From assembly GCA_002255985.1 (NCBI GenBank), contig NKIR01000001.1, positions 552,914 to 616,913 on the forward strand: a stretch of 64,000 nt of DNA. The letters run 5' to 3'. Each line of letters opens with the position of its first letter. Position 1 is the stretch's first letter. Below, one piece after another: positions 1 through 64,000 of this stretch. This stretch comes from Sphingomonadaceae bacterium PASS1. GTDB lineage: Bacteria; Pseudomonadota; Alphaproteobacteria; Sphingomonadales; Sphingomonadaceae. The notes under the pieces were generated by a model that saw only the letters and a list, made by a program, of their open reading frames with translations, had not been told where the DNA came from and searched no databases. A program made the translations under genes and the position numbers.

Positions 1-91
1 ATGTTCTGCCGGTACCTGTAGCGGTGGTACGCGCTGCACGCTAAAAATTCAACATTTTTGAATATCGTCGCAGATGACCGGATTCAGCGAC

Positions 92-120
92 TTGACCGTG
101 CACGGGCACCAGCATATAGG
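92..120 (+). promoter_or_regulatory. sigma-70-type promoter of the tRNA-Gln gene
   Basis: A TTGACC hexamer at 92-97 and a TATAGG hexamer at 115-120 are separated by exactly 17 bases, which is the classical spacing. The first base of the tRNA lies 13 bases after the -10 box, so transcription would begin just upstream of the mature 5' end. The elements are read by eye; no measured start site supports them. Confidence 0.6.
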
Positions 121-132
121 CCCCTCCTCTGC

Positions 133-206
133 TCCCCGGTCGTCTAACGGTAAGACTACGGACTCTGACTCCGTCTATTGAGGTTCGAATCCTTACCGGG
201 GAACCA
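133..206 (+). tRNA. tRNA-Gln (anticodon CTG)
   Basis: The 74-base cloverleaf closes with a 7-bp acceptor stem (TCCCCGG at 133-139 with CCGGGGA at 196-202), a discriminator A and an encoded CCA tail at 204-206. The anticodon stem is ACGGA/TCCGT and the seven-base loop CTCTGAC places the anticodon CTG at 165-167, which reads the glutamine codon CAG. The T-arm contains the standard GGTTCGAAT. The gene sits at the edge of a region full of insertion-sequence debris, so it is a possible integration landmark, but I found no second copy of its 3' end in the window. Confidence 0.97.
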
Positions 207-571
207 TCATAACATTCTGATATAGTTGTACTTTAATGTTGCAGAGCGACGTTAGTGACGCGCGTTTTTGTTACTTCACTGGCCCATGCAATTTCGTGCC
301 TTTCCTTGCAGTCCCCGCAGCTCCGCGCAACATGGATGCAACATGAAAGCGTTCACAAACGCAGCTGAAATCGGATCAAGAGAGAGAATGCCGGTATTTG
401 GGCCGGAAGCCGACTAGCTGCTTTCGCGAAGTTAGAGCGAGGAGCGGACCTTCAGCCGGGGCCAGGCGATGCCAGCCTTCAACCCATTGAAAGTCCTTTT
501 CCGCTGTCTGAGACGCCGCTATGCTGCGCCGATGCAAGGGGCCGATCTAGGCTTATGGGCGGGGAGATAAG
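207..571. other. intergenic region without a recognisable gene
   Basis: These 365 bases separate the tRNA from a truncated amidohydrolase gene. I see no convincing coding frame, no RNA fold of a known family and no copy of the insertion-sequence ends found further right. The last bases (GGGGAGATAAG, 561-571) form the ribosome binding site of the amidohydrolase fragment. Confidence 0.5.
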
Positions 572-904
572 ATGATGCGTGCTTTTTCTAACTTATGGCT
601 GGCTGCCGGCTTGAATTCGGCCGCTATGTGCGCGACTTCCCCGGCATTTGCCCAAGCCCCAGTCCCGCAGAAGGTCGAGGCGGTGAAACCGCGGGCGGGC
701 GCGAACCCGGCGCCAGCACGGGCGGGCGGCGAAGGTGCAGGGCCGTTCCGCAAAATGGTAATCCGTGGCGCGATGCTGATTGACGGCACCGGCGCGCCGC
801 CGCGCGGACCGGTTGACATCGTTGTTGAGAACAATCGGATCGCGGAGATATTAGACGCAGGCACGCCCGGGCTGCCGATGAAGCAAGGGCGGGAGCCCCG
901 TGAC
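572..904 (+). pseudogene. amidohydrolase, N-terminal fragment cut by an insertion sequence
   Basis: The frame opens with an ATG behind a good ribosome binding site and encodes a signal-peptide-like start (hydrophobic stretch ending near AFAQAP). It continues into the hallmark beginning of metal-dependent amidohydrolases, with VIRGAMLIDGTGAP at about residues 64-77 and VDIVVENNRIAEI after it. Homology stops at codons for REPRD at 904. The next base is the first base of the IS3-family element's terminal repeat, so the remaining residues to the stop at 937 come from the element. The metal-binding His motif and the barrel core are missing. The acyl-D-amino-acid deacylase fragment at 5.5-5.95 kb is of a different amidohydrolase type and is probably not the lost end of this gene. 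Confidence 0.75.
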
Positions 905-933
905 TGTTCCCCGTCAGCACCAATGGCACAGAT
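905..933 (+). repeat. left terminal inverted repeat of the IS3-family element
   Basis: This stretch starts TGTTCCCCGTCAGCACC and ends GGCACAGAT. Its reverse complement matches the right end of the element (2391-2419) at 21 of 29 positions. A near copy, TGTTCCCTGTCAGCACC followed by GATGCACAGAT, recurs in the same orientation at 2830-2857. The element boundary is confirmed by the abrupt loss of amidohydrolase coding similarity at 904/905. Confidence 0.8.
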
Positions 934-989
934 TTAATGTTGTGATTTAAGGAGTGTTTTTGTCTCATCGTAGTGACGAAGGAACGAAG

Positions 990-1367
990 ATGAGACAAAA
1001 ACACTCTGGCCAACCCAAGGCCTCGGCCGAACGTGTCGTAAGGGATATTCGCCGGGCAACACGGCGGCATTTTTCTGCTGAAGACAAGATCAGGATTGTG
1101 CTGGAAGGCCTACGCGGGGAAGACAGCATATCCGAGCTGTGCCGCAAGGAGTGCATCGCGCAGAGTCTCTATTACACCTGGTCCAAGGAGTTCATGGAAG
1201 CTGGCAAGCGCAGGCTTGCGGGCGATACTGCACGTGCAGCCACCAGCGGTGAGGTGCAGGACCTGCGTCGTGAAGCGCGTGCCTTGAAGGAATGCGTTGC
1301 TGATCTGACCCTTGAGAACCGGTTGCTCAAAAAAAGCATGATCGCGGATGGGGACGACGACGCATGA
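990..1367 (+). CDS. IS3-family transposase OrfA (HTH subunit)
   Basis: OrfA supplies the DNA-binding part of an IS3-type transposase. The chosen ATG at 990 follows GAAGGAACGAAG; an upstream alternative lies inside the terminal repeat region. Residues about 20-75 form the HTH_Tnp_1-type domain (RRHFSAEDKIRIVLEGLRG, then SISELCRKECIAQSLYYTW), and residues about 85-118 look like the leucine-rich dimerisation helix (LRREARALKECVADLTLENRLL). The 125-residue length is usual for the family. The 3' end overlaps orfB by ATGA, and a seven-A slippery run lies 32 bases before the stop. Confidence 0.9.
   Translation: MRQKHSGQPKASAERVVRDIRRATRRHFSAEDKIRIVLEGLRGEDSISELCRKECIAQSLYYTWSKEFMEAGKRRLAGDTARAATSGEVQDLRREARALKECVADLTLENRLLKKSMIADGDDDA
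1329..1336 (+). other. probable programmed -1 frameshift site (A7G) between orfA and orfB
   Basis: Seven consecutive A residues followed by G sit near the end of orfA, in the register A-AAA-AAG. A -1 slip here enters the orfB frame, which is open with no stop from the slip site through the orfB ATG at 1364. IS3 elements typically make their OrfAB transposase in exactly this way. I did not work out a downstream stimulatory structure. Confidence 0.7.
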
Positions 1368-2344
1368 GGTACCCAGCCTCGGAGAAGCTCGAGATCATCA
1401 GGATCGTCGAGCAGTCGCATCTGCCAACCAAGATCACACTCGACAAGCTGGGCGTTGCCCGCCGGACCTTCTACCGCTGGTATGACCGCTATCTCGAAGG
1501 CGGGCCGGAAGCGCTGGCGGATAAGCCATCAAGCCCGAGCCGTGTCTGGAACCGCATCCCGAAGGTAATCCATGACCAGATCATCGATCTGGCGCTGGAA
1601 CAGTCCGAGCTGTCACCGCGCGAACTGGCGGTGCGGTTTACCGACGAGCGGCGTTACTTCGTGTCAGAAGCCACGGTTTACAGGCTACTCAAGGCCCATG
1701 ACCTCATTACCAGTCCGGCCTATGTCGTGGTGAAGGCAGCAGGCGAGTTCCACACCAAGACCACCCGACCCAACGAGATGTGGCAGACAGACTTCACCTA
1801 CTTCAAGATCATTGGCTGGGGCTGGATGTACTTGTCGACGGTACTCGACGACTTCTCGCGCTACATCATCGCCTGGAAGCTGTGCAGCAATATGCGCGCC
1901 GAGGATGTCACCGACACGCTCGACATGGCACTAGCAGCGTCAGGCTGCGATCATGCCACTGTCCAGCACAAGCCACGGCTGCTCAGCGACAATGGTCCCA
2001 GCTATATCGCGGGTGAACTGGCGGAATATATCGAAGCCAACAAGATGAGCCATGTGCGCGGCGCACCGATGCATCCGCAAACACATGGAAAGATCGAACG
2101 CTGGCATCAGACACTCAAGAACCGCATCCTACTCGAAAACTACTTCCTGCCCGGCGACCTTGAACAGCAGATCGAAGCGTTCGTCGAGCATTACAACCAT
2201 CAGCGCTATCACGAGAGCCTGAACAACGTAACGCCCGCCGACGCCTACTTCGGCAGGGCAAAAGCCATCATCCAACAACGCGAAAGGATCAAACGACAGA
2301 CTATCGAATATCGGCGCTTGCAACACCGCAAGCTGGCCGCCTAA
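1364..2344 (+). CDS. IS3-family transposase OrfB (DDE integrase)
   Basis: OrfB is the catalytic half of the transposase. Its N-terminal 60 residues carry a second helix-turn-helix (LDKLGVARRTFYRWYDRY), followed by an HTH_21-like segment and an rve/DDE integrase core. The three catalytic acids are visible in QTDFTYF (about residue 143), LSDNGPSY (about 211) and THGKIERWHQ (about 246). Length (326 aa) is slightly above the IS3 norm because of the N-terminal HTH. It starts at an ATG overlapping the orfA stop and is probably translated mostly as a -1 fusion. The frame is intact, so the element may still be active. Confidence 0.92.
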   Translation: MRYPASEKLEIIRIVEQSHLPTKITLDKLGVARRTFYRWYDRYLEGGPEALADKPSSPSRVWNRIPKVIHDQIIDLALEQSELSPRELAVRFTDERRYFVSEATVYRLLKAHDLITSPAYVVVKAAGEFHTKTTRPNEMWQTDFTYFKIIGWGWMYLSTVLDDFSRYIIAWKLCSNMRAEDVTDTLDMALAASGCDHATVQHKPRLLSDNGPSYIAGELAEYIEANKMSHVRGAPMHPQTHGKIERWHQTLKNRILLENYFLPGDLEQQIEAFVEHYNHQRYHESLNNVTPADAYFGRAKAIIQQRERIKRQTIEYRRLQHRKLAA

Positions 2345-2390
2345 TATCAACCCAACTGATGAGGCCAACACTCCGTTAATTTACGCAGCC

Positions 2391-2419
2391 ATCAGTGCCA
2401 AATGTTCTGACGACGAACT
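2391..2419 (-). repeat. right terminal inverted repeat of the IS3-family element
   Basis: On the + strand this reads ATCAGTGCCAAATGTTCTG followed by ACGACGAACT. The first 19 bases recur exactly at 6533-6551. The reverse complement pairs with the left end at 905-933. The element's TAA stop for orfB lies 47 bases inside. Confidence 0.75.
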
Positions 2420-2752
2420 TAACATTGTTGCAGAAATGCCTATCCATTGATCCGGCGCGCTTTCACACAAGCATCGTTGGACCTCAGCGGTTTGGATCGT
2501 CCGCGACAGCAAATCGCGAACAGACTTGCAACGCCGTGACCATGCTAAACATCCCTCTCTGTCGATCCAGAGTTGGCCATCATCGAGCAACGTCCTAGCG
2601 GCTGCATTTGCATGCATGACCTTGCCACTATTATTGGTGATAAAGTGAGCACAATTGTCCGCCTCGAACCATCGGGCTGAACTACTGTCGTTAGTAAATT
2701 CTGTGATTAAAGATGTGGCATTGTTTGATTGCGGCGAAGTAAATGCGTGCAT
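2420..2752 (-). pseudogene. LuxR/HTH-type regulator, N-terminal PAS-like fragment
   Basis: Read leftwards from the ATG at 2752, the frame encodes a PAS-like sensor segment (FITNNSGKVMHANAAARTLL, followed by an acidic/aromatic stretch and RRCKSVRDLL). This arrangement is seen in the N-terminal half of LuxR-family regulators from alphaproteobacteria. After about 110 residues the reading frame runs into the right end of the IS3-family element, which supplies the last dozen residues and a stop at 2381. The C-terminal helix-turn-helix is absent, so the fragment cannot bind DNA as a normal family member would. The assignment rests on pattern only and is moderate. Confidence 0.5.
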
Positions 2753-2829
2753 TAGATGATCTCCAAAAAGGCTTTGCGGATCCGGAGGAATTTAGCGATG
2801 TTCTGGTCGTAACAACGGCCGCCAATTTA

Positions 2830-2857
2830 TGTTCCCTGTCAGCACCGATGCACAGAT
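2830..2857 (+). repeat. solitary left-type IS end (relic)
   Basis: TGTTCCCTGTCAGCACC followed by GATGCACAGAT repeats the left terminal repeat of the IS at 905 with two mismatches and one missing base, in the same orientation. No orfA follows; the similarity ends after CACAGATTT. Together with the right-type end at 6447-6561 it could mark the outer borders of an older, related element whose interior was replaced or lost. Confidence 0.6.
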
Positions 2858-3174
2858 TTGACCGCCCAAGGTCAAATGCAATGTCGTTAGAGTGATTTAG
2901 CGCAAGGCAGACCCGGAAGTATTGGGTCCACAAGCAGACAGCCCGCCAATAGCTTGGGCGCAACGAAAGCCGCCACCTAAGCTAAAATGACTTCAACTAG
3001 CTGCTTAGACCCGTCGAAATATCGAAGCATTTGGATCAAAAGCGTAGCTCCACATCAAAGCGACCTAGTCTTGGAACAAACGCTCCGCTCGCGCGTTTAT
3101 CGGGCAGCGACTTGGTTTTGGAGATACCCATCACCCGGCCACGAAAAGTGATATGGGCACTTTTGAGGGGGGTT

Positions 3175-4665
3175 ATGGTAGACAATATTCTGGAATATAA
3201 TGGCGCCAGCCACAGAATGCGCTGGACCGAGCGTTTCCCCTTATTTGGACATACCCCCATTTTTGGGTTGGCCTGTACCTTAGCCATTGTGGAAATGGCG
3301 TGGCTGCTTCGAATTGCCACGGATACATTGCTTCCTTCGGGGTATCCTTACATCACATTTTTCCCGGCAGTAATCATAACATCGTTTCTATTTGGGGTAA
3401 GACTTGGCAGCCTGTCCGCTGTACTGTGCGGACTAATTGCCTGGTATTATTTCGTCGGGCCCGGCGAAACATTTGGTACCGATGGTGTGGAGGTTGCGCT
3501 CGCCTTTTATGTGTTCGTCGTGGCGACTGATCTGCTGCTCGTTCACGGAATGCAATCAGCCAACAAACAGTTGATAAAAGAACGTGAAATTTCCTTGAAT
3601 TTGGCAAAGACTAAAGCGCGGATACTCGATGAGCTAAAGCGGGGAATGGCAGAAAAGAAGCAGGCTATCGCTGACCTAGAAGACAGCGAGATAACAACGC
3701 ATTTGGCGACGGCAACCTCAGGGATTGGACTTTGGCGATGGCATGTCCCATCCGGTAGAATACATTGGGACCGCGCGATGTTCGAGATTTATGGAGTATC
3801 CCCGACGGTAGACGGTGTCTTGAAATATAGTGACTACATTGGGTACGTTCACCCCGATGATGCTGCTGATCAGGATGCTGTCCTAAAGGACACGGTTACC
3901 CGATGTGGAACGAGTACCCGCGAATTTCGCATCCGGCGAAAAGGCGGCAGCAAAATTCGGCACATTCGCGCGGTGGAAATAGCGCGCGCCGATCTTGACG
4001 GACAAACCCAATGGGTAGTCGGCACCAATCTTGACGTCACGGAGCAGAAGGACCGTGACAGTCATGTCCAATTTCTCATGGGCGAGATAAACCATCGCGC
4101 AAAGAACCTGCTCGCCGTGGTTATGTCGGTAGCCCACCAAACCGGCGGGGCCGACAATGCAGATTTCGTTCGAAAACTCTCAGCGCGTATACAGTCTTTA
4201 TCGGCTAGTCAGGACATACTTGTTGAGAACAAATGGACGAGCGTTGAACTGGAAAATCTGGTTCGTGCACAACTTGACCATTTTAAGGACCTGATTGGAA
4301 ACCGGGTCACTCTTGGAGGTGACACTGTGTACCTGTCACCGGCCGCGGTACAAACAATTGGAATGGCGCTTCACGAATTAACAACAAACGCTAGCAAATA
4401 TGGCGCGCTATCTAGCGACGCTGGTTGTGTTGCCATTACTTGGCAACAGGTACCCGATGCAGCGTCCGGCCGGCTGGTGATGAATTGGCGTGAGTTTGAT
4501 GGGCCGTCGGTCGTTGCTCCGCAAAGCAAGGGCTTTGGTTCAACGGTGACGGGTGAGGTTGTGCGGATGAGCCTCGGTGCCCAAGTCACAACCGATTTTG
4601 CGTCCACAGGATTTTCGTGGCACCTTGATTGCCCCATCGAAAACGTCATCGAAAGCGGCGAATGA
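3175..4665 (+). CDS. membrane HWE/HisKA_2-type sensor histidine kinase with DUF4118 and PAS domains
   Basis: A membrane-bound sensor that should autophosphorylate on His and pass phosphate to a receiver. I chose the ATG at 3175 because GAGGGG lies six bases upstream; a TTG at 3031 would add 48 residues without a clear binding site. Residues about 25-125 form a four-helix DUF4118 module, followed by a coiled coil near 140-175, a PAS_3 fold (GLWRWHVPSG near 187, YVHPDDA near 225), the phospho-acceptor motif NHRAKN with H307, and an ATPase N-box HELTTNASKYG near 400. This is the HWE/HisKA_2 signature rather than classical HisKA. The convergent receiver protein at 4795-5253 is the obvious partner candidate. 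The gene lies between relic IS ends. Confidence 0.88.
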   Translation: MVDNILEYNGASHRMRWTERFPLFGHTPIFGLACTLAIVEMAWLLRIATDTLLPSGYPYITFFPAVIITSFLFGVRLGSLSAVLCGLIAWYYFVGPGETFGTDGVEVALAFYVFVVATDLLLVHGMQSANKQLIKEREISLNLAKTKARILDELKRGMAEKKQAIADLEDSEITTHLATATSGIGLWRWHVPSGRIHWDRAMFEIYGVSPTVDGVLKYSDYIGYVHPDDAADQDAVLKDTVTRCGTSTREFRIRRKGGSKIRHIRAVEIARADLDGQTQWVVGTNLDVTEQKDRDSHVQFLMGEINHRAKNLLAVVMSVAHQTGGADNADFVRKLSARIQSLSASQDILVENKWTSVELENLVRAQLDHFKDLIGNRVTLGGDTVYLSPAAVQTIGMALHELTTNASKYGALSSDAGCVAITWQQVPDAASGRLVMNWREFDGPSVVAPQSKGFGSTVTGEVVRMSLGAQVTTDFASTGFSWHLDCPIENVIESGE

Positions 4666-4794
4666 ATGGGCGCTCAATACAAACCGAACGCCTCATCAAC
4701 GACGTTTGGTACCTTTATGTTCGTAAACAGCACGATCAGAGAAAGTGATTGTTGCTGGAATGTCCGTTCACATCTGACAGCTATTCACCCAGCT

Positions 4795-5253
4795 TTATGC
4801 AGCCGGGTCGCGTTCGAAACTCTCGTCGTCAAACACTTCCAGTTGGTGCGGCTTCGGCAATGTGTCGTCCCCATTCAGGCGCGCGAGAAGGTAGGCCACG
4901 GCGAGCACCATCTCCTCGGGATCATAAGGCTTAGGCATCGAGCCGATCGCCACGGTTTTGGCTGAACTCGCCCGGCTGACCTGTCCGCTGATGAGCAAAA
5001 CCGGTATCCCGAGGCCTTTTAGATGCTTTGAGAGTTCGATGCCATCGTCACCCCTAGCGAGCCGGATGTTGACCAACGCCAGATCCGGCTTTTCAGCTTT
5101 CGCGATTTCAAGCGCCTCGTCCTGACGATCCGTCAAGTCGAGGACCTTGTATCCCGCCTTCTGCAACTCGTCTCGTAGAAGTATTGCCACGAGCACCTCG
5201 TCCTCGACAATCATTAGAGTTTGGATCGCCTTGCTATCTTTTGTGGCCGTCAT
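4795..5253 (-). CDS. stand-alone receiver-domain protein with Asn in place of the phospho-acceptor Asp
   Basis: The 152-residue protein is a CheY-like receiver with no output domain and a short acidic tail (FDDESFERDPAA). Acidic pocket residues are present (VEDE, 16-19), as are the conserved Ser (S89) and Lys in the MPKPYD motif (K108). The expected Asp at the end of beta-3 is Asn62 (ALVNIRL; codon AAC, complement of 5068-5070). It cannot be phosphorylated in the normal way and may work as a constitutive or phosphorylation-independent binding partner. It converges with the HWE kinase gene, 129 bases apart. The frame is otherwise healthy, so this does not look like general decay. Confidence 0.85.
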   Translation of the reverse strand: MTATKDSKAIQTLMIVEDEVLVAILLRDELQKAGYKVLDLTDRQDEALEIAKAEKPDLALVNIRLARGDDGIELSKHLKGLGIPVLLISGQVSRASSAKTVAIGSMPKPYDPEEMVLAVAYLLARLNGDDTLPKPHQLEVFDDESFERDPAA

Positions 5254-5474
5254 AATCGTTCCTCTACTCGTCAGAGTCTCATCGCGTCAGAAGCCGGGCG
5301 CGCGCCCACGGGCGGCTCAATGGCAGGTTAGGGTCGCCTTCCACCCGTGTGACCCGGTATACGCTATGGCAACACGGGTGCCCCGGAGGTCGCGATCGTC
5401 AAAGGGCGAAGGTCGATAACCTTCGGGGCCGCCGCATGGATCAATAATGCACGGCTGCGGGTAAAGTTCCATCC
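5254..5474. other. gap between receiver gene and deacylase fragment
   Basis: These 221 bases hold the upstream region of the receiver gene (its ATG is at 5253) and then sequence without a supported gene. I see no preserved coding from the missing part of the deacylase in any frame. The break point of that pseudogene therefore lies close to 5.5 kb. Confidence 0.4.
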
Positions 5475-5954
5475 TTGAAAAATGCCGCACATTCTCGAGC
5501 GCAAGATTGGAGCGAGGCGCGCGTCGCTTCATTCAACCAGAGCGAAAATGACATTGCGGCGTTCATGCTGCGGCCGTGGGTCGTGACCAGCTCCGACGCG
5601 ACGCTGGGGCACCCGCGCTATTATGGTTCATTTGCGCGCAAATATGCGACCTATGTGAAGGACGAGAAGGTGATTAGCCTTCAAGCCTTCATTGACCAGT
5701 CGACGGCAACAACGGCGACGATGTTTAGTCTTGAAGGGCGTGGGCGCCTAAAGGTGGGGGCGTTCGCTGATGTCATCGCGTTCGACCCGAAAACCTTTGC
5801 GTCGCGCGCCGACTATGGCAATCCGTTTTTGTTGGCGACGGGGATGCGCACGGTGCTGGTCAACGGACAGGTTGCAATCGAGAACGGCGCACCCACCGGC
5901 GTTGCAGCCGGCCGCCCGTTGCCGCGCCAGCCCATAGCCGGAACATGCCGCTGA
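5475..5954 (+). pseudogene. N-acyl-D-amino-acid deacylase (D-aminoacylase type), C-terminal fragment
   Basis: From about 5520 the frame encodes the conserved end of D-aminoacylase-type amidohydrolases. Recognisable parts are the AAFMLRPWVVTSSDATLGHP segment, FARKYATYVKDEKVISLQAF, the small C-terminal beta-domain with GRLKVGAFADVIAFDP, and the family-typical VLVNGQVAIENG. Roughly the first two thirds of the enzyme, with the metal-binding His residues, is missing. The ATG used by the open frame lies in unrelated sequence. It should be inactive. It lies between the relic IS ends, which suggests the gene was cut during rearrangement. Confidence 0.75.
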
Positions 5955-6060
5955 CATATCTGCCATTCTATTAGATGCTTACCCGCTCGATTGAATGTCT
6001 GGTTTCAGGGATTGCTCGCTAGTTATTGAACGGCCGATATTCGGCGTGACGCCGGTTTTC

Positions 6061-6396
6061 CTATAAAGGAGTGCGGTCGCCACGTTTTGCCACAACCCTT
6101 TTATAAAGCCACCTTTTTACGGGTGGGATCAACGCCAACACATCTGGTTCACCAATTCCTTCAATGTCCGCCTCTAGGATGTAACCCATCCCATATTGCG
6201 TATTCAGCCTAATGCCAGACACTCGATCAAGCTGCAGTTTTCTCCGAAGCTGCCCAATATGGTTATCTATCACCCGAGATTCGTAACTGAGAAGTTCCCC
6301 CCAAACCACGGCTGCGAGATGGTTTCGCGAAGTTAACATGTTTGGGTTTCTAGAGATAACCCATGGCATATCGCTTCCGCCGGCCATCGACAGCAA
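6061..6396 (-). pseudogene. OmpR/PhoB-type winged-helix DNA-binding domain, N-terminally truncated
   Basis: The frame matches the C-terminal Trans_reg_C domain of response regulators, with ISRNPNMLTSRNHLAAVVWG, SRVIDNHIGQLRRKL (recognition helix) and the closing hairpin GIRLNTQYGMGYILEA. No receiver domain precedes it, and the frame has only a TTG as possible start. Just upstream (6447-6561) lies the relic right end of an IS, which probably removed the 5' half. A tail of about 35 residues follows the domain. The fragment might still bind DNA if translated, but I treat it as a remnant. Confidence 0.6.
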
Positions 6397-6446
6397 CCAC
6401 CCATGTAATCTTGTGATCTGCCGGGCGACCCCAAACTGAAGACGGC

Positions 6447-6561
6447 GAATATTGGGGCTTGTAACACGACAAACTCGACGCCTAGTATCAACCTGATTGG
6501 TGATACCGATACTTCATTATTATGAAGAAGACATCAGTGCCAAATGTTCTGGCCATGAATA
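6447..6561 (+). mobile_element. relic right end of an element related to the IS at 905
   Basis: This stretch aligns with the right end of the intact IS: first with the last codons of its orfB (GAATATTGGGGCTTG here against GAATATCGGCGCTTG at about 2308), then across the stop and TATCAACC, and finally through an exact 19-base match ATCAGTGCCAAATGTTCTG at 6533-6551. The coding part is decayed, with an early TAA. It shares orientation with the intact copy. The APC permease start codon is about 50 bases further right, so the IS end now forms its upstream region. Confidence 0.7.
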
Positions 6562-6611
6562 GTACCCAAGCCGCAGCGTTTACGTAGGAACCGAATAAGA
6601 GGGGGCAGGAA

Positions 6612-8129
6612 ATGCCAAATACCAATGATACGCATCACGCCGCTGATGTGAAGACGCTGCACGATATGGGCTATGCGCAGGAACTGTCCCGACGAATGGG
6701 ACATTTTTCCAATTTTGCAATTTCGTTTTCGATTATTTGCATCCTGTCGGGTGGAATCAACTCGCTTGGGCAAGCGACGAGCGGCGCCGGTGGCGCTGCA
6801 CTCGGAATAGGGTGGATCGTCGGCGGCTTGGCTGCTCTCATGTTTGCACTGGGAATGGCTCAGCTTTCCTCAGCGTTTCCAACCGCAGGTGGCCTGTATC
6901 ACTGGAGTTCTACCCTTGGCGGACGTTTCTGGGGCTGGCTCACCGCGTGGCTCAACCTGATCGGGCTCATAACGGTATTAGCGGCGATCAACGTCGGCAC
7001 GTTCAACTTTTTTGTCGGCTCTGTCGGATCTTTCTTCGGCATTGACGCGGGTTATTGGTCGCAGCTGATCTTCCTTATGGTGATGACAGGCATTCAAGCC
7101 ATCATCAACCATCTCGGGATTCGGGCGACGACCAAGCTAACCGATCTTTCAGGATATCTGATTTTGGGCGGAGCGGTTCTGCTGACGATCGCGCTGCTTG
7201 CCTACGCTCCGTCGCATGACTTCAGCCGTTTGTGGACTTTCACAAACTATTCGGGCGCAGCGGGCGGCAATGTTTGGCCCCAAACCAGTTCAATCGTACT
7301 GATCTTCTTTCTTGGGCTGTTACTGCCGATCTACACGCTGACGGGTTATGACGCGTCGGCGCATACTTCAGAAGAAACTGTAGGCGCGGCAAAGAGGGTG
7401 CCAACGGCGATTATCCATTCGGTGGTCTGGGCGGCCTTGTTTGCGTGGCTTTTCTCAAGCGCTTTCGTTCTTGCCATTCCCGACATGGAAGAGGCCGCCA
7501 GGCAAGGCTGGAACGTGTTTTTCTATGTCATGGATGCAACGATCCCGGCTAAGCTGAAGTATTTTCTTTATGCCATCATCCTTGTGGCCCAGTTCATCTG
7601 CGGTCTGGCCACGGTGACATCGGCCTCGCGAATGACCTTCGCCTTTGCACGTGACGATGGTTTGCCAGGATCGAAATACCTTCGAACCGTAAGCCCAAAG
7701 CACCGGACGCCTGTGCACGCAATTTGGACAAGTGCCGCGCTCGCCGTGGGCTTTACCGCATTCGCCGGTGCATATTCGGTTGCTGTCTCGGTAACCTCAA
7801 TCGCGCTTTATCTTTCTTATGCGATGCCGATTGCGGCCGGCCTTTTTGCCTATGGCAACAGCTGGACGAAAATGGGCCCGTGGGACATGGGGCCTGCATT
7901 CCGCGTCATTGCGGTGTTCTGCATCGGTATTGCTGCTGTGGTCTGCTATGTCGGCGTGCAGCCGCCAAATGACTTCGCATTAAAGGTTGTGGCGGTTATC
8001 GGCTTGCTTACCGCGATTGCCTGGTTCGGCATCGAAAACCGTCGCTTCAAGGGCCCGCCGATTGGTGACCGGATTGCTGCCCGTGCGGCGGAAATTGCCG
8101 CCGCTGAAGCTGCTGTAGGCGAAGCGTAG
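6612..8129 (+). CDS. APC superfamily amino-acid/amine permease
   Basis: A 505-residue inner-membrane transporter with about 12 hydrophobic helices of the AA_permease_2 type. The N-terminal motif GHFSNFAISFSIICILSGG and the following GGLAALMFALGMAQLSSAFP, PTAGGLYHWSS and TGYDASAHTSEET (about residue 250) are typical of the amino-acid/choline (ACT) subfamily, which includes GABA and choline permeases. A strong binding site (GAGGGGGCAGGAA) precedes the ATG. The ethanolamine ammonia-lyase fusion is the next catabolic gene but on the opposite strand, so ethanolamine or another amino alcohol is a reasonable but unproven substrate. The C-terminal 25 residues are an Ala/Glu-rich cytoplasmic tail. Confidence 0.88.
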   Translation: MPNTNDTHHAADVKTLHDMGYAQELSRRMGHFSNFAISFSIICILSGGINSLGQATSGAGGAALGIGWIVGGLAALMFALGMAQLSSAFPTAGGLYHWSSTLGGRFWGWLTAWLNLIGLITVLAAINVGTFNFFVGSVGSFFGIDAGYWSQLIFLMVMTGIQAIINHLGIRATTKLTDLSGYLILGGAVLLTIALLAYAPSHDFSRLWTFTNYSGAAGGNVWPQTSSIVLIFFLGLLLPIYTLTGYDASAHTSEETVGAAKRVPTAIIHSVVWAALFAWLFSSAFVLAIPDMEEAARQGWNVFFYVMDATIPAKLKYFLYAIILVAQFICGLATVTSASRMTFAFARDDGLPGSKYLRTVSPKHRTPVHAIWTSAALAVGFTAFAGAYSVAVSVTSIALYLSYAMPIAAGLFAYGNSWTKMGPWDMGPAFRVIAVFCIGIAAVVCYVGVQPPNDFALKVVAVIGLLTAIAWFGIENRRFKGPPIGDRIAARAAEIAAAEAAVGEA

Positions 8130-8194
8130 GGAAAAGCTGCACGCGTTCATTCGGCAAGCTTGCTCTGCAGGATCACGTTGGCAGTAAAGGCCCC

Positions 8195-8686
8195 TTAAGG
8201 CGCGACCAGTTTCCCATCACTGGCAGCAATATAGATGACGAGGAGCTTCACCGGCATTGTGCTGGTGTTCACCCCCCGATGGCGAACGGCAAGTGCTTCG
8301 ACTAAGGCATCACCCGCTTTGTAATTGCGTATACCCTCAGTGCCGTAATCGACGGTCAGTTCGCCCTCAATCACGTAGGCGAACATAGGGACCAGATGGC
8401 GGTGCAACGCGCCTTCGGCGCCTGGACCAAGGGTAATGATTTCAGAGATCAGCCGCGCATCGCCAGCCGGATACGCGAAGGGCCGGCCCAGAATATCCTT
8501 TCCTGTGTCCAGAAGGCGCACCGATGGATAGCCAGCGGAAGTCTGCGCAATTGGCGCCAGTGGTGCGCTTTCCGCGGGAGGTGCACTGCCCATCGCCATA
8601 TCGTGCGGTAAGGTCAAAGCAGCGAGGAATATGGCAACGCCTGCTGCGCAACGCTGTATTTTTGCATTTCGGATAGAAGAGGTCAT
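8195..8686 (-). CDS. secreted cupin-domain protein
   Basis: The protein begins with a signal-peptide-like segment (CAAGVAIFLAALTLPHDMA) and then a single small cupin barrel. It contains a metal-ligand-like motif GALHRHLVPMFAYVIEGEL near residues 92-110 and a second cupin motif VRHRGVNTS near 135. It should act in the periplasm. Its ATG overlaps the stop of the EutBC fusion gene by ATGA, so the two are translationally coupled and probably belong to the same pathway. The exact activity cannot be told from the sequence; single-domain cupins range from sensors to isomerases. Confidence 0.8.
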   Translation of the reverse strand: MTSSIRNAKIQRCAAGVAIFLAALTLPHDMAMGSAPPAESAPLAPIAQTSAGYPSVRLLDTGKDILGRPFAYPAGDARLISEIITLGPGAEGALHRHLVPMFAYVIEGELTVDYGTEGIRNYKAGDALVEALAVRHRGVNTSTMPVKLLVIYIAASDGKLVAP

Positions 8687-10968
8687 CGCGCTTTAGCTTT
8701 CCGCCACATTTCAAGGAATATCCGGATGCAATCGCGCGCACCCGTCTCTGGGTCAAGAGCAGTTGCGGAAATTCCGCAGATAACCCGGGTAACATCATGG
8801 TCAACGCCGCCGGCTTGCGACCAAAGCTGACCCTCAGCGACGGTCAGATAAGCCGAAAAACAATCATGGCCTGAACCCGGGCGTTCACCGATGACATGGA
8901 TTATTGCCTTGCATCCTTCGCTGCCGGAAAAAACTATTTCACCCGTTTTATAACCGACGCGTACCCGACCCCGTTCAAATGCAATGATGTTTGGCGCAAC
9001 CGAGAGATTATTTTGTGTAAGGTCCCTCACCAAAGTCTTCAGAAAACGATCGCGAAACGGATCATCCATGATCGCTATCGCATTAAGCCCGTCGCTGAGG
9101 ACAATCTGTACATCGAACGACCCCGCGCCGTGGGCGTGCAATTCGGTCAGCTTCGCAACGGTCGCGTCAGACGGCGTCTCGCCCAGTTCGGGATGTAGAA
9201 TATAATCGCGGCGATCGCGTGCCTTCGTGTCGGCCATGATCACATCGGCGAGCGAGGGCAGAAATGCGACATCGAAATCCGCCCAAATGCTCTTGCGCGA
9301 TCGCTCATATATAGTGCTGATTTCCTGTGCGATTGCAGGCGCAAGGTCTTCAGGCAATTCCCCATGACCTTGCGCCAGGAAAAGTCCGCGCCCCCGAACG
9401 GCGTCCATTTTCTGTTCCGCCTCCGCCAATATATCCAACTCGGGCCGGTTGTCGCCTTTGCGTCGCCGGTATTCGACGTAAATCTGTTCGGGTTTCCCAA
9501 AGTTTTCGGCAGGCGCACCAGCATCGTCAATCACCGCAAGCTTGCGGAAAAAATGTTGCATCGGTTCACTGATTTTGAAATCGAACTTTCGCCTTAGCCG
9601 AACATGATCCTGAAAACCGGTCGTAAGATAACCCAGCATTGGATCAATTTTGGTTGGTAACGCCATCAAATAGGCCGGATTGGCTGGCGCTACGCGCTCA
9701 AGGCAGTAATCGAGATCGTCAAGGCTGACATCCATGTGAAGCGTCGAACAAACATCAAGCCCAATGCAAAGACCGTGCAGCTTGCCCATGACGAGATCTT
9801 CAAGGCAACACCGCACAAGCTGATCCCGATTACGGAACACCTCAGGCCCGATAAAGCCTGCAACGTCGTTCAAATGCAGCCATGGGCGCCGTCCGTTTGC
9901 GGCGGCAATCCGCAGCGACAAGAAGCGCGCCAATCCATATTTGCGTGATTCATGCAGCACCATGTCCATCGACTGGGCATGGCCATTCGTAAAGTCTGCC
10001 CCCTGCCCGGTTTCAAGATACATTGCGAACTTGCCTTGCCGCTGGTCTGCATGTGCGACCAAGCGGTCGAGTGACAAATCGAAGGTTTTGTTTGCCGCGT
10101 CGCTGCCCGCGATGCTCTGAAACCACAAAGCGGTTGAATTTGGTGCGTGTTTTTCAACCTCCGCCTGAATGTCGATATGCGCAAGGACGCAATGCGGCAA
10201 AACATCGGAAAGCTCAAAGGTGTCCACAATGTCTTTCAGCGCCGCTTCAATCGCATGAACACTTTCCGGCTCACTGCTGACCGGATTGGTCCCGATGAGG
10301 ACATCACCAACGCCATACGCAAAACCGTTGAAGACCTGCCAAGCAATGTCGTCTACATTGTCGGTCGGGGAATTGGGCTGAATCCGTGCGCCGAGATATC
10401 CCCGTTCACCGATATTTGAGCCCGGCAAAGGATTGAAGATTTTTGACGCAATCGCTGTCAAATCCTCATCCGATAGCAGCTTTACCACACATCCGATGAC
10501 GTCACTGGAGAGCCCCGGCATGATTGCCTTTATGTCCGCTTCTTCCTTTGCCAGCAGGTAATCGCGTAACGCGCCGAGGGTCCAATCCCGCAAAGTACCA
10601 GCGATAGCCTCATCAACAATCGAGATGATTGCCCGATGCAGATCGTCGCTGAAAATCGGATTGGCATCGATCTGGTAAAGCCGCGTGTTTGCCAGAAGCA
10701 TGCGCGCGAACGCCCGGTGCTCATCGTCTTTTGCCGCAACGCCGATGATGGCATCGCCTTCCTTGAAGGCGTTCGCAGCACCAACCCAATTGGCAAAACT
10801 GTCTATGGACCATCCGTCATGCGAAGATTCCAAATAATCGACTAACCCGAGACTTGCCGCTTTTGCGTAACCAATATCGACAAGTGCCGACGTTGCGAGT
10901 TCGGTCAATCCTGTCGCCGCGTTAGGCGGCAAAACATTATGTCGTGATAACTTGCTCTCGAGATCCAC
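8683..10968 (-). CDS. eutBC: ethanolamine ammonia-lyase, EutB and EutC subunits fused in one chain
   Basis: Ethanolamine ammonia-lyase splits ethanolamine to acetaldehyde and ammonia with adenosylcobalamin. Here both subunits lie in one frame of 761 residues. The EutB part (about 1-490) shows ARIQPNSPTDN near 196, YGVGDVLIGTNPV near 219, the catalytic-Glu segment ETGQG at 319-323, NDVAGFIGPE near 368, DVCSTLHMD at 405-413 and DPMLGYLTTGFQD near 442. The EutC part (about 555-761) shows FDVQIVLSDGLNAIAI near 618, RVRVGYKTGEIV and IIHVIGERPG. Enteric enzymes use separate genes. I chose the GTG at 10968 behind GGGAG; a TTG at 11004 is possible. No eutA reactivase, shell gene or B12 riboswitch is visible nearby. 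An N-terminal stretch of about 65 residues precedes normal EutB homology. Confidence 0.87.
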   Translation of the reverse strand: MDLESKLSRHNVLPPNAATGLTELATSALVDIGYAKAASLGLVDYLESSHDGWSIDSFANWVGAANAFKEGDAIIGVAAKDDEHRAFARMLLANTRLYQIDANPIFSDDLHRAIISIVDEAIAGTLRDWTLGALRDYLLAKEEADIKAIMPGLSSDVIGCVVKLLSDEDLTAIASKIFNPLPGSNIGERGYLGARIQPNSPTDNVDDIAWQVFNGFAYGVGDVLIGTNPVSSEPESVHAIEAALKDIVDTFELSDVLPHCVLAHIDIQAEVEKHAPNSTALWFQSIAGSDAANKTFDLSLDRLVAHADQRQGKFAMYLETGQGADFTNGHAQSMDMVLHESRKYGLARFLSLRIAAANGRRPWLHLNDVAGFIGPEVFRNRDQLVRCCLEDLVMGKLHGLCIGLDVCSTLHMDVSLDDLDYCLERVAPANPAYLMALPTKIDPMLGYLTTGFQDHVRLRRKFDFKISEPMQHFFRKLAVIDDAGAPAENFGKPEQIYVEYRRRKGDNRPELDILAEAEQKMDAVRGRGLFLAQGHGELPEDLAPAIAQEISTIYERSRKSIWADFDVAFLPSLADVIMADTKARDRRDYILHPELGETPSDATVAKLTELHAHGAGSFDVQIVLSDGLNAIAIMDDPFRDRFLKTLVRDLTQNNLSVAPNIIAFERGRVRVGYKTGEIVFSGSEGCKAIIHVIGERPGSGHDCFSAYLTVAEGQLWSQAGGVDHDVTRVICGISATALDPETGARDCIRIFLEMWRKAKAR

Positions 10969-11076
10969 GTAGTTACTCCCAAAAGCCGAAATTATCCCTC
11001 GCAAAATTTAGCATCGCTATCTACGACATGCTACACTTAAATCTCTTTGAATTGACGGAGTTGGCAGAGAAAAGGT

Positions 11077-11595
11077 ATGGCGATTAGGCAGATCTTAAAG
11101 ATGGGTGACCCGCGTTTACTGTTACCATCTCAGCCGGTATCCGCATTTGGAACGGCCGCGCTGAAAACGCTTGTCGGCGACATGTTCGATACGATGCGCG
11201 CCCATGAGGGTGCGGGTTTGGCGGCTCCGCAAATCGCAGAACCGCTTCAGGTGGTCATTTTCGGGTTTGAGAAAAACCAACGCTACCCCGACGCACCGCC
11301 TGTTCCCGAAACGGTTTTGATAAACCCTGAAATCACCCCGATGGATGCGGAAATGGAAAATGGCTGGGAGGGCTGCCTGTCGGTGCCTGGATTGCGCGGT
11401 GAGGTGCCCCGATTTCGATCGATCCGCTATACCGGCTATACGATGGACGGAGACAGGATTGATCGGGTGGCAGAGGGATTTCATGCGCGCGTGGTGCAGC
11501 ATGAGTGCGATCATCTCCAAGGCATATTATACCCGACCAAGATAAGCGATCTGAGGCGTTTCGGCTTTACCGACACGCTGCAAGTTTTAAGGTGA
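11077..11595 (+). CDS. def: peptide deformylase (accessory type)
   Basis: The enzyme removes formyl groups from the N-terminal Met of new proteins, using a metal held by Cys and two His. All three motifs are present: GAGLAAPQ (45-52), EGCLSVPG with Cys100, and QHECDHLQG with H142, E143 and H146. The length of 172 is typical. It is divergently placed from the EutBC fusion and followed after one base by a cupin gene. This context is unlike the usual def-fmt pair, so it is probably a second deformylase. The symbol denotes the family, not proof that this is the housekeeping copy. Confidence 0.9.
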
Positions 11596-11596
11596 C

Positions 11597-12064
11597 ATGA
11601 TGGACGACATTGCGATCAGTCACATCCTCAATGTGTTCGAACGGAACGCCAGCGATATTTGCCGCGGTGACTTGTCGTTTGCAGAGCAAATACCATTTGT
11701 TGGCGCGGAGGCTCAAAAGGCACCCAATGGTTCGACAGTGATTACGGTAGCCATCACCAAAGCCATGTTGGACCAGTTGCCGACCAGCCACCGCTACGTC
11801 GATCTTTTCCTATTAGAGTCCGGGCGCGAACTCGGCCCGCATTTCCACAAGCTTGCAACCGCGCATGTATATGGGATCAAAGGGTCAGGCACAGCCGTCA
11901 TTGGAGACCAATCAATTGAACTGGGCAGATCTGATAAAGCAGTTTTCCCTGCCGGCGTGACCCACAATGTCTTGACTGGAGCTGATTTTTTCCTCTTTGC
12001 GTCTTTCCAGGACCATTCGATTATCCGGGAAGACGGATCACTCGATTATTTCGTTGATGTATAA
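11597..12064 (+). CDS. small cupin-like protein coupled to peptide deformylase
   Basis: A 155-residue cytoplasmic protein with a cupin core around residues 70-140 (LGPHFHKLATAHVYGIKGSG, VFPAGVTHNV). His residues lie where cupins bind metal. It begins one base after the deformylase stop, so the two are surely co-expressed. There is no signal peptide. Its role is unknown; a small-molecule sensor or isomerase is possible. It has no close sequence similarity by eye to the secreted cupin at 8195. Confidence 0.75.
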   Translation: MMDDIAISHILNVFERNASDICRGDLSFAEQIPFVGAEAQKAPNGSTVITVAITKAMLDQLPTSHRYVDLFLLESGRELGPHFHKLATAHVYGIKGSGTAVIGDQSIELGRSDKAVFPAGVTHNVLTGADFFLFASFQDHSIIREDGSLDYFVDV

Positions 12065-12350
12065 TTCTGGGGCTACACAAGTCCGCGTTTTTTAACCCCG
12101 AAAGGCGGTTGGCCACTGTTCCCCGCCACGTCCAATGCAACATAATGGATGTTGCGCGTTCAGCACCGGACAATTGCGTCACCATTGCTCTGGATTAAAA
12201 CAAACGCGCCAGTTTTCATACCTTAACGCCAGAATGTGTGCCTCATCCGAGATGGGGCCTAAGACAATTACAGGGCTAGGAAGCTCCTTTTGCGCCTTAG
12301 TTCGCGTTCCTATTTGACGCGTGCGCCCGGCCAACGTTACGGTCGAAAGC
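12065..12350. other. intergenic region before the aminotransferase operon
   Basis: These 286 bases contain no frame I would defend. An ORF of 60 codons near 12135 lacks a binding site and has no recognisable features. The region should carry the promoter of the aminotransferase operon, but I see no clear -35/-10 pair. Confidence 0.4.
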
Positions 12351-13271
12351 ATGGCACTTGGAACTCATGATTTCGTCTCTGATTCGCGCAATGACGCGAT
12401 CCTCATCAACGTTAATGGCCAGCTCACTCCCCGTGCGCAGGCAATGGTCTCTGTCTTTGACAGCGGCTTCATGCTGGGTGACGGGGTATGGGAAGGGATC
12501 CGTGTTCACGCAGGACGTATGGCCTTTCTGGACCAGCATCTTGACCGTTTATGGGAAGGCGCAAAGGCAATTGCCATGGACATCGGCATTTCCCGCGCGG
12601 AGATGAAGGAGCGTCTCTATGCCACCATCGACGCAAACCAGATGGACAAATGCCATATCCGGCTGATGGTCACACGTGGCATCCGTTCAACTCCTTACCA
12701 AGATCCACGTGTGGTCGTCTCACCTGCAACCATTGTCATTATTGCCGAATATAAAGACCCGCTTCCCGCAACGGTTGATCGCGGCCTGTCACTGTTTACC
12801 GTCCACGTCCGTCGCGGTGATCCGGCGGTGCAGGATCCGAAGCTCAATTCGCATAGCAAACTCAATTGCATCACCGCTTGCATTCAGGCGGCGCAAGCGG
12901 GCGCAGATGAGGCAGTGATGCTCGACCCGCACGGCTTTGTCGCCACATGCAATTCCACGCATTTCTTTATCGTCCGCAAGGGAGAAGTCTGGACTTCAAC
13001 CGGCGATTATTGCCTCGCCGGCATCACGCGCGCCAACGTCATTCGCCTGTGCCGGGAGAATGATATTCCTGTGTTCGAACGCAACTTCTCAATGACCGAT
13101 GTCTATGGTGCGGATGAAGCTTTTGTCACCGGAACCTTTGCCGGTGTTGTTCCGGCGCACACCATCGATGGCCGTGTATTGACCGATGGAAAGGGGCCAG
13201 TCGTCGAGCGCCTACAAAATCTCTACCGCGCCTTCATCGAACGCGATGTCGCAGGTCAGAGCCGACCATGA
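12351..13271 (+). CDS. class IV PLP-dependent aminotransferase (branched-chain/D-amino-acid type)
   Basis: Fold-type IV aminotransferase of 306 residues. Visible hallmarks are SVFDSGFMLGDGVWEGIRV near 34-52, the Schiff-base lysine K170 in SHSKLNC, and GADEAVMLDPHGFVATCNST near 184-204 that lines the cofactor phosphate site. I prefer the ATG at 12351; a GTG at 12321 would add ten residues. The substrate could be a branched-chain L-amino acid, D-alanine or 4-amino-4-deoxychorismate-like. The stop overlaps the start of the sulfotransferase-like gene by ATGA, which suggests a two-step pathway. Confidence 0.87.
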   Translation: MALGTHDFVSDSRNDAILINVNGQLTPRAQAMVSVFDSGFMLGDGVWEGIRVHAGRMAFLDQHLDRLWEGAKAIAMDIGISRAEMKERLYATIDANQMDKCHIRLMVTRGIRSTPYQDPRVVVSPATIVIIAEYKDPLPATVDRGLSLFTVHVRRGDPAVQDPKLNSHSKLNCITACIQAAQAGADEAVMLDPHGFVATCNSTHFFIVRKGEVWTSTGDYCLAGITRANVIRLCRENDIPVFERNFSMTDVYGADEAFVTGTFAGVVPAHTIDGRVLTDGKGPVVERLQNLYRAFIERDVAGQSRP

Positions 13272-13999
13272 CACAGCGGATATGCATGTGGTCAGGACCA
13301 CGAAACATCTCAACGGCGATGATGCGCAGCTTTTCGTCTAGAGCGGATTGCGCCGTCAGTGACGAACCCTTCTACGGCTGCTTCCTTGCGCATAGCGGCG
13401 AGCCGCACCCCATGGCAGCAGAAGTCATCGCAGATATGGATTGCAACTGGTCCAGCGTAGCAGCCCACCTTTCCGGTCCGGCACCGGGAGGCGAGCCCCT
13501 ATGGTATCAAAAGCAGATGACCCACCATATGGTCGGCCCAATCCAACCCGATGATTTGACCAACTGCCACCACGCCTTTCTGGTTCGCGAACCTGCTTAT
13601 ATGGTCGCCAGCTACCGCGTTAAGCGAGAGAGCGTAAACGTCGAAGATCTTGGTTACGCAACCCAGCGTGCGTTCTTTGATCGCATTGCCGACCAGACCG
13701 GCCATGCCCCACCCGTCGTTGACAGCGCGGACATTCTTAAAAATCCCGCGAAGACGCTAGCTTTGCTATGCGATGCGCTCAACATCGCATGGGATCCAGC
13801 CATGTTGGCTTGGCCCGCTGGTATCCACCCAGAGGACGGCATTTGGGCAAGCCATTGGTATGACGCGGTCGCGTCCAGCACGGGATTCCAAAAACCAGAT
13901 GTGCGCCCGCTCAACCTCGATGATGAAGCCCGCGCTGTCGCGGATGCCTGCATGGCCGACTACGAACATCTTGCCCAACATCGCATTGTTGCACCTTGA
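13268..13999 (+). CDS. sulfotransferase-like P-loop protein
   Basis: The 243-residue protein opens with MWSGPRNISTAMMRSF, the 5'-phosphosulfate-binding loop of the sulfotransferase family, and later has AFLVREPAYMVASYRV (about 103-118), which matches the 3'-phosphate-binding region. The Trp-rich C-terminus (GIWASHWYDAV) is typical of the small sulfotransferase-like proteins found beside class IV aminotransferases. It overlaps the aminotransferase by four bases. Whether it moves sulfate from PAPS or has another nucleotide-dependent role cannot be decided here. Confidence 0.78.
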   Translation: MTQRICMWSGPRNISTAMMRSFSSRADCAVSDEPFYGCFLAHSGEPHPMAAEVIADMDCNWSSVAAHLSGPAPGGEPLWYQKQMTHHMVGPIQPDDLTNCHHAFLVREPAYMVASYRVKRESVNVEDLGYATQRAFFDRIADQTGHAPPVVDSADILKNPAKTLALLCDALNIAWDPAMLAWPAGIHPEDGIWASHWYDAVASSTGFQKPDVRPLNLDDEARAVADACMADYEHLAQHRIVAP

Positions 14000-14251
14000 T
14001 TTTTGGACGAAGAGCCCTTTCGCTCCGGCTCTCAGCGTTGGCCTAGTTTATTGGAATAATATCGGGCGTTGAGTTTGCAGCATTAGCGCTTCGTCGTCCA
14101 TATGGCTTCACATGCTTGGAATCTGATCAACCTTTTGGGTGCCGTTACTGCCAAATTGATACCTGTCTGTCTTGGCGCAAAACATCAAAGCTGTAACGGT
14201 GATGCGTCGCTAATGGGAAGTTCTCGTTGGCAGAAGGACTAGGAAAGAATA
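14000..14251. other. intergenic region before the TauE/SafE gene
   Basis: About 250 bases with no supported gene. AGGAAAG at 14241-14247 is the likely ribosome binding site for the permease that follows. Confidence 0.4.
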
Positions 14252-15034
14252 TTGCTTATGGAGATGGGGTTAGCAGAGATATGTCTCGTGCTGGCCGCAG
14301 GTTTTCTCTGTGGGTTCATTACGACCGTGGCGTCTTCAGGGTCGGCGGTTTCGTTACCCATTTTGCTGGCGATTGGGCTTGACCCGATAACAGCCAATGC
14401 GACTAATCGTCTGCCGGTCATCGCGGGCAGTCTGACCGCAGTGCTAAGCTATCATCGCAACCGGGCGATAGACTGGGGGATTGCAATAGAGGCGATCATT
14501 CCATCGACCGTTGGTGCGATTCTCGGTGCTCTGGCGGCGATCATGATTTCAGCGCGCGATTTCAAACTTGTTATTGTAGCCGCGGTTTTGGTTGCCCTGT
14601 TCCTGCTGTTTTTTCGGATGCGCGATGCATTAAATCAGGACGCGCAATCTTCTGTGACCTTTGGTCCCAAACAATATGTCCTCTTCTTCATAATTGGTCT
14701 TTGGTTGGGCTTTATCGTCCTAGACGGGGCAACATTTCTTTTGCTTGCCCTGACTGTATCGGCAGGCGTGGGGCTGGTCGCTGCAAATGCTATTAAAAGC
14801 GCGATCATCCTTCCCAGTGTTCTCGCATCCATGTTGGTGTTTTCCTATGATTCAGTGATCAATTGGGAAGTCGGCCTCATTCTAGCCGCAGGCAGCATTT
14901 TTGGCGGCCTTGCCGGCGCGCGGCTTGCAATGGCGCCGGCGGCGAAGAAGGTCATATTCTGGATGCTGGCCGCTGTCCTGACAGCGGAGGCATGCCACCT
15001 TGCATGGCAGTTTGCGACTGCACCGACGACATGA
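14252..15034 (+). CDS. TauE/SafE-family membrane permease (probable anion exporter)
   Basis: A protein of about 260 residues with eight predicted membrane helices. The N-terminal GFLCGFITTVASSGSAVSLP is the family's first signature, and the second half repeats the pattern (GLVAANAIKSAIILPSVLAS). TauE/SafE members export sulfite, sulfoacetate and related organic anions. The start is either TTG 14252 or ATG 14258, both close to AGGAAAG. It lies downstream of the sulfotransferase-like gene on the same strand but 250 bases away, so a shared sulfur theme is only suggestive. Confidence 0.85.
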   Translation: MLMEMGLAEICLVLAAGFLCGFITTVASSGSAVSLPILLAIGLDPITANATNRLPVIAGSLTAVLSYHRNRAIDWGIAIEAIIPSTVGAILGALAAIMISARDFKLVIVAAVLVALFLLFFRMRDALNQDAQSSVTFGPKQYVLFFIIGLWLGFIVLDGATFLLLALTVSAGVGLVAANAIKSAIILPSVLASMLVFSYDSVINWEVGLILAAGSIFGGLAGARLAMAPAAKKVIFWMLAAVLTAEACHLAWQFATAPTT

Positions 15035-15090
15035 TTCCGGTACCCAATCCATATTCCTGCAAACCATAAGATCATACGCCGGGAGGACAA

Positions 15091-16434
15091 ATGACCCAAG
15101 ACGTAAGCAGCACCATATATCGCCGGGTTACGGTCCGGATCATCCCGCTCTTGTTCCTTGGTTATGTCGTTGCTTTCTTGGACCGCGTAAATGTCGGCTT
15201 TGCCAAATTGCAAATGGCAAGCGATCTCGCATTTAGTGATGCGGCTTACGGCCTTGGCGCTGGGCTATTTTTTGTTGGCTATTGCATGTTCGAGGTGCCC
15301 AGCAATCTCGTGATGACACGGGTCGGTGCGCGACGCTGGATGACACGGATCATGATTAGTTGGGGCATGATTTCAGCATTGTTCATGTTTGTCGGCGAAT
15401 TCCGATGGGGTGGCATAGCCCAAATGATCGGCCTCACGGATGCAGAGCTCGGGTTCTATCTTTTGAGGTTTCTTCTGGGGGCAGCAGAAGCAGGCTTCTA
15501 TCCGGGGATCATACTATATCTAACATATTGGTTCCCGCGCAGCCGACAGGCCCATGTTATTGCTCTGTTTATGATGGCTGTCGGTGTCGCCAATGTGGTG
15601 GGTGCTCCCGTTTCCGGCGCTATTCTTGAATTTTTCGATGGTGTGAACGGTTGGCGGGGCTGGCAATGGCTATTCCTACTGGAGGCTATTCCTTCCCTGT
15701 TGGTTGGCATCGCATTTTTCTTTTTTCTTCCTGATGACCCATCTGAAGCCAAATGGCTTAGTGCGAAAGAGCGCCAAATAATCGCTGAAGAAATCGCGTA
15801 TGAAGACGCTGCTTCGAAAAGCACCGGTGTGTTGAGATCTGTTGCATCTGTCCTTACAAGTGCTCGGATATGGGCTCTCGGATTTGCCTATATGAGCGGC
15901 ACGATTGCGCTGTACGCCGTCACTTTCTGGATGCCGACCCTGATTCAGCAATTCGGCATTGCGAAAGATGCTTATTTTGAGATCGGGCTGCTAACCATGA
16001 TTCCCTGGGGCATTATGGCCTTTAGCCAGATTGCCTGGGCGCGCCATTCGGACCGCAATGATGAGCGGAGATGGCATAGTTTCATCGGCTATTGCATTGC
16101 CGCAATCGGGTTATTCAGCCTTGCTTATTTTGCACATAGCCAGATCGCTGGCATAGCCTCCCTGACATTGATCACAATGGGCCTTGGATTTTCAATCGTC
16201 ACATTTTGGCCACTTGCCCACCGCTATTTCACAGGCGCGGCGGCAGCAGCCGGGATCGCGTTTATCAACAGTTTCGGGGGACTTGGTGGTTATTTTGGCC
16301 CAACCCTCATTGGGTGGATTGGGGTCGGAAATATGGGAGGCCGCGAAGCATTTCTGCCGCTTTCTGCGATCGCATTGGCGGGTGGCTTCATCCTTTTGCT
16401 ATCGACATCCGATCAGCGCAAAGGCGCTTTGTAG
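15091..16434 (+). CDS. MFS transporter, anion:cation symporter (ACS) type
   Basis: A 447-residue major facilitator protein with twelve hydrophobic segments. YVVAFLDRVNVGFAKLQM near residues 25-42 and the LRFLLGAAEAGFYPGIILYLTYWFP stretch near 127-150 are characteristic of the ACS subfamily, which carries tartrate, phthalate, glucarate and other organic anions. GGGAGGACAA precedes the ATG. It follows the TauE-like gene by 56 bases and may be co-transcribed. The substrate is not determinable from sequence. Confidence 0.9.
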   Translation: MTQDVSSTIYRRVTVRIIPLLFLGYVVAFLDRVNVGFAKLQMASDLAFSDAAYGLGAGLFFVGYCMFEVPSNLVMTRVGARRWMTRIMISWGMISALFMFVGEFRWGGIAQMIGLTDAELGFYLLRFLLGAAEAGFYPGIILYLTYWFPRSRQAHVIALFMMAVGVANVVGAPVSGAILEFFDGVNGWRGWQWLFLLEAIPSLLVGIAFFFFLPDDPSEAKWLSAKERQIIAEEIAYEDAASKSTGVLRSVASVLTSARIWALGFAYMSGTIALYAVTFWMPTLIQQFGIAKDAYFEIGLLTMIPWGIMAFSQIAWARHSDRNDERRWHSFIGYCIAAIGLFSLAYFAHSQIAGIASLTLITMGLGFSIVTFWPLAHRYFTGAAAAAGIAFINSFGGLGGYFGPTLIGWIGVGNMGGREAFLPLSAIALAGGFILLLSTSDQRKGAL

Positions 16435-16482
16435 CGGTTTGGTTCCGCCCGCTTATCGATGGCCGAATAAGGACCGCAACGC

Positions 16483-17370
16483 TTAGCCGAATTCAAGCGA
16501 CATCGCGCCAAAGATTGACGACACGTCCTCATCTGGCTTCCCACCGAAATACATGCGGCGGCACCCAAAGCTGGCTTCAAGGCCAAATGATTTTGCCAGC
16601 GCGACGCCATCGTGATTAGGGCTCGGCACATCGATTTGCACTTGTGCGCCATCAAGCCTGTCGATCAAATCGGCCAGCAGCCCGAGCGCGATCAGGTCAT
16701 TGTCTGCGACTAACGGCCCGATCTTGAAACCGGTTCCAGCCGGTCGCGCCAAGCCAAACCCCACCAAAACGCCCTCTTGAAAAGCCGCCGCCCTCATGAT
16801 TTTCGGACGCGACAGCCATGACGCGAGCAAGGTGCCTCGATCATAGGGGGTCCGGCCGCGATCATAAGCGAGCAGTATGTCGTTCGAAACAGTGGCATGA
16901 ATCGGTATCTGTGCATAACTGATCCGTGTCACGACCCCGCTCGCCACGCCTTGATATCGCACCGTTTCATAGGCTGGTTCAAAGCCGCCAGCCGCATAAA
17001 AACGTTCCATCGCGAATACACCATCCATTCCGATGACTGCATCAGGCGCTAGACGGGCGCGCAAGAGTTGTAGACGCTCATGCCATAGCTGTCGCCCCAG
17101 ACCCAAGCCACGATAGGCCTCGTCGACAATGAACAGGCCCATGAAGCCGAAGGATGGGCTGTGTCGGAATATGCTGCCGCCAGCAATCATCTTGCCGCGG
17201 TACCGCAGTGCGATAAAGGCATCCGGGTCACACGCCCAAGCGCATTGAAGGTCGTCCTCGCCGGGATTCCAACCCTCACCCGACGCAAGGGCAAAGATCT
17301 GCGTGGCCTCTGAAAAGGTCATCTGCCCGATTTTCAAAGTGGCAAGCACGTCCGCAATGTCGATATCCAT
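16483..17370 (-). CDS. GNAT-family N-acetyltransferase with C-terminal acetyltransferase-like domain
   Basis: Residues about 10-150 form a GNAT fold with the acetyl-CoA-binding segment VDEAYRGLGLGRQLWHERL (Q/RxxGxG/A type) near 82-100 and MERFYAAGGFEPAYETVRYQG after it. Residues about 160-290 form a second, half-size GNAT-like domain of the Acetyltransf_18 kind (MRAAAFQEGVLVGFGLARPA, GPLVAD). This double arrangement is seen in YitH-like proteins. The gene converges with the MFS gene and is monocistronic. The acceptor is unknown. Confidence 0.82.
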   Translation of the reverse strand: MDIDIADVLATLKIGQMTFSEATQIFALASGEGWNPGEDDLQCAWACDPDAFIALRYRGKMIAGGSIFRHSPSFGFMGLFIVDEAYRGLGLGRQLWHERLQLLRARLAPDAVIGMDGVFAMERFYAAGGFEPAYETVRYQGVASGVVTRISYAQIPIHATVSNDILLAYDRGRTPYDRGTLLASWLSRPKIMRAAAFQEGVLVGFGLARPAGTGFKIGPLVADNDLIALGLLADLIDRLDGAQVQIDVPSPNHDGVALAKSFGLEASFGCRRMYFGGKPDEDVSSIFGAMSLEFG

Positions 17371-17695
17371 AGTGCCCCCGTCACCCTGTGATTGCTGCTG
17401 TTAATGCTCTTCGCTTAACCAACAAAGTTAGAATACTGCCATATTGGCATTTTCTCTTTTCGCCGGTTGCACGTCGCGCGTCGTTTCGGACTTCAGCTTC
17501 CCGGTACGTATCTCGCAAAATCAAATCTGTGCCGTTGGTGTAGCGTCTACCGCCGCCTCTTCGGAACGGGAGGATGGCATTCCGAAACGACATTTGTGAC
17601 AGAATGAATGTTGATCTGTCATAAAGATGACGCGGTTGTGACATCGTGATTTGGTAAAAAAATGCAAATGGCTTTTGATTATCGAGGGTTAATTT
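17371..17695. other. divergent intergenic region between GNAT gene and glycosyltransferase operon
   Basis: About 325 bases that must hold two promoters. The only clear structure is a short palindrome TGCCATATTGGCA at 17437-17449, which could be an operator. ATCGAGGG just before 17690 is the likely binding site of the glycosyltransferase gene. I see no coding frame with support. Confidence 0.4.
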
Positions 17696-18469
17696 GTGCG
17701 TTGGTCGATTGTCATACCTGTATACAATGAAGCTGACTTTCTGCCGCAGACGCTAGAGTCGATTGTCGCACAAACGACAGCGTTTGATTTGATCATCGTT
17801 GACAATGGTTCGACAGACGGTTGCATTGAAAAAGCGCGTGCGCAGCTTGCTGATCATCGGGGCAAAGTAATCTTCTTAAACGAACCTCGGCCTGGTCAGG
17901 TTTATGCGTTGCAAACAGGAATTGCAGCGGTTGGGACTGAATTCACGGCGATTTGTGATGCCGACACATTCTATCCAACGCATTATCTATCTGCCGCAAC
18001 GCTGCTGTTTGACACAAAGGGCCCGGAATATGTCGCCGCATGTGCCTATCTGCGCCGCAAACCATTTTGGGCGGGGCTTGGCAGCATGGTGCACCGGCTA
18101 TTCGTCGCCTGGATATTGCCGCACCAGAATCACACGAGCGGCGCAGCGCAAATGTTTCGCACCGAGGCACTTCGCGCTGCCGGAAGCTACGATCCCGCGT
18201 TGTGGCCATATGTCCTAAAAGACCATGAACTCATGCACCGCGTTCTAAAAATAGGACGCCAAATCTATAATCCTAATTTGTGGTGCATCACATCTGAACG
18301 TCGTGCGGATCGGCGGAATGTCCGCTGGACGCTCGCGGAGCGCATTACCTATCATTTGACACCGCGTTCACGGCAGCATGACTTTTTCTACCGATTTTTG
18401 GCGGACCGTTTTGATGCGCGTGGCCAGCGCGACACCGTGCTACGCGAACGCGATTGGTCCGTTGCGTGA
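17696..18469 (+). CDS. family 2 glycosyltransferase
   Basis: GT-A-fold transferase of 257 residues beginning at a GTG. WSIVIPVYNEADFLPQTLESI is the classical N-terminus; DNGST near 38 and ICDADTFYP near 85 provide the nucleotide-sugar and metal-binding acids. LKDHELMHRVL near 178 supplies the usual ED-like acid plus the basic cluster. No membrane helix is present, so it works at the cytoplasmic face. It is the first gene of a coupled operon with a membrane protein, a DUF2141 protein and a second glycosyltransferase, which points to assembly of a surface glycan or glycolipid. Confidence 0.87.
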   Translation: MRWSIVIPVYNEADFLPQTLESIVAQTTAFDLIIVDNGSTDGCIEKARAQLADHRGKVIFLNEPRPGQVYALQTGIAAVGTEFTAICDADTFYPTHYLSAATLLFDTKGPEYVAACAYLRRKPFWAGLGSMVHRLFVAWILPHQNHTSGAAQMFRTEALRAAGSYDPALWPYVLKDHELMHRVLKIGRQIYNPNLWCITSERRADRRNVRWTLAERITYHLTPRSRQHDFFYRFLADRFDARGQRDTVLRERDWSVA

Positions 18470-19401
18470 CTTCGACCGCTACGCCCTTTACGCATCTTGA
18501 TTTGCCGACTTTAAAGCCTGAACCACGGCCATGGTCTACATGGCTTTCGCGGTTTTTGTCTGGTGCGTTCTTGGTTGCCATGGCGCTTCAACTTGTTGAA
18601 ATGGACACCAACCAGCTACACAATGCCTTGCCGCAAAATTTGTGGTTTTTGCCCGTGTTGCTCGCATTATATTTCGCGCTACCTATTGCGGATTGGATTA
18701 TTTTTCGACGCCTTTGGGCACTACCTGTATCAGGATTTCTCATCCTTCTTGCCAAACGTATCGGCAATGAGGTTCTCATATCCTATTCGGGCGAAGTATA
18801 TTTCTATCTATGGGCACGAAAACGCACCGACTTAAGCGCGGCGCCTTTTGGCGCAATTAAGGACGTCAACATACTATCCGCTTTGGCCGCGAACCTTATA
18901 GCGTTGACCCTTCTGTTAGTGACTTACCCTTTGATCTCGCAACTGAATTTTGGCGAATACACAGATGCCTCTGTCATTACTGCGGCCATCTTTTTAGTCC
19001 TTTCGTTCGCTGTTCTATTGTTTTCACGACGGGTGTTTACGCTTGAACGCAACGCACTTTGGTGGATCTTTGGCGTACATATTATCCGATTGACCGCAGG
19101 TGTACTGCTATGCGCACTATTATGGTTCATAATCTTGCCTGGGCCTCATCTGGGTTTCTGGCTAATTTTATCAATGATCCGGCTTTTGGTCGGAAGGTTG
19201 CCATTTCTGCCCAACAAAGAAGCTCTCTTCGCAGTCATTGCAGTATTTCTAGTCGGACAAGATAGCGCAGTATCAACGCTGATAACCCTAACGGCAACCT
19301 CTATTTTGGCGCTGCATTTCTTGGTGGCGTCCATATTAGGCGCTGCGGCTCTATTTTTTCCCGACAGACACATATTTCCCGAAAAGGCGATAACGTCATG
19401 A
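18466..19401 (+). CDS. polytopic membrane protein in glycosyltransferase operon
   Basis: I place the start at GTG 18466, which overlaps the glycosyltransferase stop by GTGA. The roughly 311-residue protein has about seven to nine hydrophobic helices and a charged loop around residues 95-125 (GEVYFYLWARKRTDLSAA). The layout resembles the lysylphosphatidylglycerol-synthase TM/UPF0104 group, whose members often accompany glycosyltransferases, but I cannot confirm membership. It could help with a lipid-linked step or flipping. It overlaps the next gene by ATGA. Confidence 0.7.
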   Translation: MTSTATPFTHLDLPTLKPEPRPWSTWLSRFLSGAFLVAMALQLVEMDTNQLHNALPQNLWFLPVLLALYFALPIADWIIFRRLWALPVSGFLILLAKRIGNEVLISYSGEVYFYLWARKRTDLSAAPFGAIKDVNILSALAANLIALTLLLVTYPLISQLNFGEYTDASVITAAIFLVLSFAVLLFSRRVFTLERNALWWIFGVHIIRLTAGVLLCALLWFIILPGPHLGFWLILSMIRLLVGRLPFLPNKEALFAVIAVFLVGQDSAVSTLITLTATSILALHFLVASILGAAALFFPDRHIFPEKAITS

Positions 19402-19943
19402 GAGATATGTTGGCTGTCGCAGCGCTTTCCTTGTCCATGACGGCTTACGCCGCTATACCTCCCAAGGCAGAACGCGGGCGAAGCGGTGCAGATTGCCGAG
19501 CTGCGGAGTCTGGACCAGCGGTGAACGTGAACGTCGTCGGTTTAAAGGACCGCCGGGGTAAACTCATTCTCGAATTATACCCTGAAAATGACGGGGACTT
19601 TCTCCAAAGTGACAAGATATTAATTGCGGAGGGAAAACCGTTTCGTCGCGTGCCAATGGAAACGCCTAAGAACGGTTCAGTTTCTATATGTATTCGCGCG
19701 CCTGGCCCCGGGCGGTACGCTCTGGTATTACTTCATGATCGCGACGAGAATGGCAAATTCGGCTTGTCTGGTGACGGCGTCGGATTTGCGAATAATCCTA
19801 AGCTAGGTTTCCGGAAGCCCCCGGCCAAAGCGGCCGCACTGGTTTTCGGATCCGGTGTGCGATCGATCTCGATAGTCATGAATTATCGTCGGGGAATTGG
19901 TGTTGGCCCAATCAAAAGTCAAACCGCTGGAGGCCAGCCGTGA
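19398..19943 (+). CDS. secreted DUF2141-domain protein
   Basis: A signal peptide is likely (MLAVAALSLSMTAYA), followed by a DUF2141 beta-sandwich (about 45-165) with the signature RRGKLILELYPEN and YALVLLHDRDENGKFGLSGDGVGFANN. DUF2141 proteins are exported and common in sphingomonads beside carotenoid or surface-lipid genes, yet have no assigned biochemical role. Four-base overlaps on both sides bind it firmly to the glycosyltransferase operon. The acidic DRDENGKFG loop looks able to bind a metal ion, which is my inference. Confidence 0.85.
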   Translation: MRDMLAVAALSLSMTAYAAIPPKAERGRSGADCRAAESGPAVNVNVVGLKDRRGKLILELYPENDGDFLQSDKILIAEGKPFRRVPMETPKNGSVSICIRAPGPGRYALVLLHDRDENGKFGLSGDGVGFANNPKLGFRKPPAKAAALVFGSGVRSISIVMNYRRGIGVGPIKSQTAGGQP

Positions 19944-21115
19944 AGATCGTTGATGTCTGCGAATTTTATGCGCCAGAGGGCGGCGGCGTTCGGACATATA
20001 TCCATGCAAAGCTCGCGATCGGTGCAAGGCTTGGGCACGACATAACGGTGATCGCGCCCGGTAACCGGGACGAAATTGTCGAGTACGAAAATGGCGGCCG
20101 GATAATCTACATAAAAGCGCCTGCTCTGCCATTCGATAAAAAATACGGTATGTTCTGGGACGCCGCACCAGTCCACGCAATATTGGACAGGGTGCAACCC
20201 GATGTCCTTGAGGCATCTTCCCCGTGGCGCGGCGCGTGGATTGCCCGAAGCTGGCACGGCCATGCACTCCGGTCGATATTTATGCATCATGACCCGCTGT
20301 CGGCATGGGCATATCGTTGGTTCGACGGCGTTGCCTCACACGATGCCATTGATCGGCAGTTCGAGTGGTTCTGGCGTTATCTAAGGCGCATGTGTAACAG
20401 TTTTGACTACACCGTATGTGCATCGCCTAGCTTGCAGAAAAGGCTGAGCACCGGCGGCATCTTTGGTGCCGTAAACATTCCTATGGGCGTAGATGCCGGG
20501 GTCTTTTCGCCTGCAAGAAGACATGTGTCCGTTCGCAGGGATTTGTTGGCCCGTTGTAACTTACCCGATACGGCCACGCTTTTGTTGGGCATTGGTCGCC
20601 ATACGCCGGAGAAACGCTGGCACTGCGTTATTGACGCTGTGGCGCGCGTTGCTGCCAAACGGCCGGTGGGCTTAGTGTTGATCGGCAATGGTCACCAGCA
20701 GGCATCGATAATTAAGCATGTAAACGGCAACCCGCATATCCAGTTACTTGAACCCGTCCGAAACCGAACGGCACTGGCGACAATAATGGCCAGTTGCGAT
20801 GCTTTGGTGCATGGTTCGTCTGCGGAGACATTTGGTCTTGTTGCGTCTGAGGCTTTGGCTTCAGGGCTGCCGCTGATACTTCCAAATGCAGGTGCAGTCG
20901 CAGACATTGCATACCCCGATTTTAGCGAGACTTATACGCCAGGTAACGCCCATGACGCCGCTCTGGCGGTTGAGCGCCTTTTAGATCGCGATCAACATCA
21001 GCTCCGCTTGGCTACCAATCGTGCAGCCGCGACGGCGCGAACGCTCGACGATCATTTTACTGATCTGTTTCAGACATATGCAAATGCAATTTCAGAAAAA
21101 CGGGAGGCGGCATGA
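19940..21115 (+). CDS. family 4 (GT-B) glycosyltransferase
   Basis: A 391-residue retaining glycosyltransferase starting at GTG 19940. The N-terminal acceptor domain begins with YAPEGGGVRTYI (residues about 10-21); the C-terminal donor domain begins near LLLGIGRHTPEKR (about 214) and has the E-x7-E type motif SSAETFGLVASEALASGLP (about 293-311). It overlaps the DUF2141 stop and is followed by a small coupled ORF. With the GT2 it may build a short surface or lipid-linked glycan. Confidence 0.88.
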   Translation: MKIVDVCEFYAPEGGGVRTYIHAKLAIGARLGHDITVIAPGNRDEIVEYENGGRIIYIKAPALPFDKKYGMFWDAAPVHAILDRVQPDVLEASSPWRGAWIARSWHGHALRSIFMHHDPLSAWAYRWFDGVASHDAIDRQFEWFWRYLRRMCNSFDYTVCASPSLQKRLSTGGIFGAVNIPMGVDAGVFSPARRHVSVRRDLLARCNLPDTATLLLGIGRHTPEKRWHCVIDAVARVAAKRPVGLVLIGNGHQQASIIKHVNGNPHIQLLEPVRNRTALATIMASCDALVHGSSAETFGLVASEALASGLPLILPNAGAVADIAYPDFSETYTPGNAHDAALAVERLLDRDQHQLRLATNRAAATARTLDDHFTDLFQTYANAISEKREAA

Positions 21116-21258
21116 TGGCGGCAATAACACGTATTTACTACCGAACAGCGGTTGTCCCCACACGACAGACCCGGCACCGGTTTAAGCGAATGATGCGTTA
21201 CCCAAGACCACTTTGGTACCAGCTTCTCCGCTTTGCATTTCGCAATAGATCAGAATAG
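21112..21258 (+). CDS. 48-residue basic small protein coupled to GT4 gene
   Basis: ATGATG at 21112 overlaps the glycosyltransferase stop, and GGGAGG sits 4-9 bases upstream, inside the previous gene. The 48-codon frame ends with TAG at 21256-21258. The product is strongly basic and aromatic (TRIYYR, RQTRHRFKRMMRYPRP, LWYQLLRFAFRNRSE). I recognise no family. The coupling and strong binding site argue for translation; its shortness leaves room for doubt. A positively charged amphipathic peptide could dock at the membrane with the operon's enzymes, but this is speculation. Confidence 0.55.
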   Translation: MMAAITRIYYRTAVVPTRQTRHRFKRMMRYPRPLWYQLLRFAFRNRSE

Positions 21259-21275
21259 CGCAAGGCTATAAAGGC

Positions 21276-21554
21276 ATGCTCGTTATGTTTGCGGCATTAA
21301 GTGTAATTGCCTTTGTTTCGAAACTTCTGATGCTATTGCGCGAACGCGAACAACCCTGCGGTGGTATGGCGCACGCACTCCAATCAGCGCGTGACGCTGC
21401 GACGATTTTGGGTCGAGAGGTTGTTAAGTTATGGCGTAACCCAGGGTTATCTCTCGCCTTTGAATGCGCTCGACAGATCAGGCAGGAAGGATGCCAGATG
21501 CGGCATTTCCTGCGCGCAATGCACCAGCAGGGCACGGGCGTCAGTCTCGGTTAG
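21276..21554 (+). CDS. possible small membrane ORF overlapping the convergent hydrolase gene
   Basis: The frame starts with a good hydrophobic segment (MLVMFAALSVIAFVSKLLML) followed by a polar stretch, but its last 108 bases run antiparallel through the 3' end of the DAPG-hydrolase-like gene. The upstream AAAGG could serve as binding site. Only residues 1-57 lie in free sequence. It may be a real gene that lost its proper end, or chance. Confidence 0.22.
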   Translation: MLVMFAALSVIAFVSKLLMLLREREQPCGGMAHALQSARDAATILGREVVKLWRNPGLSLAFECARQIRQEGCQMRHFLRAMHQQGTGVSLG

Positions 21555-22277
21555 GCGCAAAACGCGCTTCGCGGCGGCGGCGGCCATACTGCCGATAAGG
21601 TTGCGTCCACCGACATGGCGTCCCCCCATCCAGAAACGCGACCGCATCTCACTTCCGCCGGGAACCGCGCGGACATGGTGCGCCAGATAGCCGACATCGA
21701 TCGGGGCGTCACCAAGTCCGATCCGCGCGCAGATGATAGTGGCCTGTTGGTCGTCATCCAAGCTCTTGTCGGTAAAGCCCAGCGTTGCGGGCGGCACGAA
21801 ACGGATCGCGCCACGGATCAGGCCGCTGCCGATATATTCGTCAACAATTGACGTCTGCCCAATATAAAGTGCGCGCCCGCTGGCCCCTGCGGGGGGCGTT
21901 TCGCGCCAGCCGACATGGACATGTGCCTGCGGGTGCCACAATTTATATTTGGCGGCCGCATCGCCATGCCAGCCGAACCACCAATCCACCATCGCCGGTG
22001 TGACACCGGGCATGGCAGTGCGCACGCTGACCCGCATGCCGCCGTCTTGCGTCAGGACCCAGCCGTCTTCCAACACAGCCTCTGCGCCAAACAGGTTGCT
22101 ATTCGCCTGGTCAATGCCGGGAATCAAAACATCGGGTACGCCGCCACGATCAAGCGCCGCGCATACATGCGGTGCCAACGGGGCAAGTTCTGGGTTGAAA
22201 AATCGGGCGTAGGGCTGTGCATTGTCTGCCTCGCGATAACCCAGATAGCGACCGGCAATTGGCTTACTGTTTTTCAT
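21447..22277 (-). CDS. DAPG-hydrolase (PhlG)-like carbon-carbon hydrolase
   Basis: The 276-residue protein resembles 2,4-diacetylphloroglucinol hydrolase, a zinc enzyme that cleaves an acyl group from a ring by retro-Claisen hydrolysis. Family marks are WWFGWHGDAAAKYKLWHPQA (about 99-118) and the C-terminal HCAQEMPHLASFLPDL. Candidate zinc ligands are H115, E147 (VDEYIG), H253 and E257 (HxxxE). It is the last gene of a TetR / FAD oxidase / hydrolase operon with ATGA overlaps. Logic suggests the oxidase makes a beta-diketone-like product that this enzyme splits; the actual substrate is unknown. Confidence 0.8.
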   Translation of the reverse strand: MKNSKPIAGRYLGYREADNAQPYARFFNPELAPLAPHVCAALDRGGVPDVLIPGIDQANSNLFGAEAVLEDGWVLTQDGGMRVSVRTAMPGVTPAMVDWWFGWHGDAAAKYKLWHPQAHVHVGWRETPPAGASGRALYIGQTSIVDEYIGSGLIRGAIRFVPPATLGFTDKSLDDDQQATIICARIGLGDAPIDVGYLAHHVRAVPGGSEMRSRFWMGGRHVGGRNLIGSMAAAAAKRVLRLTETDARALLVHCAQEMPHLASFLPDLSSAFKGER

Positions 22278-23617
22278 GATACACGCCCCATATAGGTATT
22301 GAATCGGCCATCGGGATCAAATTTTGCGCGCAGTGCGTCCATACGTTCCAGATTGGCTGTGGCCATAAACGGCATCGGCCTGCGCCCCAGATTTTCATCG
22401 GCGAGCTGAATGCCGACACTCTGCGGTTGCAACGCGCGCATATGGTCGGTTGCCCAGCTTTCATCGGCGGGCGTCGCCGCCGTGCCGCGCAGCCCACCAT
22501 ACAGCGCGAGATAGGTTCGTGCTTCGAGGGAAAAAGCCATGTCGGGTCGGGACGGCGGGGCGTTCCAGTTGAGCCATAAGGCATGGCTCGGCGCAGCCGG
22601 CTGACTGTCTGCAATCTTGCGTAGCGCAGGCAGCAGCGGATCAATCGGATCATTCATCCACATGCTATCGGCGGTCCAACGTGTATTGGGCAGGAACAGC
22701 GTCTTTTCGCCGGTATTCATCATCATATTGAGCGACATCGGCATCAGCGGCAGGTTCAGACTGGCCTTGGACCGCAATGGGCTATCTTTGATGAAGGCAA
22801 CTGCGTCCTTTGCCTCACGCCAGCTGTCGGTCAGGACGGGCGCCAACACTTCAATGCCGTGGGAGAAGATACCGGTCGCCTTGCGGTTGAAAACCAGTTG
22901 AAACTCGACAGAAGGCGACACATCTGGCCCCACTTTGTCTGCCCACGCCATCACTTCTTCCAAATGCCGCATGCGAAAAACTTGCAGCTTCAACCCGACA
23001 AATTTGGGGCGGAGGTGCAGCTTCAGATGGAAGCGCACCACGACGCCGAAAAAGCCCGGCCCAGCGCCCCGCGCGGCCCAGAGCAATTCGGGATTTTCCT
23101 GTTCGCTGGCATGCACCAAGGTGCCATCTGCGAGAACAACATCAATGCCGATGACGCTCTGACAGGCAAGCCCCAACGCGCGGCTGTTCCAACCAAAGCC
23201 ACCCTGCAGCAGGAATCCGCCCATGCCGACCGTATAGGCATGTGCGACGGGAAAGAAGAGTTTATGCTTAACCAGCGCCGCATTGAGTTCCCCTGCAAGG
23301 CAGCCTGGGCCAATAATTGCAGTGCCAACGTCGCTGTAAATCGCGATGCTGTTCAACCGTGACAGATCAAGCAGAATCCCGCTGTCGCGAATGTGGTTTT
23401 GCGCCCAGCTATGCCCGCCCGAACAGATACCGATTGTCAGGCCTTCTTCCCGCGCGCGCTTCACCGCCGCGATAACCTCTTCCACGTCATTGGCCTGTAC
23501 AATCCGATCGGGACGGCGCCCCGGGTCTTGCGCATTGAAGCTGGTGCCGAGCAACGCGGCTTCGAAATCGTGCGAGCCCCGCTCCATCACGATGCCTTGG
23601 CGTGTCGTACGCTTCAT
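22274..23617 (-). CDS. FAD-linked oxidase of the PCMH/BBE type
   Basis: Flavin oxidase of about 447 residues. I chose the ATG at 23617, which overlaps the TetR stop by ATGA. The FAD-binding PCMH domain fills about 30-200, with RPDRIVQANDVEEVIAAV and SGGHS, where H69 is the usual covalent FAD attachment point. VGMGGFLLQGGFGWNSR near 130 lacks the Cys that gives a second covalent link in BBE proteins, so flavin is probably tethered once. The substrate domain follows, and the berberine-bridge C-terminus is FDPDGRFNTYMG. It is coupled to the DAPG-hydrolase-like gene. Confidence 0.87.
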   Translation of the reverse strand: MKRTTRQGIVMERGSHDFEAALLGTSFNAQDPGRRPDRIVQANDVEEVIAAVKRAREEGLTIGICSGGHSWAQNHIRDSGILLDLSRLNSIAIYSDVGTAIIGPGCLAGELNAALVKHKLFFPVAHAYTVGMGGFLLQGGFGWNSRALGLACQSVIGIDVVLADGTLVHASEQENPELLWAARGAGPGFFGVVVRFHLKLHLRPKFVGLKLQVFRMRHLEEVMAWADKVGPDVSPSVEFQLVFNRKATGIFSHGIEVLAPVLTDSWREAKDAVAFIKDSPLRSKASLNLPLMPMSLNMMMNTGEKTLFLPNTRWTADSMWMNDPIDPLLPALRKIADSQPAAPSHALWLNWNAPPSRPDMAFSLEARTYLALYGGLRGTAATPADESWATDHMRALQPQSVGIQLADENLGRRPMPFMATANLERMDALRAKFDPDGRFNTYMGRVS

Positions 23618-24306
23618 CGTGTGTTTCCAGTTTGTGATTGCGGGGATGTCGGCAGCGCCAACCAACGCATCGGCAATTGGGGTGACGGCGGAAAATCAAA
23701 AGCCGCATGTGCTAACCGCTCCGCTTCTGCGGCATCCACACCCAAATATGTCATAAGCTGGGCGGTTGCGGGATCAATCTTGTCGAAGCCTAAGACCCCC
23801 CGATGCAGATCGAGTGCCAGACCCGTAATGGCCCCCGCAACAATCGAGGTTGCAAGGTCGACGTCAGCCACCGTGAAGAGACCATTCGCAATGCCCTCTT
23901 CAATGTCCATCTTCAATAGCAACCGTAATTCGGTAGCAAGCCGGTCAGACGGCAAACCAATGTCGAACATCAGCCGGCCAAAGTCTGGCTGCTCGGCCAC
24001 AATGCGCAACGTCTGACGCGTGATCCGTGCAAAGCGCGCTGCAGCGTCTTCATCGCCTTCTGTGGACATTGCCATCGCCGCAGCATGCGTTGCCCCCAGC
24101 AGCTCGCCCAAATCACCAAGCAGCGCAGCCACATCCGGATAATAATTGTAGAAACTCGCATGCACCATGCCGGCATGGGTCGTAATCTGCCGCAGGCCGA
24201 GCGCTGCGGTGCCTTCGTGCATCAACAGCGATTGCGCCGACACCAACAACTGGTCGCGGGTGCGTTCACGCTTGGTGCCCGATAGGCTATCGACTTTGCT
24301 TTTCAT
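23614..24306 (-). CDS. TetR-family transcriptional regulator (first of two)
   Basis: Residues about 15-62 form the TetR DNA-binding domain (RDQLLVSAQSLLMHEGTAAL, then LRQITTHAGMVHASFYNYYPD). The remaining 160 residues form a variable ligand-binding domain of the TetR_C kind. It is the first gene of the operon running left into the oxidase and hydrolase. A 32-base palindrome lies five bases before its start codon, so it probably represses both its own operon and the divergent GST/arylsulfatase operon. The C-terminus is proline-rich and ends at the overlap with the oxidase start. Confidence 0.88.
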   Translation of the reverse strand: MKSKVDSLSGTKRERTRDQLLVSAQSLLMHEGTAALGLRQITTHAGMVHASFYNYYPDVAALLGDLGELLGATHAAAMAMSTEGDEDAAARFARITRQTLRIVAEQPDFGRLMFDIGLPSDRLATELRLLLKMDIEEGIANGLFTVADVDLATSIVAGAITGLALDLHRGVLGFDKIDPATAQLMTYLGVDAAEAERLAHAAFDFPPSPQLPMRWLALPTSPQSQTGNTR

Positions 24307-24310
24307 ATAT

Positions 24311-24342
24311 TTGACATATCATAAAATATGACATTATGTCAA
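24311..24342. promoter_or_regulatory. palindromic operator candidate in front of the first TetR gene
   Basis: The stretch starts TTGACATA (24311-24318) and ends with its exact complement TATGTCAA (24335-24342). Nested inside is a second palindrome, TCATAAAATATGA (24319-24331). It lies between the divergent TetR and GST-like genes, the classical place for an autoregulatory TetR site. TTGACA may also serve as a -35 element. Confidence 0.6.
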
Positions 24343-24507
24343 TTTATGCAATTGACGCAGCCAGACTGCGCATCAAAACATCGATGTAGGCCGCCGAGGG
24401 AACACATACCTGCCCTCATCAACAGGCTCCGCCGATATATTGGCATTGATAATGTCAATAGGGCGCTTTACAGACGACTACCCGCCATGACGGAAGGAAC
24501 GACTGCC

Positions 24508-25503
24508 ATGTACATGATCAACGGCGCGCTCGGATCGCCCTATTCGATGAAGATGCGCGCACTTATGCGCTATCGGCGCATCCCGCATCTTTGGGTGCAC
24601 GGCGCAGATTCGCGCGATGCATTGAGTAAGGTCAAGGCCCCTGTCATCCCCGTGATGGAATATCCCGATGGCACATTTCACAATGATTCGACGCCGTTGA
24701 TCTATGATCTGGAGGCGCGGCACACCGAACGTTCGGTCATCCCACCCGATCCGGCGCACGCCTTTATCGCGCATCTGATTGAAGATTTCGCCGATGAGTG
24801 GGTGACAAAGGCGATGTTCGGTTATCGCTGGCTGGAGGAAGTCGACCAGATCCAGATGAGCCGCTGGCTCGCGTTTGACGCGATGAAGGGCGGCGGGCTG
24901 GCGACCAGTCAGGGCTATGCCGAACAGTTCCGCGCGCGCCAGGTCGGCCGCATGGCGATTGTCGGCTGCGCGGCTGAAAACTTCCCGTTAATCGAGGCGT
25001 CAACCGGCGCGATTCTGGGTGCGCTCGAGGCGCACGTAGTGGATCAACACTGCCTGTTCGGTACAAGGCCCAGCATGGCGGAGTTCGGGATGTACGGCCA
25101 ATTGTCACAGCTTGGCGTTGACCCCACGGCGCAGGCGATGATGCGCAAAGATTTCCCTTACAGCTTCCGCTGGTTGCTCCATATTGATGATATGTCGGGA
25201 ATAACGGGCGAATGGGATAAGGCGGATGCACCCTTTGCGCCCATTATCACCGCTTGGTTGCAACAGGTGGGCGAAATCTACATGCCCTTCCTGCTCGCCA
25301 ACGCCGCCGCGATTGAGGCAGGTGAAGATAGCTTCGACATCACCGCGATGGGCCTGCCCTACACACAGGGTGTTTTCAAATATCAGGTGAAGTGCCTCGC
25401 CGATTTGCGGGCGCGCTATGCCGCGTTGGATGCAAATGCGCGGGCGCGCATTGATCCGCTGCTCGCACAAACGGGCTGTCTTGAGGCTTTGCGGAACCAA
25501 TGA
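24508..25503 (+). CDS. GST-like protein (thioredoxin-fold N-terminus, long C-terminal domain)
   Basis: I select ATG 24508 because GGAAGGA lies nine bases before it; ATG 24487 lacks a binding site. Residues 1-80 match a glutathione S-transferase N-terminal domain (SPYSMKMRALMRYRRIPH, then PVIPVMEYPDG with the cis-Pro and HNDSTPLI for glutathione contact). The C-terminal helical part (about 90-330) is longer than in usual GSTs of 210-230 residues. The product could be a glutathione-dependent isomerase, dehalogenase or ring-processing enzyme. It overlaps the arylsulfatase start by ATGA, so it belongs to the catabolic operon. Confidence 0.78.
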   Translation: MYMINGALGSPYSMKMRALMRYRRIPHLWVHGADSRDALSKVKAPVIPVMEYPDGTFHNDSTPLIYDLEARHTERSVIPPDPAHAFIAHLIEDFADEWVTKAMFGYRWLEEVDQIQMSRWLAFDAMKGGGLATSQGYAEQFRARQVGRMAIVGCAAENFPLIEASTGAILGALEAHVVDQHCLFGTRPSMAEFGMYGQLSQLGVDPTAQAMMRKDFPYSFRWLLHIDDMSGITGEWDKADAPFAPIITAWLQQVGEIYMPFLLANAAAIEAGEDSFDITAMGLPYTQGVFKYQVKCLADLRARYAALDANARARIDPLLAQTGCLEALRNQ

Positions 25504-27290
25504 AGCTAAAAGGATCGGCAGCCCTATTGACCGCGCTGGCGTTGCTCAGCCCGGCCACACTTGACGCACAGTCTGCGCCCGCAAAAGCCCCCAATATCGT
25601 CATCCTTTTGGCGGATGATTGGGGCTTTAGCGATGTCGGGGCCTTCGGCGGGGAGATTGCGACGCCCAATATCGACGCGCTTGCCGCCAAGGGCGTGCGT
25701 TTTTCGAACTTCCATGTGGCAGGGTCCTGCTCGCCAACGCGCGCGATGCTGCAAACCGGCGTGATCAACCACCGCGCGGGTCTGGGCAATATGCCGGAGA
25801 CAATTCCGCCGGAACATCTCGGCAAACCGGGTTATGAGTCACATCTGAACAACCGCGTCGTGACGATTGCGGACCAGCTGCGCGCGGGTGGTTACCGCAC
25901 CTATTTGACCGGAAAATGGCATCTGGGCCATACGCCCGACACCTTGCCGACGGCACGCGGCTATGACCACGCGCTCGCGCTGGCGCAATCGGGCGCGGAC
26001 AATTTTGAAGATAAGCCCAATCTGCTGATTTATGACAAGACCAAGTGGAGTGACGATGGAAAGCCGGCCAAGCTGCCAAAACGCTTTTACTCCTCAACGC
26101 TGATTGTCGACAGGATGATCGGCTATATTGATCGCGGCCGGGCCAGCGGAAAACCATTTCTGGCGTCGGTCAATTTCATCGCCAACCATATTCCGGTGCA
26201 GGCACGCGATGCGGACATTGCGGCTTATGCCGGGCGTTATAATGCGGGCTGGACCGCACTGCGCAAAGAGCGCCGCGCCGCAGCGATTGCCAAAGGCGTG
26301 ATGCCCGCGAATGTTGCGATGGTGACCATGGGCACCAGTGGTGACTGGTCGAAATTATCGGCAGAGCAAAAGCGGCAACGTGCGGGCGCAATGGCTGCCT
26401 ATGCTGCCATGGGCACGGCGATGGACCGCGAAATCGGCCGGTTAGTGACGCATCTGAAGGCCATCGGTGAATATGAAAACACCATTTTCGTGTTTCTGTC
26501 GGACAATGGCGCGGAAGCGACTGACCCAATGAACATGGGCGCATTTACGCGGTGGAACGCCAATCTTCTCTATGATCAAAGCATCGCCCAACAGGGGCGC
26601 CCGGGTTCGCTGACCGCGCAAGGTGCGGGATTTGCCAGTGCATCGGCATCGCCGTTGCGTGGATACAAATTTACTGCGAACGAAGGTGGCTTGCGTGTCC
26701 CCATGATCATAGCCTGGCCGGGCAACCGGGCGATTAAGGGTGGTACCATTACATCCGGTTTTGCGCATGTCACCGATATGCCGCCGACTTTACTAAAGCT
26801 CGCAGGCGTCGCGCCGCAGCAAGGCAGTTTTTCTGGACGCCGCGTCGAGTCCATGATTGGGATGGACCTGACACCAATGCTCACAGGGGCGGCATCGTCC
26901 GTCCATTCGGCGGACAAGCCATTGGGCTATGAATTGTCCGGCAACGCGGTGTTGTTCAAAGGCGATTACAAGCTCGTCAAAAACCTGCCGCCTTATGGCG
27001 ATGGCCGCTGGCGGCTTTACAACATTACCACCGATCCCGGTGAGACCAACGATCTGTCCGGTTCCGACCCGCAACGCTTTGCGGATATGCAATCCGATTA
27101 CGCCGCCTTTGCCAAGGCGAACAACGTGCTACCCATGCCGGACGGTTACACAGCGCCCAAACAGATTTTCGCAAATGCGCTCCGCACATTGCTGATACCG
27201 CGGCTTATCGCGTTATGGCCGGTGGGCGGGCTATTGTTGATAGCAACAGCGGCCGTGATCTGGTGGCGCAGACGGCGCGCTTCACGGTGA
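25500..27290 (+). CDS. arylsulfatase, signal peptide plus C-terminal membrane anchor
   Basis: Type I sulfatase that hydrolyses sulfate esters with a formylglycine residue. A signal peptide (about 1-23) precedes PNIVILLADDWGFSD, which supplies the metal-binding Asp pair. C77-S-P-T-R81 is the C-x-P-x-R motif where Cys becomes formylglycine. YLTGKWHLGH near 135 and FLSDNGAEATD near 330 add the expected active-site residues. At the C-terminus, a hydrophobic helix (LIALWPVGGLLLIATAAVIW) followed by RRRRASR would tether the enzyme to the inner membrane, facing the periplasm. It is coupled at both ends to its neighbours. The lipoprotein FGE at 30.4 kb is the probable maturase. Confidence 0.92.
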   Translation: MKLKGSAALLTALALLSPATLDAQSAPAKAPNIVILLADDWGFSDVGAFGGEIATPNIDALAAKGVRFSNFHVAGSCSPTRAMLQTGVINHRAGLGNMPETIPPEHLGKPGYESHLNNRVVTIADQLRAGGYRTYLTGKWHLGHTPDTLPTARGYDHALALAQSGADNFEDKPNLLIYDKTKWSDDGKPAKLPKRFYSSTLIVDRMIGYIDRGRASGKPFLASVNFIANHIPVQARDADIAAYAGRYNAGWTALRKERRAAAIAKGVMPANVAMVTMGTSGDWSKLSAEQKRQRAGAMAAYAAMGTAMDREIGRLVTHLKAIGEYENTIFVFLSDNGAEATDPMNMGAFTRWNANLLYDQSIAQQGRPGSLTAQGAGFASASASPLRGYKFTANEGGLRVPMIIAWPGNRAIKGGTITSGFAHVTDMPPTLLKLAGVAPQQGSFSGRRVESMIGMDLTPMLTGAASSVHSADKPLGYELSGNAVLFKGDYKLVKNLPPYGDGRWRLYNITTDPGETNDLSGSDPQRFADMQSDYAAFAKANNVLPMPDGYTAPKQIFANALRTLLIPRLIALWPVGGLLLIATAAVIWWRRRRASR

Positions 27291-28528
27291 AGGGCTATTG
27301 GCCCAGTCCCTGGCCCTGCGAGGACGGTGGCCCTCGCCGGTTACAGTCAACGCCCGACCCCCTGACTATGGCAGAACCTAATAGTCTGCGGCTCACAGCG
27401 ACCTCGCGGCGCCGGTTGATGACGACGATGACCGTGCTAGGCGATCCGGGCGAGATTTTTCTGCTGACCCATCAGGCGCTGCGATCACAGATCAGACTGC
27501 CTACCACCGCGCAGGTCGAGCGTATCGATCCGTTGACGCTGCGCCCTATCGCACGCAGCCCGCGCCTCGACGGCGGCCCGATGTGGCCGGGCGGGATGGC
27601 CATTCACCGCAATGGCGACCTTTACACCGTCTACGGGCGCTACATCCATCGCCTAGCCCGCGCAGATCTAACTGTCCGCGCAGCAGCCATATTGCCGGTC
27701 GATCAGCCCTATAACAGTTTCGTGATCCTCGATTCGGGGTTAATCGTCACGAAGAATCTCTCTGATCGCTCCACAGCGCAACTTTGCGTGATTGATCCGG
27801 AAGATTTAACCATGGTCTGCCCGACGCTTGATTGCGCGGAGCCATCGGTGGCGCGGCTCAGCGCCGTTGGCAATACCGTCTACGTCGTGGGTGTGCGTAC
27901 ATTAACCCGCTATCATTGGGATGGCACTGCCCTGCGGCGTGACGATAGCTGGGCCTGCCCCTACATCGGCAACAGCCAACGTAGCCATGGCTGGGATGCC
28001 GTGATCGGGGACCGTCACCTCTGGCTGATGGACAACGGCCAGCATCGTTATCGCACAAGCATGGTCGGGCGCGGCGTTGCGCAGGCACCCAATCGGCTCA
28101 TTCGCGTTGCACTTGCAGACGCTGAAGACTGGCAGTGTATCGACGTCAGCGGTTTGCCGGGCGGCAGCATCACCAACCCGCCGCTCTGGGACGAAGCGAG
28201 GCAGATCGTCATCGCATATGACAGCGCCAATCGCGTCATCTGCGGCTTCCGCTTCGAGGAAGAGAAGCGCGCGCTCGTGCCATTGTGGAGGAAAGATGGT
28301 TTGGGCTGCGCCAGCCATATGCTGCATTTTCCCGAAAGCGGTCTAATTTGCACCAATGATTATCAGCGCCGCGAAGCGATCGTCCTGCTCGATATCACCA
28401 GCGGAGCGACAGTTGCGCGGGTCGAAACAGGTGGGTTCATGCAAGGCGTGGTGTTTCCGTCACCCGGCTGGAATCAAGATTTCTATTGGTGCTCGATGGA
28501 CCAAGTGACGCGGATCGCATTTACGTGA
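27287..28528 (+). CDS. beta-propeller-like protein of unknown function
   Basis: I place the start at the GTG overlapping the arylsulfatase stop (GTGA), giving 413 residues. There is no obvious signal peptide. The protein shows repeated strand patterns with GGMAIHRNGDLYTVYGRYIHRL, YNSFVILDSGLIVTKNL, VGNTVYVVGVRTLTRYHWDG and WDAVIGDRHLWLMDNGQH, like six-bladed propellers of SMP-30/lactonase or quinoprotein types. Two to three His/Trp/Asp clusters could hold a ligand. I do not recognise the family. Coupling to the arylsulfatase suggests a step on the desulfated product or a sensor role. A hairpin (GCGGATC/GATCCGC, 28510-28533) overlaps the stop. Confidence 0.7.
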   Translation: MKGYWPSPWPCEDGGPRRLQSTPDPLTMAEPNSLRLTATSRRRLMTTMTVLGDPGEIFLLTHQALRSQIRLPTTAQVERIDPLTLRPIARSPRLDGGPMWPGGMAIHRNGDLYTVYGRYIHRLARADLTVRAAAILPVDQPYNSFVILDSGLIVTKNLSDRSTAQLCVIDPEDLTMVCPTLDCAEPSVARLSAVGNTVYVVGVRTLTRYHWDGTALRRDDSWACPYIGNSQRSHGWDAVIGDRHLWLMDNGQHRYRTSMVGRGVAQAPNRLIRVALADAEDWQCIDVSGLPGGSITNPPLWDEARQIVIAYDSANRVICGFRFEEEKRALVPLWRKDGLGCASHMLHFPESGLICTNDYQRREAIVLLDITSGATVARVETGGFMQGVVFPSPGWNQDFYWCSMDQVTRIAFT

Positions 28529-28575
28529 TCCGCGCCGCTGAAGAATAGCCCGGCATTTAACCGCCGGACCTTTGC

Positions 28576-29472
28576 CTAGGCCGCGATGAAATTGTGGATC
28601 AACTCGACCAGCTGTTCCGGCTGATCTTCCTGACAGAAATGGCTGGCGTCTATCCGGCAATGCGGTTGCCCCTTTGCGCCGGGAATGCGTCGTTGAATTT
28701 CCGTATCGAGATGACCTAGCACCTTGTCCTGATTGCCAAAGCAGGTGCGCACCGGTTTATCGAAGCGTTCAAGCTGTGCCCAAGCCGCAGAATTTTCGGC
28801 GACAGACAGATGGTCAGGTGTCACAGGCACGAGCACAGGAAACTGGCGCGCGCCGGCCTTGAAATTCTCATCTGGGAACGGCGCATCATAAGCGGCGATC
28901 TCGGCGCTGGTCAGTGCGCGGTTACAGCCGCCATCAACGATCCGGCCGCTTTTGAATTCGGGCGTGGCCTGGCTGAATGCGCGCCAGCCATCAAATCCTG
29001 GGCCAATATTCTCGCCAACGGGCAGAAAGGTATTTGAAATCACCAGCCGCGCAAAACGATCCGGAAAAGCCGCAACCAGCCGCAGCCCGATCAACCCGCC
29101 CCAATCCTGACAGAACAGCGTGATGTTGTTCAGATCAAGCTGCGTCAGCCAGTCGCTCATCCAAGCGACATGGCGTTCATAGCTATAATCGTCGCGGCTG
29201 GCCGGCTTGTCAGACTTGCCAAAGCCAATCAAATCAGGTGCCAGCACGCGGTGCCCCGCGGCGGCGAGCGGGGGTATAAATTTGCGGTAGAGATAGGACC
29301 AGGTCGGCTCTCCATGTAGCAGAAGGATCGGCGCAGCGTCGCGGGGGCCTTCATCGACATAATGCAGCCGCAAGGGTGGTGTGCCCTGTGCTTCAACCTC
29401 AACATAATGTGCCGCGAACGGATAGTCCGAAAGTTCGGCGAAAGCGGCCTCGGGGGTGCGCAAGACCTGCAT
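28576..29472 (-). CDS. haloalkane-dehalogenase-like alpha/beta hydrolase (copy 2 of tandem pair)
   Basis: The 298-residue enzyme has the alpha/beta-hydrolase fold with LLHGEPTWSYLYRK (oxyanion region with E55), DLIGFGKSDKP and the nucleophile elbow CQDWGG, where D123 is an Asp rather than Ser and W124 is the first halide-binding residue. D249 in GNQDKV and H278 in ASHFCQED complete the triad. HGEP and QDWG place it near the HLD-I group (DhlA/DhmA type). Epoxide hydrolases share the Asp nucleophile, but the EP and DWGG context favours dehalogenase. It lies two bases after the paralog upstream, so the two form an operon. Confidence 0.82.
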   Translation of the reverse strand: MQVLRTPEAAFAELSDYPFAAHYVEVEAQGTPPLRLHYVDEGPRDAAPILLLHGEPTWSYLYRKFIPPLAAAGHRVLAPDLIGFGKSDKPASRDDYSYERHVAWMSDWLTQLDLNNITLFCQDWGGLIGLRLVAAFPDRFARLVISNTFLPVGENIGPGFDGWRAFSQATPEFKSGRIVDGGCNRALTSAEIAAYDAPFPDENFKAGARQFPVLVPVTPDHLSVAENSAAWAQLERFDKPVRTCFGNQDKVLGHLDTEIQRRIPGAKGQPHCRIDASHFCQEDQPEQLVELIHNFIAA

Positions 29473-29474
29473 GG

Positions 29475-30365
29475 CTATCGCACTTTCAGAATGCAGTCGA
29501 CGAAGCCTTGCGGATCATTTTCCTGAATGAAATGACCGCCCTTCAACGTGCAATGCGGCTGACCCGCGGTACCGGGAACGCGGCCGATGAAACGGCTCTC
29601 GCCACCGCGCGTGACGGGATCGCCATCGCTGAAGCAGCACAGGAATGGCTTGTCCCATTTCTCAAACACTTCCCACGCACTTTTCTGATCGGGGATCGCG
29701 ACATTGTTTTCGAACGGAACGAAGCTCGGGAATATCCGCGCGCCTGCCTTGTAGCTGCTATCGGGAAACGGTGCGTCATAAGCGGCGATCTCAGCCGCGC
29801 TGAGCGCCCGCTTTGCCCCGGCGTTGACGATCCTACCGATGGGGAAGAACGGGCTCCATTTGGAAAAGGCGCGCCAGATAGCAAAAGCGCGCGGTGGCGG
29901 GCCGCCTTCGGGCAAGCCGCCATTGGACAGAACGACACTGGCAAAACGATCTGGCATTTCTGCGACCAGGCGCAGACCGATCAGCGAACCCCAATCCTGA
30001 CAGACGAGCGTCATATTGCTCAGACCAACCGCCTCAATCCACTGGCGCATCCAGCCAACATGGCGTGCATAGCTATAGTCGGTTTTTTTCGTGGGCTTGT
30101 CGGATTTACCGAAACCAATCAGGTCAGGCGCGACAACGCGAAAGCCGGCCGCGACGACAGGGCCGATCATGTGACGGTACAAATAGCTCCAGCTTGGCTC
30201 ACCATGCATCATCAGCACCACCGGCGCATCGCGGGGGCCTTCATCCACATAATGCACACGCAAGGGCGTGCCGTCCGAGGGATCGGCAATCTCCACATAA
30301 TTTGGCGCAAAAGGAAAATCGTCGATTGCGGCAAAGGCGCTGTCGGGTGTGCGTAGGACTTTCAT
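29475..30365 (-). CDS. haloalkane-dehalogenase-like alpha/beta hydrolase (copy 1 of tandem pair)
   Basis: A 296-residue paralog of the neighbouring downstream gene. It has MHGEPSWSYLYRH, DLIGFGKSDKPTKKTDYSY and the nucleophile motif CQDWGS with D124 and W125, plus D249 (FSDGDPV) and H278 (KGGHFIQE). The second Gly after the nucleophile Trp is Ser here, and the cap region differs (GGPPPRAFAIWRAFSKWSP), so substrate ranges may differ between copies. It is the first gene of the pair; a TTGGCAC-N5-GTGTCAT palindrome lies 26 bases before its ATG. Confidence 0.82.
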   Translation of the reverse strand: MKVLRTPDSAFAAIDDFPFAPNYVEIADPSDGTPLRVHYVDEGPRDAPVVLMMHGEPSWSYLYRHMIGPVVAAGFRVVAPDLIGFGKSDKPTKKTDYSYARHVGWMRQWIEAVGLSNMTLVCQDWGSLIGLRLVAEMPDRFASVVLSNGGLPEGGPPPRAFAIWRAFSKWSPFFPIGRIVNAGAKRALSAAEIAAYDAPFPDSSYKAGARIFPSFVPFENNVAIPDQKSAWEVFEKWDKPFLCCFSDGDPVTRGGESRFIGRVPGTAGQPHCTLKGGHFIQENDPQGFVDCILKVR

Positions 30366-30390
30366 GCATTAATCCCTAGAAATGGTTATA

Positions 30391-30409
30391 TTGGCACTTA
30401 AGGTGTCAT
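30391..30409. promoter_or_regulatory. operator candidate before the dehalogenase pair, matching the TetR2 site
   Basis: TTGGCAC (30391-30397), five bases, then GTGTCAT (30403-30409) form an imperfect inverted repeat. The same left arm and the same 7-5-7 geometry occur at 32022-32040 beside the second TetR gene. It lies just upstream of the dehalogenase start (30365). Confidence 0.5.
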
Positions 30410-30424
30410 ATTATCAATGGCGGG

Positions 30425-31339
30425 TCAAGACGCTGTCCCAGCCTTCTTCGAATCGACCAGCCGAAACCCGATATGGTCGGTGCCTAATCCGCGTTCCTGA
30501 AACTGGCGCGCCGCGGGGCGATAGCGCGCGCAATAATTGGCCGCGCACAGATAGGATCCGCCTTTTATGATGTTAACCGGTTCGCTGGCATCGGCGCGCG
30601 ATCCGCTGCTGCGCGTCCATTCCCAGACATTACCGATCATATCATACAGACCGTATCCGTTCGGTTTGAAACAGCCCACCGGCGCGCGACCGATATAGCC
30701 GTCGGTGTTGAGGTTTTTGACCGGGAAGACGCCTTGATAATAGTTCGCTTGCGGCTTGCCCTTCGCGTCAACCGGTTCCGGCAAGGCTACCGCGCCGCCG
30801 CGCGCAGCATATTCCCATTGCGCCTCACTCGGCAATTCCTTGCCCGCCCACCGCGCATAGGCCTCTGCATCCTGATAGGCGATTTGGACAACGGGTTCGT
30901 TGTCGCGACCAATGATGGTCTCTTTAGGACCGGAAGGATGTCGCCATTGCGCCCCCACGACCCAGCGCCACCAACGCGGGTCGTCGTCCGACGGGATATT
31001 GAACACGGCAGAACCCGAGACCAACATTTCGGGCGGCGCACCGCGCAGCTTGGGCGGATCGCGCTCCGATATGGTCTTGTAACCGGTCGCTTTTACAAAG
31101 GCCGCGAATTGGGCGTTGGTCACTTCATGTGCGTCGATCCAAAACCCCTTAACGGCCACAGTCTGCGGCGGACCTTCCTCTGCGTAATGCGGATCGTCAC
31201 CCATCACAAAGCTACCGCCCGGGACCCAGACCATATCATTGTCTGGCAAGCCGGTGCACTTTGTTTCCGGCGGCACATCTGCATCGCCGCAGCCAGACAA
31301 CAGCAGCGCCAGACCGAGAGCGAGACCAAAGCGTTGCAT
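30425..31339 (-). CDS. formylglycine-generating enzyme (SUMF1/FGE family), lipoprotein
   Basis: FGE converts the Cys of a sulfatase C-x-P-x-R motif to formylglycine, using copper and oxygen. The 304-residue protein starts at ATG 31339 with a lipoprotein signal whose lipobox LLSGC puts the lipidated Cys at 17. The SUMF1 core runs from about MVWVPGGSFVMGDDP to HIGFRLVD. Both catalytic cysteines are present in SYLCAANYCARYR (C265 and C270, spacing as in characterised FGEs). Many bacterial SUMF1 proteins lack these, so real maturase activity is likely. Lipidation places it in the periplasm with the two exported arylsulfatases. It is coupled to the upstream TetR gene. Confidence 0.88.
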   Translation of the reverse strand: MQRFGLALGLALLLSGCGDADVPPETKCTGLPDNDMVWVPGGSFVMGDDPHYAEEGPPQTVAVKGFWIDAHEVTNAQFAAFVKATGYKTISERDPPKLRGAPPEMLVSGSAVFNIPSDDDPRWWRWVVGAQWRHPSGPKETIIGRDNEPVVQIAYQDAEAYARWAGKELPSEAQWEYAARGGAVALPEPVDAKGKPQANYYQGVFPVKNLNTDGYIGRAPVGCFKPNGYGLYDMIGNVWEWTRSSGSRADASEPVNIIKGGSYLCAANYCARYRPAARQFQERGLGTDHIGFRLVDSKKAGTAS

Positions 31340-31959
31340 CAATCCTCCGGCATGCCGGACATGGCATCGCTGAGCAAACGCCGCACAACAGCCTTGGCGT
31401 CCTCAAAAGGCAGTTCCTGATCATGCCTTAACAATCGCCATGTCTGGAAACTCAATATGACATTGAGACTGCGGGTACCCGCCACATCGGCCTTCACCGC
31501 CGCCGGCAAATGCGCCTCGGTGCTGTCGGATTCGAGCCGCAGCATCCGGCGATAGTCCTGCATCAAATAGGGCGATTGAAAGCGTTTGAGATTGGCCGAA
31601 ATCCGATAAGGCAGAATGGTTTCGAAAACCATTGCCCGCCGGTCAGCAATGTCGAACAGCTTTTCCTTCCAGCTAGCGCCGCTGGGCGGTTCGAGGATGA
31701 TGGGCATCACCTGCGCCGCAATCACCTCCCCCATTTCGCGGTACAGCTCGTCCATATCGTCAAAATGTCGGAAAACCGAGCGGAGCCCAACACCCGCGAC
31801 CTCCGCAACACGCGCGGCGCTGGGTGCAACATCGCCCTTACCGACCAGATCGACCATCGCCGCGACTATCTTCGATCGGCTCGACCGGCTGCGTTCCCGC
31901 CGGCCATCGGCCAGCGGCGCTTCCGTGCGTGATGTCATTTTGTGCGATGCGTTGGTCAT
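31339..31959 (-). CDS. TetR-family transcriptional regulator (second of two)
   Basis: The start ATG at 31959 gives 206 residues. The DNA-binding domain spans about 20-70 (RSKIVAAMVDLVGKGDVAPS, then ARVAEVAGVGLRSVFRHFDDMD), where the recognition helix lies in VGLRSVFRHF. The rest is a diverged ligand domain. Its stop codon overlaps the FGE start, so it regulates its own maturase gene's expression at least. An operator candidate lies 62 bases before its start, between it and the divergent operon at 32.1 kb. Confidence 0.87.
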   Translation of the reverse strand: MTNASHKMTSRTEAPLADGRRERSRSSRSKIVAAMVDLVGKGDVAPSAARVAEVAGVGLRSVFRHFDDMDELYREMGEVIAAQVMPIILEPPSGASWKEKLFDIADRRAMVFETILPYRISANLKRFQSPYLMQDYRRMLRLESDSTEAHLPAAVKADVAGTRSLNVILSFQTWRLLRHDQELPFEDAKAVVRRLLSDAMSGMPED

Positions 31960-32021
31960 GCGGCCATGTTTTGCGGCAAACGGCCGCTGGCGCAAGCGAC
32001 AAAAGCGATTGCAAATATATT

Positions 32022-32040
32022 TTGGCACAATTAATGCCAA
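32022..32040. promoter_or_regulatory. operator candidate of the second TetR regulator
   Basis: TTGGCAC (32022-32028), AATTA, then ATGCCAA (32034-32040) form a near-perfect inverted repeat, flanked by A/T-rich sequence that extends the symmetry. It sits between divergent TetR and Cys-rich protein genes. A second site with the same arms and spacing lies at 30391-30409. Confidence 0.6.
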
Positions 32041-32100
32041 TAATATTCCGCCGCTTCGTTGCGGGACGCAAAAGACAATTGGGTGAAGGAGAAGACAAGG

Positions 32101-32352
32101 ATGTCAAAAGCAGTCTTCATTTTGGCCGCGTCGGCCCTGCTACTGTCAACTGCACCGCTGTCGGCGCAAGACAATGTGCGCCAAGCGTGCATGCCCGATA
32201 TCCGTAAATACTGCTCCGCAGAGTTGGCGACTTTTAGCCGCGACAATGTCCGCGCCTGCCTTATCAAAAATATCAAAAAGACGTCACCCGCCTGCCAAGA
32301 GGCAGCAAAAGCGCGGCGCGATGCCGAGCGCGCCAAGAAGAAGGATAGTTAG
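32101..32352 (+). CDS. small secreted Cys-rich-repeat protein
   Basis: The 83-residue protein starts at ATG 32101 behind AAGGAGAAGACAAGG. A signal peptide (about 1-22, ending SAQ) is followed by one unit resembling the Cys-rich Golgi/FGFR-type repeat: C-x3-DI-x3-C, then CLIKNIKKTSPAC. A highly charged tail (AKARRDAERAKKKDS) ends it. Four Cys residues would make two disulfides in the periplasm. Its role in the sulfatase locus is unknown. It is the first gene of the rightward operon. Confidence 0.7.
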   Translation: MSKAVFILAASALLLSTAPLSAQDNVRQACMPDIRKYCSAELATFSRDNVRACLIKNIKKTSPACQEAAKARRDAERAKKKDS

Positions 32353-32356
32353 AGCC

Positions 32357-32989
32357 ATGACAGCATGGATAATCTGGGGAACCGCGTTGCTCGCCTATGG
32401 ACTATTTCGGCTCTGGTATGACAATTGGTCGGGCCCACTGAAACCCGCCGAAATTGATGCGTTTCTTGCGCAAATGGCGGGGCGTTTCGAGGGCACTGGA
32501 AATAGCCAGCAGGTTATGCGCGCGTTCCTTGAAGCCGATGACGGCCGCGAGTTTGTCATGCTCAATCTGGTGAAAGCGCAGATGGAGCAGGTGGAAGACC
32601 CCAAAACCGGGCAAATGGTTCAAGGCTTTGATCTGCTTAAGCGCTATTCGCAACGCTTCATGCCGGCGCTGTTCCGCAATGGCGGCCATCCCGGCATGGT
32701 CGGACGCAAGGTTGGCGGATATATTGATGCTTGGAACACTGAGGCGGATCCCGACTGGACGATCTTTGGCCTCATGCGTTACCGCAGCCGCCGCGACATG
32801 ATAAAGCTGGTTAGGGACCCCGCTTTTATGGAGGGCCATCCCGATAAGCTGCGTGGTACGCTTGCGACATTTTCATTCCCGACACAGCGGGTCGTGTCGT
32901 TTTACGTCAGCCCGCGCGTCACCGTTGCGCTCATCTTGGCGCTTGCGGCGGCGCTTGCGCATCTGGCTGTCCTAACGGTCGCCGGATGA
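32357..32989 (+). CDS. membrane-anchored protein with a putative dimeric alpha/beta-barrel-like domain
   Basis: I place the start at ATG 32357, four bases after the previous stop. The 210-residue protein has a helix at the N-terminus (about 2-20) and another at the C-terminus (about 188-207), enclosing a soluble part with FVMLNLVKAQMEQ, IDAWNTEADPDWTIFGLMRYRSRRDMIKLVRDPAFMEGHP. That latter pattern resembles DUF1330/EthD-like dimeric alpha/beta-barrel proteins. It might bind or process a hydrophobic intermediate at the membrane. It overlaps the next gene by ATGA. Confidence 0.65.
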   Translation: MTAWIIWGTALLAYGLFRLWYDNWSGPLKPAEIDAFLAQMAGRFEGTGNSQQVMRAFLEADDGREFVMLNLVKAQMEQVEDPKTGQMVQGFDLLKRYSQRFMPALFRNGGHPGMVGRKVGGYIDAWNTEADPDWTIFGLMRYRSRRDMIKLVRDPAFMEGHPDKLRGTLATFSFPTQRVVSFYVSPRVTVALILALAAALAHLAVLTVAG

Positions 32990-33444
32990 ACGCTTTCCTT
33001 CCGCCCAGTACAAATATCCACTATCGTGGATCACGTTATTCTGCGTGGTTTTTGGCATTTTATGGCATTGGCTGGATCGTACCGGGGATGATCCACAGCT
33101 TCCTGCCTGATGGCGGTGCGGGCGTCATTGCAGGGCTTGACCTCAGCCACAATCCAACGATGATATTCGGCATGTTCGCCTGGGCGGGCGCGACCCAGAT
33201 TGCGCACGGCATCGTCACCCTCTTGGTCGCACTGCGCTATCGCGCGCTCGTGCCGCTGTTCCTTTTGGTGTCTCTGATCGAGCGCCTGTTGCTGAGCTGG
33301 TCGGGCTGGATAAAGCATGTGCCCGTCAGCGGCCATCACCCGCCTGAACATTATGCCAGCCTGATCTCGCTACCGATAACTCTGCTGTTTCTGTGGCTAT
33401 CCGTGCGGCGATCACATCAAACCCAACCGGAGAGCCCGGAATGA
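32986..33444 (+). CDS. small polytopic membrane protein
   Basis: The 152-residue protein has about four hydrophobic helices (WFLAFYGIGWIVPGMIH, MIFGMFAWAGATQIAHGIV, ALVPLFLLVSLIERLLL, ISLPITLLFLWLSV). I do not recognise the family. It overlaps its two neighbours by ATGA, so it belongs to the operon that ends with the second arylsulfatase. A transport-accessory or anchoring role is possible. Confidence 0.7.
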   Translation: MNAFLPPSTNIHYRGSRYSAWFLAFYGIGWIVPGMIHSFLPDGGAGVIAGLDLSHNPTMIFGMFAWAGATQIAHGIVTLLVALRYRALVPLFLLVSLIERLLLSWSGWIKHVPVSGHHPPEHYASLISLPITLLFLWLSVRRSHQTQPESPE

Positions 33445-35069
33445 AAAAATGGACATGGATCGGGGCATTGGCGCTGGTGATCGGCGCGGGCTATTTGGGT
33501 TTTCAGCAATATAAAATCTATATTCCCGGCATCATCAGCGAATGGCGCGAACCGATTGGCGAAAACCGTCCCGTTGCATGGGCGAAGGGTCCTGCGGTCG
33601 CTCCCGCTGGCCAACGTCCGCCCAACGTCATCCTGATTGTGGCAGACGATTTGGGCGTGAATGACATTTCGCTGTACGGTGGCGGGGTTGCTGGTGGCGC
33701 GGTACCGACCCCCAATATCGATTCCATTGCCAAACAGGGCGTCAGCTTTGCCAATGGCTATGCCGCAAACGCCACCTGTTCGCCTTCGCGCGCAGCGTTG
33801 ATGACTGGGCGTTATCCGACACGGTTCGGTTTTGAATTTACGTCTATTCCAGCGGCATTTGCCTCAAATCTGGCGCATAATGGAGGAAATTCACCCTATC
33901 CGACTATCTATCATGAAGAACTGAATCGGGACCTGCCGGCCTATGCCGATATGGGTGTGCCCAATGCAGAAATCATGTTGCCCGAGATACTGAAGGCCAA
34001 GGGGTATCACAATATCCACATCGGCAAATGGCATCTGGGTGAAGCCAAACCATTGTGGCCAACGTCGCAGGGGTTTGACGAAAGCCTTGGCATGCGGGCG
34101 GGCGGCGATTTGTTTATGGCCGAAGATGACCCGCAGGTCGTCAATGCAAAGCTGCCATGGGACCCGATCGACCGCTTCTTATGGGCGAACCTGCCCTATG
34201 CGGTCTATTGGGGAGACAGTGCGCGCTTTCGGCCCAAAGGCCACCTGACCGACTATTTCACCGACAATGCACTCGCCGCAATTGACGCGAACAAGAACCG
34301 GCCCTTCTTCATGTATCTCGCCTATAATGCGCCGCACACCCCGCTGCAGGCGCTGAAATCGGACTATGACGCGCTGCCGCAGATTAAGGACCATACCCAG
34401 CGCGTCTATGGCGCGATGATGCGTCAGCTTGACCGGCGGATTGGCGACGTGCTGCAAAAGCTGAAGGACACCGGGCTCGACAACAATACGCTTGTTATCT
34501 TTACCAGCGACAATGGCGGGGCTTGGTATACTGGTATCAAGGATCACAACACGCCCTATCGCGGCTATAAAGGTACCTTCTTCGAAGGCGGCATTCATGT
34601 GCCGATGATGATGCGCTGGCCGGGTAAGATCGCGCCGGGGACGGTTCGCAGTGATGTCGCGCAGCACCTTGATATGTTTGCAACCATTGCAGCGGCAACG
34701 GGTGCGCGCGTACCCAGCGATCGCAAAATGGACAGCTTCAATCTGTTTGGCACCGGGCCGAAACGCGAAGTGACCTTCTGGCGTTCGGGGCATTACCGCG
34801 TTGTGCGCGCAGGCGACTGGAAATTGCAAGTTTCCGAACGTCCCAACAAAGTGTGGCTATTCAACCTCGCAACCGATCCCACCGAGCGTGTCAATTTGGC
34901 GACCAAGGATCCAGCGCGCGTGGCGGAACTGCGCAAGTTGATTGAAGCGCAAAATGCCGGTTTGCCGAAGCCCCTTTGGCCCGGCCTACTTGAAGGCGCG
35001 ATCCGGATCGATGTTCCGTTGAATGCGGCATGGAAAAAAGATCAGGAATATGTCTATTGGGCCAACTGA
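33441..35069 (+). CDS. arylsulfatase with N-terminal signal anchor
   Basis: Second type I sulfatase (542 residues), starting at ATG 33441. One N-terminal hydrophobic helix (WIGALALVIGAGYLGF) exports it and may anchor it. PNVILIVADDLGVND (61-75) gives the metal-binding Asp residues; C113-S-P-S-R117 is the formylglycine site. GKWHLGEAKP and FTSDNGGAWYTG are further active-site motifs, and PWKLQVSERP-like C-terminal strands close the fold. Unlike the first sulfatase it has no C-terminal anchor. The lipoprotein FGE, 2 kb away and under the shared TetR site, is its probable maturase. Confidence 0.92.
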   Translation: MKKWTWIGALALVIGAGYLGFQQYKIYIPGIISEWREPIGENRPVAWAKGPAVAPAGQRPPNVILIVADDLGVNDISLYGGGVAGGAVPTPNIDSIAKQGVSFANGYAANATCSPSRAALMTGRYPTRFGFEFTSIPAAFASNLAHNGGNSPYPTIYHEELNRDLPAYADMGVPNAEIMLPEILKAKGYHNIHIGKWHLGEAKPLWPTSQGFDESLGMRAGGDLFMAEDDPQVVNAKLPWDPIDRFLWANLPYAVYWGDSARFRPKGHLTDYFTDNALAAIDANKNRPFFMYLAYNAPHTPLQALKSDYDALPQIKDHTQRVYGAMMRQLDRRIGDVLQKLKDTGLDNNTLVIFTSDNGGAWYTGIKDHNTPYRGYKGTFFEGGIHVPMMMRWPGKIAPGTVRSDVAQHLDMFATIAAATGARVPSDRKMDSFNLFGTGPKREVTFWRSGHYRVVRAGDWKLQVSERPNKVWLFNLATDPTERVNLATKDPARVAELRKLIEAQNAGLPKPLWPGLLEGAIRIDVPLNAAWKKDQEYVYWAN

Positions 35070-35186
35070 TTACGCGGTGGTGTTTACAGAAATTCAGCCT
35101 ATGCCGGCCGGTATCGCAAAAGTGTTTTGCAATTTTTTAATTTGTCTATCAGCCTATTTCTTGGACCAACCGCGGGAGAGAATTTT

Positions 35187-36122
35187 GTGACAGTTACGCA
35201 GCTCATCAACCAAAATTGGGTCGTGATATCTCTTGCTGCTTTTGGGCTGGGTATATTGTTTGAACTGGGTGCCATTCGCTTCCTCAAACGTGCGGGTAAC
35301 GTTCCGGCAAAAGACTCGTTGCTGTCCATATTTCTTGGGCTTGCAAGTGATCCTGTAAATGCCATCTTTGCCTTCATCACCACCGCCGCTTTATTTGCAA
35401 CGGCACCATTTGCCATTGGCGAAATACCCATCACTTGGGGGTCGTTCTTGCTGTGCTTCGTGCTCGATGATCTGCGATTTTACGTGCACCACCGCATATG
35501 CCACCGCGTCCGTTGGGGTTGGGCGATGCATGTGGTCCATCATTCATCCACCAATTTCAACATGCCCATTGCGCTCCGCCAAAGTTGGATGAAGCACTTT
35601 ACCGGAACGATGATGCTCAAAATTCCGCTGATTTTAATCGGCTTTGATCCGGTATTGGTTGTTTTTTGCGGGATCCTTAACGCAACTTACCAATTCTTCC
35701 TCCACACCGAAACGATCGACCGTTTGCCACGGTGGTTTGAATATATTTTCAATACGCCGAGCCACCACAGGGTGCACCATGGCCGCAATCCAGAATATCT
35801 GGATGCGAATTTCGCCGGTACGCTGATCATCTGGGATCGGATGTTTGGCACATTCGTCGAAGAAGACCGCGCCGTGCCGGTTGACTATGGCTTGGTCAAA
35901 AATCTTGAGACGTTTAATCCATTCACAATCTTAACGCATGAATATGTCGGTATAGTACAAGACGCATCGCAACGCGGACTGAGCCTGTGGCAGCGCTTTT
36001 GTTACATTTTTGCGCCGCCAGGCTGGAGCCATGATGGGTCACGGTTGACGTCCGAAGACATTAAACGGGAGGCTGGTTTGCTCCCTGAAACCACCACGCC
36101 AATAACGCTTACGAGAACATGA
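35187..36122 (+). CDS. fatty-acid hydroxylase/sterol desaturase family membrane protein
   Basis: I place the start at GTG 35187 behind GGGAGAG; TTG 35127 would add 20 residues. The 311-residue diiron membrane oxygenase has the family His clusters HHRICHR (H-x3-H type), HVVHHSS and HHRVHHGRN, plus an extra His in QFFLHTE. Four membrane segments surround them. Members hydroxylate or desaturate lipids, sterols or alkylglycerols. It follows the second arylsulfatase by 117 bases and may be co-regulated. Its substrate could be the lipid part of the compound the locus degrades, or an unrelated membrane lipid. Confidence 0.87.
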   Translation: MTVTQLINQNWVVISLAAFGLGILFELGAIRFLKRAGNVPAKDSLLSIFLGLASDPVNAIFAFITTAALFATAPFAIGEIPITWGSFLLCFVLDDLRFYVHHRICHRVRWGWAMHVVHHSSTNFNMPIALRQSWMKHFTGTMMLKIPLILIGFDPVLVVFCGILNATYQFFLHTETIDRLPRWFEYIFNTPSHHRVHHGRNPEYLDANFAGTLIIWDRMFGTFVEEDRAVPVDYGLVKNLETFNPFTILTHEYVGIVQDASQRGLSLWQRFCYIFAPPGWSHDGSRLTSEDIKREAGLLPETTTPITLTRT

Positions 36123-36697
36123 TGCCCGCCCATTATGCTTTATCCGACGCCGCCATTGTGTTGGTCACGATTTTTGCTGGCAATGCGCTTTGGCGAAATG
36201 GCCGACATTTACCGGCATTTGCAATGGCCTGCTTTGGCGTTGCAGCCTTCATCGGCGTGGTGCGTTTTGGGGCTGGTTTGCAGGATGCACTCGCCGCTTT
36301 GCATGCCGGTGCATCTCAATTGCTGGGCCTTGCGGGCGCCGTTGCGATATTGTCCAGTTATCTGTTCCGCCCCGCGGATAGACACATAATATCGATAATC
36401 GCCCTCATCCTGTGCGCCGCGACCGCGATCTTTTTGTTAGCGCAACCTTTACTCGGCCCTGTTTTCCTATTGGCGTTAGTGATCGTATTTCTTGCCTCAA
36501 TCGTGCGACCCGGCGCGTCGGGGCGGTCTTGGCTTGTGCCAGTCGGTTGCGCCGTGATGCTTGCAAATACGTTGTTCATTCGGCGTGCGGCGTGGCTTGA
36601 TGAGGCTGTGGCTTGGCACATATATCATGTGCTCATCGCCTTAGCTCTGGCTGCACTCGCCAAGGGTTTGATGTCGACGGAACGGGGCGCGCACTGA
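36119..36697 (+). CDS. polytopic membrane protein coupled to the hydroxylase
   Basis: A 192-residue, very hydrophobic protein with about six helices and a short C-terminal tail. Its ATG overlaps the hydroxylase stop. No catalytic motif is evident and I do not recognise the family, although hydroxylase genes are often paired with such small proteins. It closes the rightward gene set of the sulfatase locus. Confidence 0.7.
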   Translation: MMPAHYALSDAAIVLVTIFAGNALWRNGRHLPAFAMACFGVAAFIGVVRFGAGLQDALAALHAGASQLLGLAGAVAILSSYLFRPADRHIISIIALILCAATAIFLLAQPLLGPVFLLALVIVFLASIVRPGASGRSWLVPVGCAVMLANTLFIRRAAWLDEAVAWHIYHVLIALALAALAKGLMSTERGAH

Positions 36698-36728
36698 TCC
36701 AGCCTCGGTTTATGCGCGCCGCAATTGT

Positions 36729-38096
36729 CTATAATTGACGTTCGATCTCGAGCAGTTCCGCTTCGCTTGGCACCCAACCGCTCGCCATTATTCCGCCAGC
36801 ACTGAACAATGCGGCAGATATGCCGTGCACCCCTGCTTGCGTCCATGTTGCATTCAAAACCTCTGCCAAAGGATCATCGACAAAGCCATTGTCGCCGCGA
36901 ATATGGCATAGCCATCCGCTGATGGCGGTCAGGATAGCGGGGCATCGTTTTCCCTTCGCCTGTTGGCTGGCCAGCGTTGCCAACCAGCGCTGGGGGATTT
37001 TCTGGCTGCCATCCATCGCAATCTGAATGAGCCGATGGTTGAGCGCGGGGTTTTGAAACCGCGCGATCAATGCGTCGGCATATGCGTTGAGATCTTGTCC
37101 CGGCGCTCGCTCCAGACTGGTCGCCGCTTCGTCGCGCATCAATGTGTTTGCCAATGCCGCCAATTCAGGATCAGCGATGGCCTGATGCACAAATTCATGG
37201 CCTCGTTTTAAACCCAAATAGGCAAGCGCGGAATGCGCACCGTTTAGCAGGCGCAGCTTTGCCTCTTCATAGGCGTGGACATTCGATGTCATCAACGCGC
37301 CATGCTTTTCCCAAGCTGGCCGCGGCCCCGCAAAATTGTCTTCGATCACCCATTGGCTGAACGGTTCTGTCACCACCATGGCGTCATCGCGCAGGCCAGT
37401 AAGCGCTGCGATGCTTGTCCGATCAGCTTCGGTGGTTGCCGGAACGATGCGGTCGACCATCGTCGATGGGCACGCACATTTTTCCTCAAACCAGCTGACA
37501 AGCTCCGGCGCATGACGATGGAGATATTCGATCATCAGTCGGTTCAACTGCTCGCCATTTCCCGCAAGATTGTCACAGCTCATCAACGTCAGGCCGGGTG
37601 ATCCTGCTTCCCGTCGCCTCCGGAATGCTTCCGCCAGATAGGCATACACCGAACCTTTGTCCGCAACATCAAAGTCGATTGTGCCGTCCGGCGCGCGGCA
37701 ATAGCCTTTTTCGGTGATGGTGAAGCTGACGATATGCGTCGCCGGATTGGCCAAGGCAGCAATAAGCCGGTCGCGTTCCTCCGCAGCGACGATCACATCT
37801 GCAACCGAACCGATGACGCGGACATTGCTGCCGTCTGCCCTGTGTTCGACGAGCGCATAGAGGCCGTCTTGCGGGCGCATTTGGTCGCGCACATTGCCCG
37901 AACGCAGCGACACGCCCAAGATGCGCCAATCACCGATTTCTGCGGCCATTGTATCGTCGGTATAGGCTGCCTGATGCGCGCGATGAAACGCGCCGATACC
38001 GAAATGCACAATGCCAACGCCGCGCGCACTGCGGTCATATGCTGGCTGTGTAACCGTTACGGGCAAATGCGCGAGATTGGCGTCAGAAAGCCTCAT
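36729..38096 (-). CDS. uxuB: fructuronate reductase / mannitol dehydrogenase family
   Basis: Long-chain NAD-dependent reductase that interconverts D-fructuronate and D-mannonate (or tagaturonate and altronate). The 455-residue length fits. GVGIVHFGIGAFHRAHQAAY (26-45) is the nucleotide-binding N-terminus; MSCDNLAGNGEQ near 178 and VTEPFSQWVIEDNF near 250 are family motifs, and LRLLNGAHSALAYLGLKRGH near 291 carries the catalytic Lys/Asn/His region. It is the last gene of the GH43-uxaC-uxuB operon; overlap with uxaC is ATGA. I assign fructuronate reductase because of uxaC next to it. Confidence 0.87.
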   Translation of the reverse strand: MRLSDANLAHLPVTVTQPAYDRSARGVGIVHFGIGAFHRAHQAAYTDDTMAAEIGDWRILGVSLRSGNVRDQMRPQDGLYALVEHRADGSNVRVIGSVADVIVAAEERDRLIAALANPATHIVSFTITEKGYCRAPDGTIDFDVADKGSVYAYLAEAFRRRREAGSPGLTLMSCDNLAGNGEQLNRLMIEYLHRHAPELVSWFEEKCACPSTMVDRIVPATTEADRTSIAALTGLRDDAMVVTEPFSQWVIEDNFAGPRPAWEKHGALMTSNVHAYEEAKLRLLNGAHSALAYLGLKRGHEFVHQAIADPELAALANTLMRDEAATSLERAPGQDLNAYADALIARFQNPALNHRLIQIAMDGSQKIPQRWLATLASQQAKGKRCPAILTAISGWLCHIRGDNGFVDDPLAEVLNATWTQAGVHGISAALFSAGGIMASGWVPSEAELLEIERQL

Positions 38097-39493
38097 AACT
38101 TATACGCTGCTTTTGCCAGATTATAACTCAGGTCCACCGCAAGCTCGGCGGCTTCCCATTCTTCCATGCGGTGTTCGGCAACCAATTGCGCCAGAAAGCC
38201 GCAATCAATCCGGCGGGCGACATCGTGGCGCGCCGGTATCGACAAGAAGGCGCGGGTGTCATCATTGAAGCCGACTGTGTTATAGAAACCGGCGGTTTCC
38301 GTCATCTGGTTGCGGAAGCGACGCATCCCTTCTGGGCTGTCATGGAACCACCATGCTGGCCCAAGCTTCAGCGCTGGATAGTGCCCCGCCAACGGTGCCA
38401 GTTCGCGCGCGTACGCGGTCTCATCCAGCGTAAAGAGGATGATCGTCAGGTCGGCATTGTTGCCGTGCTTGGCCAGCAATGGGTGCAGTTCATGCACATA
38501 GCCAGTGGACGTCGGAATGTCTGCCCCCTTGTCGCGTCCGAATTGATGGAACAGCGACGGGTTGTGGTTGCGGAACGCGCCGGGATGGATTTGCATGACC
38601 AAGCCGTCGTCAACGCTCATGCCCGCCATTTCGGTCAGCATCTGCGCGCGGAACAATTCTGCGTCAGCGGCTGAGCATGATCCACCCACGACACGTGCGA
38701 ACAGCGCCTCTGCATCGGCATGAGACAAATCCGCCGAACGCGCGGTCGGGTGACCATGATCGGTGGACGTCGCCCCCATCGATGCAAAGAAGGCGCGGCG
38801 CTGGCGGTGCGCGGCCAAATAACCCGTCCAGCTAAAGCAATCCTCACCGGTCAATGTCGAAAGGGTGTTCAGATTATCGACAAAACCTTCGAATTCGGGG
38901 TCAACAACCGGATCAGGGCGATACGCCGTTATGACACGACCGGACCAGCAGCTGTCGCGTATCGCTTGATGGTGACGCAAATCGTCGAGTGGGTTCTCGG
39001 TTGTGGCGATAACCTCAATATTATAGCGTTCGAACAATGCCCGCGGCCGGAAGGCACTGGTTGCGAGCTTTGCGGTAATCTCGTCATAATAATGGCCTGA
39101 CGTGTCGGCGGACAGGAGAACATCCAAGCCAAAGCTTTCGGCAAAAACCCAATCAAGCCACATACGCGAGGGCGTTCCCCGAAACAGATGATAGCGTTCT
39201 GCGAACAGCCGCCAGCTTTCGCGTGGGTCAGCATCGGCATTGCGGATGCCGAGCGCCTCAAGCGGAACACCTTGCGAGTATAACATGCGCAGGACGTAAT
39301 GATCGGGATGCAGAAGCAGTTCGGTCGCATTGCCAAAAGATGCATCGGTCGCCCACCACTCAGGATCGGTGTGGCCATGTGGGCTGATGATCGGCAAGCC
39401 AGCGACTTCGGCATGTAGTCGGCGTGCCATATCCCGAACGGCAGAGTCCGTCGGGAAAAGCCGGTCAGGATGAAGTTTCAAGGGCGTAGTCAA
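38093..39493 (-). CDS. uxaC: uronate isomerase
   Basis: The 466-residue enzyme isomerises D-glucuronate to D-fructuronate and D-galacturonate to D-tagaturonate in the cytoplasm. PIISPHGHTDPEWWA (34-48) carries the metal-type His pair of the amidohydrolase superfamily. RMLYSQGVPLEALG, WLDWVFAESFGLDV and the C-terminal GFNDDTRAFLSIPARHDVARR are typical of glucuronate isomerases. It overlaps both neighbours by ATGA, so polysaccharide hydrolase, isomerase and reductase are made together. Confidence 0.93.
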   Translation of the reverse strand: MTTPLKLHPDRLFPTDSAVRDMARRLHAEVAGLPIISPHGHTDPEWWATDASFGNATELLLHPDHYVLRMLYSQGVPLEALGIRNADADPRESWRLFAERYHLFRGTPSRMWLDWVFAESFGLDVLLSADTSGHYYDEITAKLATSAFRPRALFERYNIEVIATTENPLDDLRHHQAIRDSCWSGRVITAYRPDPVVDPEFEGFVDNLNTLSTLTGEDCFSWTGYLAAHRQRRAFFASMGATSTDHGHPTARSADLSHADAEALFARVVGGSCSAADAELFRAQMLTEMAGMSVDDGLVMQIHPGAFRNHNPSLFHQFGRDKGADIPTSTGYVHELHPLLAKHGNNADLTIILFTLDETAYARELAPLAGHYPALKLGPAWWFHDSPEGMRRFRNQMTETAGFYNTVGFNDDTRAFLSIPARHDVARRIDCGFLAQLVAEHRMEEWEAAELAVDLSYNLAKAAYKL

Positions 39494-41121
39494 GGTAAAG
39501 CCTCATAGGTGAAATTGCGAAAGCGGACTTCGCCTTGTCCGGCGGCATAGAGCGCGGGGCGAAGTGAAAGGAAGTCGTATGCGACATTATGGTGGTAGCC
39601 CGATACTTCCATTTGGACGTCGAACTTGCGCCATGTCTTGCGGCCATCATCGCTGGTGTGAATGGTCAGGATGTTGCGGTCATTCGTCAGACGTATCGAC
39701 AGTTTTGACACAGCGCTGCCACCGGGGTCACGTTGGCCGGGAATGGCGCCACGCGGCCGTTGCAGGCCATAGCGATGCATGACAACGCCCTTACTGCCAA
39801 AACCCAATCCTGCATAAAGGCGGCGATTGTAGAACAGCAATATACCGCCTTCGGCTCCGGGATCGGTTTCAATATCCACAATGACACGGTACGCCTGATC
39901 CCCTGTCAGCGCGCATAAGGGCGAGCAATCTGACGGCGTCTTGCCCTTGGCCGCCATATGCAAGGTGCCGCCAACCCGCTTCAGCCTGTTGGCTTCTTCA
40001 TTGGCTGGATCATAAAACGCCCATTGCGTACCCATTTTGTCCGTCGAAAAGTCATCCGACAATGGTGCGCCATGTTGTTGAGGGCCAATGTCCCGAGGTT
40101 TCTTAATCGGGCGGGACAAATCCCCACCCAATGGACGCGGCCAGCCATCGGCATCCCATTTAACAGGCTCAAGCAGCGTCTGCCGACCCAAGGTCCAATA
40201 GCCATTTTCATAGCCATGATACATCATCCAATATTTGCCACCCGGGCCTTCGAACAATGTCGCATGGCCGCGCGACCACCATTTTTCACGCGCCGATAAA
40301 GTCCGTATTAACGGATTGCGCGGGCAATTTTCCCATGGACCAGCGAGCGATTTGCTGCGCGCCATAATGACCATATGGCCGCTCGGTGGGCCAGCGGTGC
40401 CACCAACCGCAGTCGTCATATACCAATAGTCACCGCGCTTCATGATCTTCGGACCTTCGGGCGCGAATGTTTCAACCACCCATTCTTCGGGATAACGCCA
40501 CGGGTCGTAGACATGCTCGACAGAACCGACGGTGGATAAGCCGTCGCCTGATAGCTGAACGCGGTCTCCACCGGACAGAAACAGCCAACGCGTGCCGTCA
40601 TCGTCTGCGACATGTGCGGGGTCGATATGCAGGGGCAAATTCAGGTCAACCGGATCGCTCCACGGGCCTTCAATCTTGTCCGCGGAGATGAGGTAGATGG
40701 ACTTCTTCTCGGGTGTGCGCGCCGGGATGTAGCAATAGAAACGGCCGTCATGTTTCACCAAATCGGGTGCCCATACCGAACCGATTGGCTTTGTCAGCGC
40801 TGCGGTGACTGGTCGCCAATTTACAAGGTCCTTACTGTGCCAGATGACAATGCCGGGATATGCGTCAAAGGTGGAGAAAGTGAGATAATAATCCTCACCG
40901 TCACAAACCAAAGACGGATCCGGATGGTCGCCTGCAAAAATCGGGTTCAGGAATTTGCCGTTACCCAAATCTGCACGGCGTTGCCCCTCAAATCCCTTTG
41001 CCCAACGCATCGCCGCATGTGGATCAAGGCTGGAGGTAGCGGCCGAACCTTGCGCGCGGGCCGCGTAAGGCAGCAGCGGCGCGGAACCCAAAAGTAAAAG
41101 GCTTGTCCGGCGGCTAATCAT
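39490..41121 (-). CDS. glycoside hydrolase family 43, exported, with C-terminal beta-sandwich
   Basis: I choose ATG 41121, preceded by AGGAATGAAG. The first 25 residues (ISRRTSLLLLGSAPLLPYAARA) form a Tat- or Sec-type signal. The five-bladed GH43 catalytic domain spans about 45-330 with the base motif NPIFAGDHPDPSL, the middle acid in SVWAPDLVKHDG, and VVETFAPEGPKIMKRGDYWYM supplying the general acid Glu. A concanavalin-like DUF1349-type domain (about 365-540) closes the protein. GH43 enzymes release arabinose, xylose or galactan units; with uxaC and uxuB the natural target is a uronic-acid-containing plant or algal polysaccharide. Confidence 0.87.
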   Translation of the reverse strand: MISRRTSLLLLGSAPLLPYAARAQGSAATSSLDPHAAMRWAKGFEGQRRADLGNGKFLNPIFAGDHPDPSLVCDGEDYYLTFSTFDAYPGIVIWHSKDLVNWRPVTAALTKPIGSVWAPDLVKHDGRFYCYIPARTPEKKSIYLISADKIEGPWSDPVDLNLPLHIDPAHVADDDGTRWLFLSGGDRVQLSGDGLSTVGSVEHVYDPWRYPEEWVVETFAPEGPKIMKRGDYWYMTTAVGGTAGPPSGHMVIMARSKSLAGPWENCPRNPLIRTLSAREKWWSRGHATLFEGPGGKYWMMYHGYENGYWTLGRQTLLEPVKWDADGWPRPLGGDLSRPIKKPRDIGPQQHGAPLSDDFSTDKMGTQWAFYDPANEEANRLKRVGGTLHMAAKGKTPSDCSPLCALTGDQAYRVIVDIETDPGAEGGILLFYNRRLYAGLGFGSKGVVMHRYGLQRPRGAIPGQRDPGGSAVSKLSIRLTNDRNILTIHTSDDGRKTWRKFDVQMEVSGYHHNVAYDFLSLRPALYAAGQGEVRFRNFTYEALP

Positions 41122-41238
41122 CGCTTCATTCCTTTTAGGGCTGCCTAAGGTAACCGGTGTCATTCGCACTTTGCTGTGAACACTTCTGCCTGTCAATGTA
41201 ACAACGTATGAAGATTTTGTTCTAAACCTTAGGCGGAT

Positions 41239-43944
41239 TCAAGCTGCCTCGGTTGCTATTGCATCGGCAAGTGGCAGTTCTATAATGAAACGCGCTCCTC
41301 TGCGGCTCGATTTGGCCCGCAGCATCCCGCCCATGTCGCGGATGATGCCATAGCTAATCGATAGCCCAAGCCCCGTGCCTTCCTTGGGCGGCTTAGTCGT
41401 GAAAAACGGCTCGAATATCTTGGGCAAGACATCTGGGGCGATGCCAGCGCCATTGTCGGCAACAGTGATCACCGCCGATCGCCCATTGCTATCAATGGTG
41501 ATTTTTATTTCACCCTCTGCGCTGTCGCCAGCCTCATGCCGGCTACGAATGGCATCATTGGCATTGATGAACAGGTTCAGGAGAACCTGCTCCAGCATCA
41601 CTGGAAAAGCCCAGACGTGAATGTCGGAGGCTTTCACTTCAGTGACCACTTGCGTCCCATCGAGCTCCATCTGTGGTTCGGCCATCAGGATGACGGATTC
41701 AACGGTGCTTTGGATATTGATCGCGGAAGGCGCTTCCTTCGATGTCCGGCCGAATATCCGCATCTGCAGCAATATGGCGGAGGCGCGTTCGACCTGCGCC
41801 ACAACATTTTCAAGTTTCGGAATGAATCTTTCTGCCTCTAAGCGACCCCGAACCGCGTTTTCGCGCAAGTTTGACGCCGCCAATTTGATAAAATTCAACG
41901 GCTGGTTTAACTCGTGCGCCGTACCTGAGATCATCCGGCCAAGGCTTGCCATCTTGTCCGATTGCAAAAGCTGGTCCTCGGAAGCTTTTCGTTCGGAAAT
42001 ATCCATGATGATGCCAACAGCTTCTTGCTCTGCCCCCTGCGCCGTGGGCTCAACGGATAGCGTGTCATATACCCAGACATAGTGGCCATTTTTGTGCCGG
42101 AGGCGGTATTCGGCCGCGTACACTTTCCCCGGCTCCAAATGGCTAAATTGCGCCATGCAGTGCTCGTAGTCGTCCGGATGAATGGAGCTGCTCCACCAGT
42201 TTGCTGTCAAACCTTCGGCCGTCGAATAGCCCATCATTTTTTCAAGTGACGGGCTTATGTAGGTCATGTCCGTCCCTTCCCCATTCGCGACGTCAACAGC
42301 ATAGACGATGATCGGAGCATGCTGTGCGATGCTGTTCAACCGGCGTTGATAGCTTGCCAACGCTCCGCGCTCGCGTCCGAACGAAGCAGCTGCAATCGCT
42401 ATAGTTCCCGAAATCTCGCTCACTTCCTCAATAAATATCTGGTCGGACGAAGGTTGTGATCTTCCAAACTGCGTAAGGTCTGCGGCTGACTGCGACACAC
42501 GCCGTAATATCTTCGACGCCTTCAAGCTCATATGCGATGCCAACAGCCCAATCAGAAAAACAAATGCGATGAGCGCAAGAAAATGAAGCAGTTGTCCCGC
42601 GCGCGCTTTAAGCACCGCAGGCTGAAGCGGAAGCACTGAAGCGACTTGCCATTCTGGCAGAGCAGCGATGGGTCTCACGCGAACGATTTGGGAGTCACGC
42701 AGATCGGACATGATTGCACGCCCATAATCGACTTCACTTAAAAGAACGGGTTTCGTAAAAGCAGTCGCCTGCTGACTTCGGGACATGGAATTGACAAGAC
42801 TACGTGCGTTCGAGGCGAAACGGGTCAGCGCGAACGTCCCTTGGGCAGGGCTGATGACAAAAATATTGCCCATGAAGTGCTGGCCGGGAATTTCGACAAG
42901 ATCATGTAAGGTTGCCGGACGTAATATTGCGACGATATAATCCACTTTGCCGTTTCGAACATGCGGAACCACCAATGCAAAATGGACATTCGATCGCGCT
43001 TGCCCAAGGGTTAACGCAACCAAGCGCGCCCGCTTGTCCGTTGGAGGCGATAGATCCGCTTTAGCCGCCGTTGCTCCGATAACCGAACCACCTTCAGCCG
43101 ATGCAAACGCCGCCAGGCTTTGATTAGGGGCCAAGAAAGCAATTTTCTGAAATTCAGCCAAGAATGCCTTCGGCAAACGAACATCGGACTGGCCGCTTCG
43201 AAGTTGGCTATTATCTGCATAGCCGCGCAGCAGCATAGTTCGTGAATCCACCCATGCACTCAACTTCGCGTCCGCGACGCTCATACGGGATTCAAGGTTT
43301 CTGTTAACCGCGTCCATCGTAGCACGTTCACGCGACGGCGCATCCAGCGCCATATACACCGTAGTCGGGATGAGCACCGTTCCCATGAATAACATGACCG
43401 TAAAGCATTCAACCCTGATCTTGGGCCAATGTCCGAATTTTCCGAATGGATTTCGGCTCAAAATGGCAACATACATGATCTCACCAAGAACAACGTTCAA
43501 TATCCCGTTCGCGATTTGCTTTGCGACGACGAGGGCAAGCGACAGCTGATCCATTTTCAGGATGCCGCCATAGAATAGGAACAATAAAGGCGCGCCTGCC
43601 ACTATCCAGTAAAGAACGACGCTGCGTACAGGCGATGTGCGAGGCGCAACGACGGCGATAAATACCGCTTCGCATACCGACACGATCCAACCCCATGGAT
43701 GGTTCCACAAGATGATAGACCCGATACTTGACACTGAAACCGCAAGCACCAGAGACTGCGGAGCCAGCACGCGAACAAACACATATACCAGCGCGTTTCC
43801 GAGTACAAAGTTCATGCCCCAACCAAGCTTGAGCTCGAAAGTGTTCAGAAAAAGCCCTGCAACGCCGAGTAACAGCGCAATCAGAAGTTCTTTTAGGGGA
43901 ATAGCCCAGGTCGCCGGGAATTCGGTCCAGCGGCGGTTCAACAC
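41239..43944 (-). CDS. large multi-helix sensor histidine kinase with PAS domain
   Basis: The 901-residue kinase starts at GTG 43944, seven bases inside the preceding receiver gene. An N-terminal MASE1-like block has about seven helices (residues 15-210). A periplasmic sensor region (about 210-450) is followed by one more helix, a PAS_3 domain (YAVDVANGEGTDMTYISPS to ISERKASEDQ, about 545-655), and then the HisKA box SGTAHELNQPL with phospho-acceptor H677. The ATPase has N-box NLFINANDAIRS, G1 VADNGAGIAPD and GTGLGLSIS. It is translationally coupled to the receiver protein upstream. Confidence 0.88.
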   Translation of the reverse strand: MLNRRWTEFPATWAIPLKELLIALLLGVAGLFLNTFELKLGWGMNFVLGNALVYVFVRVLAPQSLVLAVSVSSIGSIILWNHPWGWIVSVCEAVFIAVVAPRTSPVRSVVLYWIVAGAPLLFLFYGGILKMDQLSLALVVAKQIANGILNVVLGEIMYVAILSRNPFGKFGHWPKIRVECFTVMLFMGTVLIPTTVYMALDAPSRERATMDAVNRNLESRMSVADAKLSAWVDSRTMLLRGYADNSQLRSGQSDVRLPKAFLAEFQKIAFLAPNQSLAAFASAEGGSVIGATAAKADLSPPTDKRARLVALTLGQARSNVHFALVVPHVRNGKVDYIVAILRPATLHDLVEIPGQHFMGNIFVISPAQGTFALTRFASNARSLVNSMSRSQQATAFTKPVLLSEVDYGRAIMSDLRDSQIVRVRPIAALPEWQVASVLPLQPAVLKARAGQLLHFLALIAFVFLIGLLASHMSLKASKILRRVSQSAADLTQFGRSQPSSDQIFIEEVSEISGTIAIAAASFGRERGALASYQRRLNSIAQHAPIIVYAVDVANGEGTDMTYISPSLEKMMGYSTAEGLTANWWSSSIHPDDYEHCMAQFSHLEPGKVYAAEYRLRHKNGHYVWVYDTLSVEPTAQGAEQEAVGIIMDISERKASEDQLLQSDKMASLGRMISGTAHELNQPLNFIKLAASNLRENAVRGRLEAERFIPKLENVVAQVERASAILLQMRIFGRTSKEAPSAINIQSTVESVILMAEPQMELDGTQVVTEVKASDIHVWAFPVMLEQVLLNLFINANDAIRSRHEAGDSAEGEIKITIDSNGRSAVITVADNGAGIAPDVLPKIFEPFFTTKPPKEGTGLGLSISYGIIRDMGGMLRAKSSRRGARFIIELPLADAIATEAA

Positions 43945-44345
43945 ACCAACACCGCGCGGATAGCCGCAACCAATGCGTCTGTGTCAGCTGGTTTCAGAAA
44001 GATGGGAATGTCTGCCAAGTCACCACATAGCTCGGAGCTGGCATCACCCGTTAAAATCATGAAATGAACATCCCTTCCGGCCGGTAGCGACGCCCGAAGG
44101 TCTTTAATCATGCCGATGCCATCCAGATGTGCCATGCGTAGATCAGTGATGACAACTGCAATGTCTGGTGTTTCAAGCACCATTGCCATGCCTTGAAAGG
44201 GATCAGCGCAGGTGAACGTCCTAAACCCCGCGAGTTCGAAAAATTCCTGATATTCGGGCAAAATTTCGTACTCGTCATCGATGAGCAAAATGCTTGAGGA
44301 CGAATGAAAGTGTTGGGCGCTGCCCCCTTTCAGCAGTGAATTCAT
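43938..44345 (-). CDS. stand-alone response-regulator receiver protein
   Basis: CheY-like receiver of 135 residues with the acid pocket LLIDDEYE, the phospho-acceptor D68 (VVITDLRM), the Thr switch (MILTGD) and K118 (FLKPAD). No output domain is attached, so it acts as a phosphate relay or protein-binding switch. The stop overlaps the kinase start by seven bases. All key residues are intact, in contrast to the receiver at 4795. Confidence 0.9.
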   Translation of the reverse strand: MNSLLKGGSAQHFHSSSSILLIDDEYEILPEYQEFFELAGFRTFTCADPFQGMAMVLETPDIAVVITDLRMAHLDGIGMIKDLRASLPAGRDVHFMILTGDASSELCGDLADIPIFLKPADTDALVAAIRAVLVC

Positions 44346-44464
44346 GAAGCATCCCGATTATTCATTTTCTGCTAGTCGTCCATGCATACCGGATTCCACG
44401 CGGTTTTACATCCAAAACAGACATCGTGTCGCGAGTTGCCGCAACGCTTTAGCTTTTCATCTGT

Positions 44465-45616
44465 TTATGCGTTCATATTAGGAAAAAACAACCGGCCGAC
44501 ACCGAAACGCCACATAATAATATTGGAATAGCTATGCCCTGGACGGAGAACAACTGAAGCAAAAGAGGGCTGGTTAAGTGCGTCCGGAAACATTTGCGGC
44601 TCAAGCGCAATCGCATCGCCGATCATGTAACTCTTGCCTGCCTTACCCGATGTCGTTCCGTCAAAGAAATTGCCAGAGTAAAACTGCAGCCCGGGCTGGT
44701 TGGACAGCAACGTCATCGTCCGCCCGGATACAGGATCTTCCAAATGTGCCATCAATCGGGGTTCGCGCGTGACTTCCTCATCAACCACCCAATTATGGTC
44801 ATATCCGCTGCCATGCGTCAGTTGAATGTCGGCGTTGCTGCGAACATATTTTCTGATGGGCATGGGTTCACGAAAATCAAATGGCGTGGCAACAACGCTG
44901 CGGCGTTCGCCCGTCGGAATTAGCATAACATCAACCGGCAGAAATTGTTCGGCTGCGATCGTCAGCACATGGTCCATCGCATCATAGGCAGCCCCCTCGC
45001 CGCCCAGATGCCAATAAGCATGGTTCGTCAGGTTCACGCAGGTCGGCGCATCGGTGAGCGCTTGGTAATGCACCGACAAAGCATTGTCGGGGTGCAATTG
45101 ATATGTTGCGGTAACCGTCAACGTGCCCGGATATCCCTCGTCACCATCGGAGCTAATATGCGAGAGCGTCACCGATAAAGCCTCTTCATCGCAATCCGTG
45201 ATCGTCCAGTTCACTTTGTCGAACCCGACATCGCCCCCGTGCTGCGAATGGGTGCCGTCATTGGCGGGAACGCTGTAGACCTTGCCATCAAGTTCAAAAC
45301 GCGCACCGGCAATACGGTTGGCGACCCGGCCGACGGTCGCGCCGAAATACTGCCGCTGCGCGACATATTCCTCAATATTGGCGTAGCCGGTTGTAACGTC
45401 CGCAAAGTTACCGTTGGCGTCGGGCACACACACCGACTGGATAGAAGCGCCATAGCTGATAATCCTGACCGACATGCCCGCAGCATTGGTCAGCGTCACC
45501 GCGTGGACAGCTTCACCGCTCGCCAGCGTTCCAAAAATGTCGCGCTGTAAGCTGGATTTGGTCAACCCGTTTTCCTGTACATGTCGTTGCCAATCGCTAG
45601 CGACACGCGCTTTCAT
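44465..45616 (-). CDS. galM: aldose 1-epimerase (mutarotase)
   Basis: The 383-residue enzyme interconverts alpha and beta sugar anomers. I choose ATG 45616. The signature YFGATVGRVANRIAGARFEL (about 90-109), the catalytic His in CVNLTNHAYWHLGG (near 192) and the C-terminal catalytic Glu in AIALEPQMFPDALNQP (near 341) are all present. It is placed beside the uronate/GH43 operon, and a supporting role in sugar uptake is likely. It is separated from the XpaC-like gene by ten bases. Confidence 0.92.
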   Translation of the reverse strand: MKARVASDWQRHVQENGLTKSSLQRDIFGTLASGEAVHAVTLTNAAGMSVRIISYGASIQSVCVPDANGNFADVTTGYANIEEYVAQRQYFGATVGRVANRIAGARFELDGKVYSVPANDGTHSQHGGDVGFDKVNWTITDCDEEALSVTLSHISSDGDEGYPGTLTVTATYQLHPDNALSVHYQALTDAPTCVNLTNHAYWHLGGEGAAYDAMDHVLTIAAEQFLPVDVMLIPTGERRSVVATPFDFREPMPIRKYVRSNADIQLTHGSGYDHNWVVDEEVTREPRLMAHLEDPVSGRTMTLLSNQPGLQFYSGNFFDGTTSGKAGKSYMIGDAIALEPQMFPDALNQPSFASVVLRPGHSYSNIIMWRFGVGRLFFPNMNA

Positions 45617-45626
45617 GATTGAGGAC

Positions 45627-46352
45627 TTATACGCCCTGACCATTTTCGGCAGCGTTATCATAGCGTATTTCGAGATACCGGCCACGCACCGCTAATTTGT
45701 CGAGCTCACCGCGCGAAATCTGGCCCGTCATCGTCTCGATTTCGCGGTCAATCGTATTCAGGCCATCGACCAGCTGCTGCGCGGGTGTCTTTCCGGCATG
45801 CTCTTTGTGGCGAAGGCTATCGGGAATGCGTTTATAGCCATTAATTAGCTCGGGCAGATGTTCACCCACAAGTTTCCGGACTTCACGGGCCGCAGGGTCA
45901 TTATCGTCGAGCGTTTGCAGTTGCGGTGCAAGTTGGTCCAACCGAAGCCCGATATCTTGCATCAACGACACAGCAGGCGCGGGCAATGCAGGACGCTGTG
46001 CCTCAAGCCAAATCTCTGTTTTTCCCGCCAATGTGCCCAGATCGGTAATCTTCAGGCTCTCCGCCGTGGGCATCGGCATTTGTGGGAAACGCATCAAGAC
46101 ATAGGCTGCGGTTGTCACCAGCAGGGCAGTGATCATCACGCCCCAAAAACCGATGCCGCCAATAATGCCGCCGATGATGCCTGCGCCAATTAAAACAGCA
46201 CCGATCGCCATCGTGGCTTTGCTCAGCTTGCCCCAGAAATGTGCGCGGCGCAGCGCCTGCGACTTTGTCCCGATGGGGGCAAAGCGGACATTGCGCAGCG
46301 ACCGTGCGGCGGCGTTAAGAGTGTCGTCTGAATTGGATGCGGGGCTGTTCAT
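45627..46352 (-). CDS. XpaC-like membrane protein, partner of TelA
   Basis: The 241-residue protein starts at ATG 46352. A Gly/Ile-rich double hydrophobic segment (about 50-95, KATMAIGAVLIGAGIIGGII) anchors it, and the C-terminal 130 residues are helical (DIGLRLDQLAPQLQTLDDND, REVRKLVGEHLPELINGYKRI), which matches the 5-bromo-4-chloroindolyl phosphate hydrolysis (XpaC) family. XpaC and TelA genes are neighbours in Bacillus as well, so the pairing supports both assignments. The function is thought to involve envelope stress or toxic-anion resistance. Confidence 0.75.
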   Translation of the reverse strand: MNSPASNSDDTLNAAARSLRNVRFAPIGTKSQALRRAHFWGKLSKATMAIGAVLIGAGIIGGIIGGIGFWGVMITALLVTTAAYVLMRFPQMPMPTAESLKITDLGTLAGKTEIWLEAQRPALPAPAVSLMQDIGLRLDQLAPQLQTLDDNDPAAREVRKLVGEHLPELINGYKRIPDSLRHKEHAGKTPAQQLVDGLNTIDREIETMTGQISRGELDKLAVRGRYLEIRYDNAAENGQGV

Positions 46353-46377
46353 ATTGTACCTTGATATGCACACCATA

Positions 46378-46434
46378 GTGCTGAGCTTATCGAAGCACGT
46401 CCAGCCGACAAGCGCCCTTCGACGGGCTCAGGGC
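46378..46434. repeat. pair of REP-like hairpin repeats
   Basis: Two short hairpin units lie between the XpaC-like and telA genes. One spans 46378-46398 (GTGCT/AGCAC arms around GAGCTTATCGA); the other spans 46414-46434 (GCCCT/AGGGC arms around TCGACGGGCTC). The cores are in opposite orientation, so the units are also inverted relative to each other. The CTTCGACGGGCTCAG motif is a well-known dispersed intergenic repeat in sphingomonads and may protect or end transcripts. Confidence 0.7.
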
Positions 46435-46449
46435 TACAGTAAAATACAG

Positions 46450-47658
46450 TCATGATACCTCAAGTGACAACAGACCGCTGTCCTGCACCGACTTGGTCGC
46501 CTGCGCCTGACCTTCGGCACGCGCGATATAGCCCTTGGACTTCTCGACTTCCTTCTCAAGCGCTTCGGACGTTTGCTTCATGCTGTCGAGCGCCTTCATC
46601 TTAAAGGTGTCGATGGCATCCATCGTGTCGTAGATATTCTGGAACGCACGGCTCAACGTTTCCAACGGGATGGTGGCGCCGGCTGCTTGTTCATGAATGC
46701 GGCCCGTATTGTCGCGCAGCAATTGCCCTGTGCTGTCGATGATATTCGCGGTCGTCGTGTTGAGCGCGGTAATCTGCTCCAAAACGAGCTTCTGGTTGGT
46801 CATCGCCTGCGCCACGGTAACGGCCGTGCGCAATGCGCCAACCGTGGTGGTCGATGCACGGTCGACACCTTTGACCAGTTCGACATTGTTCTTTTTGACC
46901 AAATCAAGCGCGAGATAACCCTGCACCGTCACCGCCATTTGCGTCAGCAAATCCTGCGTACGTTGGCGCACATAGAACAACGCGCTTTCCTTTATCGCGC
47001 GCGCCTTGGCCGGGTCGGACAGTTCAAGTTCAGCGGCTTTTTCTTCCAGTTTCGTATCCAACTGCTTGGACATGACAATCATCTGTTCCAGCTTGCCCAT
47101 GGCAACCCACAGATTCTGCCGCTCAACGTCGATCGCGGCATTGTCCATCAACAGCTCATCCTTGCCGTTGCCAAGACGAGCGAGAACCGAACTGATATGC
47201 GTTTGCGAACTTTGATAGCTGTCGAAATAATTGCGCAGCTTATTGCCGAATGGGATGATGCCAAACAGTTTCTGCTTGGTCATCAGATTGCCCTTTTTGG
47301 AAGGGTCCAGATCTTCGACAACGCGGCGCAACTCGGCGAGATCCGCGCCGACGCCTGAACTTTCATCCATGCGACGAATGGGCTTGTCGAGGAAACGGTT
47401 CGACTGCGCCGATGCTTCCATAATTTCCTTGCGGCCCATATTGGTCAACTGGTCCACGCGCTTGCCAAATTCAGGGCTGTTCACATCCTGCGCGACCAAG
47501 TCAGCGACATAGGCTTCAACGCGCTGCGCAAGCTTGCTTTGCTGTTCATCGGTCACCGGGACCAAGCCCATCGCCTGTTGCGGCGCGACGGTTGGCACGG
47601 GGTCGGGCGGAGTCAGCTTCAGCTCTGGTACGGTTTGGGTAACGGTTTCAGTCGACAT
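46450..47658 (-). CDS. TelA/KlaA-family toxic-anion-resistance protein
   Basis: The 402-residue cytosolic protein starts at ATG 47658. It is almost wholly helical, with PF05816 marks such as GKRVDQLTNMGRKEIMEAS, FGIIPFGNKLRNYFDSYQSS and ALRTAVTVAQAMTNQKLVLEQI. TelA proteins were named for tellurite resistance, though the activity is indirect and linked to envelope or metal stress. It lies 98 bases upstream of the XpaC-like gene, with REP-like hairpins between them that may modulate the downstream dose. Confidence 0.9.
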   Translation of the reverse strand: MSTETVTQTVPELKLTPPDPVPTVAPQQAMGLVPVTDEQQSKLAQRVEAYVADLVAQDVNSPEFGKRVDQLTNMGRKEIMEASAQSNRFLDKPIRRMDESSGVGADLAELRRVVEDLDPSKKGNLMTKQKLFGIIPFGNKLRNYFDSYQSSQTHISSVLARLGNGKDELLMDNAAIDVERQNLWVAMGKLEQMIVMSKQLDTKLEEKAAELELSDPAKARAIKESALFYVRQRTQDLLTQMAVTVQGYLALDLVKKNNVELVKGVDRASTTTVGALRTAVTVAQAMTNQKLVLEQITALNTTTANIIDSTGQLLRDNTGRIHEQAAGATIPLETLSRAFQNIYDTMDAIDTFKMKALDSMKQTSEALEKEVEKSKGYIARAEGQAQATKSVQDSGLLSLEVS

Positions 47659-47763
47659 CGCGAAATCCCTCTGTCCTTTGATCGTATAACAGATGGAGCG
47701 AGTGCCTGACCATTTCAAGCACTTAGCGCCCCAGCTGTATTATTTTTCTAATACAGCGTCGCC

Positions 47764-48447
47764 TTATTCCTTCAAAGCAGCTTCGACCAGCGGCGATAAT
47801 CCTTCGACAACCCGCGATACCCCTTTGGTATTGGGATGGATGTTATCGGGCAGCATCAGCGCGCCATCGGTCACGACACCCTCAAGAAAAAATGGATATA
47901 AAGGCGCGTCATATTGCTTCGCGAGTTGCGGGAATATCGCATTGAAAGCATTGCCATAATCCTGACCCAGGTTCGGCGCGGCGATCATACCTGTTAGCAT
48001 AACGGGAATTTCGCGCCGCTTCAGCTCGTCCAGCATCGCGACCATGTTTGCCTTGGTTTCTGCAGGCTTGATACCGCGCAACATATCGTTGCCGCCAAGC
48101 CCAAGCACGACCAAATCCGGCTTGCGGTCCAGATTATCCAGCACAAATGCCAGCCGCGTTTTTCCCGCCGCTGTTGTATCGCCCGACACGCCAGCATTGT
48201 GGACCCGCGCATTTATGCCATCGGCCTGCAACGCGGCCTGCAATTGCGGCGCGAGCCCTTCATTGGGGGCAAGTCGATAGCCTGCATAGAGGCTGTCCCC
48301 AAAGGCCACGACCAGCCGGTCATATTGCTGAACCTTCGCCGTTTCCTGAACGTGCGCCTTATTTTCCGCTACAGGGTTAGACCCGCATGCAACCAGCCCT
48401 TGGATTGCGACAATAAGCGCACCATATAGCCAAAAACCTCTATTCAT
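47764..48447 (-). CDS. SGNH/GDSL arylesterase, lipoprotein (TesA-like)
   Basis: The 227-residue esterase starts at ATG 48447 with AAGGAAG upstream. Its signal ends in a lipobox-like LVAC (C21), so it is probably a lipoprotein. SGNH blocks are visible: FGDSLYAGY with S52, NAGVSGDTTAAG with Gly, LGLGGNDML with Asn, and LPDNIHPNTKG with the Asp/His pair. It hydrolyses aryl or acyl esters in the periplasm. It is divergent from the ABC transporter genes, the common bacterial neighbourhood of tesA and ybbAP. Confidence 0.9.
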   Translation of the reverse strand: MNRGFWLYGALIVAIQGLVACGSNPVAENKAHVQETAKVQQYDRLVVAFGDSLYAGYRLAPNEGLAPQLQAALQADGINARVHNAGVSGDTTAAGKTRLAFVLDNLDRKPDLVVLGLGGNDMLRGIKPAETKANMVAMLDELKRREIPVMLTGMIAAPNLGQDYGNAFNAIFPQLAKQYDAPLYPFFLEGVVTDGALMLPDNIHPNTKGVSRVVEGLSPLVEAALKE

Positions 48448-48477
48448 AAGGATGCTTCCTTGCACGCTCCGGTTAAC

Positions 48478-49161
48478 ATGAAAACGGATATGGCAATCCG
48501 TGCGGCAAATGTCACCCTAAGCCTTGGTTCCAACGATGCCGCGGTGTCGATTTTACGCGGCGTAGACCTTGAGGTGCCGTATGACAGCAGCGTTGCATTG
48601 CTTGGCCCATCGGGGTCGGGTAAGTCCTCTCTCATGGCGGTTTTGGCGGGGCTTGAGCAAGCGACTGGCGGCACTGTTCTGGTCGATGGCCTCGACTTTA
48701 CGAAACTGGATGAAGACGCGCTGGCACGCGCACGGCGCGGGCGTATCGGCATTGTGCTGCAGGCGTTTCATTTGTTGCCAACGATGACCGCGCTCGAAAA
48801 TGTCGCAATCCCGATGGAACTGGCAGGGATGGATGATCCATTCGGCCGCGCAAAGGCCGAGTTGGAAGCGGTAGGCCTTGGACATCGGTTGACGCATTAT
48901 CCATCGCAACTGTCGGGCGGCGAGCAACAACGTGTTGCCATCGCCCGCGCCATGGCGGCTGGCCCCAAAATCATATTTGCCGACGAACCGACGGGCAATC
49001 TGGACGGGTCGACCGGCACGTCGATTGTTGACCTGTTATTCGCCCGCCGCGCGGCATTGGGCGCAACATTGCTGATCATCACGCATGACCCCGAACTCGC
49101 ACGCAAATGCGACCGCGTCATTGTGATGCAAGATGGCCATGTGGTGGAGCGTGTAGGTTGA
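48478..49161 (+). CDS. ABC transporter ATP-binding protein (YbbA/LolD type)
   Basis: The 227-residue ATPase has Walker A GPSGSGKSS (about 43-51), the Q-loop in IVLQAFHLLPTM, signature LSGGEQQRVAIARA, and Walker B IIFADEPTGNLD followed by the switch His in ITHDPELA. This subtype pairs with FtsX-like permeases. The likely start is ATG 48478. It overlaps the permease by TTGA. The pair may export lysophospholipid-like or other envelope compounds; the exact cargo is not established. Confidence 0.92.
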   Translation: MKTDMAIRAANVTLSLGSNDAAVSILRGVDLEVPYDSSVALLGPSGSGKSSLMAVLAGLEQATGGTVLVDGLDFTKLDEDALARARRGRIGIVLQAFHLLPTMTALENVAIPMELAGMDDPFGRAKAELEAVGLGHRLTHYPSQLSGGEQQRVAIARAMAAGPKIIFADEPTGNLDGSTGTSIVDLLFARRAALGATLLIITHDPELARKCDRVIVMQDGHVVERVG

Positions 49162-51656
49162 CCCTCCCGCTCGCCGCTATTTGGCGCATATCGCGCCGCG
49201 ATCTGTCCGCACGCATTCGCGGGCTTCGGCTGCTTGCAATTTGCCTGTTTCTGGGCGTCGCGACATTGGCCGCGATTGGCAGCCTGACGGCCGGGATTTC
49301 AGACGAGCTTTCGCGGCGCGGCCAGACGATCCTGGGCGGGGATATTGAGATCGGCATTGCACAGCGCGAAGCCAACGCCGCCGAAATGGCGGCGATGCGC
49401 AAGGCGGGTGCGGTTTCCGAAACGATCCGCTTGCGCGCAATGGCGATTGGCGACGACAGCCTGCTTGCGGAACTTAAGGCCATCGACAATGTCTATCCGC
49501 ATTATGGCGCGCTGAAATTGCGCGAAGGTGGCCCGGCCAAAGCGCCGGCGAAAGGTGAGATTTACATCGGACCAACCTTGTCCGAACGACTTGATATCGC
49601 AACTGGCGGCAGCGTCCGTTTTGGCGAAGCGAGGTTCAAGGTTGCCGGCATCATCGCGGACGAGCCCGACCGCTTGGGCGAAGGCTTCACGCTTGGACCA
49701 GTGGCCATCATCAACATGGCATCGCTGCCGGACACTGGCCTCATCCAGCCGGGCAGCATGTATGAGAGCAAATACCGCATCAAGCTTGGGCCGCAAGAAG
49801 ACGCCGCAGCCTTCGCCAAAGCGCTTGAGGCCCAATTTCCCTCCGCGGGCTGGGATATTACCGACCGGTCAAACGGCGCGCCGGGAACACGGCGCTTCAT
49901 TGAACGCATGGGGCAATTCCTGACACTTGTCGGCCTCGCCGCATTGGTGATCGCGGGTATTGGCGTCGGCAATGGCGTGGGCAGCTATCTTGCCAGCAAA
50001 AGCGCAAGCATCGCGACATTGAAGGTCACTGGCGCGGACAGCCAGACGATTTTCCGTATCTACATGCTGCAAATCCTTGCGGTCGCATCTGTCGCGATAT
50101 TGGTTGGCCTCGGCGTAGGCAGCGTCATGCCGATGGCGATTGGTTGGGTCGCAGGCGACATCCTGCCCGTTGCGCCAGGTTTCAACGTGCATCCGCTCCC
50201 CTTGGCGGTCAGCGCGATCTACGGCTTGCTGATTGCGCTCGCCTTTGCCCTGCCCCCCCTTGCGCGTGCCCGCACGGTGCCTGCAGCCGGCCTGTTCCGC
50301 GCGATCGTCGAAGGTAACAGCCGCATCGACCGCAAAAGCAGCATCTGGGTCGTTGGCGCGATTTTCGCAATCGTGGCGCTGGCCGTTGTCACAGCACGCG
50401 AGCCGATGTTCTCGCTGGCGTTCATTGGCGCGGCGTTCGGCCTATTGCTTTTGCTCACGGGCATCGCATTCCTGCTGCGCTTCATTGCTGTTCGCCTGCC
50501 CCGTCCAAAGGCCCCACTGCCCCGGCTGGCCCTCGCCAACTTGCATAGGCCAGGCGCGCAGACACAAGCGCTCGTCGTCGCTTTGGGTCTTGGCCTGACC
50601 TTGTTCGTCACACTTGCGGCGATTCAGACCAGCATCAATAACGAGATCAAGAACAGCGTCCCAGAACGCGCACCAAGCTTTTTCGTGCTCGATATCCCGC
50701 GCGACGGCGCTGCGAAGTTCACGACCATGGTAAAGGACGCAGACCCTGCCGCCACAATCAACCTCATCCCCGCGCTGCGTGGCACGATCATCGAATATGG
50801 CGGCCAACGCGTCGATCAATTGGAGGAGCTACCGGAAGGCGCATGGGTGCTGAATGGCGACCGTGGCCTGACCTACAGCGCGACGGTGCCAAAAGGCAGC
50901 GAGATCGTGGAGGGCGAATGGTGGCCAGCCGATTATAATGGACCAGCGTTGGTCAGCCTTGATGCCGAAATCGCCGAAGTGCTGAATGTTGGCATTGGCG
51001 ATAGCCTGACCGTCAGCCTGCTTGGCGTCGAAGTTCCCGCCAAGATTGCATCACTGCGCACCGTCAATTGGGAGAATTTCGGCCTGAATTATGTGATGGT
51101 GTTTTCACCCGGCAGCCTCGACGCCGCGCCGCACAATATGGTGGCGACGTTGACGGTGTCAAAGGACGCCGAGCGCATCTTGGCCAAATCCTTGCCGCCC
51201 GCATTTCCCTCATCCTCCCTTATTGAGGTTGGCGAGGTCACTGCGCAGATTACAACCTTGCTCAGCCAGATGGCACAAGCCATCGCGGCGGCTGCGTCCA
51301 TCGCGATATTGGCGGGCATCGCTGTTCTGGTGGGTGCCATCGCCGCTGCGCGCCAGTCGCGCATCTATGACGCGGTGATTACCAAAATGCTTGGCGGCAC
51401 ACGCAGCCAGATACTGGGCGCACAGGCGATGGAATATGGCATCTTGGCTATGGTGCTCGGATTGCTCTCCCTCGCGCTTGGCATGGGTGCGGCATATTAT
51501 GTTGTCGTGCAAATCTTCGATTTCAGCTTCGCGCCCGATTATGGAATATTAATGCTGACGTTGGTCGGTGGTGCGGGGCTGACATTCATACTCGGGATTG
51601 TCGGTTCATTGCCAATATTGGCCGCGCGGCCTTCGGAGGCGCTCAGGAGTCTGTAG
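49158..51656 (+). CDS. FtsX-family ABC permease (YbbP type)
   Basis: The 832-residue inner-membrane permease starts at TTG 49158, overlapping the ATPase stop. It has ten predicted helices arranged as one N-terminal helix, a large periplasmic part (about 50-255), a helix trio, a second helix pair, another periplasmic part and a final trio, as in YbbP. Two FtsX domains (about 265-385 and 715-830) are the core. The C-terminal DAVITKMLGGTRSQILGAQAMEYG is the coupling region to the ATPase. Confidence 0.9.
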   Translation: MTLPLAAIWRISRRDLSARIRGLRLLAICLFLGVATLAAIGSLTAGISDELSRRGQTILGGDIEIGIAQREANAAEMAAMRKAGAVSETIRLRAMAIGDDSLLAELKAIDNVYPHYGALKLREGGPAKAPAKGEIYIGPTLSERLDIATGGSVRFGEARFKVAGIIADEPDRLGEGFTLGPVAIINMASLPDTGLIQPGSMYESKYRIKLGPQEDAAAFAKALEAQFPSAGWDITDRSNGAPGTRRFIERMGQFLTLVGLAALVIAGIGVGNGVGSYLASKSASIATLKVTGADSQTIFRIYMLQILAVASVAILVGLGVGSVMPMAIGWVAGDILPVAPGFNVHPLPLAVSAIYGLLIALAFALPPLARARTVPAAGLFRAIVEGNSRIDRKSSIWVVGAIFAIVALAVVTAREPMFSLAFIGAAFGLLLLLTGIAFLLRFIAVRLPRPKAPLPRLALANLHRPGAQTQALVVALGLGLTLFVTLAAIQTSINNEIKNSVPERAPSFFVLDIPRDGAAKFTTMVKDADPAATINLIPALRGTIIEYGGQRVDQLEELPEGAWVLNGDRGLTYSATVPKGSEIVEGEWWPADYNGPALVSLDAEIAEVLNVGIGDSLTVSLLGVEVPAKIASLRTVNWENFGLNYVMVFSPGSLDAAPHNMVATLTVSKDAERILAKSLPPAFPSSSLIEVGEVTAQITTLLSQMAQAIAAAASIAILAGIAVLVGAIAAARQSRIYDAVITKMLGGTRSQILGAQAMEYGILAMVLGLLSLALGMGAAYYVVVQIFDFSFAPDYGILMLTLVGGAGLTFILGIVGSLPILAARPSEALRSL

Positions 51657-51680
51657 CGCCGCACTGTGCAAGAATACTTC

Positions 51681-51749
51681 GTTATCCCGAACTTGTTTCG
51701 GGATAACAAGAAACGGCCGCATGTTATCCTGAAACAAGTTCAGGATGAC
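51681..51749. repeat. two inverted hairpin repeats of the TTATCCTGAA kind
   Basis: The first hairpin, 51681-51707, pairs GTTATCCCGAA with TTTCGGGATAAC around a short loop. The second, 51723-51749, pairs GTTATCCTGAA with TTCAGGATGAC. They belong to a dispersed intergenic repeat type found in sphingomonad genomes and sit between convergent genes, where they could act as bidirectional transcript ends. Confidence 0.75.
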
Positions 51750-51762
51750 GATTATGTAAAAA

Positions 51763-52731
51763 CTAGTCGGCCGATGGCGCAGATGCAGCCAAATGCGTCG
51801 CCATGGGTGCAGACAATATCAACTGGGCCATATGGTAGGCCAGCGTCGGTAACAGCACCATGCCAGCAATCGCCGGTGTAAACATCGTGGCGGCCAGCGG
51901 CGCGCCAATGGCGATGCTTTTCTGCCCGCCTGAAAACAGCATGCTAATCCGGTCACCGCGTGGCAGTTTCATGACCCCGCCCAGCAACCACGCACCGCCA
52001 AAGCCGACGACAAGCATGATCGATAGCGCCACGGCCAGCCACGCCAGCTCGTCACCGCGTACGATACTCCAGATACCTGCAACCACTGCGCCTGAAAAGG
52101 CCACATAGACCGCAATAGCAATCGACGCGCGGTCCATCCATGTCGCGAGCGACTTGTGCCCATCGACCCATGGCTTAAACCAACGCTGCATCATCTGGCC
52201 AAGCACAAAGGGCAGCAGCAAGATCAACGCAATCCGTCCCACGGCTTCACCCGACACGCTGCCTTCGCCCACATGCGCCAACAAAGCGAACAGCACGGGC
52301 GAAAGGAACACGCCGACAAGGTTAATCAAGGCGGCAGCCACCACCGACGCGGCAACATTGCCTTTGGCCAATGCACAATAGGCGGCGGCCGACTGCACCG
52401 TCGATGGTAATATCCCGGTGAACAATATCCCGAGCGCGAGCGTGGCCGGCAGGACATTGTCGAAAATATGCGACAGCATTAATCCGGCAGCGGACATCAC
52501 CCCAAATACGAAAAGGAAAATCGCGCCCTGCAGCCGCCAGTTGCGCACGCCGTTGACAACCTCTTGCCGCGGCAACCGCACACCGTTCAGGAAAAAGAGC
52601 ACAAAAATCGCGGCGGAGGAGATCATGGCCGCAACATTGGCAGCCTCTCCACGCACGGGTAGAAAGCTTGCCAGCAATATCGTGCCAAGCAGCAAAAGAA
52701 CGAAGCGGTCAGCAAAGATACGGGCAATCAT
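51763..52731 (-). CDS. bile acid:sodium symporter-like permease (SBF-like)
   Basis: I choose ATG 52731, giving 322 residues with about ten helices. FVLLLLGTILLASFLPVRGEA at the start, ALGILFTGILPSTVQSAAAYCALAKGN near 100-125 (the crossover region) and SMLFSGGQKSIAIGAPLAAT near 268-287 are typical of the YfeH-like SBF group. The family exchanges sodium with organic anions. It is monocistronic and convergent with the repeat-flanked permease operon. The substrate is unknown. Confidence 0.9.
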   Translation of the reverse strand: MIARIFADRFVLLLLGTILLASFLPVRGEAANVAAMISSAAIFVLFFLNGVRLPRQEVVNGVRNWRLQGAIFLFVFGVMSAAGLMLSHIFDNVLPATLALGILFTGILPSTVQSAAAYCALAKGNVAASVVAAALINLVGVFLSPVLFALLAHVGEGSVSGEAVGRIALILLLPFVLGQMMQRWFKPWVDGHKSLATWMDRASIAIAVYVAFSGAVVAGIWSIVRGDELAWLAVALSIMLVVGFGGAWLLGGVMKLPRGDRISMLFSGGQKSIAIGAPLAATMFTPAIAGMVLLPTLAYHMAQLILSAPMATHLAASAPSAD

Positions 52732-52866
52732 GGCGATGCTTTGACCTGAACAATCGCCTATTGCAACACCAGCGATGTTGCGCCGCAACACATATTGGGT
52801 TAAGGGCCCGCGAGAATCTGGTGGCATGTGGCTACCATGAAGACCTTCCAAAAGGCCCATTTCTAA

Positions 52867-54687
52867 ATGTCATTGCGTAATATCGCCATCATCGCGCACG
52901 TCGATCACGGCAAAACCACCCTTGTTGACCAACTGTTTCGTCAGTCTGGCACCTTCCGCGACAACCAGCGCATCGAAGAACGCGCCATGGATTCGAACGA
53001 CCTCGAAAAAGAACGCGGCATCACCATTCTTGCCAAGTGCACATCGGTCGAATGGAACGATACCCGCATCAACATCGTCGACACCCCAGGCCACGCCGAC
53101 TTCGGCGGTGAAGTTGAGCGCATCCTTTCAATGGTCGACGGCGTTATCCTGCTCGTCGATTCGTCCGAAGGCGCCATGCCACAGACGAAGTTCGTTACCG
53201 GCAAGGCGTTGGCCCTTGGTTTGAAGCCAATCGTCGTCGTCAACAAGGTTGACCGTCCTGACGAGCGTATTCAGGAAGTGTTGGACGAAGTGTTCGACCT
53301 TTTCGTGTCGCTGGATGCGACCGATGAACAGCTCGATTTCCCTGTGCTCTATGCATCGGGCCGTAATGGCTATGCGTCGACGGACCCAAGCTTACGCGAA
53401 GGCACGCTGACCCCGATGTTCGAAACCATCGTCAGCCATGTTCCAGAGCCAAAGGCTGACGTTGATGGCGAGTTCAAGATGCTTGTCACCTTGCTTGACC
53501 GCGACAACTTCCTTGGCCGTATCCTGACTGGCCTCGTGCTGTCGGGTACCGTCAAGGTGAACCAACAGATCCACGCCTTGAACCCGGATGGCAAGGTTGT
53601 CGAAACCGGCCGTGCATCCAAGATCATGTCATTCCGTGGCCTTGAACGCGTTCCTGTTGAAGAAGCCAAGGCTGGCGACATTATCTCTATCGCCGGTTTG
53701 ACCACCGCGACTGTGGCAGACACCATCGCAGAGCCTACGGTGACCGAGCCATTGCAGGCGCAGCCTATCGATCCGCCAACATTGTCGATGCGCTTTTCGG
53801 TGAACGACAGCCCAATGGCTGGCCGTGAAGGCACGAAGGTTACGAGCCGCATGATCCGCGACCGTCTGATGCGCGAAGCCGAAAGCAACGTCGCCGTCCG
53901 TATTACGGAAGCCGAAGACAAGGACAGCTTTGAAGTGGCTGGGCGTGGCGAACTTCAGCTGGGCGTTCTTATCGAAACGATGCGCCGCGAAGGCTTTGAA
54001 CTTGGCATCAGCCGCCCACGTGTGCTGTTCCGCGAAGACGAAAAAGGCCAGAAGACCGAGCCGTATGAAACCGTCGTCATCGATGTTGATGATGAATATT
54101 CCGGTACAGTCGTTGAAAAAATGGCCGTGCGTAAGGGCGACCTTACCGACATGCGTCCTTCAGGTGGCGGCAAAACCCGCATCACCTTCAGCGCGCCATC
54201 ACGTGGCCTGATCGGTTACCATGGCGAATTCCTGTCCGACACGCGCGGCACGGGCATCATGAACCGCTTGTTCGAAAAATATGGTCCGCATCGTGGCGCA
54301 ATCGAAGGCCGCAAGAACGGCGTTTTGATTTCAAATGGTGCTGGTGAAGCCGTTGCTTACGCACTGGGCCCATTGGAAGAGCGCGGCATCTTGATGGTAT
54401 CGCCTGGTGAAGCTCTCTACGAAGGCATGATCATCGGCGAAAACGCCAAGCCAGACGATTTGGAAGTGAACCCAATGAAGTCGAAGCAGCTGACGAACTT
54501 CCGTTCGACCGGCAAGGACGATGCCATCCGCCTCACCCCGCCAAAGCGTCTCACGCTTGAGCAAGCCATTGCCTATATCGATGACGATGAAATGGTTGAG
54601 GTCACGCCAAAGAATATCCGCTTGCGCAAGCGTTTGCTTGATCCGAACGAGCGGAAAAAAGCATCACGCGCCAAACAGGCTGCATAA
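52867..54687 (+). CDS. typA: translational GTPase TypA/BipA
   Basis: Ribosome-binding GTPase of 606 residues involved in stress adaptation and large-subunit maturation. G1 AHVDHGKTT (about 10-18), switch I ERGITI, G3 DTPGHADF, G4 NKVD and the later EF-G-like domains are all in place, with the BipA-specific C-terminal domain ([19 protein letters not shown] near 445). Its length and motifs match the family. A strong intrinsic terminator follows the stop by five bases, so it is an independent unit. Confidence 0.97.
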
Positions 54688-54692
54688 ACAAA

Positions 54693-54717
54693 AAAGGGCG
54701 CCAGTTTGGCGCCCTTT
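54693..54717 (+). terminator. intrinsic terminator after typA
   Basis: AAAGGGCGCCA (54693-54703), a three-base loop and TGGCGCCCTTT (54707-54717) form a perfect 11-bp stem with a T run at the end. It works for typA on the + strand, and by symmetry of A and T tracts it can also end the convergent barrel-protein transcript. Confidence 0.92.
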
Positions 54718-54741
54718 TCTTATGCAGGATATCCAGTTTGC

Positions 54742-55572
54742 TTAGAAACGGAATGCCGCCGTCAAACGGATATTGTGCATAGCAAAATCGCTGTCGCTGC
54801 GACGCATATCGGTTCCGCCCGATACGAGCAGAAACGGATCCGCCGCCGCCGCTGTGCCTGGTCCGACAGACACGACATAATTATCTTCGACGAAATTGGT
54901 GTAGAGATATTCAAGACCAAGCGAGAAGTTTTTAGCAAGCTTCACTTCCGCGCCGCCGCCATAGGAATAGCCCCAGCTTTTGCTGTTGCCATTGTCGGTA
55001 AAGCTGTTGGCACTATTGGTGGTGGAAAAGCTGTTGTTGATCTTGGCATAGGCTGCACCACCGGTTGCATAGAATAATGCACCGCGCGCCGCGTACCCAA
55101 CACGCGCACGGGCCTGCAGCGAATAGTCGATTTCACGGGTTAGCGGATAGGCAGCGGACGTGCTGCTGAATGCTGTGACGCTGTCACGCGATTTATTCAT
55201 GCCGCCTTCAAGCACAAAACCATACACGATGTTGCCCGACTGTGCGTCATAGCCAGCGCGGATGTTGTATTCATATCCGTCCTTGTCACTCAGGCAGCCA
55301 TCGGTTGGCGCGGTTCCCGTCGATGCGCCGCCACAAAAGCCGGGTGCGAAAGCATTCACGCCCAAAATGGTGTTTACGCTATTGTCGAATGCACCGTCAC
55401 GATTGGTGTCAAAAACAACGCTCTCGTTGCGATCGTTGTTCTGTACGCCGAGGCCGAACGAGCCGCCGATATACGCGCCTTCCCACTGTTTATCTTCTGA
55501 CTGTGCAAATGCAGGGGTTGCAAACGTCGCGAGCGAGGCAGCGCCGATCAATAATATTTGAGAGATTTTCAT
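54742..55572 (-). CDS. outer-membrane beta-barrel protein (OmpA-like/porin family barrel)
   Basis: The 276-residue protein has a signal peptide (ISQILLIGAASLATFATPAFA, cleavage after about 23) and strands with alternating aromatic residues, such as WEGAYIGGSFGLGVQ, YGFVLEGGMN, LQARARVGYAARGALFYATGGAAYA and NFSLGLEYLYTNF. It ends in Phe (LTAAFRF), the outer-membrane insertion signal. This is the eight-stranded OMP_b-brl family. It has a Cys pair (GFCGG, GCLSD) in one extracellular loop. Role likely structural or adhesion. Confidence 0.9.
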   Translation of the reverse strand: MKISQILLIGAASLATFATPAFAQSEDKQWEGAYIGGSFGLGVQNNDRNESVVFDTNRDGAFDNSVNTILGVNAFAPGFCGGASTGTAPTDGCLSDKDGYEYNIRAGYDAQSGNIVYGFVLEGGMNKSRDSVTAFSSTSAAYPLTREIDYSLQARARVGYAARGALFYATGGAAYAKINNSFSTTNSANSFTDNGNSKSWGYSYGGGAEVKLAKNFSLGLEYLYTNFVEDNYVVSVGPGTAAAADPFLLVSGGTDMRRSDSDFAMHNIRLTAAFRF

Positions 55573-55700
55573 GTCGTTTTCCTTGTTGGTTTGTTAGTCA
55601 CCGACCGGAAAACGCGGGAATCTCAATTTGGGTGCATAAAAATGCACTAAAAGTGGAACTGCGGCTTTCATACCATGGATAAACTTGCAATTTCGGGTGT

Positions 55701-56912
55701 TTAAACTGCTTCACCCGCAGCGACGCCGCTCGCCCATGCCCATTGGAAGTTATAGCCACCTAGCCAGCCAGTGACATCAACAGCCTCGCCGATGCAATAA
55801 AGCCCCGACATTTTTTTGGCTTCCATTGTCTGCTGCGAAAGGCCGTCGGTGCTGATCCCGCCAAGTGTCACCTCCGCCTTGGCATAGCCCTCACTGCCAT
55901 TGGGCACGAATGGCCAACAATCCAGCAATGCGCCCGCTTCTGCCAGCTTGCGGTCGCTTTGGTCGGCAAGGTTCCCTTGCAGCGCAAGTTTATCTGCCAA
56001 AGCCTCCGCCAGTCGGGCTGAGAGGACCCGATCAAGCGTCGATTTCAGTGTCGCCTTCGGGCGTGCGCGCTTTTCGGACAACAGCCATGCCGGCGCATCA
56101 TGATCCGGCAGGAAATCGATCCCAACACGGTCACCTGGCCGCCAATAGCTGCTGATCTGAAGAACCGCAGGGCCACTCAGTCCGCGGTGGGTGAACAATG
56201 CCGCTTCGCGGAATACCGTTTTGCCATGTTGGGCAACAACCTCAGCCGATACGCCTGACAATTCACGGAACAGGACATCATCCCCGCCAAGCGTAAGCGG
56301 GACCAGCGCCGGCCTTGGCTCCACAATCTTCAGTCCAAATTGCCGGCCCAGATCATAAGCGAAAGCCGTAGCACCCATTTTCGGAATGCTTGGGCCACCC
56401 GTGGCAATGACCAAAGACGCGGCAGACGCGCGCAGGCCGTTATACATAACATGATAGACGCTGCCGTCGTGCGATATCTCGCCAACGGGGGAATTGAACG
56501 CAAAGTCCACACGGCCACCAAGCGTGTGCGACCGGTCGCACTCTTCCATGAGCATTTCAACAATCTGGCGCGCGGATCCGTCACAGAACAGCTGACCAAG
56601 CGTCTTTTCATGAAAGGCGATGCCGTAGCTGCGCACCAGCGCGATAAAGTCCTGCGGCGTGTACCGTCCCAATGCGGACTTCGAAAAATGGGAGTTGGCC
56701 GACAAATAGCGTTCTTGCGCATGGACCGTTGTCGCGTTGACGTTGGTGAAATTGCAACGGCCACCGCCCGAAATCAGGATTTTCTTGCCCGGTCCCGTTG
56801 CATGGTCAATCACCAGCACGCGCCGTCCGCGTTGGCCTGCGGTCAGCGCACACATCAGTCCAGCGCCGCCAGCGCCCAAAATTATTACATCATAGTTGTT
56901 CGAAATTGCCAT
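55701..56912 (-). CDS. HI0933/YhiN-type FAD-dependent oxidoreductase
   Basis: I choose ATG 56912, giving 403 residues. The dinucleotide fold YDVIILGAGGAGLMCALTAGQRG (about 7-29) is followed by KKILISGGGRCNFTNV, the defining HI0933 motif, and ends with LYCIGEAVDVTGWLGGYNFQWAWASG, the second FAD contact. TFAYDL- and GLSGPAVLQISSYW-type segments fit the family. The physiological reaction is not known; relatives are annotated as aminoacetone oxidase-like. The gene diverges from the DUF3297 gene. Confidence 0.92.
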   Translation of the reverse strand: MAISNNYDVIILGAGGAGLMCALTAGQRGRRVLVIDHATGPGKKILISGGGRCNFTNVNATTVHAQERYLSANSHFSKSALGRYTPQDFIALVRSYGIAFHEKTLGQLFCDGSARQIVEMLMEECDRSHTLGGRVDFAFNSPVGEISHDGSVYHVMYNGLRASAASLVIATGGPSIPKMGATAFAYDLGRQFGLKIVEPRPALVPLTLGGDDVLFRELSGVSAEVVAQHGKTVFREAALFTHRGLSGPAVLQISSYWRPGDRVGIDFLPDHDAPAWLLSEKRARPKATLKSTLDRVLSARLAEALADKLALQGNLADQSDRKLAEAGALLDCWPFVPNGSEGYAKAEVTLGGISTDGLSQQTMEAKKMSGLYCIGEAVDVTGWLGGYNFQWAWASGVAAGEAV

Positions 56913-56977
56913 TTTGAAGCCCCTGCACTGCCCGCGCCATATTGCCAAGTGCTATGCTTTGCGGCAAAGCCGCGCGC

Positions 56978-57268
56978 ATGACTGAAGAGACCAAAGCTGC
57001 AGGGGCAGATACCCCACCTGATCACTTGTCGATTAACCCGATGAGCCCGCATTTCGACGGCGATTTGTTGTCGCGCGGCGTGGGTATTCGTTTCAAGGGC
57101 GAAATCCGCACAAATGTTGAGGAATATTGCATTTCCGAAGGCTGGATCAAGGTTCAGGCTGGCAAAGCACGTGATCGCAAGGGCAACCCATTGCTGATCA
57201 AGCTGAGCGGACCTGTCGAAGCGTGGTTCGAAGACCTTGGCGACGACGCACAGGTGGCGAAAGCCTAG
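56978..57268 (+). CDS. DUF3297-family small protein
   Basis: The 96-residue soluble protein starts at ATG 56978. SINPMSPHFDGDLLSRGVGIRFKG and NVEEYCISEGWIKVQAGKARDRKGNPL are hallmarks of DUF3297, a group conserved across alpha- and gammaproteobacteria. It is acidic at both ends with a basic KARDRKG core. The molecular role is not established. Confidence 0.88.
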   Translation: MTEETKAAGADTPPDHLSINPMSPHFDGDLLSRGVGIRFKGEIRTNVEEYCISEGWIKVQAGKARDRKGNPLLIKLSGPVEAWFEDLGDDAQVAKA

Positions 57269-57281
57269 TCATCAGACTTTA

Positions 57282-58418
57282 TCATTTCGGGAAAACCGAA
57301 ATGAGCTTGGCCAATTGGTCGTTAACCGGATCCAGTTGATCATCGGGCGTCTTCCCAAGCCGCACGATCGTCAACCGATGTTGTGGTGACACCACGACAA
57401 ATTGGCCCAGATGCCCCAGCGCGGCAAACACATCCGACGGCGCTTTTCCGGGAAAAAGGACCTGATCCTGGCCGTCATTTGCCGTTCGGTTCAGCCAGAT
57501 GTGCGCGCCATAACTGCGGTTATTCGGACTTGGCGTTTTCATAAACCGCATCCAGCTTGTTGGCATCAACTGCGCGGACTGAACCGACCCGTTATTGCGC
57601 AGAAATTCGCCGAACTTGGCCCAGTCGCGCGCCGTGCCGTGGATCATGCTTCCGCCAAGCATCGTGCCATTCCGGTCGAATTCCGGAAAAAAGCTCGTCA
57701 TCCCCAAGGGCTCGAACAACCGCCCACGCGCATATTCAAGCATGGCGTCGCGGCGCACCACCGGATCCTTACTGTCGGTCAGCGACCGGGTCATGATGTC
57801 CGCAAGAATATGGCTCGTTGCCGTGCTATATTCGAACTTTTCCCCAGGATTGGCTTCAAGCGGCCGCGCTTCGGCGTAACGCGCAACATTTTCCCGGCCA
57901 TCCAGAAACAACATCCGCGGGGTATCCGCATCGAAAATCTCAATATCACCTTCAGCCATTTCGGTGTGGTCGAGGCCTGACGACATATGCAGCAAATGCC
58001 GCAGCGTTATTTTTGCGCGGTTATCGCGCGGCGCTTGCCATTCGGTGACAATCGCGGGCTCATCCAACGCAAGGCGACCGTCCGCCACCATCAGGCCAAC
58101 CAATACGGCAGTAACGCTTTTGGCCATGGACCAGCTAATCAACCGCGTGTCAGGCCCGTATCCAGGCGCATAACGCTCTGCAACAATCCGGCCACCCTGC
58201 ATCACAACCAGAGCGCGGGTTTCGCCAACAGCGGGATCTTCGAAAAAAGGTGCGATGGCATCGGCAAGCTTCTCTTGGCTCACCGCTGCGTCGTTGGCGA
58301 TCTGGGTAAAGCCAAGGGCAGTCGGCTTCGCAGGCGGCTCTGCGCTGCATCCAGCGAGGGTAAGTGCAGATAATGCACAAAAAGCGGTTGCCGTGCGGCG
58401 GAAATTGTTTCTAGGCAT
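57282..58418 (-). CDS. serine hydrolase of the beta-lactamase (class C-like) family, lipoprotein
   Basis: The 378-residue enzyme starts at ATG 58418. Its lipobox LAGC (C24) predicts a lipoprotein. The nucleophile motif is S97-M-A-K100 in LISWSMAKSV; a Tyr-x-Asn-like motif is seen in YSTATSH, and the third motif region lies near ALGHLGQFVVV, where the usual HxG is GHLGQ. The family covers esterases, peptidases and beta-lactamases; the lack of a strict KTG makes an esterase or peptidase more likely than drug resistance. Confidence 0.85.
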   Translation of the reverse strand: MPRNNFRRTATAFCALSALTLAGCSAEPPAKPTALGFTQIANDAAVSQEKLADAIAPFFEDPAVGETRALVVMQGGRIVAERYAPGYGPDTRLISWSMAKSVTAVLVGLMVADGRLALDEPAIVTEWQAPRDNRAKITLRHLLHMSSGLDHTEMAEGDIEIFDADTPRMLFLDGRENVARYAEARPLEANPGEKFEYSTATSHILADIMTRSLTDSKDPVVRRDAMLEYARGRLFEPLGMTSFFPEFDRNGTMLGGSMIHGTARDWAKFGEFLRNNGSVQSAQLMPTSWMRFMKTPSPNNRSYGAHIWLNRTANDGQDQVLFPGKAPSDVFAALGHLGQFVVVSPQHRLTIVRLGKTPDDQLDPVNDQLAKLISVFPK

Positions 58419-58449
58419 AATCGAGTTCGATGCACCAAATGGAGGGTCT

Positions 58450-58824
58450 ATGGCAACCGCAACTTCAACAGCTGGGCAAAAAGCGCAGCAACCTCGGTTC
58501 AAGACCCTGAAAATAATCGTCGCGGCATTGGCGGTGATTGCGGCTTCATGGTTGGCCTGGAACTGGAACAGCATCAAAGGCCAAGCGCGCGTTGGCGTCG
58601 CTTATGGCGCACACATCACCTGTTCTTGCCGTTATATCGAAGGCCGCGACATGGCATCTTGTGAGACCGATAAGGAAAAGGGCTTGGAAATCGTGCGCCT
58701 AAGCGACGATCCCGAAAACAAGCGAATTTACGCGTCTGTTCCCTTCTTGGCAGAAGCGGTCGCCGAGCGCCGCGACGCAAACGGCTGCATTCAGCTCAAT
58801 CAGGCAGAAATCGACGCGCTGTAA
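58450..58824 (+). CDS. small single-helix membrane protein with Cys-containing periplasmic domain
   Basis: The 124-residue protein starts at ATG 58450, divergent from the serine hydrolase. A helix at about 23-41 (IIVAALAVIAASWLAWNW) is followed by a domain with VAYGAHITCSCRYIEGRDMASC, where three Cys could form a disulfide, and SDDPENKRIYASVPFLAEAVAERRDANGC. The pairing with a beta-lactamase-family hydrolase is characteristic in sphingomonads by my recollection, but I do not recognise a named domain. Confidence 0.7.
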   Translation: MATATSTAGQKAQQPRFKTLKIIVAALAVIAASWLAWNWNSIKGQARVGVAYGAHITCSCRYIEGRDMASCETDKEKGLEIVRLSDDPENKRIYASVPFLAEAVAERRDANGCIQLNQAEIDAL

Positions 58825-58825
58825 C

Positions 58826-59356
58826 TTACCGTTTTGCCGGCACGAGGATAAACGCAGAACACAGCAGTTCAATGATGCCAGCCGTCAACGCAATGAAAGC
58901 TGGCGTAATCCCAGGTACCCAGAACGCAAGGCTCGCAATAAGCATCAAAACGACGCCAAGCACAAGATAAAGGCGCATTCCGTATACGGTCTGGAACACA
59001 AGATAGCGCGCCGCAACCGTCAACAAGGCGATGGAAAAGAACTACTGGCTGAACGTGCTGCTGACCAGATATGCAACGACAAGCCCGATGATAAGAAACA
59101 CCGTAGACTGCAACGCCAGCATCTCCATTGGGTTGGGTGATCGGGTTTTTCCGCGCTTGAAAACATAGCGTGCCAGCAAAACCGATATCGGATGAATGGC
59201 CATGCCACCAAAGAACAGCGTAGCCATGCCAGCGATCAGGCTGAAGTTCATGGTGACCAGTCCGGACAGTGTCCAGACAAGGCCCGATGCAAAGATACCG
59301 ACGCCGCCGTTGACATATGCCCGGCGCATGTCGCGCTGCGATTCCCCCAAATGCAT
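58826..59356 (-). pseudogene. DUF7010-like membrane protein interrupted by one in-frame amber codon
   Basis: The gene starts at ATG 59356 (HLGESQRDMRRAYVNGGVGI, a typical beginning) and encodes five to six helices. At 59042-59044 an in-frame TAG stops it after SSTFSQ. The frame then continues without shift into FFSIALLTVAARYLVFQTVYGMRLYLVLGVVLML and a final helix to the stop at 58826. Family logic suggests a Trp at the stop (TGG to TAG). The rest looks intact, so this is a recent single-base lesion or a sequencing error. The two halves might each be made, but only the whole gene explains the conserved C-terminus. Confidence 0.7.
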
Positions 59357-59390
59357 GTAAATTTTATCCCCCTCAGAAGACCACTTTATG

Positions 59391-60515
59391 TCACGCAGCC
59401 GTAGCCATTTCCACGGCCATCGTTTCCTCAATCCAGCCACCGCCAAGTACGCGATCACCGTCATATAAAACCGCCGCCTGCCCCGGCGCGACGCCATATT
59501 CGGGCGCATCAAAGCGCAACCATTCGCCATCCATCCGGGCGGGAACCGGGCGGGACATTGACCGTACCTTGGCCATCACGGGCCGGTCTCCGATGTCTGC
59601 CAGCCAATTGGCATCGATTACGCGTGCCGCTTCAACCGCCAGCGCTTCGCGCGGCCCAACGATCACGCGCTGCGTGGTCGGATCCAGCCGGATGACATAT
59701 AAAGGCACTGGCTGGCCGCCAACCTCTAGCCCTTTACGCTGCCCGACGGTGTAATGGATAAGGCCCTTATGCTGGCCAAGTGTGCGCCCGTCCAAATGGA
59801 CGATATCGCCACCGACCTCAGCATCCGGCCGGATTTTGCGCACGACGCTGGCATAATCGCCATCGGGTACAAAGCAGATATCCTGACTGTCGGGCTTCAT
59901 GGCAACAACTAGCCCCATTTCCTGCGCAATCGCGCGCACATGTGGCTTGGGCATGCCGCCCAACGGAAAACGCAAATAATCAAGCTGATGCTGGGTCGTT
60001 GCAAACAGGAAATAGCTCTGGTCGCGTGCAGGATCAGCAGCACGATGCAATTCCGCGCCTGCCGGTCCCTCAACGCGGCGCACATAATGGCCAGTGGCAA
60101 GGCAATCTGCGCCAAGCTCGCGGGCAAGCCGGAACAGATCGGTAAACTTGACGCCCATGTTGCACCGAACGCAAGGAATGGGTGTGCGGCCCGCCATATA
60201 TTCATCGGCAAAATGGTCGATTACCGATTCGCGAAACTGGCTTTCATGATCGAACACATAATACGCTATACCCAATTTATCGGCGACGGCGCGCGCGTCG
60301 CGAATATCCTGCCCTGCGCAGCAAGCACCTGCGCGTTTTACCGCGCTGCCATGGTCATATAGTTGCAGCGTGACACCAATGGTTTCGGCGCCAGAGCGCG
60401 CAGCCAACGCGGCAACCACAGAGGAATCGACACCACCCGACATGGCAACAACGATTCGTTTGCCGGCAAGATCAGGCCCGAGTTGAAAATCAGAATGATA
60501 AATATCGTCAGTCAT
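59391..60515 (-). CDS. mnmA: tRNA-specific 2-thiouridylase
   Basis: The 374-residue enzyme makes 2-thiouridine at position 34 of tRNA-Glu, -Gln and -Lys. The PP-loop [10 protein letters not shown] (23-32) binds ATP. The catalytic cysteines lie in [14 protein letters not shown] and [15 protein letters not shown]- and GQRKGL-type tRNA-contact motifs follow, and the C-terminal barrel ends at MAVEMATAA. The N-terminus carries a short extra segment ([18 protein letters not shown]). It is a housekeeping gene that marks this end as core chromosome. Confidence 0.95.
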
Positions 60516-60684
60516 GGGAGTGCCTCCCTAATGGCTTGAAGTTCCAAAAGCCAGTTTTCCGTATAACTCTAAAGCAGTCCCAGAGCGAAGAGGCCCGCAA
60601 AAGATAACAGCTGTTAACGTCCCCTAACATCATTTAAAGATCGCCTTTACCTCATGTTAGAACATCTGGCGCTACAAAAGCGTT

Positions 60685-61056
60685 ATGGACATGAACTTTC
60701 CCCACAAGGCGTTACGCCAAGAGTCGGATATCAGCCGGAAGGACAGAAAATCGGTCCTCGATGCTGTCCGCTTGCGTCAAGCGAACAGCCGGACGGTCCG
60801 GTTCCTTCACCAGGCCGAGCAAGGTGGCGCGCCGGAGCCCGACGAGCTTGCTGCCCGAATTCAATGTTTCACCGCTGATCCCAGTGCCAGGTTCACTGTG
60901 GGCGGATCTTTCTGGGAAAAAACTGATCCAGAAAAAACTTATGAACCAAATATTTACCACGCCGCTTTAGTTAATATCAAAGACCAGCTCCTAACTATTG
61001 ATGCAACAGAAACCGAGTTAAACCTTGCGGGGCATGGAGCAAAAAAAGAATCATGA
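60685..61056 (+). CDS. hypothetical protein preceding sciP
   Basis: The 123-residue frame overlaps sciP by ATGA and can start at either ATG 60685 or 60691. The first half is basic (SDISRKDRKSVLDAVRLRQA) and the second acidic (WEKTDPEKTYEPN). I recognise no domain. The coupling to a cell-cycle regulator suggests it is translated and may share its control. Low sequence complexity is absent, so it looks like an ordinary soluble protein. Confidence 0.6.
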   Translation: MDMNFPHKALRQESDISRKDRKSVLDAVRLRQANSRTVRFLHQAEQGGAPEPDELAARIQCFTADPSARFTVGGSFWEKTDPEKTYEPNIYHAALVNIKDQLLTIDATETELNLAGHGAKKES

Positions 61057-61352
61057 TTGAAAACCAAAACTTCCGTCCAGCGCAAGTCATTGGTCCGTTG
61101 GGCGAGCCGCTCACGCTGGACAGCTTGCCACCCCCCGGCACAACGCGCTGGGTGGTCCGCCGCAAAGCTGAAGTCGTTGCGGCTGTTGATGGCGGGCTGT
61201 TGTCCATTAATGACGTATGCGAGCGCTATGACCTGACGCTTGAAGAGTTTGCGTCGTGGCAGCGCGCGGTCGACAGGTCGGGTATGCCCGGCCTGCGCGT
61301 GACGCGTATTCAGCATTATCGCGACTTGTACGAGCGTCAGCAGAGATACTGA
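61053..61352 (+). CDS. sciP: CtrA inhibitor SciP (DUF1153)
   Basis: SciP is a small DNA-binding protein that blocks CtrA-activated transcription in the alphaproteobacterial cell cycle. The 99-residue product has the DUF1153 core GPLGEPLTLDSLPPP, TTRWVVRRKAEVVAAVDGGL, the helix-turn-helix SINDVCERYDLTLEEFASWQ and the basic tail GLRVTRIQHYRD. This pattern is highly characteristic. An intrinsic terminator lies 30 bases downstream. The 5' neighbour overlaps by four bases. Confidence 0.93.
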   Translation: MIENQNFRPAQVIGPLGEPLTLDSLPPPGTTRWVVRRKAEVVAAVDGGLLSINDVCERYDLTLEEFASWQRAVDRSGMPGLRVTRIQHYRDLYERQQRY

Positions 61353-61383
61353 CCGCGCGTTTTCAATAGCCAGCGAAACGACC

Positions 61384-61407
61384 AACCCCGCCTTGTGCGG
61401 GGTTTTT
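61384..61407 (+). terminator. intrinsic terminator after sciP
   Basis: CCCCGC (61386-61391), loop CTTGT, GCGGGG (61397-61402) and a T run at 61403-61407 form a compact rho-independent terminator; AA before the stem extends pairing with the first T residues. Confidence 0.9.
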
Positions 61408-61660
61408 CGTGCGGACGGATCATGGTATTTTTGGGCGCGGTGATTGTTCTGGCGTCCTCAACTGTTGTTCGTCGAAACATATCGACGACAGTTCCTATTG
61501 TTGCGGACAAGCTTTTCCTCTATCGTATAGGGACCAATAAGGCGGTTTAGCTGTTGGTATTCTGCTGCTTGCAGGCAGTGACTTATTAAGGTAATACAGC
61601 TCCGCTATAAAAACATTGGATTGCTTCACGCGCGCCCGCGACAGAATTTGGAACATCGGT
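61408..61660. other. intergenic region before the RND efflux operon
   Basis: About 250 bases hold the promoter of the efflux genes. I see an imperfect palindrome around GTTCGTCGAAACATATCGACGAC (61467-61489; arms GTCG and CGAC) that could be a regulator site. No gene frame is supported, and no adjacent regulator gene is in the window. Confidence 0.4.
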
Positions 61661-62836
61661 ATGAATTACGAAACAACTTTGAGCAGTTCGCTGGGTAGCG
61701 ATGTGGTGGTGGATAACGCAGAACGCAATCGGCGTCGGCGGAACATCGCGCTGATTGTTGTCGCAATTTTGGCCGTTGCGGGCGCCGCTTATTATTTCTT
61801 TGGCAGCAGCACCGCGGCACCGACTGACGCTGACAAGGCGGGCCAAGCGCAAACCGTTACCGTGGTTGCCCCTGGTCGCGATTCTGTTGTGCGCGCCATT
61901 AACGCAACGGGCACGCTTGCCGCACGCCGCGAAATTCCAGTAGGTGTCGTTGGCGAAGGCGGACGCGTCCTTCAGGTATATGTCGATGCGGGTGCATGGG
62001 TGCGCCAAGGTCAGGTTCTCGTAAGCGTTGACCGCTCGGTCCAGACACAGCAAGCTGCGGCGCTTGAGGCGCAAATTGGCGTCGCGCGCGCAGACCTTCA
62101 ACTCGCACAAAATGAACTCGAACGTGCCATGCAACTTGTTGAGCGCGGCTTCATTTCAAAGGCTGATGTCGATCGCAAGACCGCAACACGCGACGCAACA
62201 CGTGCACGCGTCAACGTCGCCAATGCGCAGCTTGCCGAAACCCGTGCGCGCAATGCACGGCTTGATGTCCGTGCGCCAGTTTCCGGTTACGTACTAGAAC
62301 GCAAGGTCGAACCAGGTCAGACGGTATCGGCAGGCAGCGGAATCCTTTTCCGTATCGCTAAAGATGGGGAGCTTGAGCTGCAGGCGAAGTTAAGCGAAGA
62401 CGATCTTGGTCAAGTTGCTGTCGGTGTCCCTGCAACCGTCACGCCAGTCGGGACAGATCGCGTATTCAAAGGCAATATTTGGCAGATTGCGCCGATGATT
62501 GACGCCCAAAGCCGCCAGGGCATGGCGCGCATCGCATTGCCTTTTGACACGGCATTGCGTCCCGGCGGATTTGCTTCAGTCGAGATCAAGGCAGGCACGA
62601 TGACTGCACCGGTTCTGCCAGAATCCGCAGTGCAAACTGGCCGTGAAGGCAGCTTTGTCTATATCGTAGGCAAAAATAACAAGGTGAAACAACGTCCCGT
62701 GAAGGTTGGTTCCGTCACCGCAAATGGTTTGGTTATCGAACAAGGTCTTGATGGCACCGAGCGCGTCGTACTCTACGCGGGTGGCTTCCTCAATCCGGAT
62801 GAAACGATCAATCCCAAGCTTTTGAAAAAGCAGTAA
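61661..62836 (+). CDS. RND efflux periplasmic adaptor (membrane fusion protein)
   Basis: The 391-residue adaptor starts at ATG 61661. An N-terminal helix (about 27-47, IALIVVAILAVAGAAYYFFG) anchors it in the inner membrane. The biotinyl-lipoyl half-motif EGGRVLQVYVDAGAWVRQGQ near 92-112, the coiled-coil hairpin (about 125-195, LARA-type heptads) and RLDVRAPVSGYVLERKVEPGQT near 205-226 are classical HlyD features. It links the RND pump in the next gene to an outer-membrane channel that is not in the window. Confidence 0.92.
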   Translation: MNYETTLSSSLGSDVVVDNAERNRRRRNIALIVVAILAVAGAAYYFFGSSTAAPTDADKAGQAQTVTVVAPGRDSVVRAINATGTLAARREIPVGVVGEGGRVLQVYVDAGAWVRQGQVLVSVDRSVQTQQAAALEAQIGVARADLQLAQNELERAMQLVERGFISKADVDRKTATRDATRARVNVANAQLAETRARNARLDVRAPVSGYVLERKVEPGQTVSAGSGILFRIAKDGELELQAKLSEDDLGQVAVGVPATVTPVGTDRVFKGNIWQIAPMIDAQSRQGMARIALPFDTALRPGGFASVEIKAGTMTAPVLPESAVQTGREGSFVYIVGKNNKVKQRPVKVGSVTANGLVIEQGLDGTERVVLYAGGFLNPDETINPKLLKKQ

Positions 62837-62862
62837 GTTTTGGATCTGTCGGGACATAAATT

Positions 62863-64000
62863 ATGAATTTGAATAACATTTCCGCATGGTCCATCCGGAA
62901 CCCGGTGGTTCCGATCGTCTTGTTCGTGGCGCTCACCATTGCTGGCATCACGTCGTTCATGAATATGGATGTACAGAACGAACCTGACATCGAATTTCCA
63001 CTAGTAGTTGTATCGATTTCACAACCGGGTGCTGCGCCAACAGAAATTACAACGCAGATCACGCAAAAGGTCGAATCCGCGATCCGTAGTGTTCAGGGTG
63101 TGCGCAATATTGATGCTACCTCAGTCGAGGGTAACACATCGGTCCGCGCCGAATTCGAAATTGGTGATGATATCAACGCTGCGGTCAGCGAAGTCAAAAA
63201 TGCTGTCGACCAGATCCGCAGCGATTTACCTGACGGCATTTTGGAACCGCAAATTTTCAAGGTTGCAACATCAAGCGACCCAATCGCCTATTTCGCGGTC
63301 GAAGCCAGCGACATGACGCTGGAACAGTTGAGTTGGTTTGTTGATGACACCGTCGCCCGGCGTTTGCTGGCTGTTGAAGGCATGGCGTCGGTTAGCCGCA
63401 ATGGCGGCGTAAACCGTGAAATTCGCGTGGTGCTTGACCCTGCAAAAATGCAATCGCTGGGTGTGAGCGCAAGCCAGATTAACGCAGTGCTGCGCCAACA
63501 AAATGTCAACGCGTCTGGTGGACAATCGCAAATTGCCGGATCACGGCAGTCGGTGCGCGTTCTTGGCAACGCTGTCGATGCATTCGCCTTGAGCCAAACG
63601 CAAATCAGCCTTGGCGGTGGCCGTTCGATTAAACTGGCCGATGTCGCTGAAGTAACCGATGGATTCAGCGAACAAAAATCCATGGCAATTGCCGGCGGCA
63701 AGCAGGTTGTCACCTTTGCCATGTCGCGCGCGAAGGGCGCATCCGACGTCACCGTGTTCGACGACGCGATGACCAAGATTGCCGAAATCAAAAAGGAAAA
63801 CCCGAGTATAAAGTTCATCACGTTGTTCAACAGCGTCGATTACACCAAGGGCCAATATAAAAGCTCAATGGCGGCGATGATTGAAGGCGCATTGCTCGCC
63901 ATCGTCGTTGTGTTCCTGTTCCTGCGCGACTGGCGTGCGACGATTATTTCAGCCATTGCCATTCCACTTTCCGCCATTCCGACATTCTGGTTCCTCGACC
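62863..64000 (+). CDS. RND multidrug/efflux transporter, N-terminal part (runs off the window)
   Basis: The frame is open from ATG 62863 to the end of the window, giving 379 residues of what should be about 1,030-1,080. ISAWSIRNPVVPIVLFVAL forms the first helix, and PDIEFPLVVVSISQPGAAPTEITTQITQKVESAIRSVQGV is the classical porter-domain start of the AcrB/MexB superfamily. The second helix begins near MAAMIEGALLAIVVVFLFLRDWRATIISAIAIPLS. The subtype looks like HAE-1. It is 26 bases downstream of the adaptor gene. Confidence 0.93.
   Translation, partial: MNLNNISAWSIRNPVVPIVLFVALTIAGITSFMNMDVQNEPDIEFPLVVVSISQPGAAPTEITTQITQKVESAIRSVQGVRNIDATSVEGNTSVRAEFEIGDDINAAVSEVKNAVDQIRSDLPDGILEPQIFKVATSSDPIAYFAVEASDMTLEQLSWFVDDTVARRLLAVEGMASVSRNGGVNREIRVVLDPAKMQSLGVSASQINAVLRQQNVNASGGQSQIAGSRQSVRVLGNAVDAFALSQTQISLGGGRSIKLADVAEVTDGFSEQKSMAIAGGKQVVTFAMSRAKGASDVTVFDDAMTKIAEIKKENPSIKFITLFNSVDYTKGQYKSSMAAMIEGALLAIVVVFLFLRDWRATIISAIAIPLSAIPTFWFLD

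Follow-up and report, generated by a model that had tools for sequence, protein, structure and literature searches.

A conserved and apparently co-regulated cluster of sulfatase, formylglycine-generating enzyme and haloalkane dehalogenase genes in Sphingomonadaceae

The window analysed here is a 64,000-nucleotide stretch of Sphingomonadaceae bacterium PASS1 (GCA_002255985.1, contig NKIR01000001.1, positions 552,914 to 616,913 of the forward strand). It holds a conserved, apparently jointly regulated gene set whose probable role is to remove sulfate, and often also halogen, from a fatty or other non-aromatic compound. The conserved unit occupies 24.4–35.1 kb of the window and comprises a GST-like protein, two sulfatases (SulfA and SulfB), two haloalkane dehalogenases (HLD1 and HLD2), a lipoprotein formylglycine-generating enzyme (FGE), the regulator TetR2, and small membrane proteins. 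We read it as a TetR2-controlled regulon for the use or detoxification of a lipophilic sulfate ester that is often halogenated at sp3 carbon, with a probability of about 55%. This reading draws on gene content, conservation, a palindrome common to the promoters, and intact active-site motifs, all at the level of sequence.

A sequence-only reading had taken positions 21447 to 36697 as a single catabolic locus. The genes it named are all present, about where it placed them, as Pfam and NCBIfam profile scans confirm, but these 15 kb are not one system. The sulfatase, FGE, dehalogenase and GST unit stands, being conserved among relatives with a predicted operator in common, while the neighbouring PhlG–FAD oxidase genes are an unrelated module.

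Gene content of the window

Operator 1 (TTGGCATTGATAATGTCAA, 24440..24458) lies upstream of the forward-strand genes for the GST-like protein (24487..25503) and SulfA (25500..27290). The former, which recurs in cluster loci, was correctly recognised as GST-like, as its GST_N_3 domain match (PF13417, 1.9e-9) bears out; a search for its class gave one weak PDB match (4jed, 0.00095). Its start is at 24487 or 24508, and a longer frame from 24328 would span operator 1. SulfA (PF00884, 5.5e-56; 1hdh, 6.7e-112) and SulfB (33441..35069, forward strand; PF00884, 4.7e-58; 6prm, 1.2e-72) carry the CxPxR motif as CSPTR and CSPSR, respectively, and belong to the type I Cys-type sulfatases (S1). Judged by eye, SulfA has a signal peptide and a C-terminal membrane anchor, and SulfB an N-terminal membrane anchor, in keeping with the earlier description of two exported sulfatases. 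The next forward-strand frame (27287..28528) encodes an uncharacterised protein that lacks any Pfam or NCBIfam match and, among the cluster loci compared, is present only in the window, L002, and L114.

On the reverse strand, HLD1 (28576..29472) and HLD2 (29475..30365) are separated by 2 bases. They had been described as dehalogenase-like hydrolases with Asp nucleophiles, and both are members of haloalkane dehalogenase subfamily I (NF002043, 455.6 and 431.2 bits, cut-off 265). Alignments place the nucleophile Asp, the His, the acid Asp and both halide-binding Trp in each (D123, W124, W163, D249 and H278 in HLD1; D124, W125, W164, D249 and H278 in HLD2), with roles that we take to be those of DhlA and DppA. 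Operator 2 (TTGGCACTTAAGGTGTCAT, one mismatch, 30391..30409) lies 26 bases upstream of this pair.

FGE (30425..31342) and TetR2 (31339..32040; PF00440, 19.7 bits, below the cut-off of 24) follow on the same strand. Operator 3 (TTGGCACAATTAATGCCAA, 32022..32040), between TetR2 and the h32–h33–SulfB side, overlaps the first codons of the longest TetR2 frame, and the true start is therefore probably the ATG at 31959. The forward strand then encodes a small secreted Cys-rich protein (32101..32352; PF00839, 21.5 bits, just below the cut-off of 22), h32 (32357..32989), and the small membrane protein h33 (32986..33444), which recurs in cluster loci. By eye, h32 is membrane-tethered; a direct Pfam scan gave no match, and hhalign assigns it to the cluster's DUF1330 family at 97.9%. 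These three frames, the frame ending at 28528, and the operators had been missed by the sequence-only reading. The tight coupling that it reported is evident in the HLD pair and in 4-base overlaps at PhlG/FAD oxidase, GST/SulfA, FGE/TetR2, h32/h33, and FAH/mem36.

Conservation of the cluster in relatives

FGE orthologues, defined by scores of at least 465 bits (the next match has 327 bits), occur in 21 of 249 genomes of the family. In the other 20 genomes, the neighbourhood of FGE (up to 20 kb) contains SulfB in 17 cases, TetR2 in 16, and GST in 10, at 64% identity or more. An HLD identified by profile lies within 10 kb of FGE in 12 of the 21 genomes, representing eight genera and 16 of 37 HLD copies. 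Under independent placement, which ignores relatedness, 0.25 genomes are expected, and the maximum in 1e6 simulations was 5. As for the co-location originally proposed, that of FGE with HLD exceeds chance, that of the sulfatases and GST recurs, and that of PhlG and FAD oxidase looks incidental.

Within the genus, three of five genomes carry the cluster. In the two that lack FGE, none of the three PF00884 matches shows the [CS][AST]P[STA]R motif, and the HLD present is a distant one (about 262 bits versus 537–567). Some FGE loci are sparser: neither SulfA nor SulfB lies close to FGE in the orthologue loci L122, L127, and L129, and G559, from outside the family, has an FGE of 488 bits with no SulfA or SulfB match in 14 kb and only a 28% HLD-like match. 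Among 20 lower-scoring FGE loci, picked from 30 matches of 327–277 bits, seven carry SulfA, GST, SulfB, and FGE without HLD. Since these clusters do without it, HLD is an accessory to the core, and the substrate common to all may lack halogen. HLD is likewise absent from the cluster-bearing loci of other families (L186–L188, three of five fetched).

A shared predicted operator

The palindrome TTGRCA-N7-TGYCAA occurs at three promoters of the 24.4–35.1 kb unit; of 26 cluster loci left out of its derivation, 24 have it too. Strict matches turn up at only two positions of the 3.07 Mb genome, and both lie in the window cluster. With a spacer of 7, 27 of 28 cluster loci together yield 53 sites, and each of the spacers 3–6 and 8–12 gives 0–9. 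Gene starts of core families (from 60 bases inside to 150 upstream) account for 41 of the 53 operator sites, as against 118 of 1239 control sites. Out of 359 control palindromes, a single one (GATCRT) came to 51 sites. Sites also occur in four of five other cluster loci (L069, L186, L187, and L188, with none in L116). Five loci with FGE and no sulfatase match have zero sites, and three were counted over 13 FGE loci that lack the cluster. Allowing one mismatch makes a genome-wide search unspecific, with 115 strand matches in the PASS1 genome and 27 for a control.

Within one mismatch, an operator precedes HLD in the window and in L111, L112, L001, L002, L115, L004, L006, L117, and L069; the HLD promoters of L113, L114, L118–L121, and L126 have none. 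In the window, SulfB has no operator directly before it, the site lying before h32. We infer that the palindrome is the binding site of TetR2.

The adjoining PhlG–FAD oxidase module

On the reverse strand before operator 1 lie a PhlG-like protein with a DAPG_hydrolase domain (21447..22277; PF18089, 3.7e-53), its partner FAD oxidase (22274..23665; FAD_binding_4, closest solved structure EncM), and TetR1 (23614..24306), with a palindrome of its own (ATGACATTATGTCAA, 24328–24342). These make up a module of their own, which in other genomes occurs by itself. In five fetched relatives it has none of the cluster genes nearby; next to the same-genus clusters L111 and L112 it does not occur, and its window copy is without the shared operator. 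Elsewhere, a single one-mismatch site lies near it in one of the five relatives (L192). The FAD oxidase and C–C hydrolase, once counted as pathway steps, were consequently rejected as such.

The two TetR regulators are both present and reflect two units. Nor does one regulon cover the 15 kb, as three operators fall in the core cluster, and in the window neither the PhlG module nor FAH has one. The latter, an FA_hydroxylase family membrane protein by Pfam (35187..36122, forward strand), and the membrane protein coupled to it, mem36 (36119..36697, same strand), adjoin SulfB in two same-genus loci only. The gene read earlier as a diiron hydroxylase is present, and its link to the unit is limited to those loci.

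Proposed sulfatase maturation in the periplasm

The FGE of the window belongs to its family (PF03781, 6.1e-74) and, as had been noticed, is a predicted lipoprotein with both catalytic Cys: it has a lipobox and the C-x4-C pair. Lipoboxes, called by regular expression, are present in 20 of 20 orthologues. It also has an extra Cys pair, which would form a disulfide and which occurs in 40 of 46 lipoprotein FGEs and in 5 of 60 signal-less ones. An AlphaFold model of mean pLDDT 50 was set aside. A PF03781 search of the genome assembly found this FGE and no other, and a search for anSME gave no match in three of three genomes. That the only FGE found has a lipobox, as do its orthologues, and a Cys pair linked to lipoprotein FGEs suggests that sulfatase maturation is periplasmic and carried out by an exported FGE. 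G137 and G192 have a signal-less CAPAR sulfatase, yet only a lipoprotein FGE was found there (E <= 1e-30), and a cytosolic route may therefore exist in them.

The available part of one account describes prokaryotic FGE as a cytosol resident (PMC4505483), a statement that the predicted export of the present FGE challenges. If true, periplasmic formylglycine formation would be a new maturation site in bacteria. No exported FGE is described among the literature matches listed (in one case the best 15 of 20), as far as their available text goes; subscription journals are thinly covered, and the absence is weak.

Proposed mechanism and alternative readings

In the proposed scheme, the lipoprotein FGE would act in the periplasm on the two membrane-anchored sulfatases, oxidising Cys77 of SulfA and Cys113 of SulfB in their motifs to formylglycine. 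SulfA and SulfB would cleave off sulfate in that compartment. The desulfated compound would enter the cytoplasm, HLD1 and HLD2 would swap halide for hydroxyl, and GST would handle an electrophilic intermediate. Binding of the substrate or an intermediate by TetR2 would open the promoters. The window cluster has no transporter or downstream oxidation gene that points to the compound.

Haloalkane dehalogenases act on saturated carbon–halogen bonds, substituting halide at sp3 carbon. Halogenated phenols therefore fit poorly, and halogenated alkyl sulfates fit better. The sequence-only reading favoured brominated or chlorinated phenol sulfates, broken down along a single 15 kb route that included the FAD oxidase and PhlG. 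The genes are all adjacent in PASS1, and PhlG-fold enzymes use phloroglucinol-type rings. However, the separateness of the TetR1 module speaks against such a route, as does the dehalogenase chemistry, and neither a phenol monooxygenase nor a ring-cleaving dioxygenase was found among 20 Pfam-scanned ORFs (16.5–41.2 kb, minus three ORFs at 17696–19943). The route is largely contradicted and highly improbable, and halogenated phenols were discarded as substrate. It is also doubtful that the sulfatases scavenge sulfur in starvation, with the other genes as passengers: they look exported by eye and sit with the one FGE that the genome search found, but the same 20 ORFs hold no sulfate or sulfonate transporter, the regulator is TetR-like, and the strict-form operator is confined to the cluster.

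A more serious competitor, although still unlikely, is that the core (two sulfatases, FGE, GST, TetR2, and DUF1330) handles non-halogenated alkyl, steroid, or phenolic sulfate esters, the HLD-fold enzymes being general hydrolases or serving an unrelated substrate. The HLD-less clusters described above favour it, as does the resemblance of SulfA to the Pseudomonas aeruginosa arylsulfatase PAS, listed with alkyl sulfate substrates in the available part of PMC3920027. Against it stand the retention of both halide-binding Trp, an HLD–FGE linkage far above chance, and the operator before HLD in the window and nine other loci, albeit not in the seven named earlier.

Our reading of a regulon for lipophilic, often sp3-halogenated sulfate esters could extend to algal chlorosulfolipids, polychlorinated alkyl sulfates that the sulfatases, activated by periplasmic FGE, would desulfate and whose aliphatic C–Cl bonds the two HLDs would hydrolyse; this extension is speculative and improbable. 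According to the available text of PMC13413282, these lipids are found in coastal waters and were first described from a freshwater chrysophyte. No report of their bacterial degradation appeared in the literature searched, nor any HLD and sulfatase gene cluster in Sphingomona, although thin coverage of subscription journals makes both absences weak; titles and abstract starts among the matches listed (best 12 of 491, best 10 of 18) name no HLD–sulfatase cluster. A bacterial route for chlorosulfolipids would, to our knowledge, be the first. The cluster offers a well-defined, testable regulon tying desulfation to dehalogenation.

Comparison with known systems

The SLF alkyl sulfate module of Psychrobacter is likewise a regulated cluster that begins with desulfation. 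As described in the available part of PMC10779009, it has an AraC/XylS-type regulator, an alkyl sulfatase, alcohol and aldehyde oxidation, and an acyl-CoA synthetase and, unlike the window cluster, no FGE, HLD, or GST. PAS (1hdh) is the closest solved relative of SulfA, aligned over residues 28–540; SulfA differs in its signal peptide and C-terminal anchor. The PhlG-like protein of the separate module shares the DAPG_hydrolase domain with PhlG and phloretin hydrolase (3hwp, 5xe5), but at 105.4 bits falls below the equivalog cut-off of 600 (NF047887).

With aerobic FGE/SUMF1 (human 1y1e and bacterial FGE structures), the window FGE shares family and catalytic Cys pair, and it adds the lipoprotein signal and the extra Cys pair. 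GldK/PorK, outer-membrane lipoproteins of Bacteroidota (PMC12421860), also combine FGE fold and lipoprotein nature and show, as a point against the maturation reading, that such lipoproteins can lack a maturase role. Only part of the domain matches (101.6 bits, cut-off 350), whereas the window FGE retains both catalytic Cys and matches true FGEs at far higher scores.

DccA of Caulobacter vibrioides (5esr) matches HLD1 at 393 bits and HLD2 at 384 bits over nearly full length, with catalytic residues in agreement. Compared with DccA and other subfamily-I dehalogenases, the window has two tandem copies, of putative substrate range, under the operator of a sulfatase cluster, which would give these enzymes a natural context.

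Gene content and conservation of the sulfatase cluster

All genes named in the sequence-only reading, which proposed a 15-kb catabolic locus for a sulfated, possibly halogenated compound, were confirmed in the window (G000:C4:552914-616913, in an assembly of 3.07 Mb and 95.9% completeness). Several boundaries are corrected: GST starts at 24487 or 24508 instead of 24328, the sulfatase gene SulfB at 33441, and h32 at 32357. The earlier list gains a small secreted Cys-rich ORF (32101-32352). A profile comparison matches the h32 product to the DUF1330 family found in related loci (97.9%, E 5e-13). A protein of about 413 residues (27287-28528) has no family match and occurs in only three of the compared loci.

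The cluster at 24.4-35.1 kb is a conserved unit that combines known enzyme families in a new way. It comprises GST, the Cys-type sulfatases SulfA and SulfB, tandem haloalkane dehalogenases (HLD1 and HLD2), a lipoprotein formylglycine-generating enzyme (FGE; 30425..31342, minus strand), the regulator TetR2, h32 and h33. A profile search of 249 family genomes found FGE matches at 1e-30 in 103, and a score gap from 465 to 327 bits sets off 21 genomes, including PASS1 itself. Flanking regions (up to 20 kb) were compared for the 20 other orthologue genomes and for 20 lower-scoring FGE matches, chosen from 30 at 327-277 bits. By tblastn, the orthologue loci carry SulfB in 17 cases (not L122, L127, and L129), TetR2 in 16, HLD-like genes in 12 (the L116 copy at 27% only), and GST, at 64% identity or more, in 10. 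HLD was detected by tblastn in none of the 20 lower-scoring loci, seven of which (L132, L133, L135, L136, L139, L143, and L144) keep SulfA, GST, SulfB, and FGE; the sulfatase-GST-FGE core is therefore wider than the HLD addition. These seven represent another FGE clade, and in five of them the operator described below precedes GST or DUF1330. In other families of the class, SulfB, GST, and FGE co-occur in three of five fetched loci (L186-L188; not L185 or L189), and among the named loci, a stretch of about 10 kb in a Rhodobiaceae MAG (L069) contains FGE, HLD, GST, and SulfB.

The linkage of FGE and HLD exceeds chance. A profile search counted 37 copies of HLD across the 21 FGE-orthologue genomes, and the 16 lying within 10 kb of FGE come from 12 genomes of 8 genera, against 0.25 genomes expected. 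One million simulations of independent placement gave five genomes at most; these ignore kinship and so overstate the effect, yet the linkage still spans eight genera. Among genomes of the genus, all three with FGE have the unit. The two without FGE (G068 and G233) have only a distant HLD, and their three PF00884 matches lack the [CS][AST]P[STA]R motif.

Extended versions of 16-20 kb occur in L117, L118, L119, and L121. These include a TonB-dependent receptor (also in L120), a metallo-beta-lactamase-fold hydrolase, a DsbA-like isomerase, and an enone-reductase-like oxidoreductase; three of the four also have DUF2855. Several promoters in these versions bear the same operator.

Neighbouring modules

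Synteny upheld only part of the proposed locus: sulfatases, FGE, GST, and HLD are kept together in relatives, but the PhlG/FAD oxidase set lies apart. TetR1, the FAD oxidase, and the PhlG-like PF18089 protein (21447-24306) are a separate module. PF18089 is sporadic (10/249 family genomes), and the FAD oxidase adjoins its gene in eight of the ten, PASS1 included. None of the sulfatase-cluster genes lies near the five fetched PhlG loci, which argues against a role in the same pathway; TetR1 adjoins the pair in three. In two genomes with the sulfatase cluster (G106 and G228), the pair sits on different contigs from the cluster. In L111 and L112, from the same genus, homologues of window 12321-13999 directly follow GST; the PhlG-bearing stretch is thus an indel between them, which likewise counts against the pathway role. 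TetR1 comes with a candidate palindrome of its own at 24328, and L192 and L194 contain similar ones; L192 additionally has one TetR2-type site with one mismatch.

On the other side, FAH and mem36 follow SulfB in L111 and L112, and in none of the other compared loci. Beyond them lies a run of genes (36729-41196) for a mannitol-dehydrogenase-family protein, glucuronate isomerase, and a GH43 protein, probably a uronate/xylan utilisation operon.

A candidate operator

Between TetR2 and h32, the window shares with seven relatives a conserved inverted repeat, TTGRCA-N7-TGYCAA. Allowing one mismatch, its G-form (TTGGCA-N7-TGYCAA) occurs in three places in the window: two lie upstream of GST-SulfA and of HLD2-HLD1, respectively, and the third is the one between TetR2 and h32 (5 strand matches against 1.13 expected; five or more in 0/100 shuffles). 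The looser TTGRCA form adds one site, at 10443. Among 28 cluster loci scanned, out of 33 compared, 27 contain 53 sites in total; excluding the seven used for derivation, 38 sites fall in 20 of 21. L069 has two, before HLD and before SulfB, and the other-family loci have two (L186), two (L187), one (L188), and none (L185 and L189). Overall, 24 of 26 cluster loci outside the derivation set have the site. It is missing from L116, though the cluster is present, and from L122, L127, and L129, where neither SulfA nor SulfB was matched.

Some observations count against the palindrome as a shared operator. One permuted palindrome, GATCRT, alone reached 51 sites, three sites of the repeat turned up in 13 FGE loci that lack the cluster, and four sites (L133, L135, L136, and L139) fall within an unrelated coding family, f16. 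The HLD genes of L113, L114, L118-L121, and L126 have no preceding site at up to one mismatch. In its favour, spacers other than 7, from 3 to 12, gave 0-9 sites each, and 41 of the 53 sites are close to a core-family gene start, at most 60 bases inside or 150 bases upstream, compared with 118 of 1239 sites for 359 permuted palindromes. The stricter TTGRCAYNNNNNRTGYCAA occurs in two places in the whole genome, both in the cluster. A genome-wide search for the G-form at one mismatch gives 115 strand matches (control 27), which leaves the strict form as the only specific one. From the position of the palindrome, we infer that TetR2 binds it, and the cluster genes are probably co-regulated.

A predicted exported FGE

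The most directly testable surprise of the cluster is its predicted exported FGE. PF03781 has a single match in the assembly, and anSME had no match in any of three genomes of the genus, PASS1 included. Four sulfatases exceed the PF00884 cut-off (a fifth match is sub-threshold), all with the Cys motif and, judged by eye, export-like. An N-terminal lipobox is predicted for FGE in 20/20 orthologue loci and 13/20 lower-scoring loci, and in 15 of 80 named loci (7/7 at 60% identity or above, 8/73 below); two orthologue loci duplicate named ones. Across 118 FGEs, a Cys at position 224 and one in the N-terminal linker are found together in 40 of the 46 lipoproteins, in 3 of the 12 with a different hydrophobic N-terminus, and in 5 of the 60 that have neither feature. 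This pattern suggests a disulfide between the two, although shared ancestry may lie behind part of the association.

Prokaryotic FGE is placed in the cytosol in a passage of PMC4505483, and Cys-type sulfatases are called typically cytosolic in part of PMC3920027. Two observations weigh against an exported maturase: a signal-less CAPAR sulfatase occurs in L156 and L157 (genomes G137 and G192), where the lipoprotein FGE is the only FGE found at 1e-30, and Bacteroidota have FGE-fold lipoproteins without a maturase role. FGEs of other groups (L007, L008, L011, L017, and L023), cyanobacteria among these groups, have hydrophobic N-termini without a lipobox; such N-termini suggest that FGE export is not limited to sphingomonads.

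Possible substrates and known relatives

HLD1 and HLD2 score above the cut-off of a curated dehalogenase subfamily model. Both retain the Asp, the His, the acid Asp, and two Trp, which supports halide binding. The HLD mechanism is a nucleophilic substitution at an sp3 carbon, so aryl halides are poor substrates, and the halogenated phenols suggested earlier fit poorly. The reaction is given as SN2 in the abstract of PMC10503415.

A sulfate ester combined with an aliphatic halogen recalls the chlorosulfolipids, which, in the portion of PMC13413282 drawn on here, were first described from a freshwater chrysophyte, have been detected in coastal waters, and in some cases carry two sulfates. That these are the cluster's substrate is nonetheless improbable on present evidence. 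Searches of the available literature listed no pathway for their degradation. One cluster relative is a pond MAG (L006) and another (L001) belongs to a MAG name series that we take to be from a reservoir, origins that weakly favour chlorosulfolipids.

Among characterised enzymes, both HLDs match structure 5esr, listed as DccA in Table 1 of PMC10619424. SulfB is closest to carrageenan sulfatases, at a distance too great to fix its substrate. SulfA resembles the Pseudomonas aeruginosa arylsulfatase, for which the substrates listed in part of PMC3920027 include alkyl sulfates.
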